A stretch of 64,000 nt of DNA, taken from assembly GCA_963575645.1 (NCBI GenBank), contig OY754468.1:22282465-22346464 (forward strand), written 5' to 3'. This document shows positions 1 through 64,000 of the stretch, in pieces. Source of the DNA: Xanthostigma xanthostigma. Its lineage: Eukaryota; Arthropoda; Insecta; Raphidioptera; Raphidiidae. Positions within the stretch are counted from its first letter, which is position 1, and every line of letters begins with the position of its first letter. A model generated the notes under the pieces. That model saw nothing but the letters and a program-made list of their open reading frames with translations, made no database searches and was not told the origin of the DNA. Made by a program: the position numbers and the translations under genes.

Positions 1-180
1 CAGTTGTTGGCATACACTCGTCGAGTATAGATACATAAGATATATTATATTATATACACACTATAATATTATACTATAGAGTATAGTTCATTAATAAGAA
101 CTAAATGAGTAATTTAAATGGTGAGGATTGGCTGTTCAGAGCTATGGGATTGTATTTAAAACAGAGAAATAAGAAAAAAA

Positions 181-413
181 AGAAGAATATGGGTGAAAAA
201 TTGGTTAGAAATGCGTGATTCAAGAAGTCATGTTTATTTGATTAATGAATTACATCTTGAGCCGCTTGATTGCAATAATTATTTACGAATGAATGAATTA
301 ACTTACAATTGTTTACTGGAATTAGTTACCCTATTTATTAAGAACCAGGACACAAATATGTGAAAATCTATTTCTGCACAAGAAAGGCAGCAACATTGAG
401 ATTTTTGGCTTCT
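181..413 (+). pseudogene. PIF/Harbinger (HARBI1-like) transposase, N-terminal remnant
   Basis: Frame 1 from 181 to 363 translates to a peptide containing RIWVKNWLEMRD, LINELHL and NYLRMNELTYNCLLELV. This is the usual N-terminal pattern of HARBI1-like DDE transposases (WVR.WL..R...YLRM....F..LL..V). A stop falls at 361-363, followed by KSISAQER. After an apparent frameshift near 385, the family motif AATLRFLAS continues at 387-413. Downstream nothing transposase-like remains and the DDE catalytic domain is missing, so this is a dead fragment. The family call rests on motif recall, not a search. Confidence 0.7.
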
Positions 414-477
414 AGTTGTACAAAACACAGAACTCCAAAAACTGAACTGAAAAACACCCACACACACAACAGTTTAC

Positions 478-628
478 TTGAACACTGAACACTGAAGTCG
501 TTCAAAAATCAAGATGCATTTGATGAGTTCATGCTTGACTTCAGTGTTGGTTTCAGTGTTTATTTGTCCCACACACTATCATGCTTCACTGAACTATAAG
601 TTTGAACACTGAACTGTTGCATGAAGTG
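478..628. repeat. Inverted CACTGAA-rich repeat, possibly a Harbinger-type MITE end
   Basis: The block has GAACACTGAACACTGAAGTC at about 480-500 and the inverted form GACTTCAGTGTT...CAGTGTT at 538-561, then further CACTGAAC copies to about 620. It lies directly after the decayed Harbinger transposase and may be the terminal part of the same or a derived element. No clean target duplication was seen. Confidence 0.35.
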
Positions 629-714
629 TGATCGTGAGTGGGGCCTATTATGTTTGTCACTACATATTTGCTATATTTTTATAGACCTCTATAGGTGAGA
701 GAGAACTCTCCTGT

Positions 715-850
715 ACCTATATAAACTCGGGTTAATGAATCACGATAGAAAAAGGAATCAATCAGGAGCTCGAAAAGCTGGACGAAAATGGCTGCCTACA
801 CGAAGAGAAACGGCAACTTCACTCTTGTGTTCTCCTGCTTCTCTTTTAGA
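715..850 (-). repeat. Partial copy of the element at 44932-45245
   Basis: Read on the minus strand, this stretch matches the interior of the element at 44932-45245. Shared words include GAACACAAGAGTGAAGTTG, AGCCATTTTCGT and GAGCTCCTGATT, followed by TTTCTATCGTGA. The terminal repeats seen in the other copy are not clear here. Confidence 0.5.
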
Positions 851-1319
851 TAGACTGTTTATATATAGAGGTATGACGTTATTGATAAGTATTTAATAAA
901 AATGAAAATCCCGAATCAACTTTAAAGCGGTCGCAACAATCTTTGTTTATAAATATTTCAGTTAGGCAAAGGCAAAAAGGGAACTTTAAAAAACAAATTG
1001 AATGTGGCAAACTGAAACCTTGAACATATATTTATGTGACACGAACTGAAAAAACAACACACTGGGTTCAGTGATTGTTATACAACAGAAGGGGCGAGTC
1101 TTACATATTTTATACATAAAGGGTTGTACAAAAATGTTTGAAAGCATTTGATCAGTGGTGTGCAGTGAGGTTTTTTGAATTCATATGCACAGTAAGAATG
1201 TTAAAAAATCGAGTAGCAATGCCACAAGACTGCCGATAATAAAATGTATTTATGCTAATACAAGGAGTGTGGGTTTAGTACGTGAACTTAATTTTATATT
1301 TGGACGAAATAAATAAAGT

Positions 1320-1920
1320 TTAGGGTAGGACGGGGGAATGGCGTTCACTTAAGGAAAACATGGTGTATTTTTTAAATTATTTATTATAAATCAAAATTAA
1401 GAAGAGTAATAAAGTCTTTAATTATCGAGTAATCAACAATTTAACAACAAAAGCATATACCTATCTTTCACCTACTAGTAGTAGGAAAACATTATTAAAA
1501 AAACATGTTTGAGCGGCATTGCCCCTGACTTTGGGTAATGCCGCTCAGGGTCTAATAAAGTAGTGTACTCAATCCAATCCGGCTGTTTTGCTGCTTTGAT
1601 CATAATTTGTGATATTGTTGCGCTCAGCAAATTTATAAACAAGTTTACGCAAATCTGCGATACTATAGTATAGCGAGCCCAGCAACATAACTTGTTCAGC
1701 ACCTAATTAAAAATTAGATCAGCGCGGCCGCAAAAAAAAACGCTCTTCACGGTCGCATGACGCGAGCTGACTGTCCGTTTGTATCGCTGTCTATTAGAGG
1801 CCCCCTCCCCTCGCGCTTCACGCGACGTGACGTGTTGCTACGTTCCTTTTTGACAGAGTTACAGAGGTGAGCGCCATTACCCAGTGAGCGCCAATTACCC
1901 CTTCCTCCCCTACCCCTTAA
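1320..1920. mobile_element. MITE-like element with imperfect terminal inverted repeats
   Basis: The left end (AGGGTAGGACGGGGGAATGG then CGTTCAC) and the right end (GTGAGCGCCAATTACCCC then TTCCTCCCCTACCCCTTAA) are imperfect inverted copies about 600 bp apart. GAGCGCCATTACCC is repeated at about 1870 and 1897. There is no transposase. The right end abuts TTAA, the left only TTTA, so a TTAA duplication is not proven. Confidence 0.4.
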
Positions 1921-2439
1921 TACAACCCCGAAAAATCTTTTTTTTCTTTATTACAATATTATTATCAATTCACGTCTGTGCTCAATAAAATACGCCCATC
2001 ACAAACTAGCGTTTTCCTATCGAGCCGATTTTATCAACATTTTCGTGGAATATTTTCATGATTACTAAAGGGTAAAATTTCAAATTTAACAATTCCGAGG
2101 AGCCAAAAACTTATCTCAACCCCTAAATACCACCCTTAAATAGTCCAAATTGACCCATTTAAAATAAGATTCGTGTGGTGATGGATTCCAATATGTGGAC
2201 AAAATTTCATTTAAATGCAAAACTAGAGAGACGACCGTCCTTTTGCGTTACAAGCAGCCCTGGTTCGAATAAAGGAGATTTTACTGTATGTCCAACCAAA
2301 GAACGTGACTGCAGAAGAAGAGTAAAAATGTTAGAAATCTGCGAAACTGTAGGCGGAGAAGGTATCCTCGTGGAGCAGGTGATGCGGTTATAAACAAGTA
2401 AAAACTCTTGTTGTAAGTCATTTTTTGACGTGAAAAAAA
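1921..2439. other. Unassigned AT-rich stretch
   Basis: No protein motif, tRNA, terminal repeat or long tandem array was recognised. Short open frames here look random. Confidence 0.4.
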
Positions 2440-2508
2440 AAAATATATACGCGTCGAATTGAGAACCTCCTCCGTTTTTGTTTTTCGTCGGTTAAAAATG
2501 TCCATTCG
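2440..2508 (+). repeat. Tail of a lepidopteran repeat (GAGAACCTCCTCC / GTCGGTTAAAAA)
   Basis: GTCGAATTGAGAACCTCCTC, a T-rich run and CGTCGGTTAAAAATG form a 3' end I recognise as common in moth and butterfly genomes. A related copy is at 23395-23790 (AACCTCCTCC, GAAGTCGGTTAAAAATCG). Only the tail is present. Confidence 0.5.
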
Positions 2509-2992
2509 CTTGTTAAATACAGTTAAAGCCGGTCGATCTGTCTTGTGCTACAAAATACCGTAAGATTTGAGGCGTTCATGACTATTATCTAATGCATTAA
2601 AAACGGTTGAACCCACAACGGGTAGAGCTTCTAAAAGCCCAATTAGAGTAAGTATTATAACAATTCAAGTGCGCATACATACAATATTACAAAAAAAAAT
2701 TAAAGAGAAAAAAAGATAGGTACATTACTTCCTTAATTAACGTTAAAGACTAGATATGTACTGATTGAAGGTAATACTAAAAAAAATCAATATTTGGATA
2801 TCTTTCCAAATGTCTGTTTGACAAATTGCACATTTGTGCTACAGGTGAGCTATCATGAGCAAAGGTTGATGATTTTATTTTTGTTGTGAATGTCGTGTTT
2901 TTTCTTCTTGTATTTATGACTGGTACGACAATATTAAACTATGATAACAAATTACTCCTGTCAAAGGATCCATTAATTTGTATACAAAAAAA

Positions 2993-3410
2993 TCAGCTGG
3001 CAAATTCCTTCCTATATTGAAGTGTCTTCAGTCTTGACATTGTAACTGTTAAGCAAATCACGATAAGGTACAAAAGTGGGATAATAATGTTCAAACTTAT
3101 AGTGAACATATTATCTGAGAAATTTGCTTTGTATCATTTCTATTTTTTTTATGTACACATCAAATAACGGATTCCAGACAGCAGCATATTCAAGTTTAGA
3201 CCGAACAAAGGAGTTGAATAACGTGAAGATAACATAAACGTTATTTAAATCTCTGGAGATGCGAATAATGAGTTCTAGTAATTTATATGCTTCATTGACC
3301 ATTGTTTCAATGTGCATTTTAAAAGAGAGGTTGCTCTGAAATATGACATCCAAGTCTTTAATTGCGACGCATCTCTTAAGTCGAATATCAAGAATAGTAT
3401 ATATTTGAAA
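2993..3410 (-). pseudogene. Non-LTR retrotransposon reverse transcriptase, C-terminal remnant
   Basis: The minus strand encodes KDLDVIFQSNLSFKMHI, LLELIIRISRD, FNSFVRSKLEYAAVWNPLF and IEMIQSKFLR, the standard region after the RT palm in CR1/Jockey-type LINEs. Upstream at 3354-3410 the frame is still readable (TILDIRLKRCVAIKDL). After a stop at 3111-3109 it continues as YVHYKFEHYYPTFVPYRDLL, which is also family-like. The EN domain, the RT core and any TSD are absent. This is an old fragment. Confidence 0.7.
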
Positions 3411-3784
3411 TTAATGACTGAGTGTTTCCTGGTATAGGATAGGCATTTGCACTTTGAGATATTTATTTAATTTATTCAGCTGACACCATTAATTGATTTT
3501 GCCCAGATCTGATTGTATTAATACACGGAAAGCTCGCATCGAGAAGAATGCACTAAGCCTGAAAAGGTACCGAGCGAAAGCGAGGGCTACGACAGCGTCG
3601 AAGAGGGACCTTTAAAACCCAAACGTTTACGGATCATGTGCAGGCAATACAAGAAACAGTAATACTCTACGTTTTCACGAAAAAGTTACGGCACGGACGC
3701 AAACTGCGCCTTTCTTTAGTTTTTATTTTAGTTTTTTTTGGGGCCATTTATGCACTTTGTTTCTAAACTACAAGCTTTTTACAT

Positions 3785-3954
3785 GTACAGTAAAACCTGT
3801 GTACACTGACCACTTATGGTTCTCAAAAATAGTGGTCATTGTATAGAAAATGTGTAATGTAAGAGTAATTAGACCGGTTCCTAGAAATATTGGTCAATGT
3901 AGAGAGGTGGTCAGGTTACAGGCTGGTCATGTTTACAGGTTTCACTGTATATAT
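3785..3954. mobile_element. Short MITE with TACAGTRAAACCTGT terminal inverted repeats
   Basis: It begins TACAGTAAAACCTGT and ends ACAGGTTTCACTGTA, an imperfect inverted pair enclosing about 170 bp. GTGGTCA motifs are mirrored inside (CTGACCAC near the left, GGTGGTCAGG near the right). The termini suggest a Tc1/mariner-type MITE. There is no coding capacity. Confidence 0.6.
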
Positions 3955-4665
3955 ATTTTTTTAAATTAATACTGATAGATATTTATCGACATTTACAATT
4001 AATTTTTAAGTAAAATCACAAATTCTATAACAAATCTCATTAATTTCATGTTCGGTCAATTACCGTATCGCTACTGGCGCTTCGCTTAAAGGTGTATCAA
4101 TTAATCAACACCCTACATTGACACAGTTGGATATTGCAATGGAAACGACTCAGGCTACACTTCAAATATGTCTGGGTTAGTGGACTGTCACAATGTGACA
4201 AGAGTGTTCTGTATAACTCAACACATATTAGCTACAAATCGTTCGTTTGTTTTCATGCCCCGTTCTCTAAATAAAGGCCGCTGCACACGAGGCTAGAAAC
4301 ACTGCTTGGACTTCTGCTGGTCGGCAGGCTGGGTACGAAGCTGGAAATGACGTCACTGCGGGCTAGCCTGCTAGCTCACAAAGGTTTTAAAATTAGAAGA
4401 GGGGCTATTTTTCTCGCTAGGTCCGCTACTAGGTATGAGCAAGAACCAATCAGGAAGCAGTATCTTGTCACGTGGGCGACTTGAACAAACGCCCACAAAC
4501 ACTATGCCATAGTGTGTGTTCTGTTCCACTGCGCGCGCGCCGAATCTACCTACAGAGCAAGCTTGTAAAGACGTCTTGTGTGAAGCGAGCACATAATTGC
4601 AATTAAGAAAACCAGCGCTAGAAAACTAGTAGCCAAATCTAGCAAGGAACCTAGCGACAAATCCG

Positions 4666-5446
4666 GTTCTATGACTTTATATCCTCGGACAAAATATCCG
4701 CGACAAAATATCCCGGACAAAATATCCTCGGACAAAATATCCTCAAGACAAAATATCCTCAAGACAAAAAATCCATGGACTAAAAATCCTTGGACAAAAT
4801 ATTCTAAACATCAAAGAAAAATTGATTTATTGATCTTTTTGACGACTCGCATCGTGATAAATAAACATTAATTTACAAATAAAATAAAATATTCTGAAGC
4901 TTCCAATTTGTATTTTAAGTAACTCGAATGGATGTTTGTAAGTTGCTGTTCTGTTGATTTCTCGTCACGCGCAGTCAGTCGCTCACTTAGTAATACAGTA
5001 ACCCAAATGGGTTATTTTTGTCACCCAAAATTGTAATTTACAGTCACTCGTTTAAATACTACCCACCTCGTTATCGTTCACCCCGGAATTGTTTTTTTAA
5101 AAACTCTACATTTGTCCCTTCCCGTTTCACTTCCAGACAATTCGCATACCCCTTTATCGTTCACCCCGGAATTACAATTAGCATACCCGTTTATCGTTCA
5201 CCCCGGAATTATTTTTTTAAAAACTTCACCTCTGCCCCATTGCGTTTCAAATTGTGTTTGTATGCTGTTTGTTGTATATTTTAGCGTTCTGTTTTATTTC
5301 ATATTTTTTTTTTAATTTAACAGGATATTTTGTCCAAGGATATTTTGACATAAAATATTTTGTCTTGAGGATATTTTGTCCAAGGATATTTTGGCAAGGA
5401 TATTTTGTCGGGGATATTTTGTCCAAGGATATTAACGCCGGTTACC
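4666..5446. mobile_element. Nested element with arrays of GGATATTTTGTCC at both ends
   Basis: The left portion (about 4678-4805) holds seven or eight degenerate units of GGACAAAATATCCT. The right portion (about 5323-5435) holds the inverse, GGATATTTTGTCCAAGG, in similar number. The two arrays face each other as long subterminal inverted repeats around an AT-rich core. The insertion lies inside MITE family A and is flanked by GACAAATCC. No transposase was seen. Confidence 0.6.
5071..5210 (+). repeat. Three spaced copies of TTATCGTTCACCCCGGAATT
   Basis: Exact copies lie at 5071-5090, 5154-5173 and 5191-5210, with partly conserved spacers (TTTTTTTAAAAAC after copies 1 and 3; CGCATACCC or GCATACCCG before copies 2 and 3). 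They sit in the core of the nested element. Confidence 0.8.
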
Positions 5447-5527
5447 GACAAATCCAGCCTCGTGTGCAGCGGACCAAGAGGTACTCTGTGCACATTCTCT
5501 TGCTAGACTTTGTTTGGTTGGTCGGAT

Positions 5528-5778
5528 AATAGACGACACTGAACGGCACGTAGTCGAAACATTGAAGATAGGTAACACACCACACATGCTCTGTTCACCG
5601 CCGCAGTAAGCGTGCCTGGCTGTAGTGTGCAAGTTTTCGAACATCGAAACAATGTTGTACATATGGATGTCGTCGCGACGCAATTTCATGACGTCAACAA
5701 GCGTCGTTCTCTGGTAGTTAACTGTCTTGTTATATACAGTCATAAAATATCCGAAGTCTGTACGAGGTGTCGTCTATT
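5528..5778. mobile_element. 251-bp MITE with AATAGACGACAC terminal repeats
   Basis: AATAGACGACAC at 5528-5539 is exactly inverted as GTGTCGTCTATT at 5767-5778. The interior contains no recognisable coding sequence; an antisense open frame across it does not resemble any known protein. No target duplication is certain. Confidence 0.6.
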
Positions 5779-5868
5779 CTCTTAGAAGTTACAAAGAAAA
5801 TAAACACAAACAAACGTTTATCCACTTCCTTATAAGGAATGTTTCAGTATTACGGAACTTTTTTTTTT

Positions 5869-7400
5869 GACGTGATAACGTCTTATAAATTGATGAATCA
5901 CCAATCTTATAAATTGATAAAACACCGACTGCATGCACGAAAAAGTGTAACGTAACGTTCCTAACGTTCGTAACGCGTAACGTTCCGCCTGACCCTGTGC
6001 GTGCTTTTTGCTAATTTCTCGCTCAATTTAAATCAGATCGGTTTGAAACCAGTCTTAAACGAAAGAGGAGAACATTTTACATAGATTTCGTATAACAGAA
6101 TTTGCCTAAACAGTTTTTGACGTGATAACGTCTTATAAATTGATGAATCACCAATATTATAAATTGATAAAACACCGGCTGCATGTACGAAAAAGTGTAA
6201 CGCGTAACGCATAACGCATAACGCGTAACGTTCCGCCTGACGCTTTTTGCTAATTTCTCGCTCAATTTAAATCAGATCGGTTTGAAACCAGTCTTAAACG
6301 AAAGAGGAGAACATTTTACATAGATTTCGTAGAATTTGCCTAAACAGTTTTTTTATACAAAGTTATATAGAAAAATATTTTATACAAATTTATATAGAAA
6401 AATAGCTGTATAAATGCATTCAATTTTTTGATATTAGTATATTGTGAAATGCAAGGCCTTCTAAGTTAAGTATTGGAATAACTAATTATTATTAGAACAT
6501 AATACTTTGTAAGTTGCAAACGTCACTTTTGACATTTCTTATCATTCCGACACCAAGGATAAGCGGATTGAAACCAAATTTTGGGAGGTTTAGGTTATGT
6601 ATTACGGAATACGTTATCACGTAAAACTATCGTCCGTAAACCGACTTTACAGACAACCATTTTTTTTTTTATACAAATTTATATAGAAAAATAGCTGTAT
6701 AAATGCATTGTTGTCTAATGCATGGCGCGCGCGCGACGCGGTCGGTCGTCTTTGTTTGCCGTACATGGAAATTAGAAAATAACGTATGTCTTGTCTTAAC
6801 ATGAAAACGGCTGCATTTCTAATGTTTAATTCAATTTTTTGACATTAGTATTTTGTGAAATGCAAAGCCTTCTAAGTTAACTATTGGAATAACTAATTAT
6901 TATTAGAACATAATACTTTGACAGTTGCAAACGTCACTTTTGACATTTCTTATCATTCCGACACCAAGGATAAGCGGATTGAAACCAAATTTTGGGAGGA
7001 TGTTTGATATGCAAATATGAAGTGGCCTATTGTTTTTGGGGAACATCGGCGCATGCGTAAAAGAATATATCTCTTATAATGATGTTTTATATAATAATAA
7101 TATAGTTTTTAAAACGGTTTTTACTCTATCTATTTTTACTAGAAATTTTTGTAAATTTTTGGGGAAAATCGGCGCATGCGCAAAAGAGATATACATGCCA
7201 TAGTTGTTTTTTATATAATAATAGTGTACTTTTTATAGTGTTTTATTATTCTACTTAATAAAATTTACCTAAATTTGAAGCGAAAGATGCAATATCATAG
7301 ATTCGAATTATTATAATTATTGTATAAATTTAGGTTATGTATTACGGAATACGTTATCACGTAAAACTATCGTCCGTAAACCGACTTTACAGACAACCAA
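5869..7400. repeat. Composite repeat with GACGTGATAACG / CGTTATCACGT ends, tandemly duplicated
   Basis: GACGTGATAACGTCTTATAA begins units at 5869 and 6119, and a ~250-bp segment is duplicated between them. The other end, CGTTATCACGTAAAACTATC then CGTCCGTAAACCGAC, occurs at 6612 and 7352. A third related segment (AATGCAAAGCCTTCT... TTTTGGGAGG) occurs near 6419-6590, 6831-6998 and 8270-8442. The same end sequences bound the block at 59944-60850, so this is an interspersed family. No transposase was seen; its class is unknown (Helitron-like or MITE). Confidence 0.6.
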
Positions 7401-9000
7401 ATTTTTTTTTTTTGGCAATTTTTCTTACTTCCCTTTCTACTCGTGTTATGTAGTTGGTATTATAATTTCGTTTAGAAGAGGCGCTAAATTTCAATATCGG
7501 GACAGTGTATAAGCTTGAATCACTATTTTTGAAGTAAAACTTATTTAAACGCGACTCGAGAGTAAATCAGATCTTTTTTCGGACGACAGTTTCCGCTATT
7601 TAAAGCCATCGACTGACAGATGGCGGCATCAAAACGCATCTGTAGGAAATATAGCTACAGGCGCAAACGATTAAACATAGTCGATTTAATTTCTGAGTGA
7701 ATTATTTCCCAAAAAGTGTGAGTGGTAAAAACAAATTAAAAGAAGTTTTAGATCAACAGTCCAAAGGTTACACGCACTCATTTTTAGGGTTCCGTACCCG
7801 AAGGGTGCTCAAACGGAACCCTATTACTAAGCCTCCGCTGTCCGTCTGTCCGTCTGTCTGTCTGTCTGTCAGCGGGCTGTATCTCAAGAACCGTAATAGG
7901 TAGAGAGTTGAAATTTTCACAGAGTGTGTATTTCTATTGCCGCTAGAACAACAAATAATTAAAAACCCCCCAAAACTCCCAAAAGAGGAGCAAACTAAGT
8001 TTTTTGCTTATAATTCGCTCAATTTAAATCAGATCGTTTCGATTTTACATAGATTTTGTATAACAGAATTCGTCGAAACACTTTTTTTGTACAGCTTTAT
8101 ATAGAAATATAATGTATAAATTCAATTTTGTCTAATCCATAGCATACACGGAGATCGTCTGTCTTCGTTTGTTGCATAGTGTACTATGGGAATTTAAATA
8201 TTGCGTATGTTTTGTCTTAAAAAAAAAGATTGCATTTGTTCAAAAACGAATGTCATTTCAAATAATAGTCAGTCTTTTGACATTAGTATTTTGTGAAATG
8301 CAAAGCCTTCTGAGTTAACGATTTGAATAACTAATTGACTAATTATTAGAACATATTGCTTTGACAGATGCAAACGTCATTTTTAACATTTTTTACCATT
8401 CCAACACCATGGATGAGCGGAATAAAACCAAATTTTGGGAGGATGTTTAATATGCAAATATGAAGAGGCCTATTGTTTTTGAGAGACGTCGGCGCAAGCG
8501 CAAAAGAAATATATATTATAATGTTGTTTTTATAAGATAATAGTATACTTTTCATAACGGCTTATTATTTTGTTTTACAGGAGTTTTGTAAAATAAATTT
8601 TTGAAAAAAATCGACGCATTCGTAGAAGAAATATATACTATAAGGCTGTTTTTTATATAATAACGGTATACTTACTTTTCATAACGGTTTATTATTCTAT
8701 CTATGTTTACAAAAGTTTTGTAAATTTTTTTGGGAAAAATTGGCGCATGCGCAAAAGAAATATATGCAATGACGTTGTTTTATATAATAATAGTATGTAT
8801 GTCATAATGGTTTATTATTCTATTTTAAAAGAAAGTTTTGTAAAAAGTTTTAGGGGGAAAGGCGGCGCATGCGCAGAAGAGATATATGCTATAACATTGT
8901 TTTTATATAATAATGGTGTATTTTTCATAATGGTTTATTATTCTAAAGTTTTGTACTTTTTTTTTTGGGAAATCGGCGCATGCGCAACAGAGACATTTTC
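7047..9000 (+). repeat. Minisatellite-like array of ~120-bp units (GGCGCATGCGC)
   Basis: Degenerate units carry the word CGGCGCATGCGCAAAAGA at 7047, 7170, 8490, 8612, 8741, 8863 and 8974. Spacing is about 111-129 bp within the two runs. Each unit also carries TTTTATATAATAATAG and GGTTTATTATTCTA. The two runs are separated by another copy of the neighbouring repeat, so the array has been amplified as part of a larger block. Confidence 0.75.
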
Positions 9001-9272
9001 CATAACGTTGTTATTTGATATAATGGTATATTTATCAAAACTTTATATTATTTTATTCTACAAGAAATTTTTGTTAAAAAAGTGTTTATAATATAAAAAC
9101 GCCGGGGTGAATTATGTAAAATTTCACGCCTTGAAATTCTCGAACTACTTGCATACTCCCACTGGTTACATATTGTTATAGCGCCTCTCTTATTTCTTTT
9201 ACAAAAGTATTTAAAAAGTACATAGTGTACGGAACCCTTCGTGTGCGAGTCCGACTCACACTTGACCGTTTT
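7776..9272 (+). mobile_element. Lepidopteran interspersed element, AGGGTTCCGTACCC type, with expanded interior
   Basis: The left end TTTTTAGGGTTCCGTACCCG is followed by GTCCGTCTGTCCGTCTGTCT and the CTGTATCTCAAGAACCGT block. The right end TACGGAACCCTTCGTGTGCG, then GAGTCCGACTCACACTTG and a T run, is at 9230-9272. I recognise this combination from many moth and butterfly repeats. The interior is filled by the GGCGCATGCGC array and other repeats. A reverse-oriented partial copy is at 12703-13277. Confidence 0.6.
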
Positions 9273-9324
9273 TTTTTAATTCTTTCAGATAATAATTTAA
9301 CGAAAAATACGAACACCTTATTAC

Positions 9325-9620
9325 AGGGGTGGCGAACCTATAGCACGCGTGTCACAGGTGGCACGCGACAGAATATTGTTGGCACGGCCTTGATTGAGGT
9401 GCAAAATCGAAATAATTAAAAATGTAATAGATGTCGAAAAAAATTGACTATCACCATATAACAAATACCAAAAAGTTTCATGGCAGCCAATGTGTTATCG
9501 AAATTATTCTTTTCATCAATGTTGGATTAATTTTTCCGACAACTAAATTTCTTTGGCTGCTTGTCGGCACGTCATTACATTACATGGTATTAGCCCCTCC
9601 CCCGTTACGTAATATTTTAA
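9325..9620 (+). repeat. hAT-like terminal segment (CAGGGGTGGCGAACC)
   Basis: CAGGGGTGGCGAACCTATAG followed by CACGCGTGTCACAGGTGGCA resembles hAT element 5' ends. A second GTCGGCACG and CCCCTCCCCC near 9570-9605 may mark the other end. No transposase frame or 8-bp duplication was found. Confidence 0.35.
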
Positions 9621-9792
9621 CATTCTCTTAATAACCTTCCGTTACACGCTGTTTCGCTTAGTGTTAATTATTATTTCTTTTAAAAAAACTGATCTTGTGA
9701 ATTCTAAAGCATTTATTTATGGATTAACTTAAAGATGTCACTACTAGTAGAACGAAACCTAGTTTTGACGCGCAAAACTATATAACAGAGCA

Positions 9793-10532
9793 CAAGGCCG
9801 TAGCCAGGAATTCACTGGGGGGGTCGAGCTCTGGACCAGAGACAATAAGTGACAACTTTATTTATGTAAAATTATAATATATGCTTATTATAGTATAATT
9901 TAAAATAATTAAACAATTTAATTAAAAGACAACCGACGCGGATTGTCACCAGAAATAAAGCGCGATACAACGATCTCTGGATTGATTTCGACATCACGAT
10001 GAACGCTCATCAAGGCTAATCCAATCAGTCGTGACTGTCCCAAACTGTTTCTCAAAAATGTTTTAGCCTCCTCAACGAGGAAAAAGTACACTCGAGTATT
10101 GACATTTGACAGTAGCTTGTGAATCATGGGAAACATTACTGCGTTACAGCTGTCCAGCGCTTCTAGCGGTGTAGTGGGCCATTCCGCAGCAACTATTTTT
10201 GACCACTTCGCTCGCCACACCGATAACTCTCCTTCAAAACTTGTTTGATTTGACAAGTTTACCAAACACTTTCATGAATCCGTATTATTTGTAAATGTAA
10301 TTGTTTTTGTTAGTTACGAAAAAACTTATTTAATCTTGTACTGACTTGCGATCAACGCCAAAGCGACATATGATATGAAATGTAACAACGAAAGATTGTT
10401 ACATTTCAGATGGATGCCGAAAAACGTGATCCAAAAAAAATATTTTACTAGTATGTATAAAATGGTGGATTGGCTAAATAATTTTTTTTGGGGGGGGGGG
10501 TTGAACCCCCAAATTCCCTCCTTGCCTGTGTG
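9793..10532 (-). mobile_element. Internally deleted hAT element (ZMYM1-like type)
   Basis: The outer parts are related inverted sequences: AAGGCCGTAGCCAGGAATTC with a G run on the left, and a G run with TTGAACCCCCAAATTCCCTC then CTTGCCTG on the right. This resembles hAT ends of the CGTAGCCAGGA...GGGGGTT type. Only the transposase C-terminus (9918-10265) is retained. No clear 8-bp duplication could be fixed. Confidence 0.5.
9918..10265 (-). pseudogene. hAT transposase C-terminal dimerisation domain fragment
   Basis: The 115-residue minus-strand frame contains LSVWRAKW, LEALDSCNAVMFPMIHKLLS, KTFLRNSLGQSRLIGLALMS and VHRDVEINPE. This matches the order of the hAT C-terminal region as seen in ZMYM1-like and THAP/52-kDa-repressor-like transposases. 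The usual motif around (S/A)ERSFS is degraded to VEEAKTF. The catalytic core is missing, so it is a remnant, not an active gene. Confidence 0.65.
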
Positions 10533-10742
10533 TAAATGACAGTCTCAATTTAATTAAAATTACAGAAAATTACATTTGTTGAAATTTTATCATAGATATT
10601 GCAAATTCGAACCTGTCTTTAAGTTTTCTAAGCGCAATATTATAATGTAGTATTCAATTTAGTTAATAGTTCGGTGCATTTGATAATGAATGCAAGCTCG
10701 AATTACACTGAAGTATTAAATTTATTCTCTAATAGATTAGAC

Positions 10743-11275
10743 CAGAGGTTCCCAAACTTTCTTGTCTCGTAGACCACTTGTCATGTTTTCCGGTTGTGGG
10801 TAGATCCCCTGCTTATCTGATATTGATTTTTTGCAAATTCATTATTTTAAATGTATTTTTGACAACCGGTATAGTGCTACTCACTTTGAACGATTTAAAT
10901 TTATAAACGGTAGTGAAATGTAGTGTGAAATGCTTAGTTTTATATATATTAATTTGATTCAAACTAAACGAATCAAATTAAAATTTACTTTCTGTTACAT
11001 AAAATAACTAAGCAAAAAATAAATGCTTTTAGTGTGAGGGTTGAACCTGATGCTTTAATATTAAATTTTAAACATTTGGCATCAATTTAGTTAGATTTAA
11101 TCTTAAATCTCTTCGGTTAACGATGTCCAGTTTGTTTCTTTTTTTGTTAGGAGATTCACTATCGTTGACCCCCATTTTCATTTCATGGACCCTCAATTTT
11201 TTCCCGCTGACATGGACCCCTTCCAAGTTGTCGTCGACCCCCAAGGGTCGATATAAACCACTTTGGGAATCACTG
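10743..11275. mobile_element. Non-autonomous hAT element with 8-bp target duplication
   Basis: The element starts CAGAGGTTCCCAAACTTTCT and ends AAACCACTTTGGGAATCACTG, the classical hAT inverted termini. It is flanked by GATTAGAC (10735-10742) and GATTAGAT (11276-11283), an 8-bp target duplication with one change. The interior is AT-rich with no transposase. GGACCCTC and GACCCCCAAGGGTCG lie near the right end. Confidence 0.8.
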
Positions 11276-11283
11276 GATTAGAT

Positions 11284-12199
11284 GAAGCCATTGTTGTAAT
11301 GACTTTAACAGAACTGTATCGAGTAGTTTTTAATTCTATTGAAAACACTTTATTGGAGATGCATTTTTAATTGATTTAATGCTGTAATTAATTTGTAATA
11401 GCAATTTTAGTTTTAAGGACTCTTCATATAGCAAACCAATTCGTGTATAAACACTGCAATTCGTATAGCTGTACGTATATATAAATAAATGGCGCCATAC
11501 AAGTATATAACGTTTTACATTTTTGCTCACATTAGTCGTAGTAAAATGCAATAATATAGGTGCAGTGAATTTCATTAAAAACCTAATTTTCACTAGCAAA
11601 GTACCTAAACACTCGAGATACTACTTAATGCAATGCACAGTACTAAATACTTACGAGTATTTATATGTCTTTTATTTGCGTCTATTCTGTAGAATACTGT
11701 GTAACTGTATATAGAGGACTCTTTCAAGACTGACAACCGAAACCGAGAGTAAATTCATTCGAGAGTTGAAACATTCATTCATTCACCGAAAGTAAAAACA
11801 CATCTCCTATTATTGTCATCACAGATCATGCGAATGAATCATTCGATTATTAAAATTTTTGGAGAAGCAACCTCTCGATTATTAAAATCATTCGATTATT
11901 CCTAAGTTCAATTACGATGTGTCCAATAGATATAACTTTCGAAATTCAACTTGAAAATATTGATTGAATAACTGTATTCCATAGCGCGCATCTGAACTGT
12001 GTCGGAACATTCGATCATCCAGCTCGTTGCCGAGTCTGTACCCGAGCCGATCGTACCGAGTCGATCCGAGTCGATTCAGTGTGTGTGGTGATTAACTCCA
12101 TATAAACAACATTTCAACTGTTTTCACGATTATCAAATTCAATTGCACAATCGTTTTCCTTAAAGTAAAACAAGTACATAATAGCAAATCTTTACTTAC
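11284..12199 (-). other. Unassigned stretch next to neuroligin exon (putative intron)
   Basis: No conserved coding block is visible on either strand, although the next downstream neuroligin exon (beginning in phase 1) should lie to the left of 12200. Short repeats of CATTCGATTATT occur at about 11840-11900. The stretch is probably intronic. Confidence 0.4.
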
Positions 12200-12470
12200 C
12201 GATACTTAAGTATTGTTGGCTACCGGTTTCATAAGTATCCCATGTAAGTCCGCGATATCGCGTCTTCTCTTTGACGGTACCGTAGTCTGTTTTGTGTACA
12301 CGCGGCTCATTGGGATCGCCACTTTTCGCGAAATTAGTGAAGAAGTTGAGCACGGCCTCGGCCACGCCCATATCCTGACGCGTGAAGTTCTGCGGGAAGT
12401 AGGGCATGCCGCCGACAAGTGGCATGCCTAGGATGTACGTGATGTCCTCTCCGCGGACGCTGCCTAAACG
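12200..12470 (-). CDS. Nlg: Neuroligin-like gene, internal exon (third seen here)
   Basis: On the minus strand the exon opens after an acceptor (TTGACAG, 12471-12474 side) and closes at the donor GTAAGT starting at 12199. It reads RLGSVRGEDITYILGMPLVG, then MPYFPQNF, EAVLNFFTNFAKSGDPNEP and, near the end, QQYLSIG. This is the C-terminal part of the cholinesterase-like domain of neuroligins. The family's catalytic histidine would lie in the HGE position, but the sequence here is VRGED, so arginine replaces it. Entry is phase 0 from the exon at 18838-19571 and exit is phase 1. Downstream exons (rest of the domain, stalk, transmembrane segment, cytoplasmic tail) were not found. Which insect neuroligin paralogue it is cannot be decided. 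Confidence 0.88.
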
Positions 12471-12702
12471 CTGTCAATATTGGAAAAAAATCATTTTAGT
12501 AAATATTGAAAAAACAAAATGGCCAAAGTATAATCTGAGTTCAGTTTCGAAAGTTGAGGGTCAGTTACGATTGGCTGTGATTTTACCGTGAACATAATTT
12601 CATTTCATATTAGATAACCAATTTGAGCTCCCACTCATATGGAAAGAATCCGGCTAATTTCTGAAATGGTTTTGTTCAGGAATTGTCTCGATTAGTATAT
12701 AA

Positions 12703-13277
12703 AAAAACGGTAAAGTGCGAGTCGGACTCGTGCACCGAGTGTTTCATACAAACTTGTAGGTATGTAAATAGTTCGTCCATCACGGGAATCGAGTCTCGAA
12801 GATTTTTCCCGCTTAGCCGTTGGAAAACTGTTGTCTCCATACATCGACAACCGTCGCGGTCAGTTTGCCAACTAAGCGCGTAATTGCAATGAGTTCAGAT
12901 GGACTAGTGAACTCTGTATTGTACCTCGCGGCTATATCTGATAGCCTAGTTGTCGTACCGTGTTGTATGCGAGAGTTTTTATATCGTATTGTATAAACAC
13001 ATCGGTAGCGGACGCTTGTTTTGTATTAGAACTGTTACTTTGTACGTGCGTTATTGTTGCAGTTTAAAAATATTATTTTTTTGTGATGTAACTACACGGT
13101 TTTTGGATTTTTCCCTTTCATTGTGCTATAAGACATTGCTTTTTGCCAAATTTCTTGACTATAGGTCAACAGGAAATATCCTATAGGTTTTGATTCCCAA
13201 GAGTCTTGACAGACAGACGGACAACAAAGTGATCCTATAAGGGTTCCTTTGTTCCTTTTGAGCTATGGAACCCTAAA
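12703..13277 (-). mobile_element. Lepidopteran interspersed element, reverse-oriented copy
   Basis: It begins AAACGGTAAAGTGCGAGTCG then GACTCGTGCACCGAGTGTTT and ends GACAGACGGACAACAAAGTG, AGGGTTCC..., TATGGAACCCTAAAAA. These are the reverse of the ends seen at 7776-9272. The interior lacks the GGCGCATGCGC array. It lies inside the neuroligin intron. Confidence 0.6.
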
Positions 13278-13974
13278 AAACAGTTTTCGTTACTTTAAGC
13301 TTGCGATCATGATGGGGGGGCCAATGCAATCGGTTTTTATGTTACATTCGACAGTTACGCGCTGCTCGCAAACTTCAATATATAGCTGCCGCGTGTCGAT
13401 GTCTCCCGTTGTCGAAAGAACATATTTTAGATCAAATAATATAAAGGGTTGTTCTAACGATTGACTACTTTTACCAATAAACATTCGATATTTTTTATTA
13501 TTTCATTATCAGTGATGAAATAAAAATGCAGGTCATAAGCTTACTACTATTCAATTTTAAAGAAAGAAAAAAAAAACAGTTACCATACTTTCCGATAAAT
13601 ATTTGTTGAATGTTAGCGAATTCTTAGAAAATAGAGATACTGTTTGTCATTTCAAGGTGTGAAAGTCTAACAGAACGCTAAAGATACATAGTATTATGCA
13701 TACCTTTACCTATAGATATGTAAAGCACGTTTTATCTTTGTTTTGTTACAAGCTTGATTCATGTTACGGCTTATTTTAGGTGGGAAATAACAAAACATAA
13801 ACGTATGTATATAAGGTTAGTGCTAAACATAGCCAACCCCTTTTAACTAAAAGTGTATTATTTATGAATACATACATTGTTTTGTGATTTTTCAGTTTTG
13901 TGAATAAAATAAATTTTGTTCAGAATTTTTGATTTTGTATTATTGAGTGAAACCATGTTATGATTGGAAGTGAT

Positions 13975-14121
13975 AGCTCTGTTCCGACCTCTCTCCAAAC
14001 GGTAATATTAACGTCACAGTCTTGAGCAATAGCTAAAACGAAATCGTTTGTATCGGTTATTGAGCTACTGCGCAAGACTATGACGATAATATTACTGTTC
14101 GCAGAGAGATTGGAACAGAGC
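13975..14121. mobile_element. Foldback MITE family B
   Basis: AGCTCTGTTCCGACCTCTCT then CCAAACGGTAATATTAACGT is mirrored by AATATTACTGTTCGCAGAGA then GATTGGAACAGAGC. The whole ~147-bp unit is a long imperfect hairpin. Relatives are at 28487-28652, 36463-36630 and 61038-61180 (shared core: CGGTAA...ACTGCGCAAGACT). Confidence 0.65.
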
Positions 14122-15131
14122 AAATATAGCACGACATTTTGAAAAAACTTTTTTGTTTCTTTTGTTTTGCTTCTACATAATATTTAATTAAGATAAAATT
14201 AACAACATAGGCATATGATACCAATTTTTGTTAATATAGAGTGACAATAATCTGTTCTGTGGGTGACTGGTAATTATTCGTATTCGTCTCGGGAGCAGAA
14301 ACTATGACTAATTTGGAATGACTTAACCTTATCACTTGGGGGTCGGAAAAGCGTTATTTTTTATGATAATGACACTTCTGTGAGGAATTTTTGTTTTATT
14401 TTTTTATTTATTACATAAAATCTAACAGTAAATTTCGTGGTTTTTAGCTTTAGAACGGTTGGCCAATTAGTAAGCCAGATCATGGAAAAATTCAGGCCAA
14501 AAAGTGAGAATATTTTTGCTTTTTAACTTTTAACTCTCAAAATTCGGATTTTTGTAAAAAGAAAACCGAAGTAGATTTTCCCAAGTAATATCCCAAGTAA
14601 ATCATTCCAAATCTCTTCTCTCGAGAGGAATATGAGCAATTGCCGATCACCTGTATATAGCTTTTTCAAGGCAATATATACAAAAGTTCTAATAATAACT
14701 ATACGACCACATTTCCAATATATACTCTCAATTTAGGGGTTAATACGAAAAATAAAAAAAACTAAGTTGTAAATTTGTAATAACACAGAGAATAAAAATC
14801 TATGAAAAGTGAGAAAAAAAGAACGGTAAATTAAAATGTTTGCATCGCAATATTGATAAATAAAATATTTTTATCTACCGCTATTATATTGTCTGGCTAC
14901 GACCGTTGGATCAACAGCGTAACATTTTTAATACTCGCGCGCCGTTATTGCAGATGTTCAAGTGTCCAACGCTTTGTTGTGAGCGATAAATTCTTATATA
15001 TATAATATACACGCTCACGTGTTTATTACATCCCGACAGTCGACACCGGTTTTCTAAACTATTATAATTTGTAAACGCTTTCAGGCAAAGACGGTGCGAG
15101 GCGTGGGCAAAGTGAGTCACCGCTAGGGTTA

Positions 15132-15389
15132 CCCAGCCCCGGATCTAAGGGGGGGTAAACCGGGGCACCCGCCCCGGGCGGCAGTTTCAGGGAGCGCCAA
15201 AATCATGATTCTGTCCTTTTTCCGATTTACTCAATCTGCTTGTTTTCTGACGGTTTCCTGTTCACGAAAAATGCCAACTATTATATATTTGTGGGGTTTT
15301 TTAAGTAATATATCTCAAACGATGGAGAGAGGGGGCGCCATTATCAAGTTTCTGCCCCGGTTCGAAAAAATCCTAGATCCGGGGCTGGG
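15132..15389. mobile_element. 258-bp MITE with perfect 16-bp GC-rich TIRs
   Basis: CCCAGCCCCGGATCTA at 15132-15147 is exactly inverted as TAGATCCGGGGCTGGG at 15374-15389. GGTTA abuts both ends (one side overlapping the TIR), which may be the target duplication. The interior holds a CCCGCCCCGGGCGG segment and no coding region. It lies in the neuroligin intron. Confidence 0.7.
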
Positions 15390-15760
15390 GTTACCAGGTG
15401 TCCGACTTTTTAGGTCGTGTCCGACCAAATATTTACCTGTCCGGCTTTTGCTAGGCTTTTGGTCTGTGTACTGTAATTATAGACTTTTTGATATATTTCA
15501 AGAGTTTAAAAATTGTTATATTTTTTAATAAAGATCTTTTTTGTTTAATCCAAAAGAAGGGATATATTTTTAATTTGGTTAACGAAAACTTAGTTTTTTG
15601 TATTTTTTTAAAAGGGAGCTAAATTTGTTTGTTTGTTGCTTTTTTTAAAATTTATCCACTGACAGTCTACAGAAGACTGAACATTTTTCACTTCAACATT
15701 GGCGTAGCAAGGGGGGGGGGGGCAAGTGGGCCTGGCCCACCCTAGAATATTAATTCTTTA

Positions 15761-15965
15761 GTTAAAGTAGTGTTGATCGAATATTAAGATGAAGGAAGGT
15801 TTTGGTTGAGGATCATAAAATAAGCTTTAGCAGTGTTTCGCTAGTGGCCAACGTTTCGAAAAATTTATTTCTTCCCTGAAGATGAAAATAAATTTTTCGA
15901 AACGTTGGCCACTAGCGAAACACTGGTAAAGCTTATTTTATGATTCTCAACCAATACCTTCCTTC
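15761..15965 (+). mobile_element. Palindromic Penelope-like insertion with 14-bp direct repeats
   Basis: ATATTAATTCTTTA at 15747-15760 recurs at 15966-15979 and brackets the insertion. Inside, GAAGGAAGGTTTTGGTTGAG... is mirrored by ...CTCAACCAATACCTTCCTTC. The arms are ~80 bp and contain GTTTCGCTAGTGGCCAACG and its complement around a ~15-nt centre. The centre holds CCCTGAAGATG and the right arm CGAAACGTTGG. I associate such CTGAnGA...CGAAACGT sequences with Penelope-like element ends; the class is inferred. Confidence 0.6.
15871..15910 (+). ncRNA. Hammerhead-ribozyme-like core
   Basis: The order is CC, CTGAAGA, U, a GAAAA/UUUUC helix II, GAAA, CGUU, GG. This matches the hammerhead scheme CUGANGA - helix II - GAAA - NUH, with a 2-bp helix I (CC/GG) next to the core. 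One extra U stands between CUGAAGA and helix II, which is not canonical. Activity is unproven. Neighbours: the centre of the palindromic insertion 15761-15965. Confidence 0.4.
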
Positions 15966-18202
15966 ATATTAATTCTTTACGTACAAATAACAAAATAAAT
16001 CTACAATAATCTACATATTTTCTTTGTCGTAAAATTTCTCCAGAAAGTCGTGTTGATAGATTTCGCTTCTATGAACAGTTTTCAAATTATGTGTAAATGG
16101 CAGCTGGTAATAGTAGGTAGAGAATTAAAAAATCTCGCTCTAAGCTTTATAGTTTATATCGAGGATTTTTCGGGAACAAAGAAGGAGCGAGTTTCTCGAG
16201 ACACTATATTTAGAATAAGCGAAACACTGGCTTTTTAAGCTTTTTTGTCTCGTAAATTATTTGTTAACTAGGAAAATCCAACGATTTCATATGTTATATT
16301 AAACTATATAAACAATATTTGATTCAACAGATTTCCGAAATAAAGTGTAGGGACTAGGTGGTAAATTTATTATAATTTTATAGAAAAGTGTGAGATTTCG
16401 ACGTGAAAAATCGTACCTATTTCTGGTTTGTAGTAATAATGTGATATTTCATCAGGAATAATTTAAGTCTTGGATATATCATTTGCTTATTTACCATTAG
16501 GTAAGGTAAATTTTCTGGGACAGGGTCTTCTAGGTTACATAGTGCAATAGTATTTTTATAGCTGACACCATTTTTGGAAACTATTATCGTTTAAATGCGC
16601 TTTATGGACAAGTTTAATAGAAAAGTGGCTATTATAGTTGAAGTTTTGTTGTCGGTCATAAACTCTATTTGCCTCACGTATTTATTATATGGGCGACACA
16701 TGCTTTGTTAACTACTCTCTCTTACTAAGCGCTTTTAACAAGTTTAAAAAAAATGTATTTTAGTCTGGCTTTTATTATAGGAGTACGCAATATTTCAGAA
16801 TTTCAGTAATAATTAATTTCATCCAAAAAATGGATGAAAAAGTAAAAAAAAAAAACAGGATTGCAAAGCTATAATTAATATCTAATATCGTACAATTCAA
16901 CGTTCCAGCCTTGAAAGCCTATTTTTTTTAATTTTTCACTATAAGAACAAAGTTCCAGCTATCAGGAAAGCGTGAGTGGTTAATGTTCTGTCCAAAATAA
17001 CCCCCCTCCCGTAAATTTTAAACTAGCATGTTTAATATCTACCCTTTACAATATGTAAATTTTTATAAGTAATAGTTAACCTATAGCATAACCCACCAAA
17101 ATTTATTCCACCGTCAACGACTGTCAGAAGTTAAAAACCTTATACAATAACTCAGTATATTATATAATAATAATCGAAGTGACGTATATAGGATCAGACA
17201 GGTGGGGTATGTTTCTGTTGACTGCGTACTAAGAATTCAACAAACATTATAAAAAACAGGTTTTCAAGGGTATCATTTTTGAGGTGAAACTTCCTTAGGC
17301 GTCTGGACTAGACGAAAATTGAAGCGCTTCTCCTTCTCCGACTTCAACTGGTAGTTGAGAAGAAAGAGTCGGAGAATCGTTTCTACTCTCTCTAACAAAG
17401 CGACATTTGCTCTGTTCAAGCATGCGCAGTGCGTACTGTGTGTATACGTAGTATTTTCTCTAGCCGCGGTGACAAATTCCACATAACAATTTCCTAATCC
17501 TTAAATAATAAAATCGTTAACGAATCTGGAACCTAAGAAGTTTCACTTCCCGCATACTTTCTTATTTAGTCTGGGTCTGAAAGCCGAGAGGTTACGCACG
17601 GTTGAATCTCAGACCTTTGATTTAATGATGCCATAAATGCCTCAAACTAACAAAAATCAATAAAATATGACCTATGCATACATCTTGCGAAAGATAGGTA
17701 CAGTCTTTCTGTTACATTAAATGTTTTAATAGTATATTTTCTGTGTTATTAAACCGTTCAAAGACGGGTAGTGTATACGAGTTGTAGAGATCAAGCGTGG
17801 GGGTGGAGGTGGGGATGCCGGCCGAGGATAGGTAAGTGTCTTCAGGCAGTATAATAAAGGTGAGATATAGACAGGTATATAAAGGATTAGACATTATGGT
17901 TCATAAAATCAAGACGAGAGCCGGTGTAAAACAGAGCTCCCGCAAGTGAATAACGGGATTAATGTTGGCAAACATTTGCGCGCTTACCGTGTAGGCATAA
18001 AGAATAACGGGGCCACTCTACTCACTTTCTCAGAATTCCAAAATCGTCTAACATTACACGTCTATCAGTGACGGACTTACCTATTTATTAAGAGTAGGCC
18101 GTTAAATTTCTGCTACCTCTGAAGTGAACTTTTTTTACTTTTTCGTCAATAATGTCGTATAGTTAGGGAACTAGTGACGATTTTACTTATAATACTTCTT
18201 CG

Positions 18203-18713
18203 AAACCTGAGTTTTTGTACATTCATTAAGGGTACTACCCTGAACGTAAAAACCATAGTCTGGCAGCTGAGACCAGGGACAATGCGTGGATGGACCCGGT
18301 CAAAGATGTCAAACTGGAGGTATTTAATCATGTTTGAAATTTCCTGATGCCCTTGAGCACAAAAACTCAAGTCTGGCATTTCGTATCCGGGACAACCCCC
18401 GTCTGGCAAAGGGTTGAAAATGTCAAAATTCGTAGCTCCGTAGCTCATCCTTAGTGAAATATTTGAGGGAGTTGCGAGTTTTGACATGTTCAACCCTTTG
18501 CCAGACGGGTACGAAATGCCAGACTTAAGTTTTTGTGCCCAAGGGCACCTGAACTTATCGCTCAGGAAATTTCAAACATGATTAAATATACCTCCGCCTT
18601 CAGTTTTACATCTTTGACCGGGTTCATCCACGCATTGTACCTGATCTCAGCTGCCAGACTGTGGTTTTTACGTTCAGGGTAGTGCCCTTATGAATGTACA
18701 AAAACTCAGGTTT
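18203..18713. mobile_element. Foldback element with ~230-bp arms in the neuroligin intron
   Basis: AAACCTGAGTTTTTGTACAT at 18203 is mirrored by ATGTACAAAAACTCAGGTTT at the right end. Inner blocks are mirrored too: GTCTGGCAGCTGAGA, GACCCGGTCAAAGATGT, CATTTCGTA, CCGTCTGGCAAAGGGTTGAA. The loop is about 18440-18480. Arm identity is high but clearly imperfect. No coding or target duplication is recognised. Confidence 0.75.
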
Positions 18714-18837
18714 GAGGAAATAGCTAACTAGTAGATCACGTTTGTACGGAGTCCAAGTTTATTTCAAACACGGAATGACGTTCAGCGGTTTTGCTGTATC
18801 ACTTTCTATTAAATTAATAATTATTGATAATAAATAC

Positions 18838-19571
18838 CTGAGGATAATCGCTGTCCTTTGTTTGGTAACCGAAATGAAAGAAGTACGTTTTTGCCCCTCG
18901 TCTAGCATGTAGATAAGCGACTCTAATCAATGGCGAAACGGTATGTCCGTCGCTCAGTGCTTCCATTGTCGAGTCTCTGATGTTGATCGGATGTTGTATC
19001 GGCTTATCCCAGTCGGTATACTCGTTTCTTACGGCTGAAAAGATTTCGTTCAAGTGATAAACGTACGCGTTTCTTATGTAAGTTCTGAGTACACGGTTTC
19101 TCTGGTCCTCCTCGAATCCATACTGTATGTCGTTCGCATTGAAATCATTGTAGCTCTCCGTGGTCGTCGTCCCTAACATCAATTCGCATGTGATAAAGCT
19201 TTCGCTCGCGTGTTCCATCGCGTACGCCGGATCAGGGGTGTACCCGTCGACGGGAATGAACGGTGCGTATCTTGGCATGAATCTTACGCTGTCCAATCGT
19301 ACGTCTAACAGTGACTGTAACGGTTTGGTACGCAGACATGGCGCTATGTCGTCGTCTTTGTCGCTAGATGAAGCTGTCGACGACGTGCTCGCCGGCTGTG
19401 ATGATTGCTTCATTGTTGTCTTACTGGGTAATGTCGATTGTTGCAGCTGGTGCGTGACTGGCAGACAACCTAATTGCTGACCTACTGTTGTACGCAACGT
19501 GTCTGGGTTGTGAACTGTTGCCCAGGGACTCAATGCTGAACCACTTAATAATACGACACGAGTGAATAAAC
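18838..19571 (-). CDS. Nlg: Neuroligin-like gene, internal exon (second seen here)
   Basis: The acceptor TTTCCAG precedes 19571 and the donor CAG|GTATTT ends the exon at 18838; 734 bp, phase 1 to phase 0. The translation starts GLFTRVVLLSGSALSPWATV, which is diagnostic of neuroligins, then LGCL, a Ser/Thr-rich insert (SSQPASTSSTASSSDKDDD), DIAPCLRTKPLQSLLDV, a RYAPFIPVDG block, ITCELMLGTTTTESYNDF and YTDWDKPIQHP. It ends YFFHFGYQTKDSDYPQ, which joins directly to RLGSVRGED in the next exon. The region is the middle of the extracellular cholinesterase-like domain. The Ser-rich insert is longer than I expect for the family. Residues at the esterase acidic position cannot be judged without an alignment. 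Confidence 0.9.
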
Positions 19572-19743
19572 CTGGAAAGAAAAATATTTTAATGCTTGGT
19601 TGTAGCGGTCCTTTTAACGTTTTACTTATTTTATTTGTAATCCTGACAATTATGCATAAGTATCAGCTGGTAATGGTAGGTAGAGTTGAAAATTTGGCCA
19701 CCCCTAGGATAAAATCGTTGCTACGCCTATGATGTAGATACAG

Positions 19744-19873
19744 TTTGCTATGATCGTTCAGAAACACACACTGTTACAACGCTTTTTTAGAAAAAAATAT
19801 TTCTTCTCTTAAAAATATTTTTTTCTAATATTGCGTTGTAACAATGGGTGTTTTTTTAACAATCATAGCAAAA
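19744..19873. mobile_element. 130-bp foldback MITE
   Basis: TTTGCTATGATCGTTCAGAA then ACACACACTGTTACAACGC is mirrored by GCGTTGTAACAATGGGTGT then TTTTTTAACAATCATAGCAAA. The centre AAAAATATTTCTTCTCTTAA also folds. Non-coding; it lies in the 1.2-kb neuroligin intron. Confidence 0.7.
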
Positions 19874-20200
19874 TGTAGCTACATGTTACTGTTATTTAAA
19901 TAGTTTACTAATCGGTGCTGGTATAAAAATTGACAATATGTTTATTAAATATAGGAAAATAAAAAAATCAAAATTGGCATCTATTTTACAAAAGTAATTT
20001 TTTATTGATACGCTTGTCATAATTATAAACGAAGAACAAAAAAAAATAAAATAAAATAACACAACTCTCTATACTAAAAATATTTTTGAGGCAAGTCCTT
20101 TTTAGATTTTTTATTAAAATTTTCAAGTATATTTTTTTTTTTTATTATGTGTTTGGAAAGATAATATGATGGCAAAGTAAAATATAGACTTGCTTTCTTA

Positions 20201-20664
20201 AGGCCCTTGCACACGAGGCTGGAAACACTGCTTGGACTTCTGCTAGCCGTTAGGTTGGGTACAAGGCTGGAAATGGCGTCACTGCGGACTCGGCTGCTAG
20301 CTCGCAAGATAGACTTTAAAACTAGAACATGGGCTATTTTTTTTGCTTATAGGTTCTCTGCTGGCTCTGAGCAAGAAACAACCAGGAAACAGTATCTAGT
20401 GGCGTGCAGGGCGATATGAACAAACGCCCACAAACTAACATAGCGTCATTCTGCTCAGAGTCAGACAGCAGACACGTTTTGCTCTGTATTTATATTTGAA
20501 CTGTCACTGCGGGCGTACGAGATCTATTTCCAAAACAAGCTTGAAAAGACGTGTCGTGTGAAGCGAGCACATAAAAGCAATTAAGAAAACCAGCACTAGA
20601 AAACTATATTAGTCAAATCTAGCGAGGAATCTAGCGAAAAATCCAACCTCTTGTGCAGCGACCC
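20201..20664 (+). mobile_element. MITE family A copy
   Basis: It begins AGGCCCTTGCACACGAGGCT and ends AACCTCTTGTGCAGCGACCC, imperfect inverted termini shared with the copies at 4276 and 25571. The interior has CGTGTGAAGCGAGCACATAA and CAGTATCT. TTA stands on both sides (20198-20200 and 20665-20667), compatible with a PIF/Harbinger-type 3-bp duplication. It is inside the neuroligin intron. Confidence 0.7.
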
Positions 20665-20767
20665 TTACATCAAGCCAGTCTAAATTGTTGAATAAAGAAA
20701 TAAAAGATGTGTCACATAGATGCTTTGAAATAGATACGTCATATCTACTTATAAATGTTTACCGTAC

Positions 20768-20971
20768 CTTTTGCTAACGATGAAATCAACAAGAGATTAA
20801 CAAGGGCAGCACCAGTATCATGTCCCAGAAGAGTAACCCTAGTAGGATCTCCGCCAAAAGCTGAAATATTATCGCGTACCCATCTAAGGGCTGCAGCAAT
20901 GTCCCACAATGCCAAATTACCACCAGACGTCGAGTTTTTTGGAAACGGGGTTGTACGTGTTTTCAGAAAAC
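20768..20971 (-). CDS. Nlg: Neuroligin-like gene, internal exon (first seen here)
   Basis: The acceptor TTTCAG precedes 20971 and the donor AAAG|GTACGG ends the exon; 204 bp, phase 1 in and out. It reads FLKTRTTPFPKNS, GGNLALWDIAAALRWVRDNI, FGGDPTRVTLLGHDTGAALV and LLISSLAKG. This covers the nucleophile-elbow region of the cholinesterase-like fold. In active esterases the motif is GESAG; here it is GHDTG, so the nucleophilic serine is Asp, as expected for a non-enzymatic neuroligin. The last codon is completed by the exon at 18838-19571 (AK-G-LFTR). The upstream exon, which should end ...NYRLG(I/V)LG, was not found to the right. Confidence 0.9.
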
Positions 20972-21072
20972 CTGAAACAAACGAAAAAAACAGTTACATA
21001 ACGTATCTACTATTTAATAATTTCATAAAATCTTTTTTATTTTTACCGTACGTGGTGGCATTTTTAACATGA

Positions 21073-21784
21073 ATAATATAATTTAATGGGGAACTTTTGT
21101 CGTTTTTTATTTTAAATTAACAAGATTTAGGTGCATTTCTATTAGACATGATAAAATCTATCATATTTATATACGGCATCTTTTGAGGTACAAATTTTAG
21201 TTTGGTCAGTTTTATTGCATTTTAATTTATAATTAAACAGTTTGAAAACTTCAGACACAATTAAACTTTTAAACTTCACACTTCAGATTGCCGGTGTTAT
21301 CTTAATTCATAAAACCAAACAGCACAAAGCGATAGGGAGGGGAGAAAGAAAGAGATAGGCAGATGTCGAGTGACAAAGAGCAAAAGAGCATTATTATAAA
21401 ATAAACTCACAATCTCTGTGTGTCAGAGAGTTGGCAAAGTTTGGCTCTGGTACATGGGAACTTGAAAGTTTGTTTTTATCAGTTCCGCACCGCTTACAGT
21501 GGAGCGACTCAGTTTGAAATAGAGGCAAATGCAAACATGTTGTCTCATTACTTAAAACTTATTGCTGCTAAGCAGATCCTTTTGATCATTTTCAATAGTA
21601 CGATTATACTGAGAAATAAACTCGTCCTTATTATAGAGAACCATACAATCAAAAACCATACAGGCGTATAACTTTTGTGTTTAGAAATACAACTCCTTTG
21701 TTCTTAGGCATTCAACTAAAAATCAAATTCTGAAGAAAAATTGTACCTCATAGAATTTACGACAGGTTATTATTAAATTGTGCT
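21073..21784. other. Unassigned AT-rich stretch, putative neuroligin intron
   Basis: No exon-like block, repeat pair or RNA gene was recognised. Open frames here are short and have no family resemblance. Confidence 0.4.
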
Positions 21785-22540
21785 GAATGTTTATTACCTA
21801 CAAGCCGCTACCCGCGGCTCCACAGGCAATTGAAATGAAACACGACAGCAACGATATTAGTGGAGGATTCGGCTTCATCATATTATTGCAGTGCCACTTA
21901 TTAAATGTGAAATTTGAAATCCCACTGAGAGATGGTTTTGCAAAAACGCTGAATGAAACGCGTAATTCTTTATTTCTTATCAAAAGCCGAAATATGAATT
22001 TTCATATCTCCAATTTGCGAAATAATGGGTTCCCCATACAAACTTTCCACCCTATTTTACCCTCTTTAGGTTTTTTTTTGAGACAAAAGATAGTCAATAA
22101 CTAGTATCCGACCGAAGCCGAAGACGATTAATCGGCTATTACCACAAGCTTCGGCCGAAGACGAAGACTTAAGAAATTCAGTTTTAATTCGCTAAAACTG
22201 ATATCAGCTACAATTAATAATATAAATGATTTTAAAATTTTTAAATTTAAGGTTTACATTGACTATATTATATAAAAGATATAGAAGTCGCCACGTTCAT
22301 CGCGCTCTCGCTCATTCGTAACAGTTCGTAATATTTCGGCGCTTGTTAGAAAGCTTCAGTTTCGGCCAAAATCGGGCGAAGGTGGGTTTTTTTGGCCAAA
22401 GGCGAAGTTTCGGTCGGACACTACCTATAACCTTTCTCAGAATTCAATTTATCTTCTTGCCAAATTTTATTGAAATCTGTTCAGCGGCTTAGGCGTGAAA
22501 CGGTAACAGACACATTTATAATATTGGTATGGATTATTTT
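21785..22540 (-). mobile_element. RTE/SINE-like lepidopteran repeat, interrupted
   Basis: On the minus strand it reads GTGTCTGTTACCGTTTCACG then CCTAAGCCGCTGAACAG, AATAAAATTTGGCAAGAAGAT, CTATCTTTTGTCTC, GGGGAACCCATT, ATGAAAATTCATATTTCGGC and ends near GAGCCGCGGGTAGCGGCTTG. The same modules in the same order occur at 48310-48545 on the plus strand. It is interrupted by the MITE at 22104-22431. It is non-coding. Confidence 0.6.
22104..22431. mobile_element. MITE with TCCGACCGAA termini
   Basis: TAGTATCCGACCGAAGCCGA on the left is mirrored by AAGTTTCGGTCGGACACTA on the right. The interior has CTTCGGCCGAAGACGAAGAC and TTTCGGCCAAA repeats. It splits the RTE/SINE-like repeat at 21785-22540. The exact duplication is unclear. 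Confidence 0.55.
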
Positions 22541-23059
22541 TATTGCACTGGAGTCAACAAACTTGCCTCAAGTGTGTGACAAACAACCAAATTTCACCAA
22601 ATGGGTTCTGTTATTCACCATTTTGATGCGGAACCTTAAAAATCAAGTTAAACACAATTTGTTACCGTTTATCAATTACCTACATGTTTGTCATATACTT
22701 AATTCATGTAAACAACACTTTGTTAGGGAAGTGGGTTTTATGGATCAACAAGCTCTGATTGAAATCTGCATAACTGTAATCCGAATATTCGTATAAATTC
22801 GGCTGTTTGAACACCCTTTTATATTTACTTGTTCAGGTTAATGAGAGTATACTGTAATCTGCAAAGTACATAATGCATTTTTCATACCTGTAAATTAAAA
22901 ATAACACTTTTGAAATACAGTCCGTAATGGAAAAACATAGGATGCAGATAAAAGTCTATATTTTTTACTAAATTCATTACAATATATTATATTTTTTTAA
23001 AATTATAGATTCTCGACAACTAAGGGCACTGTATCAAATTGAAACCATATCACAAAATA

Positions 23060-23120
23060 TCCATGGGCTGAAGTGAGATCCGAACCCACGACAACCTGAT
23101 CCATTACGATATAGGTATTA
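23060..23120 (-). repeat. tRNA-like SINE head, fragment
   Basis: The minus strand reads CGTAATGGATCAGGTTGTCG then TGGGTTCGGATCTCACTTCA. This resembles the promoter-box region (GTGGGTTCGAATCCCAC) of the SINE at 39459-39700. It is too decayed to be a functional tRNA gene. Confidence 0.4.
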
Positions 23121-23167
23121 ACTAGATGTTGTCCGAGAATGAATGATAGCGTATTGAGATAGAACTC

Positions 23168-23378
23168 TTTTCAAAAAAATATTTTTAACAAAAAAATTGA
23201 ATCGACTTCACACTAAAAAGTAAAAAATAATTGCGTATTGAAATGTTTTGGAGTCGGTGTCAGCCAAAATGAAATCTATTCCGAGAACTACACCGACTCC
23301 AAAACATTTCAATACGCAATTATTTTTAACTTTTTAGTGTGAAGTCGGTTCAATTTTTTTGTTAAAAATATTTTATTT
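23168..23378. mobile_element. Palindromic element with ~90-bp arms
   Basis: AAAATATTTTTAACAAAAAA then TTGAATCGACTTCACACTAA and GCGTATTGAAATGTTTTGGA are mirrored by TCCAAAACATTTCAATACGC and TTAGTGTGAAGTCGGTTCAA. The loop (about 23262-23285) is short. Only a few positions differ between arms, so it is probably young or gene-converted. Confidence 0.75.
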
Positions 23379-23394
23379 TTCTCATTTTAGTGTT

Positions 23395-23790
23395 AATCTA
23401 ACACTAAAAATCGGTGAACATACATAAAAAAAATATTATGCGTGCCTTTAAAATTTGAGAGTTTCCCTCGATTTCTCCGGATTACACCATCAGATCCTGA
23501 TTTGGTTCCGATGGGACCACATCTGAGGTGCACTCTTTCGAATAAAAAAAAAATTTGAAAATCGGTCCATAATTGACGGAGAAATCGGTGAACATACATA
23601 ATAAAATAAAATAAAATAAAAAATATACAGACGAACATAAACCTCCTCCTTTTTCAAGTAAATAAAATTGTCGACCAATTTTTCTCAGACCGAACGATAT
23701 ATTGACAAAAAATGATAAAATTACAAATCAATATAACACAAGATGACGTTTCGATCCGGATTTTTGTTGAAGTCGGTTAAAAATCGATTG
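23395..23790 (+). repeat. Lepidopteran repeat with GAAGTCGGTTAAAAATCG tail
   Basis: Modules AAATCGGTGAACATACATAA (twice, ~23410 and ~23583), GGACCACATCTGAGGTGCAC, AACATAAACCTCCTCCTTTT and GAAGTCGGTTAAAAATCG match a family I recognise from moths. A (AATAAA)n stretch lies at 23600-23622. Non-coding. Confidence 0.5.
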
Positions 23791-24742
23791 AATTGTATCT
23801 AAGTGTATTGCGTTTGGACAAGCTAACAGCAGACATATTGAATTTTTGCTGCAACTACACTCGCGTGGACGTACTATAAGCGCCTTAAAAAATCATTATA
23901 TAAGGCACTGTCAAAAACTGTAAGGCGTGCTGTATTCAGAAAGAACCAGCATTTGTATGAGTGATGTACCATTTTCATTATCCTGCAGCTGAACATGGAA
24001 AAACAACGAACTAGGACATCCCTCGGGAACTACTTAATCAACCGGACTAAGAAGTGATAATCTGGGTTATAAATTATTTGCTTGCAAAATTCACATTTTA
24101 TTATGCAAATTAAAAAAAATAGACACTTAGGCTACGTTATAAACACTTTATATAATTCGTTGTATCGACCCAATTTGTGGCTTCAAAAAAATATTTTTTA
24201 AGCCACCCGTTTAACAAAAAATTATATATACACGTAGGTATATATGCTGTATGAATACAACGTACATATGAATTCAATAGTGTAATAATCTGATAACAAA
24301 AATACGAAATATGCTTTGATAAAAAAGTTTGATTATTAAAATAGAATACTAAAATAACTACAAAACACCATTACTGAACGAATATCAATTTTTAGACATT
24401 CGCGAATGCGCATGCGAATATTCATATTCCAAATTTAGCGCCACTTGTCCAAGGCTAAAATCTGGCAGCTGATTGGCCGCACAAGTCGCACGCACATATT
24501 TGTGTGGCTCTGGGTACTAGGTTAATTATAAATATTAAGTCTAAAGCTTTTGACTACCTATTGTAAAGGCCGATAAAAGATTGCAAAAAAACTTAAGTTA
24601 TTTTTTAAAAAAGGAGAAAGAAAAAACTAATATTCGCAAAATATTTGCATGAATTTTGCGAATGTGAATGAGAATATGTATTCGTTAAATCACTAGTATT
24701 AATTATAAAATCATATTATAGGTATAAATATACTAGCGGTCC

Positions 24743-24798
24743 AAATATATCTATCGCACCCGGATGAAACCGGTCATCCGGGTGCGATAGATATATTT
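24743..24798. repeat. Perfect 25-bp inverted repeat, 6-nt loop
   Basis: The arms 24743-24767 and 24774-24798 are exact reverse complements around AACCGG. The key word is CTATCGCACCCGGATGA. The same word bounds the related repeat at 61885-62265, so the hairpin may be the head-to-head junction of two repeat copies. Confidence 0.9.
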
Positions 24799-25205
24799 TG
24801 TGTTGTCGGAAAATTCTGCGAAATGTAATGAAAACGACTACAGTGAAGAAATGTCTGAACTACCTAATAGTTTTGAGCAAATTCTACCAGATTTGCTTTT
24901 GCACTAATAGCTTTAAGCAAATTCTATCAGATGTCGCTAGATGGTACTACCATGTTTTTGTTTGCTTCTAAACTAATAGCGTTTGGCAAATTATAACAGA
25001 TGTCGTTACATGTCACTAAAACAGTTTTTTTTTACAAAACACCGTAATTTTGTGCAAAATTATTAAAAAAAACTATACCTACTATAGTGTAAGTTGAACC
25101 AAGCAAGACACATTTACAAAATTTCATTAAAATCGGTTCAGTGGTTTCGGAGATTCGCGCGGACGAGCATCGTGACACGAGATTTTTATATATAGAGAGA
25201 TTTGA
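24774..25205 (+). repeat. Repeat family with ~75-bp internal tandem units
   Basis: Units CTAATAGCTTTAAGCAAATT then CTATCAGATGTCGCTAG recur near 24867, 24905 and 24972. They are followed by ATTAAAATCGGTTCAGTGGT then TTCGGAGATTCGCGCGGACG and TTTTTATATATAGAGAGA, which is a typical insect SINE/RTE 3' end. A reverse-oriented relative is at 61885-62265. Confidence 0.6.
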
Positions 25206-25570
25206 AATGATGACTGGTAGAATGATATACAATAAATATTATTTAAACAACAAAAAATATGAATAATTAACAAATATAACTCGGTAAACTTACAAAGAAC
25301 AGCTTCTAGTCAACTTATAAATAAAGCACCATGTACAAAAAAAACATACGCTTTTAGCAATTTTGCATTTTTGTAACATTGACATATGCACACACCGCAC
25401 ACTATATTTAATTATTTACTTTATCTTTTATTTGTACAGCGTAGAAAAATGCAAAACAAAACTTGCTCTGATTACACTCCAAACACAAATGTGAAATGTG
25501 AAGATGCATTTATTATTGTACAGCTGAGCCACAAATATTGTGCCTTGATTTTTAACCGTTCTACTATGGT

Positions 25571-25992
25571 AAGGCCGCTGCACACGAGGCTGGAATTATT
25601 GCTGGGACTTGCGCTGACTGGCGCGCTGGCTCCGAAGATAAACGTCACTGCGAGCTCGCGTAATGGTCACAAGATGGATTTCAAAATTAAAACCAAGCAT
25701 ATTTTTTGCGCTTGTTTTGAGCAAGAACCAATCGGGAAACAGTATCTTGTCACGTGGGTGACACGGGCAAACGTCCACAAACAAACACGGCGTCATAGTT
25801 TATGTTCTGTTCATTTTTCTTAACATTGGAACTGTCACTGCGCTCGTACCAAACCCATCTACAAAGCCAGCTGCAAAACACGCATCGTGTTAAGCGAACA
25901 CAAAAAAGTCATCATGCAATCCAACGCCACAGCACGCTTTAAAACTAGCAGCTAAATCTGGCGGCTAAACCAGTCTCGTGGGCAGCAGCCTT
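25571..25992 (+). mobile_element. MITE family A copy
   Basis: It opens AAGGCCGCTGCACACGAGGC and closes CCAGTCTCGTGGGCAGCAGC then CTT. The interior shares AACCAATCGGGAAACAGTAT, CGTCACTGCGAGCTC and a GTGTTAAGCGAACAC block with other copies. A 145-aa open frame overlaps it but has no protein family resemblance and spans the element boundary, so I do not call it a gene. Confidence 0.7.
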
Positions 25993-26110
25993 TAGCTGTA
26001 TTGTTCTTTTAATTTCTCCTTAAATCAATTTTATGGTTTATTTATGTCGCTAATGACGCTATTCTGTACGGCTAATGTAATAATTTACATAGCTTTTAAT
26101 TTTTGTTATT

Positions 26111-26391
26111 ATTAATAGCAATAATAATGCGTTTAACGTCCGTTTCTCGATTTTATGTCATAACAGATGCCATTCGCACCATTCCTATTTTTTTTTTCTA
26201 CCACACTTCCCGTTATTTTCTACAAATTTTAAACTTCCACTTAACTAATAGCAATGGGCGAATGAAGGAATTTTACGACATTAGGATAAGGTAGGCAGAT
26301 TTTGAGCATAGGAGTTTGACAGGTAATTGGTCTTGGTCTTGAATAAGAAACCATCTCGCTATTTATCTGGAATTATTAAGTGAAAACATTC
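26111..26391 (-). mobile_element. SINE copy, 5'-truncated, with 12-bp target duplication
   Basis: The body (GCGTTTAACGTCCGTTT, ATGTCATAACAGATGCCATT, GACATTAGGATAAGGTA, TTTATCTGGAATTATT as read on plus) is shared with 63341-63768. ATTTTTGTTATT at 26099-26110 recurs at 26392-26403 as a perfect duplication. The AATAATAAT tail is on the left, so the element runs on the minus strand. The tRNA-like head of the other copy is absent: a 5' truncation. Confidence 0.75.
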
Positions 26392-26403
26392 ATTTTTGTT
26401 ATT

Positions 26404-27342
26404 TATTTATATTGTAATTAAATAAATTAAAGTGAAACAAAAATTTAAGAGCGCTCTAAAGTTTAATATTGACGACACATAATAGCATCATAAACCTACT
26501 TCAAAAATAGAAACATCTACGCTAAATGTCATACCAGAAATCCAGAATAAGTGTTGTCTTCTTGTCTCGTCTGTGACTTATAGACTAAAAATCGCAATTT
26601 TTAAAATTTTGATAATAAATTAATCTTGTGTTTTTTTTAATAAAAACAAATATACTCGAGTTTGCACAAACTATCTTATTTTCGTTATTTCATAATTAAT
26701 TTCTCATAACGTATAATTGCCTATTCAGTAGGCTATGTATAGTGGATCCGTTGTTACGCTTCACTAATTGGTATTACCTGGACCTTCCACCAATTAATTT
26801 ATTCAGCTTGTTATTATTTTTATTAACAAACAACATACAGTTGATACGTTCACTAGTTTGTTTTTATTGTATAGTGTGTTTTTTCATGCTCTGTTTGAGA
26901 TAATGATGAGTCATTTTTTAGCACATTCTAAAACATTAATGTGTCATTATTTAAGATAATAGAAATTATAAGTATTTTTTTTTGTAATGTATATAATAAT
27001 TGATACTAGCTGAATTATTTTTATGTTCTTTATTTGAAAGCAGTTTTACAAGTATGTATTTAAAATTTTGACAAAAATGCATAGTGCTGATTATATAACA
27101 TCAAATGAATTATTACCTAACTTACTATTTCTAAAGGTAAATACACACAATCTTTAAACATATTATTAGCCGGATAGGGAATCACGTGTACGAAAATTGC
27201 TAAAATTAGTATAATATGATGCATATGCAAGTTTTTAAACAAAAACATACGTACGTATTCAATGTGGTGGAAGTAAAGAAATATGGCGGAAGGACGGGTG
27301 TGTTATATTTCACGTAACTAATTTGATTAAAGAATTGAAACT
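26404..27342. other. Unassigned AT-rich stretch
   Basis: No coding motif, terminal repeat or RNA gene was recognised in this ~940 bp. Confidence 0.4.
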
Positions 27343-27860
27343 AAAGGACCCCGCACAAACCTTATGGGATTTGGTTCTCAGTTAAATTGATCAAAAATGG
27401 TTTTATTTTATAGTTTAAAGGTCACTAAGAAAAAGTATCCATCGGCGCATAGCCTAAAGTCCAATAGATTTTTAGCTAGAGATATGTTTAGCGAGAATTT
27501 AGATACAGGGATATCCATTGAATTCACAATCTTAAAAAATCCTAAGCTCTAGAAACATGTTTTCGAGTGCGCTGAATCCGAATATGACATTATTATTTTA
27601 TACAGGCTCACACCTGCCAACATTACCAAGTTTTCGACTATTTTTCTATTTCTAAAAAAAGCACAAAAGTTGTTTGTGAATTCAATGAATATCCCTGTAT
27701 CTAAAATCTTGCTAAACATATCTGTAGCTAAAAATATATTGGTTTTTAGGTTATGCGCCCATGGACACCTTTTCTTAGCGATCTTTAAACTATAAAATAA
27801 AACCATTTTCGATCAATTTAACCGAGAACCAAATTCCATAAGGTTTGTGCAGGGTCCTTT
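27343..27860. mobile_element. Foldback element with ~190-bp arms
   Basis: AAAGGACCCCGCACAAACCT then TATGGGATTTGGTTCTC is mirrored by GAGAACCAAATTCCATAAGG then TTTGTGCAGGGTCCTTT. Inner blocks AAAAATGGTTTTATTTTATAG and CAGGGATATCCATTGAATTC are mirrored too. A loop of about 100 bp lies at 27545-27650. The 85-aa antisense frame within is a by-product. Confidence 0.75.
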
Positions 27861-28486
27861 GCATGTTTTAAAAATTTTTCAATAAAAACGAAAAAAATAC
27901 GGTATGTATGTGATAACTGAAAAACAACGAATATAAGGTAAGTTATCAGAATTAGTTGTGACAAATACGATAAGCATATTTCACTCGTCTAGTTATGATA
28001 AAACCACAAGAGTTGTTATTTTCTATTGTCATAATAATTTATTGTTATCTTTATAATACACCAAAGAAGTTTAAAACAAACAAAGACGCAATATATCTTA
28101 AAGACAAATAATGTAGATATTTTTAAAATGGCAAGCAGCCATGCGCTCAGATTTCATTATGAGGAGGGAACGGAGGTTGTTCACTAAACTTGCGTAACAG
28201 AAAGGTTACGACAAAATCTTAAAGAAGGATAAGATAAAGCGATTTTATTAAGATGAATCACTTTCACGTAGAATACGAGTAGCAAAATAATAAAAACGCT
28301 ACATAAAATTGAATAGATATAAGACAAGTGTATTTAATAAATTGAAATTAAAGTTAAAAAAAAAAAACAAAACTTAAAAAAAACACTTTTTATAGCAATG
28401 TGAACGATAGGTCCCCCCGAACTCGATATATTCTCAATTTTTGAATAAGCTTGAAATGAGAGTAGCTTATTCAAAAAAATAAATAA

Positions 28487-28652
28487 GGTTTGTTCCAAGC
28501 AGCAGAGAACGGTAACAGGACTGTCACAGTCCTGTTACTGCGCAAGACTGCCTTGCGCACTAGCTCAAAAATCAATACAAATAGTTTCGTTTTAGCTAGT
28601 GCACAAGATGGTGACGATTCTGTTACCGTTCTCTGACTGCTTGGAACATACC
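28487..28652. mobile_element. Foldback MITE family B
   Basis: GGTTTGTTCCAAGCAGCAGA then GAACGGTAACAG is mirrored by CTGTTACCGTTCTCTGACTG then CTTGGAACATACC. The internal TACTGCGCAAGACTGCCTTG and GCGCACTAGCTCAAAA parts also match the copy at 36463-36630. Non-coding. Confidence 0.75.
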
Positions 28653-29168
28653 TATTATATAGAGTTGGAAAACTAAAGACAGTGGTCATAAAAAACGATA
28701 GGACCCGATTTTTATTCAGATTTTATTTCCAGTTTTTTCTGATAAAATAGTGGTTTTGGTTTCGGTTACTGAGACGTTTTTAACTGCAACGATTTCAATC
28801 TTTGTTGAAAGACATTTTATTGTATCAATTATTACAAAAAAATAATAATTAATAGACCTGTTCTGATTGCGTTACGAATATCAGCGTGTATTTTACTACA
28901 GAAGTAGAGAATTTCGTACTAAGCCCTGGAGTGTATCGGTGTTTTGGTGTATGCAGTTCATTTAAATGTGTTAGAAATACTTCCGAAAGCTTGGGGATAA
29001 CATTTCGTATATTTTTATTCTATTTGCAAAACAGTTTATCATTTTTACAATTGCATTAGGATAAATGCAGTCTTTTGTTCGTTTATGTATTCAGCTTTAA
29101 AATTGTTTCCTGGATATTGTTGTAACATAAATATAGCTTAGGGCTGGGATATACATTCGTTCTGTTAA

Positions 29169-29588
29169 GAGTATTCGTCCCTGCAAATACCCCCTGCACC
29201 CTTCATCTCAAATCTTTTCCCCTCGCCTAAAAACGGTTCGCGCTCTCCCGTTGCTATTTTTAAAGCCAGAGGGTTCTGGTAAACACCAAATGAAAGACAA
29301 AGAATCAGACTACAGATCCTTCAGGCGAATTTTTTGAAAAAAAAATCCTAAAAAAACTTACAATCCTTTGAAAAAAATAATAAGCTACGTAAAATTTCAC
29401 ACGTAGGCGAAACTGTTTTTCAAAAAATTCGCCTGAAGGATCTGTAGTCTGATTCTTTGTCTTTCATTTGGCGTTTACCAGAATCCTCTAGCTTTAAAAA
29501 TAGCGTCGGGAGAGCGCGAACCGTTTTTAAGCGAGGGGAAAAGATTTGAGATGAAGGGTGCAGGGGGTATTTGCAGGGACGAATACTC
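29169..29588. mobile_element. TTAA-flanked foldback MITE, copy 1
   Basis: The unit starts GAGTATTCGTCCCTGCAAAT and ends ATTTGCAGGGACGAATACTC. It is flanked by TTAA at 29165-29168 and 29589-29592, the piggyBac-type signature. The arms are about 165 bp with high identity, around a core containing ATAATAAGCTACGTAAAATT. Copy 2 is at 40954-41373. Open frames in the arms are mirror by-products. Confidence 0.85.
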
Positions 29589-29592
29589 TTAA

Positions 29593-30931
29593 GTTCTATC
29601 AAGTTAATACAAACAGAAGTTGGGTAGTTAATATTTATTACGAAATTTAAACGAACTGTTTTTTTATTGAAATGTTTGATAAAAAAAAGTAAATTACTCT
29701 CAAATAGTTTAAATTTCATAAAGGCCATTATTTATTTTGCACATGTACAGATTTTTGTGTATCTCAAATATAGAACATGTACTATTTTAAAAACATCGGA
29801 ATTTTTCAATTAGATGGTAAAAAAATGCCTATTTTGTGTCTCGGTTGCATTTTAAAAGTATTTTACTTAAAAACAATTATGTGTTTGTTACGAGTCCAAC
29901 TAACAACAAATAAGTTTCATCAAAATCGCGTCGATAAGTGATTTGAGATAAGCGTCTTAGAAATTTATGAGATAATAACTACAAGTGCATAAACAAAGCT
30001 GGACTTCACCAATTTTAAAAACATATTTTATGTTAATGTAATTATTAGCCTCCGTGACGTTTTAAACTGTTTTTAAAAATTTAATAGATGCAAGTACACA
30101 TGCAAAGCTGGTACTGGACTGATTTTTTTAAAACATATTTTAGGTTAATATAATTACTAGCTTTTGTGATGTTTGAAACTGATTTTACAAAGTTAAAACT
30201 GATAATAACGATTACTATTAGTAAAAACATTAGTACATTTTTAATTATTAAAAAAAAATATGTTTTTAGTCTAATTTTTGGATGATTTTTAAAAAGAAAA
30301 TCCTATTGAAAATAATGTGAAAATAAAAAACGGTTTCATTTCCACATGGTTTTGTTAAATGTCAATATTTCTCCATTAAATGTGCAGTCCTAGAGGGATG
30401 TTAATTATATATAAAACATTAAGCTTTACGGAGCTTTAGTCAGCAGGCAAATTAAGTAATTAAAATAAAAGTAAACGCGTTAAATATAAAGGTCATTAAA
30501 TTTTAATAAAAGGGATAATTAACACTCTTACACACGGATTATCGAAAAATAAATGTTATGTGAAAAAATCTGCTTGGCTTATTGACACAATAACATTTTT
30601 ATAAAGGATGTAACACAACAATAAGCTGGAAAACTGTATGTGAGTTCTATTTGTCCAATTACGCACAGGCTTAGAAATAAAATTCAAATTGAAATTATTG
30701 CGCCAGCAATATTTAGTGCAGTATTAATTTCGCAAATCATCTGTAAAAGACAACAATTTTAATATTTAAATTGTGAGCAGGTACGTATCTCCAGAAAACA
30801 TTTTATTGTAACCTTTGACGTAAGAACTTGCTTTTGTCTCACTTAAATATGCGATTTGCACAAAATTACATGTTTGCTTTATTACAGAAGTCTGAACTAT
30901 TCGAAAAGAAAATTGTAATTTTTTTATATAA
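29593..30931. other. Unassigned AT-rich stretch with a local duplication
   Basis: A ~110-bp imperfect tandem duplication lies at about 30010-30190 (AAACATATTTTATGTTAATG versus AAACATATTTTAGGTTAATA, then GTGACGTTTTAAACTG versus GTGATGTTTGAAACTG). Nothing else was recognised. Confidence 0.45.
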
Positions 30932-31264
30932 AACTAGCGGACCTGGTAGGCAGTAGTTGTACTGCCACAGACCTTGAATATAATAAAAATTCTTGAATTA
31001 AAAAGTATTGAGAAATGTTGAAAGGCTAAAAATTTGAGAATGTATATTTTTGATGTGAGAAATAAAAAAAAATATCAAAAAAAAAATTTGGTCATAAAAT
31101 TACAAAATAATTTTCTGAATCTCTACAACAGCGACAACTACCGTGTCCAACTATAGCTAAGAACCATCCAGGTGACTCCATAAGTATAAAAAAAATTTCA
31201 TCAAAATCGGTCAAGCTGTTTAGGAGGAGAAGAATTAGGATCACACGGACACTGGAATTTTATA
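30932..31264 (+). repeat. SINE/RTE-like repeat, CTAGCGGACC...GGTCAAGCTGTT type
   Basis: It starts AACTAGCGGACCTGGTAGGC and ends with TTTCATCAAAATCGGTCAAG then CTGTTTAGGAGGAG...CACACGGACACTGGAATTTT, an arrangement typical of insect SINE/RTE tails. Non-coding. Confidence 0.5.
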
Positions 31265-31889
31265 GGCGTAAAACGTGTACTGTGTGCAATATATTCAAAC
31301 AATACACTGCCACTGAAAAAGATACGCAGTGTTTATGAAAAAGTATAATTAAAATAAAAATTAATTGAGACTTCGTCATATTGAAAAAACAATTTTATTG
31401 TAAGTATGAGAAGAATAAAAAAAAGTTAATGGCCAAAAAAAGCATAAATATTTTTATTCATACACTAAAATTCAGTGTCAGGAAAGAATACGCGAGTATT
31501 GCAAAGAAGGCAATGAGAAATTTAATATTGAATTAATGTTCAAATTATTTCAATATATTTATGAAATGGATGTGACGTATATATGTACACAAAACAGAAG
31601 AATTGTACAGAGTGGAGGGAGCGAACCTGTGCGTGTCGGTATGCATGTATATAAAAATGGGGACCTGATTGGTAAAAGAGGATGAGGCCGGGAAGATAAA
31701 GAGACATCAGTTTGCAGGTTGTGGTTGTTGAATATATCGATTCTCCATTAGCCATCACATTGCGGAAATTGAGGGAAACGTCCTCCAACCGACATTGGGT
31801 TGAGTTCGACGATCAAGTGCTCCGACTACGTTACGAATAGCATTGTACAGACTGTTCACAAAAACCAGGTTTCCGATCTTGCCAACATT
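31265..31889. other. Unassigned stretch upstream of LINE
   Basis: No motif was recognised. The 3' part may include degraded 5' sequence of the LINE that follows, but no EN-like translation could be read. Confidence 0.35.
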
Positions 31890-34767
31890 TTCAACTTTAA
31901 TTTTTGAAATATTGTGATCTATTACAGATAAGTATAGACGGTAAATTGGTTGTATTATCCATCTACAGATCTCCTTCTGAACATAATATTATTCCTTTTC
32001 TAGATGGACTTCGACTGAACATTAATAAAATAAAAAATGCAAACGACATAGTACTCGTTGGTGACCTAAACATAAATATATTGCCATCAACAAACAGACA
32101 TCCACAGACAGACTTATACCTGGACTTACTTGCGGAATACAATATTAAAACCGTTATCAACAAACCAACAAGGATATCGGAAGGACGACAAACATGCATT
32201 GACCATATTATGGTGAAAACAAAATGTTTAGTAAATGCAGCAGTTTTTGAATCAACACTCACAGACCATTACTCTACAATTCTTGTCATTTGTAATAAAA
32301 TCGGCAACAATCTTACACAAAAAGGTAAAACTAAATACATCACTAATTTTGAACAACTAATTAACCTAGTAAAACAAGAGACTTGGATTTCAACGATGAA
32401 TACGAATGACATTAATATAGCAACCAACAACTTCATAACCACACTACAAAAGCATATAAATAACACTACACGAACACAAATACTAACACACAAACAACAC
32501 TGTCTAAAACCATGGATAACTGAAAATATATTACGATCTATACATAGAAGAAATAAAATACACCAGCAAGTGAGAAGATTTCCCAATAATATCCAATTAA
32601 AAATCTATTATAACCGTTACAGAAATATTTGTAATAAACTGATAAAAACAACTAAAAATAATTATTATAAAAAACAAATAGAACAAAACGCACTTAACAC
32701 ACAGAAAACATGGAAAACCATCAAAAACATTGCAAACCTAAACACTAACAAAACACAGGATAATATACAAAACATACACACATCTCATTCCACTATAAAC
32801 GTAAACACAGATCCAAAAGCTGCTGCAAATGCTTTCAATGAACATTTTATTGATGTGGGAAATAAACTAGCAATGACAATATTGGACAAATTAGATACTA
32901 CGGAGGACAAACTCGTGGCATCTAGTACATCCCATCCTAATATTCCTTCTAGTATTTTCCTAACTCCTGTTTTAGAAAGAGAAATTGCCAGCATTATTGA
33001 CGACTTACAGACAAACAGCGCACCTGGACCGGACACGTTGACTGTAGCACTTATTAAAAAAATAAAAAATTATATACTTCAGCCATTAGCGCATATTATT
33101 AATCTAAGTATAGGAAACGGTGAGATACCTGATCATTTTAAGAGATCAATAATATGTCCTATATTTAAATCAGGAAAAAAATCAGACTTAACAAACTATC
33201 GACCTATATCACTATTAAACACGACAAGCAAAATATTAGAAAAAGTAATTAAAAAAAGACTGACAAATTATTTAGACAAATACAATATATTATCTACTAA
33301 CCAGTTTGGATTTAGACAGGGACTAGGGACAAGTGACGCTATCAGCACACTAACGACAAAAATTGTGACTGACGTTGACAAAGACTTAAAATGTTTGGCT
33401 ATTTTTCTAGACCTGGCCAAAGCCTTTGATACTGTCCCTCACAAAATCCTATTACAAAAGTTATTTAACATAGGCATTCGAGGTGTAGCTTTGAGCTGGT
33501 TTGAGAGCTATTTGTCCAACAGACAACAGTCCACATCTGTGAATGGAGTACTCAGTGATACGCAGACTATTCTCTTTGGCATACCGCAAGGTACAGTTCT
33601 TGGACCCATTCTGTTTTTGATTTATATAAATGATCTTTGCAATAACAATGCAGATGGGTCCATATTTTCATTTGCAGATGATACTGTCCTCTATTTCGCA
33701 GATGTGGACTGGAAAACTACGTACAAGAACGCAGAAAATGGACTGGCAAATGTGCATAAGTGGCTTAATAATAACCTACTGACGCTAAACGAGACAAAAA
33801 CCAAATATATGACCTTTAGCCCAACGATTACTGGACAACCAACTGATATGACTCTTACACTACATACATGCAACAACGTACAAATAACTTGTGACTGCAC
33901 ACAACTGACTAAAACGAACAATATTAAATACTTAGGTGTCATAATTGACAATAATTTAAAGTGGGAAACACACATCATCGACTTGACAAAAAAGATACGG
34001 AAATTAATTTACATATTTATAACCTTACGACAAATACTGACGCCGACTTTAATAAAAACAGTTTATTATGCACTTTGCCAGTCACTTTTAAACTATGGAA
34101 TAGCGGCTTGGGGCGGAGCTTCCGAATCGGCACTTATTCCGATTAAAAATGCACAAAAGCTACTTATACGCATAATAACTAAAAAGCCTCCCTTATTCCC
34201 AACTAACCAATTGTTCCAAGAGTTCCAGGTTTTAAATATACAACAGCTATATTTAAAATCTATCCTTACCATGTATCACCACAATCCCTCTACGCATACC
34301 CGATTTTTACATAACCATGGAACCAGATCCCAAGCCCAATATACTGTCCAACCTCCTAGAATGTCAAAGGCATTTGGCCAAAAACACATGCACTACCTTG
34401 CTCCCAAAATATACAACCAAATTCCCGTAGAAATAAAGAGCTGCACTAGTAAAAAAGCATTCTGTAAGAAAATAACAAAATGGATAGTTACAGAAGAAGC
34501 TCGAAGTATTATCAATGTTCTCATTTGAGTGCCGCACACATAAACACACATTGCTACACACACAATTAACCACTAAGTGCGCACACACACGCACACACAC
34601 ACACCACAGATACAAGCACACAAAACCAAACATTTAACACGCAAGCGCAATTTATAAAATATGTATTTAAAAATCCACCCTAGCACTGGCTATGCCAAGT
34701 TGGGTGGATCAATTTCATACATAATATAGCAATTATATATTATTTGTACTGTATTTATTGAAATAAA

Positions 34768-34809
<42 letters not shown>

Positions 34810-34818
34810 TTATATTAT
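31890..34818 (+). mobile_element. 5'-truncated CR1-like non-LTR retrotransposon
   Basis: It consists of one long EN/RT frame (31904-34528), a CA-rich 3' UTR (34529-34640), and a GAAATAAATTATTTATTATT... tail that becomes a (TTA)n run at about 34770-34810. A microsatellite tail instead of poly(A) is common in CR1/L2-like LINEs. The 5' UTR, ORF1 and the first part of EN are missing. No target duplication was identified with certainty. Confidence 0.8.
31904..34528 (+). CDS. LINE endonuclease/reverse transcriptase, 5'-truncated but open
   Basis: The frame is 874 codons without a stop and opens at a non-ATG codon, so the true start is lost. The remaining EN motifs are YRSPS (21-25), GDLNIN (53-58), CIDHIMVK (98-105) and TDHYS (120-124). 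The RT motifs are NYRPISLLNT (431-440), FLDLAKAFDTVPH (501-513), GIPQGTVLGPILFLIYINDL (559-578) and the catalytic FADD (590-593), then YLGVIIDNNLKW. These fit the CR1/L2/Daphne side of LINEs, which nick DNA and reverse-transcribe their own mRNA at the target. The product lacks the N-terminal EN residues and should not be autonomous. The open frame suggests fairly recent insertion. Confidence 0.85.
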   Translation: MKYCDLLQISIDGKLVVLSIYRSPSEHNIIPFLDGLRLNINKIKNANDIVLVGDLNINILPSTNRHPQTDLYLDLLAEYNIKTVINKPTRISEGRQTCIDHIMVKTKCLVNAAVFESTLTDHYSTILVICNKIGNNLTQKGKTKYITNFEQLINLVKQETWISTMNTNDINIATNNFITTLQKHINNTTRTQILTHKQHCLKPWITENILRSIHRRNKIHQQVRRFPNNIQLKIYYNRYRNICNKLIKTTKNNYYKKQIEQNALNTQKTWKTIKNIANLNTNKTQDNIQNIHTSHSTINVNTDPKAAANAFNEHFIDVGNKLAMTILDKLDTTEDKLVASSTSHPNIPSSIFLTPVLEREIASIIDDLQTNSAPGPDTLTVALIKKIKNYILQPLAHIINLSIGNGEIPDHFKRSIICPIFKSGKKSDLTNYRPISLLNTTSKILEKVIKKRLTNYLDKYNILSTNQFGFRQGLGTSDAISTLTTKIVTDVDKDLKCLAIFLDLAKAFDTVPHKILLQKLFNIGIRGVALSWFESYLSNRQQSTSVNGVLSDTQTILFGIPQGTVLGPILFLIYINDLCNNNADGSIFSFADDTVLYFADVDWKTTYKNAENGLANVHKWLNNNLLTLNETKTKYMTFSPTITGQPTDMTLTLHTCNNVQITCDCTQLTKTNNIKYLGVIIDNNLKWETHIIDLTKKIRKLIYIFITLRQILTPTLIKTVYYALCQSLLNYGIAAWGGASESALIPIKNAQKLLIRIITKKPPLFPTNQLFQEFQVLNIQQLYLKSILTMYHHNPSTHTRFLHNHGTRSQAQYTVQPPRMSKAFGQKHMHYLAPKIYNQIPVEIKSCTSKKAFCKKITKWIVTEEARSIINVLI

Positions 34819-34932
34819 TATTAGTTGTATTCCTTATAACTAATATTTAATTTTTAATTGTATATAACATTTACAACTATTGTATTCTCCGGACATATAG
34901 ACAAATTGGGAATAAATAATAATAATTATTAT

Positions 34933-35625
34933 TGTTACAATCTCCCCATTAGGACAACAAAGGATTTCGTGAGATAACAATCGATTCGTCATTCTGCCAA
35001 AGACATACATTGTTGTCTAACAACAATCATCTTTCATTCCGACAATGAGACACATTTTGTTGTGGGAGACAACAATCGACTTTATTGTTGTTATAACAAT
35101 ATGCGTAGGTAAAAAGGGCTTTGTTGCCAAATTCCAGACAACAATAAAAGCAACAAAGGAAAGAACGATCCAGCGCCTATGTAAACACGAGATAGGTCAC
35201 GATCGGGGGCAGTCGTCAACAGACAGTCATGATACGACAGTGATACGTGATACATTGTGTGAACAATCGACATAAATTTAACAGTCAGTAAAAAATGCTG
35301 AGGTAACTGCTGAAATAAATAGTTTAACATAAATAATCTCCTGTAGATAAATAAATAAATAAACTGCGTAAATAATAGTGTAATAAATAAATTGAACTAT
35401 ATATAGTTAATAAATAAATGTTGGTGTGCTCCTGTGTTGTAAATACACTTGTGTATATAGTTGTATAGTGACTTTGTATTCTTTATTAGGTACTATTTCT
35501 TCTACTTTATTATTTGGAACTGTCGTTCTGTTTCTGTTACGTTAAAGAAGTACTTCTTCGTTTGTGTGTTTAATTGTTTCGTTAATGTAAATAAATTCCA
35601 CCACAAAATAGACAGTTTTGTTACA
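34933..35625 (+). repeat. Possible solo LTR (TGTTAC...GTTACA)
   Basis: The 693-bp stretch begins TGTTACAATCTCCCC and ends GACAGTTTTGTTACA. Its end closely resembles the end of the LTR at 38750-40148 (AGTTTTGTTACA after an AATAAAT-containing region), and both are rich in GACAACAAT and TTGTTGTC words near the start. No target duplication was found, so this call is weaker than the other LTR. Confidence 0.4.
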
Positions 35626-36462
35626 TTTTTATTAATATTATCATTAAGACAGGACAGTTCATTTACAAGTACGTCGGTTCTATGAAAATTTGGTCAATGT
35701 TTACAATTGGGTCTAGCACCAATTCATAATTTCAATTTAATATTTCTGAAACAATCTTCGGATGGACAGTAAAAAACGAGCGTTATGTTAACACTAAACT
35801 AAGGCACACATACGTATTTGTGTTTAGACCATGGCTTAAACAAGGAAAGAACCTGAACACGTATGTCGTTGATATTATCACAGTTCAGATAGTGTTTTCA
35901 TTCTGTGATTTTTATTTATTATTGAGTATAGTACTCAGCATAACATACGTACAGAAAACGCATTATGTTAAAAAAAATAAGGGCTTCGACAGCATCTTAT
36001 GTTTTTGAACAGGAACAATAAACACACAAAAAATACTAATTGAAGCTTTTATATTATTTTAAATATAACTGTTTTAATAATTTACTTGTGACGGCGCTAC
36101 GTATGTCATACATACACATACATGATACACGACACACGGCTTTTAGCAGTAGTGACTAGTGTTACCTATAGTGTTCATTGCAGTTTGTTGTCAACAGTGC
36201 TAGGAGGTACCATCGATTCAACACGCATTTAAAATGTTCACGAGCCGTCACGGCTTGAGTTTTTGTGTGGAAAGAATGTAAGAAGAATAAATGTAAATTT
36301 TACATCTGGAAACCAATAGCCATATTATTTGAACATATTGTATAGATGCATATTGTCAACTCGTGACAATTTAATAATTATAAAAAAAGCCTTTATGCTA
36401 CACTCACTGAAAGTGATTGTAAAGGTAGGCTTAATGTCACAAAATATTAAGTTTTATTTATA
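35626..36462. other. Unassigned stretch
   Basis: No coding block, terminal repeat pair or RNA gene was recognised. Confidence 0.4.
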
Positions 36463-36630
36463 TTAAGTTCGTTCCAAGCAGCCGCGAACGGTAATAAAAC
36501 CGTACACAGTCTTGTTACTGCGCAAGACTGTCTTGCGCAGTATCGATTTTTGAGTGCACAAATTAGTCTTGCGCATGACAAGACTGTGTACGGTTCTATT
36601 ACCGTTCGCGGCTGCTTGGAACGAACCTAT
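36463..36630. mobile_element. Foldback MITE family B
   Basis: TAAGTTCGTTCCAAGCAGCC then GCGAACGGTAATA is mirrored by TATTACCGTTCGCGGCTGCT then TGGAACGAACCTA. The stem is long and nearly perfect and the interior includes TACTGCGCAAGACTGTCTTG. This is the best-preserved copy of the family here. Confidence 0.8.
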
Positions 36631-36715
36631 TGTTACTAGAGAAATAAGACGAGTTACAGTCAAATTTCGACATTTTATTGGCTTTTTCCTTGAAAAAACC
36701 AAACATTATATACTA

Positions 36716-37225
36716 AGATCCCAGTCCCGCTAGACCTACGTCATTTCAGTACAGCTAAGATTTTATCAATAAATGTACAATATTTTGTTAAAACGTATGC
36801 CAATTTTCTAGCTTGAAAGCGGGACCTTTTTAGAGATAACAGGTTCTAAAATTACATAAAACACGTGCTTACCTACGTACGCAATGGCATTATGCATGCA
36901 TATGAGTGCGAGTGAGAGCATTAGGCGAATTTTTTTGACAGCTTCATGAAATTTTGGTTTTTTATTTGTTTACACGCACACAGAGTAGTCCATGAGTAGT
37001 TTAAAAGAGAAAAAATCCATGATTACAAATAAACAACCTACATTTCGAAGCTGTCAAAAAAAAAAATCATCTAATGCTCTCACTCGCACTCATATGCATG
37101 CATAAAACCGTTGCATACGTAGATAAGCACGTGTTTTATGAACCTTAATTTAACTAAATATTTTACATATACTGACAAAATCTTAACAGTACTAAAATAA
37201 CGTAGATCTGGCGGGTCTGGGATCT
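36716..37225. mobile_element. Foldback element, AGATCCCAGTCCCGCTAGAC ends
   Basis: The left end AGATCCCAGTCCCGCTAGAC then CTACGTCATTTCAGTAC is mirrored by GTACTAAAATAACGTAGATC then TGGCGGGTCTGGGATCT. Inner blocks AAAACACGTGCTTACCTACG, CATGCATATGAGTGCGAGTG then AGAGCATTAG, and GACAGCTTC are mirrored too. ~510 bp in all; no coding. Confidence 0.75.
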
Positions 37226-38074
37226 TGGTCTATTTCTATTAATTATTAAAAAAATGTTTTCGGTGAATTGTATTAAGACTGCATAATGTAATAATGCTAC
37301 AATAATTTGAAAATTCTTCTTTAATGATCGCTTATTTAAGAAATGTTAGTTTTGATAAAGAACAAAAATGTTTAAAGTACAGTTATTTCAAAGGCATACT
37401 TTATTCTGATTATCATATTTTTATATGCCACTGGTCGTACGTGCTTACCACACACTTTTATCCCGTAACGCTTCGTCTAACGCCAGATGTCAGCTGGGGA
37501 AGCACAATGGTGCCGGTTTGTCCTGACATTATCCAATTTCCAGCAATCTTTTTTGGACACGGTGTACAACGGTAGGGTGAATTTTTATGTGATAACAGGC
37601 AACTGCTATTGTGTATCGACTAAAAGAGCAATTGAGTCTATCAGGCAGGTTTTCACATAGAAATATTGTTCCACCACAAAAACAGTATATTTGAACAACA
37701 GCACAACAACGGCGCGGCAGCGGGCCGCACTGCAGCAGGTGCGCTAAATATCGTTACACGAGAGCAACGACCGATCAAATAACCAACGCCACTTTTTATT
37801 ATAATGATAATGTTTTGTTGAAACTCTTCCGGTAGGGTACACGCATGCATTTTAACCGAGTGCGCATATATACTGATCATTTCTAGGTCATCTATTCTTA
37901 ATTCTGTGGGTCGCGAACCACCGTGGAATCGCGATAACAAAAGTAACGCACGAAAATAAAAGAGTAAAACGTTAAAATATATTTTTTTCAGAAATATGCA
38001 CACATATTTTCAAAAAAATGCAGTTACTAGCTTTTAGCACTACTTCAACTTTCTTAGTGACTTCGGACTTGTAT
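37226..38074. other. Unassigned stretch
   Basis: A 116-aa antisense frame (37653-38003) is open here but has no recognisable family. Nothing else was identified. Confidence 0.35.
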
Positions 38075-38425
38075 AAAGGCTGAATTTGCCGCTAGGTTCC
38101 TTGTGAGACTTCATTACTAGTTTTCTAGCGCCGGTTTTCTGGATTGCTATTATGTGCTCGCTTCACACGAGACGTCTTTAGAAGCTTGCTCTGAAGGTAG
38201 ATTCGGTGGACGTGCAGTGACAGAACGGTAACAAAAGTGGATGTTTATTGTCTCTAAACAGAACACACACTATGGCATCTCTGCTATGCCACAGTGTTTG
38301 TTTGTGGGAATTTGTTCATGTCGTCCACGTGGCAAGATACTGCTTCCTGATTGGTACTCGCTCATATGTGGCAGAGGACTTAGCTAGGAAAATAGCCCCT
38401 GTTCTAATTGTAAAATCTATCTATG
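38075..38425 (-). mobile_element. MITE family A, truncated copy
   Basis: On plus it reads TTGCCGCTAGGTTCC, TTATGTGCTCGCTTCACACG, CAAGATACTGCTTCCTGATT and GTACTCGCTCATA, the reverse of the interior of the copies at 4276 and 20201. The GGCCGCTGCACACG end on the right is missing. Confidence 0.6.
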
Positions 38426-38749
38426 CATTCGATGTGTTATAAACTTATAATGAATGAATTTAGTTCTCGTTGGCAATTATGGAACTTACGAGAGTCAATA
38501 GCATGCAGTATTTCATAGAACAGACACAGATAGAAAATTTTATTTGTGAAGCTATAAAAATTGTACATAGAAAACGTCACTTGACATGAATAAAATATAC
38601 AAACTATTAAAATGGATATAAAATACGTATAAATAAATAATTAAAAGTTAAAACTCAATAAAAATATATCCTTGCAGTTTATACACCGGCTTTTTAACAA
38701 GCACAAGATAAAACAAATGCAGTGTTTCAATAAAGAAAGACCATAGTAT

Positions 38750-40148
38750 TGTAACGAGACGCCACTGAAAGCGGCGGAAGTGCATTGTTGTCAGAGCCGC
38801 GTAGACAACAATACTTGAATTGTTGTCGGAACCGCATAGACAACAATGCGTGTATTGTTACACTCATTGACATCGGAACCGCACAGAAGCATGCCGAAGC
38901 TTTTAGAATGCCGAAGATAGGGTTTGCAGTTTCGGTACTGAAATCGAATTTGTATTTCCCGGTACTGGGGCAGATCCAGTACCGAGAAATTCGATACTTT
39001 CGGTACTAGAGAAAAATGTGTTAAATACTTGTGCGTGAAATAAAATGTTGGAAATGGTTTTGAAGAAGTTTAATCACAATACAAATCACTGAATTATCCT
39101 ACGTAATTCAATAAACTTTAAACATTACAATCAGTCTCAATAATAATCTTTGATAATCAACAAATGTAGTACTAAGTATTATCTTAACTCATCTTTAACA
39201 AATAAAAAATAATCACTCTTGTCGTGGAAAAGGAGCCTTAAATTTAAATTTAATAAATTGTACCTATTCAGTCTGGTTTTGAAAAATTCACTAAAATTCT
39301 AAACTAGTAGTCGTAACTAAACCGAAACTCGTATAGTCGTAATAGATAGTAAAGCAGATAGAAATTGAGGTAAGGTCACATGGGTGTTATTTCGAATCAC
39401 CGACGATTACAGCATTTACAGTTTGAAAAAAATAGTTAAAACAATTAAATTAGTATAGAGAGGACAGCGTGGTGTAATGGTCAGCGTGCTGGCCTTTGGA
39501 TCATACTGTCGTGGGTTCGAATCCCACCTCCGCTCATGGATATTTTGTGTTTGTCGTTTAGACCCAGCTTTGATATTTAATGATACTGGCCAGATACTAA
39601 GAGGTAGTGCCACCCCCCCAAGTGATATTCTCTTGTGTATGTGCATATGCTCTATATATGTGGATATATACAATTGGATATACCTTTAAAAAAAAAAAAA
39701 AAATTAGTATAGTTTTTTATAATACCGGAATCCTCGGAAAATAGGTTTCATTTCTCGGTACTGAAGGCGATGCAATTTTCAGGGAATTCCCGGGAAATTC
39801 AGTACCGGGAATTCCCGGGAGCAATCTCTAGCCGAAGAATGTTCGATAACGCGGCTGAAGAACTTATATAAACAGCGCTAGCTTATAGAGAGGCGGTCAG
39901 TCAGTGTCAGTGACAATAAATAACCATTATGAGATAAATAGACATCTATGAGATATAAATTATTATTCTGTGTACATAGTAGTTTATTGTTATTATTATT
40001 GTTTCAGAATTTGTTTGTTTTTGTTATTTATTTTATTATTTACATTATTATAAACGCGTACTTTTTAGTTGGTTTTTGTTAACGTTTCTTTTTTGTAAAT
40101 AAATCTTTTTAACCACCAACAAAGAACAGTTTTGCGAGTTTTGTTACA
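38750..40148 (+). mobile_element. Solo LTR with 4-bp target duplication, hosting a SINE
   Basis: It begins TGTAACGAGACGCC and ends CGAGTTTTGTTACA, with TGTAAC/GTTACA inverted termini and the TG...CA rule kept. GTAT at 38746-38749 recurs at 40149-40152. ACTTATATAAACAG near 39864 may be the TATA region and AATAAA occurs downstream (39917). Removing the SINE (39459-39700 plus one duplication) leaves about 1.15 kb. No gag-pol sequence adjoins, so it is a solo LTR. CCGGTACTG-rich segments near 38940-39000 and 39750-39830 look like remnants of another insertion. Gypsy versus BEL/Pao cannot be decided. Confidence 0.7.
39459..39700 (+). mobile_element. tRNA-derived SINE with perfect 12-bp target duplication
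   Basis: AAATTAGTATAG at 39447-39458 is repeated at 39701-39712. The head carries pol III box A-like GTGGTGTAATGGTCAGCGTG and box B-like GTGGGTTCGAATCCCACC. The body ends in a run of A. The tRNA-like part has insertions relative to a real tRNA, so it is not called as a tRNA gene. It sits in the solo LTR. Confidence 0.85.
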
Positions 40149-40701
40149 GTATTTATTACTGGAGATTGTATTATAAGTCGTCTAAAAATAGTTCGAATTA
40201 TTCTGAATAACAGATTGGTTATGTTAACTCGAAATATCGCATCCTACAGTGAATTAGTTTCACTCAACAAAGGAAACGTTCTATTATGCATTGCGCATCG
40301 CATATACCCGATTTTTCCTACCATTGCACTGGTGATGTAATGTATGCCCATGTTTTGATGTGTGGCTCTCGGTTTGAATGTACCATTACATATTAAGTGA
40401 AGTGAAAAAAAAAACACACACACAAGTAGAAAGAGTATCTCTACTCTTTCTACTTGTTTTTATAGCACGCGTCATGTGAGCCAAAGTAGAATAATAACAA
40501 AGCCCTTAATTTAATATGAATGGGCCGGTAATATATGTACGTGTGCACATAGGTATGTAGACGTGACGACGGTTAGACTCTTTCATCTGAACACTAATTA
40601 AAATCTCTTTATAATACTAATTAATGGTTCCCACATCACTTCTGTTTGACAGGTATATGCCAGATTAAATACACAATATTATCTATGTATATTAGGCACT
40701 T

Positions 40702-40740
40702 AAGGCCGCTGCACACGAGGCTGGTTATGCCGCTAGATTA
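40702..40740 (-). repeat. MITE family A end fragment
   Basis: AAGGCCGCTGCACACGAGGC then TGGTTATGCCGCTAGATT matches one end of family A and stops abruptly at an A-rich run. A fuller copy in the same orientation is at 41712-42180. Confidence 0.55.
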
Positions 40741-40953
40741 AAAAAAACAAAACAAAAATAAATTTGACAAAGATGGAGCTTCAACCTACCGCCCTGTGAT
40801 TATGAGAGCACGAGTCTCTTAGTTACTGCTGCATTCATTTGTTTTTAGAAACAATTACACATACATTGTCTATTCAGAAATTATTATATTTGATACAGTT
40901 GAAATACAGGTTGCAAATGCAACATTAATATCCGCGAAAATGTTAAACCTTAA

Positions 40954-41373
40954 GAGTATTCGTCCCTGCAAACACCCCCTGCACCCTTCATCTCAAATCT
41001 TTTCCCCTCGCCTAAAAACGGTTCGCGCTCTCCCGACGCTATTTTTTAAGCTAGAGGGTTCTAGTAAACGCCAAATGAAAGACAAAGAATCAGACTACAG
41101 ATCCTTCAGGCGAATTTTTTGAAAAAAAATTCCTGAAAAAACTTACAACCTTTTGAAAAAAATAATAAGTTACGTAATATTTCACACGTAGGCAAAACTG
41201 TTTTTCAAAAAATTCGCCTGAAGGATCTGTAGTCTGATTCTTTGTCTTTCATTTGGCGTTTACCAGAACCCTCTAACTTTAAAAATAGCGTCGGGAGAGC
41301 GCGAACCATTTTTAGGCGAGGGGAAAAGATTTGAGATGAAGGGTGCAGGGGGTGTTTGCAGGGACGAATACTC
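40954..41373. mobile_element. TTAA-flanked foldback MITE, copy 2
   Basis: It has the same GAGTATTCGTCCCTGCAAAC...TTTGCAGGGACGAATACTC design as 29169-29588, flanked by TTAA at 40950-40953 and 41374-41377. The arms are ~165 bp. The two copies differ at scattered sites but keep both arms, indicating independent transposition of a palindromic unit. Confidence 0.85.
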
Positions 41374-41711
41374 TTAATAATTACTTGTGATAAATTACTT
41401 AAAGACAACTTATTTTAAAATGTTGTTATTTATAGTAAAAAGAATATATTTTAATACAAGAATAAGTTAACAAACAAAAACAAAAATACATTTGTCAAGC
41501 GTGGAGCTCGAACCTACGACCTGTGTTCTAACGGTTGAACTATGCCGAATTTCATATCCATTCAATAATTTGGAGAAAAAAACTTAATAATTATTCGATT
41601 ATTTAATTCTACTAAAAACGGTCAACTATATTTTCATCGGAATATGTATGCAAAATTTTAACCGAGTTGGAGAACAGGTAGTGCGTCAAAAGCGACATGT
41701 AAGATTTGTAA

Positions 41712-42180
41712 AGATTGCTGCATATAAGGCTGATTTCGCCGCTAGATTTGGCTGCTAGGTTTCAAGCGTGCTGTGGCGCTGCATTTAGTAATGGCTTTTA
41801 TGTGTTCACTTCAAACGATGCATGGTATTGAAGCTGGCTTTGTAGATGGGTTTAGTGTGCGCGCAGTGACAGTTTGAATGTTAACAAAAGTGAACGTTTA
41901 TTGTCTCTGAACAGAGCACATACTATGACGCCATGTTTGTTTGTAGGGGTTTGCCCATGTCGCTTACCTGACAAGCTACTGTTTCCTAATTGATTCTTGC
42001 TCAAAACAAGCAGACAAACAAGCACGAAAAATAGTCCCGGTTGTAATTTTGAAATCTATCTTGTCACCACGAACGCGACCTCGCAATGACGTCATTTCCA
42101 ACTTCGCAGCCAGCGCGCCGGCTCGCACAAGTCCCAGCAGTGATTCCAGCAGCAAAACCAGTCACGTGTGCAATGGACTT
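41712..42180 (-). mobile_element. MITE family A copy
   Basis: It reads ATTGCTGCATATAAGGCTGA at the left and CAGCAAAACCAGTCACGTGT then GCAATGG at the right, degenerate family A termini. The interior has TTATGTGTTCACTTCAAACG, CAAGCTACTGTTTCCTAATT and AATGACGTCATTTCCAACTT in reverse order compared with 25571-25992. Confidence 0.65.
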
Positions 42181-44931
42181 TATACATATACTATACAAAG
42201 CCTATTATAAAATGTTAGCATATTATACGATATATTATGTGGACCCATTTCAAATTATATAATTTTATTTGGTTAAAAATGTACAGAATATCATTTTATT
42301 CAGTAAAATTGAATTATTCATGTTTTTTATATTCAAAATGTTCAAAATATGCGTAATTAAACAGTTCTTTTGAAATATAAATGTATGTTCATGTAATAAA
42401 AATGGCTGAAAAATATTTCCACCTTTTCGATGAATAAATTTCTGCAATGCGAATGTTGGTCTTTTATTTGAATTGAAAAAATAGTTATGAATGAAAAAAA
42501 AAACTTAAATATATATTTTATATTTTATTTATATATTATAGAAAACGAACGACCCGGTACGGCTTCGCCCGGATTTGTAAATTATGTATCAATTATAAAT
42601 ATAACATGTTTTTGGATACATTGTCGGTCAAAATAGGTTCCCAAGTCTCGTCAAGAAAGTAAAACATTATCATTTTATTCGAGTAAATTTTAAATTTGTT
42701 ATATTTTCTAAGATATTCTTCTAAATGATAAATAACTTCGTAAATAACTCATTATTTTTTATAAAATATTTGAAATATAAAAAAAGTGACCTGATCATCC
42801 TTAAAAGAGAGGACATAATATGCTATCGTGGACTTTTCTGTAGAACTTTTTAAGACCTGCAATTCTGTAGTACATTAATTTGATGCTTCTCTTACGGTTT
42901 AGCCCGCGTAATCCATGAAAGCGCCCCAAGGGTCGCACTTGTAGAGTCCCAACAAACGATCCACCTCAAGGCTTGTTTGTTATTGTCCTGAGACTCCACA
43001 GAATGCAATCATAATACGTTTCCACAGAGTGGGTACCAAAATGTTAAAACATAAATCAATACTAATGTTTTCAAAAATTTTCATCGAACAAACATTTTGA
43101 TGACTACTAAGTGAATTACGTTGTGTGAGGGCCACGAACAATCGTGTTAAAAATAAAAAACGAGTGTGCTTTAGTTTAGACCACACGACTGAAGTAAAAC
43201 TTCTTCCTGCCATAATTTGTTATTATTCACCCGAAAAATCACAAAATCTGAATTTTAAAATGATTTTACAATTTTATTCACTTTAAACGTAGAATATTTG
43301 ATGTATTGAACAAAATATTAATTTATAAAATTGTTCAAGAACGAAATGAACAGTCTAATGTAAGAAGAAAGAAATATAAACATAAAGATAATGAAAACAA
43401 AAGTAATACATTGTAATTACTTAGCTCTCGTTGGATTTTAAGCGTAAATCTTTATAAAATATTATTTAAAGTAGGTTCACAAAACTTTTTTCTGTCACCC
43501 GATAGCGCCGCTGGCAAATAAAGTATGTGTCATTCTATTGTTAGTACCGCTTATATTTTTGACCACCTGATGGCGCCACTAGCCAGTGAAATATTTGTCA
43601 TCCTCTTTCTATCTTCACTTACTTATATCTCCCTCTTAACTTCCGTTCGCCTCGCCCGATCACACTTCCGTAAATCTCTCGTCAGGCATTCACCAGCTTA
43701 CTCCCCAAGTCAAGCGTGCGTAAAGAAGTTTTACTTCAATAACTGTTTCAGTTCCAGTCTGCGATTGTTTCAAAATAAAGTCGTGCAATTTCCGTAGTGG
43801 TAACGTAATGCATCGTTCAGTCGTTGTTAATGGCAGAATGTACAGATAGTTGATAGCAACGTATGTAATTACCCAATTAAAACAGTAAGTCTAGCGTGCG
43901 CAAAGTGTTGAACCAAGCAGTGCAGCTTTGCGTTAGTATGACCTGTTTCTGTTGAAGTTGGAAGCTTGAAGTTGGAGAGTTTATAGGTGTGAGTGTTCAG
44001 TACGCTGCATGAACAGAGAACGGTGCTTACAGGAAACAGTGTGGCACTAGTAAGTGAGGCTAAATACATTTTAATAAATATAGACAGAGAGCAACGCTTG
44101 CTTTTGATGCCATAATCTATTCATCACTTATTTATTTACAGGTTCTAGATAGCTGTTCGACTATTCGGTCACTAGAAAACTGTGAAATGTAGGCGAGGTT
44201 AGCAAATTCATTAATAATCTATACAGTTCTAGGATCCAAAAATTACAATTGCAGAGAAGGTCAGATTTTCAGTAGTTTTTATGGTATTTTTTTGGTACAG
44301 AATTATTCATTTTATACAATATGTTAAGAGGCTGGTAAATATTATAGGGATAGTATAGCGCATGATGTACGGAACCGTCGCTCGGCGTATAAATTACGTA
44401 CATGATTTACTGTTTTTTTGCAAAGCATAATTGCAATGAAAGTATTTCAATTAAATATAAAAAAATTGACTGGCTATATTGGGATATTTGAAATGTAGAT
44501 AATTAACATTAAATAGGTAACTGTTGTATATTGGTAACATTCATTTATAATTGTAGATTATAGACGCTAAATAGTTGAGGTCATTAGCGTATGTCATTTA
44601 TTATAATTGTACCATTAAAAGAGTACTCTGTAAGATAATCTTGTGTAAGTAGTAGTGATAATTCTTTAGAAAGCAAAAAATACTGAAAACATAAGGAACA
44701 AAAATTTGACCTATATTTTTTCATTACTTTTTCTCATTTACATACATATGAACATTTAATGTGTGTATAACTGTATATACATGCAGGAAAACACTTAAGC
44801 TCTTTGTATTCGGTTCAGAAATATCTTTGACCAATATTTCACAATAATATAATTTTATTTTACTGCATATAGGTATGTATTAAACCAAAAAACCACACTG
44901 CATTCTAAAGTGCACAGTATAATTTAGTTAC
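42181..44931. other. Unassigned 2.7-kb stretch
   Basis: A small GACCCGGTACGGCTTCGCCC fragment (about 42550) looks like an RTE/SINE-type repeat. TACGGAACCGTCGCTCGGCG near 44370 recalls the lepidopteran GGGTTCCGTA element. No gene, exon or complete element could be supported. Confidence 0.4.
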
Positions 44932-45245
44932 CTAGTAACTATTTTCTAGTGATACAGACTTTTACATTTATATAATATAAATATAATTTTCCTATATAAT
45001 CCAAAAGAGAAAAAGGCGAACACAAGAGTGAAGTTGTCGTTTCTCACCATGCAGGGAGCCATTTTCGTTCGGCTTTCCGAGCTCCTGATTAGTTCTCTTT
45101 TCTATCGTGAAGTTTTTAGCGATATCTCGAGTAATTCGATCAATATTTTGACAGTATATCTTACAAGGATATCTCGGGGAGCGCGAAGTCGCAAGTAAGA
45201 CTAGTACAAATGAAAAAGTCTGTATCACAATAAAATAGTTACTAG
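44932..45245. mobile_element. MITE with ~30-bp terminal inverted repeats
   Basis: CTAGTAACTATTTTCTAGTG then ATACAGACTTTT is mirrored by AAAAGTCTGTATCAC then AATAAAATAGTTACTAG. The interior (GAACACAAGAGTGAAGTTG, CGAGCTCCTGATTAG) is shared with 715-850. Its right end lies about 75 bp before the LINE frame at 45321. Confidence 0.75.
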
Positions 45246-45320
45246 ATAATTAATATGGTTCATACTTTCTTAGTCCATATTGTTTTTGTACTTACAACGA
45301 GTTTTTTTTCCTCACAATAA

Positions 45321-46847
45321 CATATTAAGTTATTTGCTGTCTTTATAGATTTTCAACGTGCGTTTGATTCTGTATGTCACATAAAGTTGTGGAATAAACT
45401 CTACAGTATCGGTGTTTCCACTAAAATAATAAATGTAATAAAAGATCTGTATGACAACGCTAATATGAAAGTAAAAACTGAGATGAAATACACTGGACCT
45501 ATCGAGATTACCGAAGGAGTTTTGCAAGGGGAAACCCTCAGTCCTTTATTATTTGCCTTATTTATCTACGATCTAGACCTATTTTTCAGAAAACATGGCG
45601 CTGTTGGCTTAAACATAAATGGAAGAGATGAAATTATTTCACTGCTTTACGCAGATGACCTAGTCGTATTAGGAGACACTCCGGTAGATATTAACAAAAA
45701 GCTGAAAATTTTAAAAATGTACTGTCTAGAAAATGCTCTTAGAGTTAACGTCAGCAAAACTAAAATCATACACTTTAAGAGAGGGGGTAAAAGCAAATTT
45801 CCATACAAGTTTTTGTATGCACATAACGAAATTGAAGTTGTAAGCAAATATAATTATCTAGGGGTAACTTTTAATAGTTCGGGCCTTTTCTTAGAAACAT
45901 CAAATAATATAGTTAGCAAAGCAAATACTGCTGCTGGGGTAGTACTGAATCAGCTCGCGAAAGCCAAAGTAAGTTGTTGGGAGACTCAATGCAAAATGTA
46001 CGAAAGTGTAGTTGTTAGTACTTTAATGTTTGGTTCACCTATCTGGGCACTCCGATACTTCGACTTGATTGAAAAAGTACAAGTCAACTTTTTTAAAAAA
46101 CTCTTGAACTTACCACGTAACACACCAAGCTTTGTGATTCGCCTAGAAACGGGGATAGTTAAGCTCGAACATATAGTAATGAAACTACTCTTAAACTGGC
46201 TGTTAAAGTTAAATTATATGGAAAACGACAGACTTACAAAAATTTGTTTTATTAGAATGCAAGAAATAGGTTCAGGGTCTAGCTTAAAATTTAATTGGAT
46301 AACCCAAGTTAAAAATGTATTCAATAAAGAAGGTTTCCAACTCAACATAAACAATGCAGCCGATATAAAAACTCAAAAGAATGATTTGCTGAGTATCTTT
46401 AAATCAAATTTAAGACACCAAGACATTGCAAAGATCGAAAATTCCAACTATTGTGAATATTACAAAATGTTATTTCAGTGCGATCAAAGCCCACAAATGT
46501 ATTTAACATACAATCTGCCTATTAATTTGGTGCGGCTTTTAGCACAGCTACGTGTATTCAGCAAATACACCTTAAGAATAATTTATAAATGTATCAAATA
46601 TAAAACTAACCCCGAGCTTAATTGCACAATGTGCAATATGAACACAAAAGAAAATTTACAACATTTTGTATCCGAATGTCCGATTTATGTAGCTAGCCGC
46701 AAATACTATTTAGACAATATTTTAAGTGATTCAAAGAATAATTTTCATAATTTAATTTTTTTACTATCTGGCTGTAATAGAAACAGTGTAATAAAAAAAT
46801 GTAATTATGTTGTATTAAAAACCAGAAACTATATAATTAATTTTTAA
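45321..46847 (+). CDS. LINE reverse transcriptase, 5'-truncated, clade unresolved
   Basis: The frame is open from just after a stop at 45318-45320. The first residues read AVFIDFQRAFDSVCHIKLWN (RT block with catalytic Asp), followed by GVLQGETLSPLLFALF, then SLLYADDLVVLG with the YADD catalytic pair, and YLGVTFNSSG. Near the C-terminus CTMCNMNTKENLQHFVSECP is a C-x2-C...H-x4-C zinc-knuckle-like segment common in LINE ORF2 ends. The endonuclease and the RT fingers are missing. About 509 codons remain without a stop, so the insertion is not old. The exact clade was not recognised. Confidence 0.8.
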   Translation, partial: HIKLFAVFIDFQRAFDSVCHIKLWNKLYSIGVSTKIINVIKDLYDNANMKVKTEMKYTGPIEITEGVLQGETLSPLLFALFIYDLDLFFRKHGAVGLNINGRDEIISLLYADDLVVLGDTPVDINKKLKILKMYCLENALRVNVSKTKIIHFKRGGKSKFPYKFLYAHNEIEVVSKYNYLGVTFNSSGLFLETSNNIVSKANTAAGVVLNQLAKAKVSCWETQCKMYESVVVSTLMFGSPIWALRYFDLIEKVQVNFFKKLLNLPRNTPSFVIRLETGIVKLEHIVMKLLLNWLLKLNYMENDRLTKICFIRMQEIGSGSSLKFNWITQVKNVFNKEGFQLNINNAADIKTQKNDLLSIFKSNLRHQDIAKIENSNYCEYYKMLFQCDQSPQMYLTYNLPINLVRLLAQLRVFSKYTLRIIYKCIKYKTNPELNCTMCNMNTKENLQHFVSECPIYVASRKYYLDNILSDSKNNFHNLIFLLSGCNRNSVIKKCNYVVLKTRNYIINF

Positions 46848-48309
46848 GTAGTTTACAATAATTAATGTACGTTAATATTAGCTATGGAAAATTTACTGTT
46901 TTTTCTTTTAATGAAATACTATATTTTATAATGTAAAATTGTATATCATCCCCTTGTAATAAGGAAAAATTTTCTTTAATACAATAAACTAATGTTAAAT
47001 GTTAAACAGAGGTTATAGAAAATGATGAATATTTTTTAGTGAAATTTTGCGAAACACGACTATAACTTTAAAGATCTAACAATTAAGTGGTTTATCTTAG
47101 TTGGAGTAATTTGAACTTATGTGGTAAGGATATTACTGTACCGAACCATTTTTACTTCAGGCACAACGTGCTTCTTGTCGAGTCACAAAAGTGGCAAGGA
47201 AATTAACTCATAGAGAGAGGAATTGTTTGCAGAAATTCCTCTAAACTGCGCTTATTGCATCTAGTTTTCTTATTATACCATAAAAAAACAATTGGGACAA
47301 TTATATATTTTTTTAATTAGCAGCTATAATATCGTGTTTATAGAGTCGGAATTTTTTTACGTTGAGATGTAAATTTATCCGGATTTAAAAATAATATACA
47401 TTGCAACACATTTTAAAATATCGCAAAAATGTTTTATTTATATAGTAGAATATAGACGCTCGACAGCCAAGATCGCCTGTTGAACGTTTTCATTAATGCA
47501 ACTTATCTTTTGATGTGAAGCGTTTGCCTAGGGGTTAACCGTGTAATTGACGCGAAAATTTTATGGGAGGACATTTTGTGGGAGAACATTACGTTTGTGT
47601 GGCTTTAGTTGAAGGCGACATCTAGGTAACAGGGCGAAGTTTAGTTACCGATAGTTCGCTATATGACAACGCGTGACGCTTGCTTTGTGTACCTATGCAT
47701 TGGATTATAACTTGGCTTTTGTTGAAGGCGGGAACTAGATGATATGGCAAAATTTAGTTACAGGGCAAAATTTAGTCGCCAGAATTTATCTTAAATTTAT
47801 GTTTCACATCTGCCAGGCGTCTCACGAAGGCTCACATTTTTCAATATTATTTATAAGCATAATTATTAGTTCAACGTGAGAAAAATGCACCAAATTCATA
47901 CAGTTTGTGAGAGCTCTTTTATACTGATATTTAAACCTATAGAGTAATTATTTATTTACAAAATAACACAAATGTTGTTTCCATTAAATCATAAACTGGG
48001 TGTTGAGAAACCTTGACATAATTTTAAAGTAGTGCAGAAATGCTTATGTAAACATAATACTTGTAACAGTATTCGAGTATTCGTATATTAACACATCGAA
48101 AGTAGCACGAGCTTTTGTTTGTACTGAGACTATGGAGATTTCAGGGACGGACTGAAAAATCATGATGATATTGCAGTCGTTGTTCAAAAGAAGAGTAAAA
48201 TATTGAATTTGAGGAGAGAAAAAACAGGTTTAAAACTCAGCTTGTGGTACGCAGGAGAAAACGCTAGATTTTATTACTTTCAAATTTTGAGATTGATCTA
48301 AATCCATAC
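46848..48309. other. LINE 3' UTR followed by unassigned sequence
   Basis: The first ~150 bp is probably the 3' UTR of the preceding LINE (ends near AATACAATAAACTAATGTTA). A GGACATTTTGTGGGAGAACA stretch and two related lines (GAAGGCGACATCTAGGTAAC and GAAGGCGGGAACTAGATGAT) lie at 47560-47780, a small local repeat. Nothing else was recognised. Confidence 0.4.
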
Positions 48310-48544
48310 TAATAATATTCTAAATGCAAAAGTAACTCTGTCTGTCTGTCTGTTACGTTTTCACGCCTAAACCGTAGAATAGATTTCGATAAAATTTGGC
48401 AAGGAGATAGATTGCATCCTGAGGAAGGACATAGGCTATCTTTTGTCTCAAAAAAAAACTAGAAGGAGTGAAAGTTTGTACATATGGGGAACCCATTACT
48501 CCACATGAAAATTCATATTTAGGCTTTTGATAAGATATTCAGAT
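48310..48544 (+). repeat. RTE/SINE-like lepidopteran repeat
   Basis: CTCTGTCTGTCTGTCTGTTA then CGTTTTCACGCCTAAACCGT, AAAATTTGGCAAGGAGATAG, GAAGGACATAGGCTATC and GGGGAACCCATTACTC match the minus-strand repeat at 21785-22540 in order. The large palindrome at 48545 is inserted at its 3' side. Confidence 0.65.
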
Positions 48545-49680
48545 ATATACAGGGTGTCCCATTAAGAATGGGACATAGAACAACCGCAGATTCTCCAATT
48601 CAAAATAAAACGATTAAGCGAAATATGCTTAGATAAAATGTTGCTCGTTTCCGAAATACAGGGTGTTGAAGTTGAAAACTGAAAAATAATTAATGTCCAT
48701 AATTTTGTTAATACACCGTATAATTTTACTCAAATCGGCACACTTGTTAAATATCATAAAATGCACCTAACAATAAAAAAATTAGTTCAGTACGCTCTAC
48801 CAGTGGCGTACGGCAGGAGTAAGTAATGCTTGTGCCCCTTCTAAATGTTACGCCGCTGTCTAAATTTTAATTTTGACTATAATTTTAATTTTTTTGATAT
48901 TTTCTAAGTCAATAATGTACACTTGTTAGTTTGTTGTAAAGTCATTGGTTTTCGAGATATTCGCAGTTAAAGATAGATAGACATGTACTTTTTATGTGTA
49001 TTATTATTAATAATATTCATTTTTACAATTTTGTCTTAAAACCAAACAAAGTAGAAACTAATGTAATGAAATTTTTAAAAATTTTTTAAAAATTTCATTA
49101 CATTAGTTTCTACTTTAACTAATGTAATGAAATTTTTAAAAATTTTTTAAAAATTTCATTACATTAGTTTCTACTTTGTTTGGTTTTAAGACAAAATTGT
49201 AAAAATGAATATTATTAATAATAATACACATAAAAAGTACATGTCTATCTATCTTTAACTGCGAATATCTCGAAAACCAATGACTTTACAACAAACTAAC
49301 AAGTGTACATTATTGACTTAGAAAATATCAAAAAAATTAAAATTATAGTCAAAATTAAAATTTAGACAGCGGCGTAACATTTAGAAGGGGCACAAGCATT
49401 ACTTACTCCTGCCTTACGCCACTGGTAGAGCGTACTGAACTAATTTTTTTATTGTTAGGTGCATTTTATGATATTTAACAAGTGTGCCGATTTGAGTAAA
49501 ATTATACGGTGTATTAACAAAATTATGGACATTAATTATTTTTCAGTTTTCAACTTCAACACCCTGTATTTCGGAAACGAGCAACATTTTATCTAAGCAT
49601 ATTTCGCTTAATCGTTTTATTTTGAATTGGAGAATCTGCGGTTGTTCTATGTCCCATTCTTAATGGGACACCCTGTATAT
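48545..49680. repeat. Almost perfect 1.14-kb palindrome
   Basis: The left arm begins ATATACAGGGTGTCCCATTA and the right arm ends TAATGGGACACCCTGTATAT. Reading both arms inward I find only one difference in the first ~300 bp (GTACGGCAGG versus GTAAGGCAGG). The centre (about 49075-49160) carries two tandem copies of a smaller palindrome, AATGTAATGAAATTTTTAAA then AATTTTTTAAAAATTTCATT. It is inserted in the RTE/SINE-like repeat; TATA flanks both ends. It may be a foldback MITE or an assembly/replication product. Confidence 0.85.
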
Positions 49681-49872
49681 GTTTCTACCTTTTTCAAAAT
49701 CATTCTTCAAGGGGATAAAATAGAGGATGGTGTAAGCACTTCGTAAAGTTCTTACTTTAAAATTAATAAAACGCTTTAGTATAATTATAAACAATTCGTA
49801 ATCTAATGTTTCCTCTAGAGAAGTATTCAATTAATTAATATTTTCATAAATTATAACAACTTTCATTTTTCC

Positions 49873-49962
49873 AGCGTAGCTATGGTCCCCCCGACGCGTC
49901 TGTCTGTCTGAACGCGATACACTCGAAAACTACCGAACGGATTTTCATACGGTTTTCATTAA
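49873..49962 (+). repeat. RTE/SINE-like repeat, left part (continues at 56165)
   Basis: GGTCCCCCCGACGCGTCTGT then CTGTCTGAACG and AAACTACCGAACGGATTTTC are typical. The repeat is cut at TTAA (49959-49962) by the TTAA element and resumes at 56165. Confidence 0.55.
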
Positions 49963-49978
49963 CAGGTTAAGCGCCGTA

Positions 49979-50550
49979 GCGGACACCGGTGTCCGCTCGT
50001 CTTCCACATATCGTGCCTAGCCAAGCGGACGCACTCTTATGAAGTTTAATGTGCCAGAGTGTCCGCTGTGGCCCTGCACAACCAGACGCTAGTGTCAGGT
50101 TTTTCGTAGCAATAATTATTGGTAAAAAAAACGATTTATTGAAAAAACTGTTGAACAAGAACAAAATGGCTATAGCTATCGAAATACTTATAGCTAAAAA
50201 CTTATTATAATTATAATAATTTATTTTTTATGGAATGAGGCAAAATCTTGGGTTTCCTTCAGAATATTGGTTCGTCTCTAAAGCTAATTGTAATATTCGC
50301 TTTGCACGGCTGTTCATCTTTTTAGGAAAAATCAAACGCTCACGTTATAACACAAAAACTAAACAATCAGAGTGTAAATAATGTCGCATTCTTGGCCAAC
50401 AATACAGTCAGATTCATGTCAAAACTTGCAAAATTAAATCGGCGGACACTTCGTTATTTGCCGTGTCCGCTCGTTTGTCACGCCACCGAGCGGACACCGG
50501 TGTCCGCTGGAGGTTGCGGATGGCCACGGCGGACACCGGTGTCCGCCGTC
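49979..50550. promoter_or_regulatory. Three perfect GCGGACACCGGTGTCCGC palindromes
   Basis: The 18-bp palindrome occurs three times; half-sites GCGGACAC and GTGTCCGC also occur near 50062, 50442 and 50463. Its placement near one end of a TTAA element suggests protein-binding sites, for instance for a transposase in trans. This is inference only. Confidence 0.45.
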
Positions 50551-50732
50551 AATTTTTTCTATTTGAAAAATGCCAAATTTTCCAAAATCATCTAATATAG
50601 TTCAAAATCATCAGAAGTATGCAAAATTGACAAAAAACCACATTAGATTAGATTTATTTGGGGTGATAAGACATTCTGTATATCTCACAAACACTGCGAC
50701 CTAGAAGATCTTTTGTGCATCCCCTAATAGTA

Positions 50733-53700
50733 TTATTCCCAGTCTGGTAGAATGCTTTTTGTGAACCTTATTACCTTACTGGGGGCTGCTCTCCATATAT
50801 CCTCAGGCTTTGGAAAGGGCCTGTTAAGATATAGTAGCCTTTTGGAGAAGACTGCTTCACATTCACAAAGAATGTGTTCAGCAGTTTCTTTTGCTTCTTT
50901 ACAGAAGCGACAGTTATCATCTGGGGCTTTACCCATTTTTGAGAGATGGTATCTCAGAGGGCAGTGGCCTGTAAGGAGTCCTGTCATTATTCTCAGATCT
51001 GATTTGCTGAGCATAAGGAGTTCTTTAGTCCTTTTGATATTATGCGAGATAAATCTCTTTGATTGTCTTAGTCCTAGAATAGACTTCCAACGGGAGGCCT
51101 TCTTTTCGTCCTCCCATTTGCGAACCTCTAGCTTAACATGGCTCTTAGAATAGCCACAGAAAGGTTCAGGGCCTATAAAAGTTTTAGTTCCTCCTTCTTT
51201 AGCGAGGGAGTCTGCTATCTCATTGCCTTCGATGCCTGTATGCCCCGGGACCCACATTAGGGTTACTCTGTTATATACACCCAGTTTATCAACAGTATCT
51301 AGGCATTCCCAGACCAGTCTTGACTCAATTTTGTGTGAACATAGAGCCATAATAGCTGCTCTGCTATCCGATAGGATGAATATTTTTGCGTTACTATAGC
51401 CTTTGTTCAGGCAGTTTAGAGCGCAAAGTTGTATGGCGTATATTTCTGCCTGGAATACAGTGGCAATAGAGCCCATGGGAGCTGATATCCTTGTTTTAGG
51501 ACCATAAACTCCTGCTCCTACCTTATTATCCATCTTAGATCCGTCTGTGTAATATACCAGGGATCCTCTGGGGAAGTTTATCTTACCTTCTTCCCAGAAT
51601 TTGCGACTTTCTATGTTAGCATTGAATCTTCTATCAAATTTGAATCTGACATCCATCAGATCCACCACTGTACAGGTCATTAGGTTAAGATTCCTAAGAA
51701 TACTTAGGTGACCTGTTAAGTCTCCAGACTTAAAATTTTTTGTTCTTTGCAATCGAGTTGCAAAGATTGCTGCTTCTTTCTCTAGATAGAGTGGGAGGGT
51801 GGGAAGATCAAGTATCACCTCCAGGGCAGCAGTGGGGCATGTACTGGAGGCACCAGTAATCATGAGACACGCTAGTCTCTGTAGTTTGGTAAGTTGGGCT
51901 TGTGCTCCCTTACTTTCCAATTTTGGCCACCATACCATTGCGGCATAACTGACCATGGGTCTCACTATAACCTTATATACCCAGTCGGTTATTTTAGGCT
52001 TTAGTCCCCATTTCTTACCTACCATTTTGCTGCAGGTAAATAATGCACCTCTAGCCTTGTTAATGATCTGCTCGAGATGTAGGTTCCACGTAAGTTTTTG
52101 ATCGAGTGTGACTCCCAAAAACTTGACGCTAGTAGAGAGGTCGATTTGTATCCCTCCCAGACTGGGTGCTCTGATTGTAAGCTTCCTTCTCCTGGTAAAA
52201 GGAACAATAGTAGTCTTATGTGGGTTAATATTAAGCCCTTCATTAAGGCACCAAGTATTTGCTAGCTTTAGGGCATCTTGCATTCGGTCATAAATCGTCC
52301 CGTCATGCTTGCCCCTGACTATAATGACAATGTCGTCAGCGTATCCGATGGTTTCGAAACCGTTATCTGACAGTTTGTTTAAAAGGTCATCGACTACCAG
52401 TGACCACAGCAGGGGCGATAGGCAGCCTCCCTGTGGACAGCCTTTTATGGTTTTTACTGTACTGGACTCATCTCCGAGACAAGCCGTTATCAGTCGGTTA
52501 GTGAGCATGGAATGTATCCATTTAGCCATCGTGGGGTCCAAGCCCCTATTAATTAAGGCTTTCTGAATGGATGCATGTGAGGTGTTGTCAAACGCACCCT
52601 CTATGTCCATGAATGCACTTAGTGCAACTTCTCCGTGTTCTCTGGCCTTTTCAATTTTTCTGATGAGGCTATGTAGAGCAGAGACAGTAGATTTACCTGG
52701 TTGATAGGCAAATTGACTAGCATTAAGGGGAAACGAAGTTAAGTGTTCATTTCTAATATGCTGGTCAATAATTTTCTCCATCGTCTTTAATAGAAAAGAT
52801 GATAGACTAATAGGTCGAAAGGATTTGGGGTGGGTTTTGAGGCGTTTTCCTACCTTTGGAATGAACACCACCTTAACGTCCTGCCAGGATTTGGGTATAT
52901 GTCCCCAAGCAAAACTGGATCGGAACAATATCAATAGATCTGCTATTATGATCTCTATTCCTTGCTGGAGGAATGCAGGATATATTCCGTCCCCACCTGG
53001 GGATTTATAGGGCTTGAATGATTTAATTGCCCATCTGACTTTACCCGGGGTAAATATTTTACCAGCTAGTTTGTGTGTGTGGGCCTGAGGTCGTTTAATC
53101 ACCTCTGAGTAGCCCATTCTTATTGGGTAGTCATTGTGTATCACCTCTGAACCTGGGAAATGTGTTTCAAGTAAGACTTGAATTGTCTCCCCTTCGGATT
53201 CAGTGAGGGTGCCATCAGTTTTTATTAGCTGACCTATGCCATTTGAGTGATCTTTCGCTAGGACTTTATGTAATCGCGCCGCGGTATGTGTACTATTGAC
53301 ACCCTCGCAAAACGTTTTCCATGACCTTCTTTTAGATTTCCTCAATTCCTTGTTGTACTCTGTAAGCGCTTTTCTATATTCATCCCAATTTCGGGTGATT
53401 TTAGCCCTATTAAAGAGTTTCCTTGCATTTTGGCGGAGTAGGCTTAATCCTTTATTCCACCAGGGTACGTCCCTGTTTAGTTTTGTCTGTTTTAATGGAC
53501 AACTTTCTTCAAAGGCGGAATAAATGCGGTCCCTTAATTTATGCGAGGCATCGTCAAGAGCTTCTAGAGACTCTATTTTGCCCGGTATTATCCTATCCTT
53601 GGACTTTAAGATATTACGGTAAGTATCCCAATCCGTAAGTCTAGGATTCCGTTGTGCCTCTATAATATGGGTTTTTATTTCAAGATCGAATCTAATGTGC

Positions 53701-54404
53701 ATGTGATCTGAAAGAGATGCATAGGCAGATACATGCCAATTTTTAACCCTATCTATAAAAGCAGGGCTAGCTAGTGTTAGGTCGAGAACCTCCTCCCTAA
53801 TAGCGTTAATAAAAGTAGGTTTATCTCCCCTATTCATAATGTCAATATTATTAGCTAACAAATATTCAAGGAGTTCCTCACCTCTTTTATTGATGTTTGT
53901 GCTGCTCCATAGCGTATGATGGGCATTAGCATCACATCCGATGATGAATTGTAGATTCATCTTTTTGCAGTGAGTAATGAAGTCAGATATTGCATCTGGA
54001 GGTGATGAGTCAGCCTCAGGAAAGTAGGCTGAGGCTATTGCAACCTTAAGCCTTCCTCCCCTGTGTGTCGTATCTATTATCACTGCAGCGATATCACGTT
54101 GAATAAATCTAGAAAAAGGAATACAATTTATTCGTTTGTTAATCATAATGGCGGCTCTAGGATTTTCACAGCCACTACAATAGATTAGTTTACTTAACTG
54201 GGTCTGAAGACCCCTGATGTTGTTGGCTACTAGCCATGGCTCTTGGATGAGTGCCAAGTCCATTTCTTCTCGAATAAACCTCCATGAGAGCACATCAGAT
54301 GCAGCTTTTGCATGGTGGAGGTTTATTTGAAGGCACTTAATGATGTCGTCCATCATCAGCCTTCCGATTCCACGGTTTCCCGCGATTCCTTCCTCTGGGA
54401 GCAA
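50733..54404 (-). CDS. LINE ORF2: endonuclease, reverse transcriptase, RNase H
   Basis: The frame is 1,223 codons; the likely start is the ATGATG at 54356, which overlaps the end of ORF1 (stop at 54337-54339). In the 1,223-residue numbering: EN with LQINLHHAKA (25-34), IQEPW (53-57), GCDANAHH (156-163), LDLTLAS (207-213) and SDH (232-234); RT with SFRPISLSSF (528-537), FMDIEGAFDNTSH (598-610), GCPQGGCLSPLLWSLVVDDL (655-674) and YADD (688-691); RNase H with YYTDGS (951-956), QAEIYAIQL (985-993), LSDSRAAIMAL (1011-1021) and WVPGHTGIEGNEIADSLAKE (1051-1070). A CCHC-like finger (C1165, C1168, H1177, C1182) follows. All key acidic residues are present. The wording of EN and RT resembles the LOA clade. 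It enables target-primed reverse transcription. Confidence 0.9.
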   Translation of the reverse strand: MLPEEGIAGNRGIGRLMMDDIIKCLQINLHHAKAASDVLSWRFIREEMDLALIQEPWLVANNIRGLQTQLSKLIYCSGCENPRAAIMINKRINCIPFSRFIQRDIAAVIIDTTHRGGRLKVAIASAYFPEADSSPPDAISDFITHCKKMNLQFIIGCDANAHHTLWSSTNINKRGEELLEYLLANNIDIMNRGDKPTFINAIREEVLDLTLASPAFIDRVKNWHVSAYASLSDHMHIRFDLEIKTHIIEAQRNPRLTDWDTYRNILKSKDRIIPGKIESLEALDDASHKLRDRIYSAFEESCPLKQTKLNRDVPWWNKGLSLLRQNARKLFNRAKITRNWDEYRKALTEYNKELRKSKRRSWKTFCEGVNSTHTAARLHKVLAKDHSNGIGQLIKTDGTLTESEGETIQVLLETHFPGSEVIHNDYPIRMGYSEVIKRPQAHTHKLAGKIFTPGKVRWAIKSFKPYKSPGGDGIYPAFLQQGIEIIIADLLILFRSSFAWGHIPKSWQDVKVVFIPKVGKRLKTHPKSFRPISLSSFLLKTMEKIIDQHIRNEHLTSFPLNASQFAYQPGKSTVSALHSLIRKIEKAREHGEVALSAFMDIEGAFDNTSHASIQKALINRGLDPTMAKWIHSMLTNRLITACLGDESSTVKTIKGCPQGGCLSPLLWSLVVDDLLNKLSDNGFETIGYADDIVIIVRGKHDGTIYDRMQDALKLANTWCLNEGLNINPHKTTIVPFTRRRKLTIRAPSLGGIQIDLSTSVKFLGVTLDQKLTWNLHLEQIINKARGALFTCSKMVGKKWGLKPKITDWVYKVIVRPMVSYAAMVWWPKLESKGAQAQLTKLQRLACLMITGASSTCPTAALEVILDLPTLPLYLEKEAAIFATRLQRTKNFKSGDLTGHLSILRNLNLMTCTVVDLMDVRFKFDRRFNANIESRKFWEEGKINFPRGSLVYYTDGSKMDNKVGAGVYGPKTRISAPMGSIATVFQAEIYAIQLCALNCLNKGYSNAKIFILSDSRAAIMALCSHKIESRLVWECLDTVDKLGVYNRVTLMWVPGHTGIEGNEIADSLAKEGGTKTFIGPEPFCGYSKSHVKLEVRKWEDEKKASRWKSILGLRQSKRFISHNIKRTKELLMLSKSDLRIMTGLLTGHCPLRYHLSKMGKAPDDNCRFCKEAKETAEHILCECEAVFSKRLLYLNRPFPKPEDIWRAAPSKVIRFTKSILPDWE

Positions 54405-55803
54405 CTACCCGCTCCTGCCGCAGTAGAGGCTTCTGTGAGCTCTTTCTGTGAGGCGAAGATTTGCGCTGTACGGTGGAGAGCTTTTGTTCAGCTCTTATCC
54501 CTGATGTGGAGGCTGTAGGAACAGTCCTAGCCTGTGAAGTGGATGGTGTACTTACCCCTGATGTTGAGGGCATTGGTTCCATCCTTTCACTTGAAGTTGA
54601 GGGCATTTGCTCCTCCGTTTGTAAAGTCTCAGGTTTTGAAACTGTCGAGGAGGATTTTATGGCCTCTTTCCCAACAGTGCTCTCCTTCGACTTGGGGTTG
54701 GTACTTTTGGGTCGGAATTTAACGACCCCAAATTTGTAGTCCACTAGGAACTCTTGTTTTTTAAGAGCTTCAAAACTTGCCGTGTTCAGAGATACGACCA
54801 GCTCTACGCAGTTCTTAGGAGCATTTGCTCTCTTCAGAACCTTCCAGTCCTTGGCATTAAGTCCGTCGTTTTGGTTTTCAACGAACTTGAGAATTGTCTC
54901 ATTATTGTGGTCAAGGCTATTTCCAAAGTAGCCTATTAAAATGTGTGGTCGAGGAATTTCTCCCTCATCTACCACCTTAAGGTCTATATTATCTACCTTA
55001 AAGTTTGTTAAGCTGCTTTTTATCCACTCAGCTGTGTCTTTATTGCAGCATGTAGCGACTATATAGCCTGGTTTGAAGCTAAAGTCTCTAAACTTAGGCT
55101 TTATAGTAGCCTTTGAGTCTAGAGCTAAAACTAGATCCAACACATTTTTTTGAACGGCCTCTTGCTGTGCCATCGTTAGTGAAATTGCTGGATAGTTAGT
55201 GGGGATGATGCCCAATCTTACGCTATCCAGCATTTGTTTAAAGGTTGGGCGATGGGGTGTTGTATCATCCCCTTGTCGCCGTTTTTGTTCTATAGTAGCT
55301 GTGGGGTTTTGAGCCCCTTCAGCACTTTGAACTTTGGCCTTTTTGGCTGGTTCGCCTTTACCGGGTGTTGAGTCGTCTGAGCGTCCTCTTTTGCTCGTAG
55401 TAGGCTGTTGTTTATATGGCTGCCTACATTGAATTCGGGCCTCTTCAACGGTGTGCCCTTGCTTCAACAGCCATTTGAAGCGCTTTCGCGCTGCTCCACT
55501 CAGTCCACGCGTAGGGCCTTTGAGGTCCATCTTGCCGAGGGATTTTTGTAATTCCTCATCTGAGGAAAGAGAAGGGATTTCCTCAGTCTCCATCCCAATT
55601 ACAGGGACATGTGGAGGCTGATCTACCCCAATCTCTACTTCGGTTTTGGGCTCTTGAGGCGTGCCCGTGCCTTCAGGTTTTTTAGTTTCTTGGTCCATAT
55701 ATTCCCACGAGAAGCTAGGGAAATAAACTGTCCGCTCCTGCAGAGCCCCGCTTGCAGAAGTAAGGCTAAGTGCATCCGAAGGTCGCCTGGTATTCGGAGC
55801 CAT
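54337..55803 (-). CDS. LINE ORF1: gag-like RNA-binding protein (DUF4780-type)
   Basis: 488 codons, starting at 55803. The N-terminus is acidic and low in order; then LSGAARKRFKWLLKQGHTVE at about 99-118, a Lys/Ser/Thr-rich linker, and a ~180-residue globular region (FKQMLDSVRLGIIPTNYP to FEALKKQEFLVDYKFGVVKF). I recall this as the insect ORF1 domain DUF4780. The C-terminal ~100 residues are Ser/Pro/Thr-rich and end in a basic tail (RGRNRGKPWNRKADDGRHH). No CCHC knuckles are evident. It overlaps ORF2 by about 20 bp in another frame, suggesting coupled translation. Confidence 0.8.
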   Translation of the reverse strand: MAPNTRRPSDALSLTSASGALQERTVYFPSFSWEYMDQETKKPEGTGTPQEPKTEVEIGVDQPPHVPVIGMETEEIPSLSSDEELQKSLGKMDLKGPTRGLSGAARKRFKWLLKQGHTVEEARIQCRQPYKQQPTTSKRGRSDDSTPGKGEPAKKAKVQSAEGAQNPTATIEQKRRQGDDTTPHRPTFKQMLDSVRLGIIPTNYPAISLTMAQQEAVQKNVLDLVLALDSKATIKPKFRDFSFKPGYIVATCCNKDTAEWIKSSLTNFKVDNIDLKVVDEGEIPRPHILIGYFGNSLDHNNETILKFVENQNDGLNAKDWKVLKRANAPKNCVELVVSLNTASFEALKKQEFLVDYKFGVVKFRPKSTNPKSKESTVGKEAIKSSSTVSKPETLQTEEQMPSTSSERMEPMPSTSGVSTPSTSQARTVPTASTSGIRAEQKLSTVQRKSSPHRKSSQKPLLRQERVVAPRGRNRGKPWNRKADDGRHH

Positions 55804-56072
55804 CGTTCGAGACTACACTGACGCAGAGCCATTCATCCTTTAGGCACGATGGGTTACACCTTAGGATTGCGGATTTTTTTTCTGGGTTTACTCCCATAGA
55901 GCCGACATGTTCTGTTAAAACAGGGGCACCTCGAGTAGGGTGCGATTCTTCATCGCGCATGTCGGTCTTGAGGAAGGAGAGGCTATGGTGGTGTGTTAGC
56001 ACCTCTATATTGCGCTTCACTTTCTCCTGATGTTTGGTCTAGAAGTTGCCTACCAGACCTCACACCCACCCC

Positions 56073-56073
<1 letters not shown>

Positions 56074-56106
<33 letters not shown>
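56074..56106. repeat. 33-bp poly(A) run at the LINE 5' junction
   Basis: A continuous run of A on plus (T on the LINE's own strand) lies between the LINE's 5' end and CCACATTAG. The matching left-side duplication has only six A, so about 27 bases are extra. Confidence 0.85.
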
Positions 56107-56108
<2 letters not shown>

Positions 56109-56164
56109 ACATTAGTCCTAAGAGAAAGTTTTTTGAGAACCCCCCTTGGCGCTTAACCTGTTAA

Positions 56165-56405
56165 TAGAAAGAGCGATAAACGAGGAAGGTTTTTGTATAT
56201 AATATATAAATACTTTGTACAAAATGGCTGAACTATGACGGTGTTTTGGAAAAAAAAAAACTGTTTTTGTACGCTTAGATGGCTAACGCTTTAGAGATCT
56301 ATCAAAACAATGAACTTTGATAGTTCTGCTGTGTAGATGAGAAGGTTAATATAATATTTCCAGAACAGTTTTGCATCCGGGTGAAATCGGGACGAGCCGC
56401 TAGTA
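56165..56405 (+). repeat. RTE/SINE-like repeat, right part
   Basis: It resumes after the second TTAA and ends CATCCGGGTGAAATCGGGAC then GAGCCGCTAGT, a usual tail of this repeat type. A smaller related tail (CGGAGCCGTGAGTAGCGGCT then AGT) lies at 56470-56545. Confidence 0.5.
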
Positions 56406-57080
56406 TAATATATAAGGCTTCTGTAAAAAAATTAAACTGTATAAACATTGTGTTTTAAAGTGGCAATGAAATACGGTGGAGCCGTACTGTTGTCGCTGCC
56501 GTGTTTCATCTAAATCGCGTTCGGAGCCGTGAGTAGCGGCTAGTATAATATACTTTTACGCACGAATCGATTCTGTTTTATTTAGTAGTTGATCTGAAAA
56601 TAGTCAAAAATGTAGATCGGAACGTCTTGAAAATAATTTATTTTCCATTATTTACTTTGGAAATCTTGGGCAATTTCGTCTCTGCAAATACGCTCTTAAT
56701 TTTCTAAAAAAAAAGCAATAAAAAACGCTTGCGAACCAATTTTTTCCATTTGAATATTTTTTGCACTACTCCCTTTTTACCCATTGCGCTCTAGTGTGGG
56801 GAAGTAAAACAAAACTGGTCAGGCTGTACCAATTCACAGTAAATATTTGTTTTTTTGTTGTTTTAGCCAATCATATTTTATACGACTTTGGGACAGGATT
56901 ACAGGACTGTGTAATATTATTAAATCCATTACATAATATGTTATCATTGTGAAAGAAAACTCTAATAATTTATAGATATGATGATCCTGTTCAATTGTTA
57001 GAAGATTAAGAAGGAAGAATCCTGGTGGCATAGGATCGATGAAAAAAGCAAATACTGAAGATTTTTATTGCATTTTTATT

Positions 57081-57120
57081 ATCTGACGTTTCGGCACACT
57101 TTATGCCATCTTCGGAGAAT
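57081..57120 (-). ncRNA. Hammerhead-like core, left arm
   Basis: Minus strand: CUCCGAAGA, U, GGCA...UGCC helix II, GAAA, CGUC. The core has C where the canonical U of CUGANGA stands, which should weaken activity. It is identical to the right-arm copy. Confidence 0.35.
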
Positions 57121-57306
57121 CAATGCTGTCCATTTTTTCAGTATTATTGTTATGTATAAAGTAAATTAAAATAAAAATTGTCATCAAAGGTATTAAATTA
57201 CTATTTATCTTGAAAGAACGAATAGTAATTTAATACCTTTGATGACAATTTTTATTTTAATTTACTTTATACATAACAATATTACTGAAAAAATGGACAG
57301 CATTGA

Positions 57307-57346
57307 TTCTCCGAAGATGGCATAAAGTGTGCCGAAACGTCAGATA
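57307..57346 (+). ncRNA. Hammerhead-like core, right arm
   Basis: Plus-strand twin of 57081-57120, with the same CCGAAGA-U-GGCA...UGCC-GAAACGUC order. A self-complementary ACGU in place of helix III would fit a dimeric minimal hammerhead. Unproven. Confidence 0.35.
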
Positions 57347-57547
57347 ATAAAAATGCAATAAAAATCTTCAGTATTTGCTTTTTTCATCGATCCTATGCCA
57401 CCAGGATTCTTCCTTCTTAATCTTCTAATAATATGTTATCATTGCCGAGTCAATTCATATTATATGTATAATAGGTTCATTGCGCTTAATTATGATACCT
57501 ATTAAATTTAAAGACTTTTAAATTCCATCATAGCGAAGAGAGCCTTG

Positions 57548-57735
57548 GATTAAAACTCACAGGGATATCGAAAAAGAGGAAAACTAAAAATATCCTGGAG
57601 AAGAACTGTTCGCGAAGAAGTTATGGAGCAACTACCTGGCTTCAAGTCACAAATATGGCAAAAGATAGGACTAGATTCAAAATTTTCGTAGACGCCTTAT
57701 GCTCCACTTAGGAGTTAGAGGAGATTATTATATGA
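57548..57735 (+). pseudogene. LINE 3'-terminal coding remnant
   Basis: Translation gives KKRKTKNILEKN, ATTWLQVTNMAKDRTRFKIF and VDALCST, then a stop and ELEEII. This resembles the C-terminal W....A.DR..WR.FV.ALCST region of RTE/Dong-like LINE proteins. The preceding GISKKRKTKN suggests the GRPR..W.R motif in decayed form. Nothing upstream is readable. Confidence 0.5.
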
Positions 57736-58936
57736 TTATTATAAATTTAATAAAATAATAAAATTTCCGTGCTTTTTTATTTTTTTTGGACCTTGTTTTT
57801 TATGGACAACAATGGAGTACCGACACGCACCCATCTATATTGTAGGTAACGATCGTTGCAGCGATGCCTTCCCAAGATTCAATATACTCTAGCTCAGCAG
57901 CACAGAGTGGTGTGTAATGCCTGAATTCAATTTACTCTACCGTCCGTAAAGAAGTTTCACTTTAAAACTACGACTTATTACTTAGATATCTTGCCATTAA
58001 CATTTCAAAATCCACGGTATGAGTTTTGAAGCAGAGCGTACTCAAAAAGAGCCAACCTTCGAAGTGCCGAGTTAGCAACTAACTCGAGCGAAGGCAGATT
58101 GGGCGTACTATAATATAACCTAGCAAGTCAGCTAACAGAAACAGCTAATTAATGCTGAGGAAGTTAATGAGTTTCTCTTACTTATCCTTATTCTGTGTCT
58201 GCACATTGCGTTCCGTTTTCATTCTCTGACCCCCCCACAGATATTCTTTCAACGTCGACCAATCTTATATTCTTACCTAAACGCATTTATACATAGCTTA
58301 TACTAATTTACAGAAGGCGTGATTGAGAGAAAGAATTATGTAAATCGTCTGATTTCATACACACTGCATATCACTGAAGCTGAGAGAGAAGAAACAGAAT
58401 TAAAATATCCATATTCTTTGTTAAAATTTGCAAATTTTGAATAATCTTCAGCTCCGTAGATTATAAAAAAATAAAGTGAATAAAATATAAAGCAAGGCGA
58501 TTCGTCGAAAATTTAGCTGTGGTTCTTTTCTTCGATGTATAATATAATACAAAAAATACTTAATAAGAAAAAATTCGCAGGTTTGTGGACAAAAGTTATA
58601 TTTATAAATGTACATTTTTTCTTATTAATTATTATTATCGATGGACACGATATCTAATATATACAAAAAATACTGTAAGGAAAGATCAGCTGACATCCTG
58701 CAACTTGTTAATATATCTTGTTCAAAATGATTTTCGTTGAAAGTATTTATAAAGTACTACTGTCTTGATTTTTTAATCACATGGTTGCAAAGTTGGAGGG
58801 GGAAGAACATTATTTAGAAGCTTATATCTCGGGAAATATTCATTTAAATCACATTTAGGTATGTATGTTAATTTAAAACTGACAAAAATTTGTTAAATAG
58901 TGCTTCAAAAACTTAGAAATTAATAATTTTCGGATT
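57736..58936. other. Unassigned AT-rich stretch
   Basis: No gene, complete element or RNA was recognised. TCTTATTAATTATTA and short A/T runs dominate. Confidence 0.4.
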
Positions 58937-59020
58937 TCTATTCTATTGAAAATTAACAGGAAAATAGCTAGTAATTTAATACACAGATGAAATATTATAT
59001 ATTCATAAATTTTTTAATAC

Positions 59021-59063
59021 TTCTACGTTTCGTGGATATCTTTGTCCACATCATCAGAAATGA
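59021..59063 (-). ncRNA. Hammerhead-like core with canonical CUGAUGA
   Basis: Minus strand: UUUCUGAUGA, U, GUGGA-CAAAGAUA-UCCAC (5-bp helix II), GAAA, CGUA, GAAG. The core CUGAUGA and GAAA are exact and GUA is a permitted NUH site. UUU can pair with GAA as a short helix I. One extra U precedes helix II. Confidence 0.45.
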
Positions 59064-59267
59064 TTAAAGAAAAGACAATAATAATATTTTAAAATGAAAA
59101 TTATAAAACAAAATACCAAATTGAAATTATAATTTTTTATTTCCTATTATTTTACGAAATGTCTTCTTGGAAAAAATAAATTAAGAAATTAAAAATTATA
59201 ATTTCAATTGGGAATTTTATTTATATAATTTTCAGTTTAAAATATTATTATTCCCTTGTCTTTAATC

Positions 59268-59313
59268 ATTCCTGATGATGAGGACAATTAAGCTATTCAC
59301 GAAACGTCGAACG
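59268..59313 (+). ncRNA. Hammerhead-like core, right arm
   Basis: Plus strand: AUUCCUGAUGA, U, GAGGAC...AUUCAC, GAAA, CGUC, GAACG. The core is exact but helix II is weak (about 3 bp), so this arm has diverged. UUC/GAA can form helix I. Confidence 0.4.
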
Positions 59314-59400
59314 TATTAAAAAATAATGAATAATATATAATATTTCATCTGTGTATTTATGGGCTATTTTCCTGTTAATCTTTACTATCTAGATTCTATT

Positions 59401-59943
59401 ACAAGCCCCCAGTTCCAAGTTCTATTCTGAATACTCATAAATGTTTTAATTGGATCTTATATAAATTGAAAATATAAACTGACCGTTATATCAATACGGA
59501 CGGTTTTGTACAACTTAATCATATTACACGTTTTAAATAAATTCAGTTTGAAATAAAACAGATAAAAAAAACATCAATCGGCAAGGTAAGTCTCAGTTAC
59601 ACATATAAAAAACATATAAAAAACATAAAATAATATAATTAGGAACATGGATTTTGTTTATTCAAAGAGAAGATTTTGTTTACCGACTTGCAGGATGTAG
59701 CTTGTCAAAATTAGATTAGTGTAATCAAATTATAATTTCTAAATAAATTAAAGTTAGTAAAACTATTTGAATAAAATAACAGTTAAAGAACTGAAGACGA
59801 TCATAAAGCTCTACAAGTACCTAAGTCTAAAGTTTAGCTATGAATCTAAGAGCTTTAAGCAGTTTTATTCAGTTAACCAAACATATACATGTACGGTAGC
59901 CGAATACACTATACGAGGTGACAGAAAAAGTTTTCAATTTTTT
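59401..59943. other. Unassigned AT-rich stretch
   Basis: Nothing beyond A/T-rich simple sequence was recognised. A 75-aa open frame at its end runs into the neighbouring repeat and is not supported as a gene. Confidence 0.4.
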
Positions 59944-60850
59944 GACGTGATAACGTCTTATAAATTGATGAATCACGTCAAAATAAAAAGATGAATGACC
60001 TAGCTGTCGACTCACCTATAAAATAAAAAAAAAAAGATGAAACACCGGCTGCATGCACGAAAAAGTGTAACGTTCCTAGCGTTCCTAACGTTCCGAACGT
60101 TCCTGACGTTACTAAGTGAGCGACTAGAATGCCTTCGGTAATTTTGAAGCAGATATCATCAACCGATTGAGATGAAAATTTGTATACACGTTTAGTTTGA
60201 ATGACAATGCATGGTTAGCTGTGTGACGTCACTCTAAATCCAATATGGCGGACTTCTAAAGATGGCGGAAATGCCTTCGGTAATTTTGAAGCAGATATCA
60301 TCAACCGATTGAGATGAAAATTTGTATACACGTTTAGTTTGAATGACAATGCATGGTTAGCTGTGTGATGTCACTCTAAATCCAATATGGCGGACTTCTA
60401 AAGATGGCGGACTAATTTTATTATGCTTTCCTACAATATGGGTATCAAATGAAAGGGCTTGCTGAGAATAACTCGAAAAATAAAGTGACGTCACTCTAAA
60501 TCCAATATGGCGGACTTCTAAAGATGGCGGACTAATTTTATTATGCTTTCCTACAATATGGGTATCAAATGAAAGGGCTTGCTGAGAATAACTCTAAAAA
60601 TAAAGTAACGTCACTCTAAATCCAATATGGCGGGCTTCTAAAGATGGCGGACTAAGTTTTTGACGTGATAACGTCTTATAAATTGATGAAACACCAGCTG
60701 CACGCACGAAAAAGTGTAACGTTCCGTAACGTTCCGCCTGACCCTGTGCGTGCAAGCGAAAGCGCAGTAATGTATTATTAAATATGATATTCGAGCGGAA
60801 TACGTTATCACGTAAAACTATCGTCCGTAAACCGACTTTACAGACAACCA
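59944..60850. mobile_element. Repeat element with GACGTGATAACG / CGTTATCACGT ends and internal minisatellite
   Basis: The start GACGTGATAACGTCTTATAA (59944, and again 60662) and the end CGTTATCACGTAAAACTATC then CGTCCGTAAACCGACTTTAC (60802-60850) are the same as in 5869-7400. CGTGCACGAAAAAGTGTAACG-like words follow the start. The interior is a tandem array (60125-60657). No transposase. Confidence 0.65.
60125..60657 (+). repeat. Tandem array with CCAATATGGCGG / AAGATGGCGG pairs
   Basis: Two ~141-bp units (AATGCCTTCGGTAATTTTGA...) start at about 60129 and 60270, followed by two ~118-bp units (TGACGTCACTCTAAATCCAA...CTCGAAAAATAAAG). The segment ACTCTAAATCCAATATGGCG then GACTTCTAAAGATGGCGG occurs four times (about 60231, 60371, 60489, 60610). 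One copy has GGGCTTC. Confidence 0.85.
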
Positions 60851-61037
60851 ATTTTTTTATGACGAGTTGTGACATTGTGTTAATTAACGAATATGATTTA
60901 TCATAAAAGCATTACAATGGAGATACATACTACATTTTTGTAAGTAGGTACCTCCTATAAAATAGCTGATTTTCACATCATAATAAGTGTATTAGTAATA
61001 TTTTTGAGAGTTCACGTTTGGCCATATTGGTATCTAT

Positions 61038-61502
61038 AGCTCTGTTCTAGCTTCTCTGCGAACGGTAACAGAACCGTCACGGTCATGCACAGTAGCTGAA
61101 ACGTGTTCCAAAACCGATACAAACAGTATCGTTTCAGCTACTGCGCATGACTCCGACGGTTCCGATACCATTAGCAGAGATAAGATAAGATAAAAATACT
61201 TTATTGTCTTATTTCATATAAAAGCTTTGTACAAAACTTAAAAAATAATGGTTTTTAATAGCGTATCCTGTAATATCCTGTAATAATCACCAGCTGAGTT
61301 ATTTTTTATTAGTTATGTAATGGTAGGTTAAGTTGTAAAACAGCTTCTATAGCTGAACTTATGCCTTTTGGTCTTTTAACCAATAAATATTATTATTATT
61401 ATTATTATTTTTGTGTCAATCGAGGAAAGTAATTTGACTACTTTGTATTTTTCCAGAAAAAAAATGGCAAGGTCGTTCGCAGAGAGCTTGATACAGAGCT
61501 TA
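61038..61502. mobile_element. MITE family B copy, disrupted
   Basis: AGCTCTGTTCTAGCTTCTCT then GCGAACGGTAACAG on the left corresponds to TCGTTCGCAGAGAGCTTGAT then ACAGAGCT on the right (about 61473-61501). The segment between 61177 and about 61410 is a LINE 3' end. The inner hairpin TAGCTGAAACG...CGTTTCAGCTACTGCGCATG is family-like. Confidence 0.5.
61177..61410 (+). repeat. LINE 3' end with (ATT)n tail
   Basis: AAGATAAGATAAAAATACTT followed by ~200 bp, GCCTTTTGGTCTTTTAACCA and ATAAATATTATTATTATTAT is a LINE 3' UTR with microsatellite tail, similar in kind to the CR1-like LINE at 31890-34818. It is inserted in a family B MITE. No coding part remains. Confidence 0.5.
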
Positions 61503-61884
61503 GGTATACTGTTCATTTCCTATTTTGCTTCCCTGTGGCTCATATGGATTTAAATGGCAAGTGACAGAAATATAACTATTGGATTGGCAAAATCGCATTA
61601 GGTTTGTTTTATTTTACGTATACTAGTGTGAAAAATTGTGTCATTTTACTACTGCTATACAAGCATCAAAATCAGCTCTTTTGTAGAGAGTCGTGCAAAA
61701 AAAAACCCATTAAACTCGAGTACGGCTAAAATAATCAAAGCACAATATAAACTTCTAATATGAAAAAACGTAGAGTTTATCAAGTCGCAGAACCCCTTCT
61801 ATACAGAGTATTCAAGTCTTAAGTAAGAGAATTATTTTTAAAATAGGTATATATACAAAACATTGTTTTCTTTAAAACACAATT

Positions 61885-62265
61885 TTGGCCACGCTAAACC
61901 ACGCGAAACCACTGAACCGATTTTACTGAAATGTTGTACATGTGTCTTACTTGGTGCAACTTACGCTATAGGATAGTTTTTATTAAATTTTTTGTATATA
62001 ATTGCGGTTTTATCTTAAAAAAACTGTTTTAGTAACATGTAACGACATCTGATAGAATTTACTCAAAGCTATAAGTTCAGAAGCAAACAAAAAACACTGT
62101 TTTAGTACCAAGTCGCGACATCTGGTAGAATTCGCTCCAAGCTATTACTTCAGAAGCAAACCTGGTGGAATTTGCTCAAAGCTATTAGTTCAGACGGCAG
62201 GCCGCAAACGAAATACATTTTGCAGATTTATATCTATCGCACCCGGATGAAAACGGGATGGACAG
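61885..62265 (-). repeat. Repeat family with ~75-bp internal tandem units, reverse copy
   Basis: CGAAACCACTGAACCGATTT at the left, then three units of CATCTGATAGAATTTACTCA then AAGCTATAAGTTCAGAAGCA and ATATCTATCGCACCCGGATG at the right. It is the reverse of 24774-25205. Same module order, so the same family. Confidence 0.65.
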
Positions 62266-62990
62266 CTATATTTAAATAAAATATTACATTATTGTATATT
62301 TGGTTAGTTTTAAGATCTGATTTCCTTAACCTTGGCATAATATTTTTGTGTCAGCTCGTATAAATAATTCACTTTACTGTAGTATATTTTGTAAAAGCTC
62401 AACTCGCAGCACCGCTGTGAAGTTCGTATACACGTTAGGAAGCACTAACTTCAGGCAAGTCAATGCCGGGCTCCTTGATATTTTATATAGTAGGTATGTC
62501 TGATCACACCAATCTTTTGATTATCCTGACATTAAAATTATACTAAGGATAGAACTGCTTCATTTTGGAAACAGTGGTTGCAATACGACGGAAAAATGAA
62601 CACGAATGTTTGCTGGTTGAAAATTTTAATAAACAAATATTCAAACAATAATGAAACAGTTCAACGATGTGTGAACAATCCTTTAACAGGATAAAATATT
62701 GTATTCATTATTTTTTTAAATATCTTTTTCATCGCTGTTAAATTACTAATAAGATATTTCGCAAACAAACAATGTTTCAACAAATATTTTTGTGTTTTTC
62801 CATTACATTTTTTTCGGATTTTACATAGCTATACATATTATGTGGGCATTATTTTCAGATTATACAACGAATTGTTTTTACCTTAAATCCGCAACATTTA
62901 AAATTTTTACGTTCATTTGAAACCGCCTGACAATAATTTCAGCCCGACTAAATAATCTGGCCTATTTATTATTTTATTTTATTCCATACT
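62266..62990. other. Unassigned AT-rich stretch
   Basis: No gene or repeat pair was recognised. Confidence 0.4.
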
Positions 62991-63242
62991 AGTGATCAGG
63001 TCCGGTTTCGCCCGAATTTGTAGATTCCCGCCGTTTTCTCGTCGACTTACGTTGCAAAATTAGCCTCCACGAAAAACGCTTTTATTTTAACGCAATAATA
63101 TATAACCTATGTCCACCCTGAAGGGTCCTTCTAAATATTGGTGAAAAAAAAATTTGCAAACGAATGAGTAGTTTCCAATATACACAAACTCACAAAATTC
63201 GCACTTTCTCTTTATTTATTCTCATATTAGTATAATAGATTA
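62991..63242 (+). repeat. RTE/SINE-like repeat fragment
   Basis: CATACTAGTGATCAGGTCCG then GTTTCGCCCGAATTTGTAGA, CTATGTCCACCCTGAAGGGT and a CATATTAGTATAATAGATT end are typical of insect RTE/SINE-derived repeats. Non-coding. Confidence 0.5.
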
Positions 63243-63340
63243 AATTTGAAGGCATTAAATTTTTAAATTCAAGGCATGCCTAGGCCTTACTACCCTTCAG
63301 CCAGTTCTTCGATTTTATATTCAGACATTACAAAAGAAGT

Positions 63341-63768
63341 ATAATAATAAATAATGCGTTTAACGTCCGTTTATCGACTTTATGTCATAACAGACGCCAT
63401 TCGCACCATTACTATTTTCCATCTATCACACTTACCGTTATTTTCTACATTTCTAAACTTCAACTTAATTAATAGCAATGTGCGAATAAAGGAATTTTAG
63501 GACATTAGGATAAGGTACGTAAATTTTGAGCATATGAGTTTGACAGGTAATCCGGCCATAGCCTTGAATAAGGAACCATCTCGATATTTATCTGGAATTA
63601 TTGATGGAAACCACGGAAAACCTCAACAAGGTGGCCGGTACAGGAATTACCGTTTCTCGGTGAGGGCAGCAGGAAAAAGTACCAGCCTCATCTGTCCCCG
63701 CCGGGATTCGAACCCGGTACCTCCCGAATGCGAGTCTAGTGCTCTCACCACTACGCCACCCCGCTTGG
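63341..63768 (-). mobile_element. Complete tRNA-derived SINE with perfect 12-bp target duplication
   Basis: TACAAAAGAAGT at 63329-63340 recurs at 63769-63780. On the minus strand the head (63640-63768) has box A-like GGGGTGGCGTAGTGGTGAGA and box B-like CGGGTTCGAATCCCGGCGGG. The body is shared with 26111-26391, and the tail ends (TTATTATTAT)n at 63341-63352. The 113-aa plus-strand open frame over it is incidental. Confidence 0.85.
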
Positions 63769-63780
63769 TACAAAAGAAGT

Positions 63781-64000
63781 GTTACATAAATGTTTACGGT
63801 GCTTCAAATACCTACCCAAAAATGTTCGATGGCTCTCCTACTAAAACGTTAGACAGTCCTGTAAGTATAATATAACTCTATCAACTTCACCAGAGCACAT
63901 GGTTTGATTTTATCGCATTGCCAGGTCCTTCTAGTTGGAATAAATTCATTCAGTTAAAAAGTTTCTCCATCGTTACGTGTTGTGTATGTCTCTGCGAGTG
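63781..64000. other. Unassigned window end
   Basis: Nothing was recognised in the last ~220 bp. Confidence 0.4.

Follow-up and report, generated by a model that had tools for sequence, protein, structure and literature searches.

Palindromic hammerhead-bearing inserts in Xanthostigma xanthostigma as probable short insertions of Penelope-like elements, with both arms probably templated by one sense RNA

Penelope-like elements (PLEs) are a third group of eukaryotic retroelements, and their insertion mechanism has yet to be resolved. Minimal type I hammerhead ribozymes of PLEs have been described by Cervera and de la Pena in 2014 and by Lunse, Weinberg and Breaker in 2017 (PMC7761336, PMC6155905). 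A PLE protein was reported to cleave and extend both DNA strands in vitro and to use two reverse transcriptase (RT) start sites, which bound the tail (PMC11167929). For inverted structures in a rotifer, a paper of 2013 proposed self-priming on an antisense template and left open which of two origins applies, antisense RNA with self-priming or sense RNA (PMC3846280). These last two reports were the only ones found to be pertinent to head-to-head Penelope palindromes. In the genome of X. xanthostigma, the template of each arm can be read because young copies occur both spliced and unspliced.

The window, a stretch of 64,000 nucleotides of this genome, contains three inverted-repeat insertions (E1, E2 and E3) with a hammerhead core laid out as CUGANGA or CCGAAGA, then U, helix II and GAAACGU. 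The parts are listed below by position in the window, with the strand given for the cores.

15747..15760: left target-site duplication of E1, a 14-nt direct repeat
15761..15965: E1, palindromic insertion of PLE type with its arms head to head and the tail on the left (about 15761-15787)
15783-15870/15886-15973: inverted arms of E1, 88 nt, 95% complementary
15876..15906, plus strand: minimal hammerhead core, the sole complete one in E1 (by regular expression)
15966..15979: right target-site duplication of E1, 14 bp
56933..56949: left target-site duplication of E2, a 17-nt direct repeat
56950..57427: E2, two 5'-truncated pseudo-LTRs (pLTRs) of a PLE set head to head, tail at the left (about 56950-56997)
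56994-57205/57221-57432: inverted arms of E2, 212 nt, 99% complementary
57085..57115, minus strand: hammerhead core in the left arm of E2 (by regular expression)
57311..57341, plus strand: hammerhead core in the right arm of E2 (by regular expression)
57428..57444: right target-site duplication of E2, 17 bp
58948..59392: E3, head-to-head insertion of another family, older and diverged
58940-58947/59393-59400: possible, weak target duplication of E3, the 8-bp ATTCTATT (by eye)
59024..59057, minus strand: hammerhead core in the left arm of E3, helix II of 5 bp (by regular expression)
59272..59308, plus strand: hammerhead core in the right arm of E3, helix II decayed to 1 bp (by regular expression)

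A sequence-only reading had proposed three head-to-head palindromic insertions sharing a hammerhead-like core, and the inverted arms together with five regular-expression motifs bear this out. Its placement of cores in the arms holds for both arms of E2 and E3, the right core of E3 being the one with a decayed helix II, but E1 has one complete core and not two because truncation of the left arm falls within the core. Helix I of the E1 core has just 2 bp in the window copy and 4 bp in another copy (L088). Both arms of E2 have the intron spliced out and meet at 57221-57224. The arms of E3 consist of several shorter pairs, of which the six of at least 25 nt are 72-88% complementary.

The catalytic core C-U-G-A-N-G-A ... 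G-A-A-A ... U-H is exact in E1 and E3, and E2 has CCGAAGA (U4 to C). Across the 623-Mb genome, the pattern CTGANGATN{8,20}CGAAACGT gave 2889 + 2961 matches (5,850) versus 2 + 0 for the reversed control. Covariation was assessed in 18 families with one row per family picked by eye, in which 61 of 72 cells were paired in helix I and 64 of 72 in helix II, against shuffle maxima of 49 and 53. Among the rows left out were the decayed L095 and L106, the E1-like L092, L094, L105 and L107, the E2-like L100, L090 (like L056) and L099; a repeat on all 35 rows, which includes them, gave 115/140 for helix I and 120/140 for helix II (shuffle maxima 89 and 101). Loci L088-L107 had been selected by hand, with a view to diversity, among the first 100 of the 5,850 places. 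Between families of this genome, both helices thus change bases and yet stay paired, which upholds what had been noticed for helix II in the window and gives equal support for helix I, which had gone unremarked. On this comparative evidence, the hammerhead core is a real RNA structure under selection for pairing.

Helix III is a self-complementary quartet without a loop, ACGU in 5/5 window motifs and in 17 of the 18 rows (AUGU in one), a constancy that is largely by construction because 17 rows came from patterns demanding GAAACG(T or C). In sequence and layout, the motif agrees with the minimal type I hammerhead already known from PLEs, which has a loopless helix III. The Rfam hammerhead models, suggested as a check by the sequence-only reading, found no match at gathering level in the window and none at E<=10 in two stretches covering the inserts or at 10 further loci. 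Since AUG is present in 14 of 18 families, the U that follows CUGANGA might have been explained by a start codon, but this was rejected because the frames run for no more than 2-17 codons in the 8 families examined.

A link to Penelope had also been suspected, and it was reached for one of the three inserts. Two other copies of E2 with a long loop (L079 and L080) carry a GIY-YIG fragment in sense upstream of the same pLTR, with E=1.4e-4 and 22.5 bits against a cut-off of 22.6 in L080. E2 is assigned to a PLE pLTR because it lies just downstream of this endonuclease frame in both copies, which reached the GIY-YIG part of the frame only and not the RT part. In a further family, PLE-A, one locus (L070) reads RVT_1 and GIY-YIG and then a hammerhead, and a hammerhead-like motif follows about 250 nt past the stop in 18/18 of the GIY-YIG matches listed, two of which have core substitutions and some of which share one palindrome. 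No RT/GIY-YIG frame was seen in the E1 stretches inspected, and a search of the window for PLE proteins gave none (best E 0.79). The PLE link is thus supported for E2, and for E1 and E3 no tie to a PLE reading frame was reached. The arms are laid out as a 5' leader, an intron (among relatives of E1 and E2) whose end lies 3-5 nt short of the ribozyme, and the minimal hammerhead, from which about 60-90 nt lead to the untailed end of the arm.

Among 52 neighbouring motif pairs, 48 were head-to-head (46 distinct, as two stand in two of the three lists), none tail-to-tail and four same-strand, and in the samples the 3' ends of the element face outward. For E2, seven loci had been set aside in advance, four as repeat records of one insertion and three because their matches were short or of another kind. 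Of the 39 that remained, six showed one side only in the stretch retrieved, which left 33 two-sided insertions; 16 of these were found by searching with the palindrome itself, and the sample therefore favours symmetrical copies. A target duplication of at least 8 bp flanks 31 of the 33, versus 12% of mismatched flank pairs. Exactly one end is tailed, with a 3' tail, in 32/33, the exception being L122, whose left end was not found. Truncation points vary among the insertions read, and no palindrome centre was seen twice, by eye, among 29 E2 junctions and 8 E1 centres. Inverted pLTRs, a tail at one end, target duplication and an intron kept in some copies were found for E2, and the intron also for E1. 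From the few dozen copies read out of thousands, the palindromes look like separate PLE insertions, variably 5'-truncated.

Whether both arms stem from one RNA was read from arm ends and intron states, which were typed from inspected loci (the ends of L024 and L109 were set by eye). The intron state was the same in both arms of 22/22 insertions (16 spliced, 6 unspliced; chance 1.3e-5). In a junction list of 29, which omits L015, L023, L026 and L122 of the 33, the 5' ends of the arms lay at most 20 nt apart in 15 insertions (5.2 expected) and more than 20 nt apart in 14. Among the 58 arm 5' ends, 13 fall inside nine bases at a TCAGT, a cluster that is read as the start of the sense RNA. Arm divergence in 20 young insertions of the authors' choice was 0.0025 within and 0.0075 between insertions, and none of 5000 permutations was as low. 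Over all 33 insertions, the two arms disagree at five sites where the alleles are common in the family. Private alleles occur in one arm 37 times and in both arms six times; later mutation would explain the discordant sites and the one-arm alleles, and mixed templates could too. The single tail, the concordant introns and the 5' ends coinciding above chance argue for one sense RNA behind both arms, and the inserts are very probably short, dead-on-arrival PLE insertions made in this way.

A reaction of one RNA and two polymerases is put forward tentatively as the mode of PLE insertion, at somewhat less than an even chance. The cut made by the GIY-YIG endonuclease would be staggered by about 12 bp, and a dimeric RT would bind one sense RNA with two subunits. 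Reverse transcription would start near the 5' end of the RNA at two fixed sites separated by about 50 nt, with one target strand serving as primer at each site, and each RT would copy toward the RNA 5' end to give two antisense cDNAs, the 3' ends of which would then be joined, often at microhomology. With such a start near the 5' end, a single mRNA would give only a leader-sized, RT-less palindrome. The hammerhead would belong to the autonomous PLE and be a passenger in the palindromes, and its loopless helix III would imply cleavage as a dimer in tandem transcripts. We infer the two RTs on one RNA; identical arms would also result if the second arm were copied from the first cDNA. Such self-priming, with the 3' end of a single cDNA snapping back to prime the second arm, is the main rival of the two-polymerase step and resembles the proposal of 2013, which assumed an antisense template (PMC3846280). 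It would account for arms that agree in intron state and in most variants and that often have a 5' end in common, and at several junctions the arm ends almost coincide, 0-15 nt separating them. It is nevertheless rather unlikely, since the copied arm should also be tailed and 32/33 insertions have exactly one tail, and the overlap at one junction (L086) is 2-nt palindromic and too tight for a hairpin turn. The precise intron splicing in both arms points to sense RNA as the ultimate source and speaks against a purely antisense template. Two RNAs sampled independently, one per target strand, would fit the extension of both target strands in vitro (PMC11167929) and the five discordant sites, but the concordant introns, coupled 5' ends and low within-insertion divergence make this very improbable.

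The sequence-only reading had further suggested that the palindromes, which lack an RT, could be a non-autonomous class of their own using ribozyme-processed RNA; such a class would propagate as a unit. Copies are many (first-look candidates: E1 1029, E2 1704, E3 67), several families have the same palindromic design, and 11 E1 arms start exactly at the predicted cleavage site; arms starting there were also seen at L019 and C2:12857682. However, 7 E1 arms start two nt upstream, so no clear excess is seen. Another 12 start three nt downstream, a pattern that is not an exact negation and serves as a rough control only, and about 5 of these look like mutated intact arms. After a rough correction for the bases allowed, the cleavage-site pattern is about twice the upstream pattern in small numbers, and 4 of the 11 arms have the sequence CAGGGCC, which may reflect joining at GGCC microhomology. 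There may be a weak excess, which falls short of showing preferential use of hammerhead-cleaved RNA. A common arm end at 192, considered as a transcription start of E1, was judged to be the query's own junction. In transcripts of the inserts, the two arms are predicted to pair with each other (-132.6 kcal/mol in E1 and -344.3 kcal/mol in E2), which should keep the core from forming. Together with the differing centres and truncation points and the frequent target duplications of separate insertions, this makes a propagating class extremely unlikely; the inserts are not a new class, and the minimal hammerhead is already known in PLEs. A MITE or foldback DNA transposon would also show inverted repeats with target duplications, and Rfam miRNA models match with scores under their cut-offs, a result judged to be what a long hairpin produces. 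The asymmetric tail, variable arm length, spliced introns and GIY-YIG frame point to RNA-templated insertion, and a transposon of this kind or a microRNA precursor can practically be set aside.

One sense RNA for both arms and a tail on one side constrain any model of PLE insertion. If true, the one-RNA, two-polymerase reaction would jointly explain head-to-head palindromes, the single tail and identical arms, and would be a way of replicating that differs from both LTR and LINE retrotransposition. The data further suggest that PLE debris is where this genome's thousands of minimal hammerheads are largely to be found.

Compared with known systems, the inserts resemble metazoan retrozymes as short non-coding elements with type I hammerheads, but retrozymes are described as tandem repeats with a fuller hammerhead (PMC7229834), and the motifs here form inverted pairs and have a loopless helix III; the direct repetition in units of about 150-450 bp that marks retrozymes was not the arrangement found (4 same-strand versus 48 head-to-head pairs). 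With the minimal hammerheads of PLEs they share the core, the loopless helix III, thousands of dispersed copies, the location in pLTRs and the presumed action as dimers (PMC7761336, PMC6155905). One extra nucleotide lies here between A9 and helix II (U in 16/18 families, A in two), which published motifs may share. Poseidon PAc of Anolis is alike in cleavage and extension of both strands, an internal RT start, a tail between two start sites and a hammerhead at the pLTR-ORF junction; its frame begins at stem II (PMC11167929), whereas the frames from AUG in the core end early here. Similar in shape is Penelope of Adineta vaga, with head-to-head pLTRs, target duplication, palindromes at the junction and an optional 31-bp tail at one of the inverted pLTRs (PMC3846280), like the one-end tail found here. 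By comparison, this genome offers 5,850 exact motif copies, sampled insertions that are mostly RT-less, and spliced introns in both arms, which allow the test of template origin that PMC3846280 left open.

The three palindromic inserts proposed by the sequence-only reading (E1, E2 and E3, names also used for their families) were borne out, each with inverted repeats and a target duplication, the latter weak in E3.

Inserts and other features in the window
15761-15965, E1 inverted-repeat insert, 14-bp target duplication
31901-34528, long open frame, resembling a non-LTR retrotransposon protein by eye from the translation
45321-46847, long open frame, same resemblance, by eye from the translation
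50733-54404, long open frame, same resemblance, by eye from the translation
54337-55812, possibly the companion first frame of such an element
56950-57427, E2 inverted-repeat insert, 17-bp target duplication
about 58948-59392, E3 inverted-repeat insert, weak 8-bp target duplication
63700-63759, minus strand, low-scoring tRNA match (30.4 bits against a cut-off of 29) that may belong to a SINE

A motif pattern scan detected five hammerhead-like motifs in the window, including one complete core in E1 and, in E3, one core with helix II decayed. Rfam hammerhead models, which the same reading had named as a check, gave no match at Rfam cut-offs in the whole window and none at E<=10 around the inserts. 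Rfam miRNA matches around the inserts were all below cut-off and were judged to be what a long hairpin yields. In the assembly (623 Mb in 28 contigs; eukaryotic and, judging from content, insect-like), the pattern CTGANGATN{8,20}CGAAACGT occurred in 5,850 copies versus 2 of the reversed control pattern.

Covariation was assessed in 18 families with one row each and in a second set of 35 rows. Among the 18 families, helix I, formed by the positions right before CUGANGA and right after GUH, was paired in 61 of 72 cells, and helix II in 64 of 72; shuffles averaged 35.6 for helix I and 42.2 for helix II, with maxima of 49 and 53. The 35 rows gave 115/140 for helix I and 120/140 for helix II, with shuffle maxima of 89 and 101; shifting the partner by 1-2 positions lowered these counts to 57 and 68 and to 71 and 70, respectively. 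Helix II pairing, for which covariation had been claimed, exceeded all shuffles in both sets; its pair 1 is G-C in 16/18 families and does not covary, and pair 4 of helix I was only marginal (p=0.05). Helix I varies by family (GGCC/GGCC, UCU/AGA, UUC/GAA, AUAUA/UAUAU, UUGC/GCAA). The quartet 3' of GAA was ACGU in 17 families and AUGU in one, a constancy largely by construction, as those 17 rows were found via patterns requiring GAAACG(T or C). Since the quartet is self-complementary and loopless, helix III is possible only between two copies.

A GIY-YIG domain search of the genome yielded 37 matches. PLE-A, a Penelope-like element (PLE) family, carried a hammerhead-like motif about 250 nt past the stop in all 18 matches with inspected 3' flank, some of which belong to one palindrome; in two copies (L064 and L068) the motif core carries substitutions. 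Both RVT_1 and GIY-YIG were present in a single PLE-A frame (L070). In two long-loop E2 copies (L079 and L080), a GIY-YIG fragment lies directly upstream of the E2 arm in the same sense (in L080 with E=1.4e-4, 0.1 bit under cut-off), and E2 is therefore a PLE pseudo-LTR. The proposed Penelope link accordingly holds for E2 and is putative for E1 and E3.

Motif neighbours within 1.5 kb were arranged head-to-head in 48/52 pairs (46/50 distinct pairs, as two were listed twice), with 4 same-strand and 0 tail-to-tail. Target duplications of at least 8 bp (mean 12.3) flanked 31/33 E2 insertions, versus 12% of mismatched flank pairs reaching 8. A tail of about 48 nt was found at exactly one end in 32/33 E2 insertions, the sole exception (L122) having a left end that is not delimited, and eight E1 copies (L001-L008) showed by eye one tailed and one tailless end. 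Truncation points and centres vary among the insertions inspected and target duplications are individual; the palindromes are independent insertions and not copies of one palindrome, which speaks against the suggested distinct, non-autonomous palindromic class.

PLE-A copies with RT sequence were likewise head-to-head and 5'-truncated at the centre, namely L066/L067 (C4:23144258-23149617, RT sequence in both arms) and L075/L076. In a short PLE (L058/L060), the GIY-YIG region is duplicated in one frame, with hammerhead motifs outward on both sides. In one E2 arm (L117 826-950) a short piece of leader is present three times in tandem, and in an E1 copy (L081, about 450-600) a direct repeat beginning CUGAAGAUG follows the tail; both look like template jumps.

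The E2 intron has 145 nt and GT-AG borders (L080 1236-1380) and ends 5 nt before the hammerhead, and that of E1 (GTATGT...CATAG, 130 nt in L128, 59-188) ends 3 nt before it. The E1-type 5' splice-site word TTGACCAGCTTGAGGT was counted 128 times. The E1 helix I strand GGCC spans the splice junction and is retained in spliced and unspliced RNA. Among 22 E2 insertions with the site in both arms, 16 were spliced in both, 6 unspliced in both and none mixed (chance 1.3e-5); by eye, E1 copy L082 was spliced in both arms and L083 and L084 in neither. Arm 5' ends lay at most 20 nt apart in 15/29 insertions versus 5.2 expected, and in 10/24 versus 3.0 (p=2.5e-4) without pairs both ending at the presumed RNA start. 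Inside nine bases at a TCAGT, an insect initiator sequence, lay 13/58 arm ends. In 20 young insertions, arms diverged by 0.25% within versus 0.75% between insertions (0/5000 permutations as low). At family-polymorphic columns of all 33 insertions, arms were discordant in 10/546 comparisons versus 29% with permuted partners, a contrast inflated by the mixture of old and young subfamilies. Private alleles in these 33 occurred in one arm (37) or both (6), the one-arm excess being as expected from post-insertion mutation, and five discordances at common alleles could reflect later mutation or mixed templates. As intron states agree, 5' ends are coupled and arm divergence is low, the shared template of both arms is a sense transcript, often spliced, and these are very probably PLE insertions with both arms from one sense RNA.

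For the second arm, a rotifer paper of 2013 preferred self-priming with an antisense template, without deciding against a sense one (PMC3846280). Introns spliced out in both arms favour a sense template here, and self-priming, while accounting for identical arms, leaves the single tail unexplained. Two RNAs, one per arm, would explain both features poorly. According to PMC11167929, PLE protein in purified form cuts both strands of the target, extends them and begins reverse transcription inside its RNA, with two start sites bounding the tail. We infer a two-polymerase step, in which two RT subunits would engage one RNA at two sites; this would account at once for the presence of only one tail and for the identity of the arms.

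Use of ribozyme-processed RNA, as earlier suggested, was not evident from the arm ends: 11 E1 arms start exactly at the predicted cleavage site and 7 two nt upstream, which is no clear excess, a weak one being possible. Single arms starting at this site were met twice (L019; C2:12857682). In palindrome transcripts, structure prediction pairs the arms with each other along nearly their whole length, which should block hammerhead formation; a putative ribozyme role would lie in tandem transcripts of full elements. These results fit the report on Anolis Poseidon PAc, in which hammerhead mutants still insert (PMC11167929). The motif itself is the minimal PLE hammerhead already described in two reviews (PMC7761336; PMC6155905). 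The finding belongs to a type already known, namely PLE pseudo-LTR insertions carrying minimal hammerheads; beyond the published work found, it adds the evidence for a single template and shows how strictly the one-tail rule holds.
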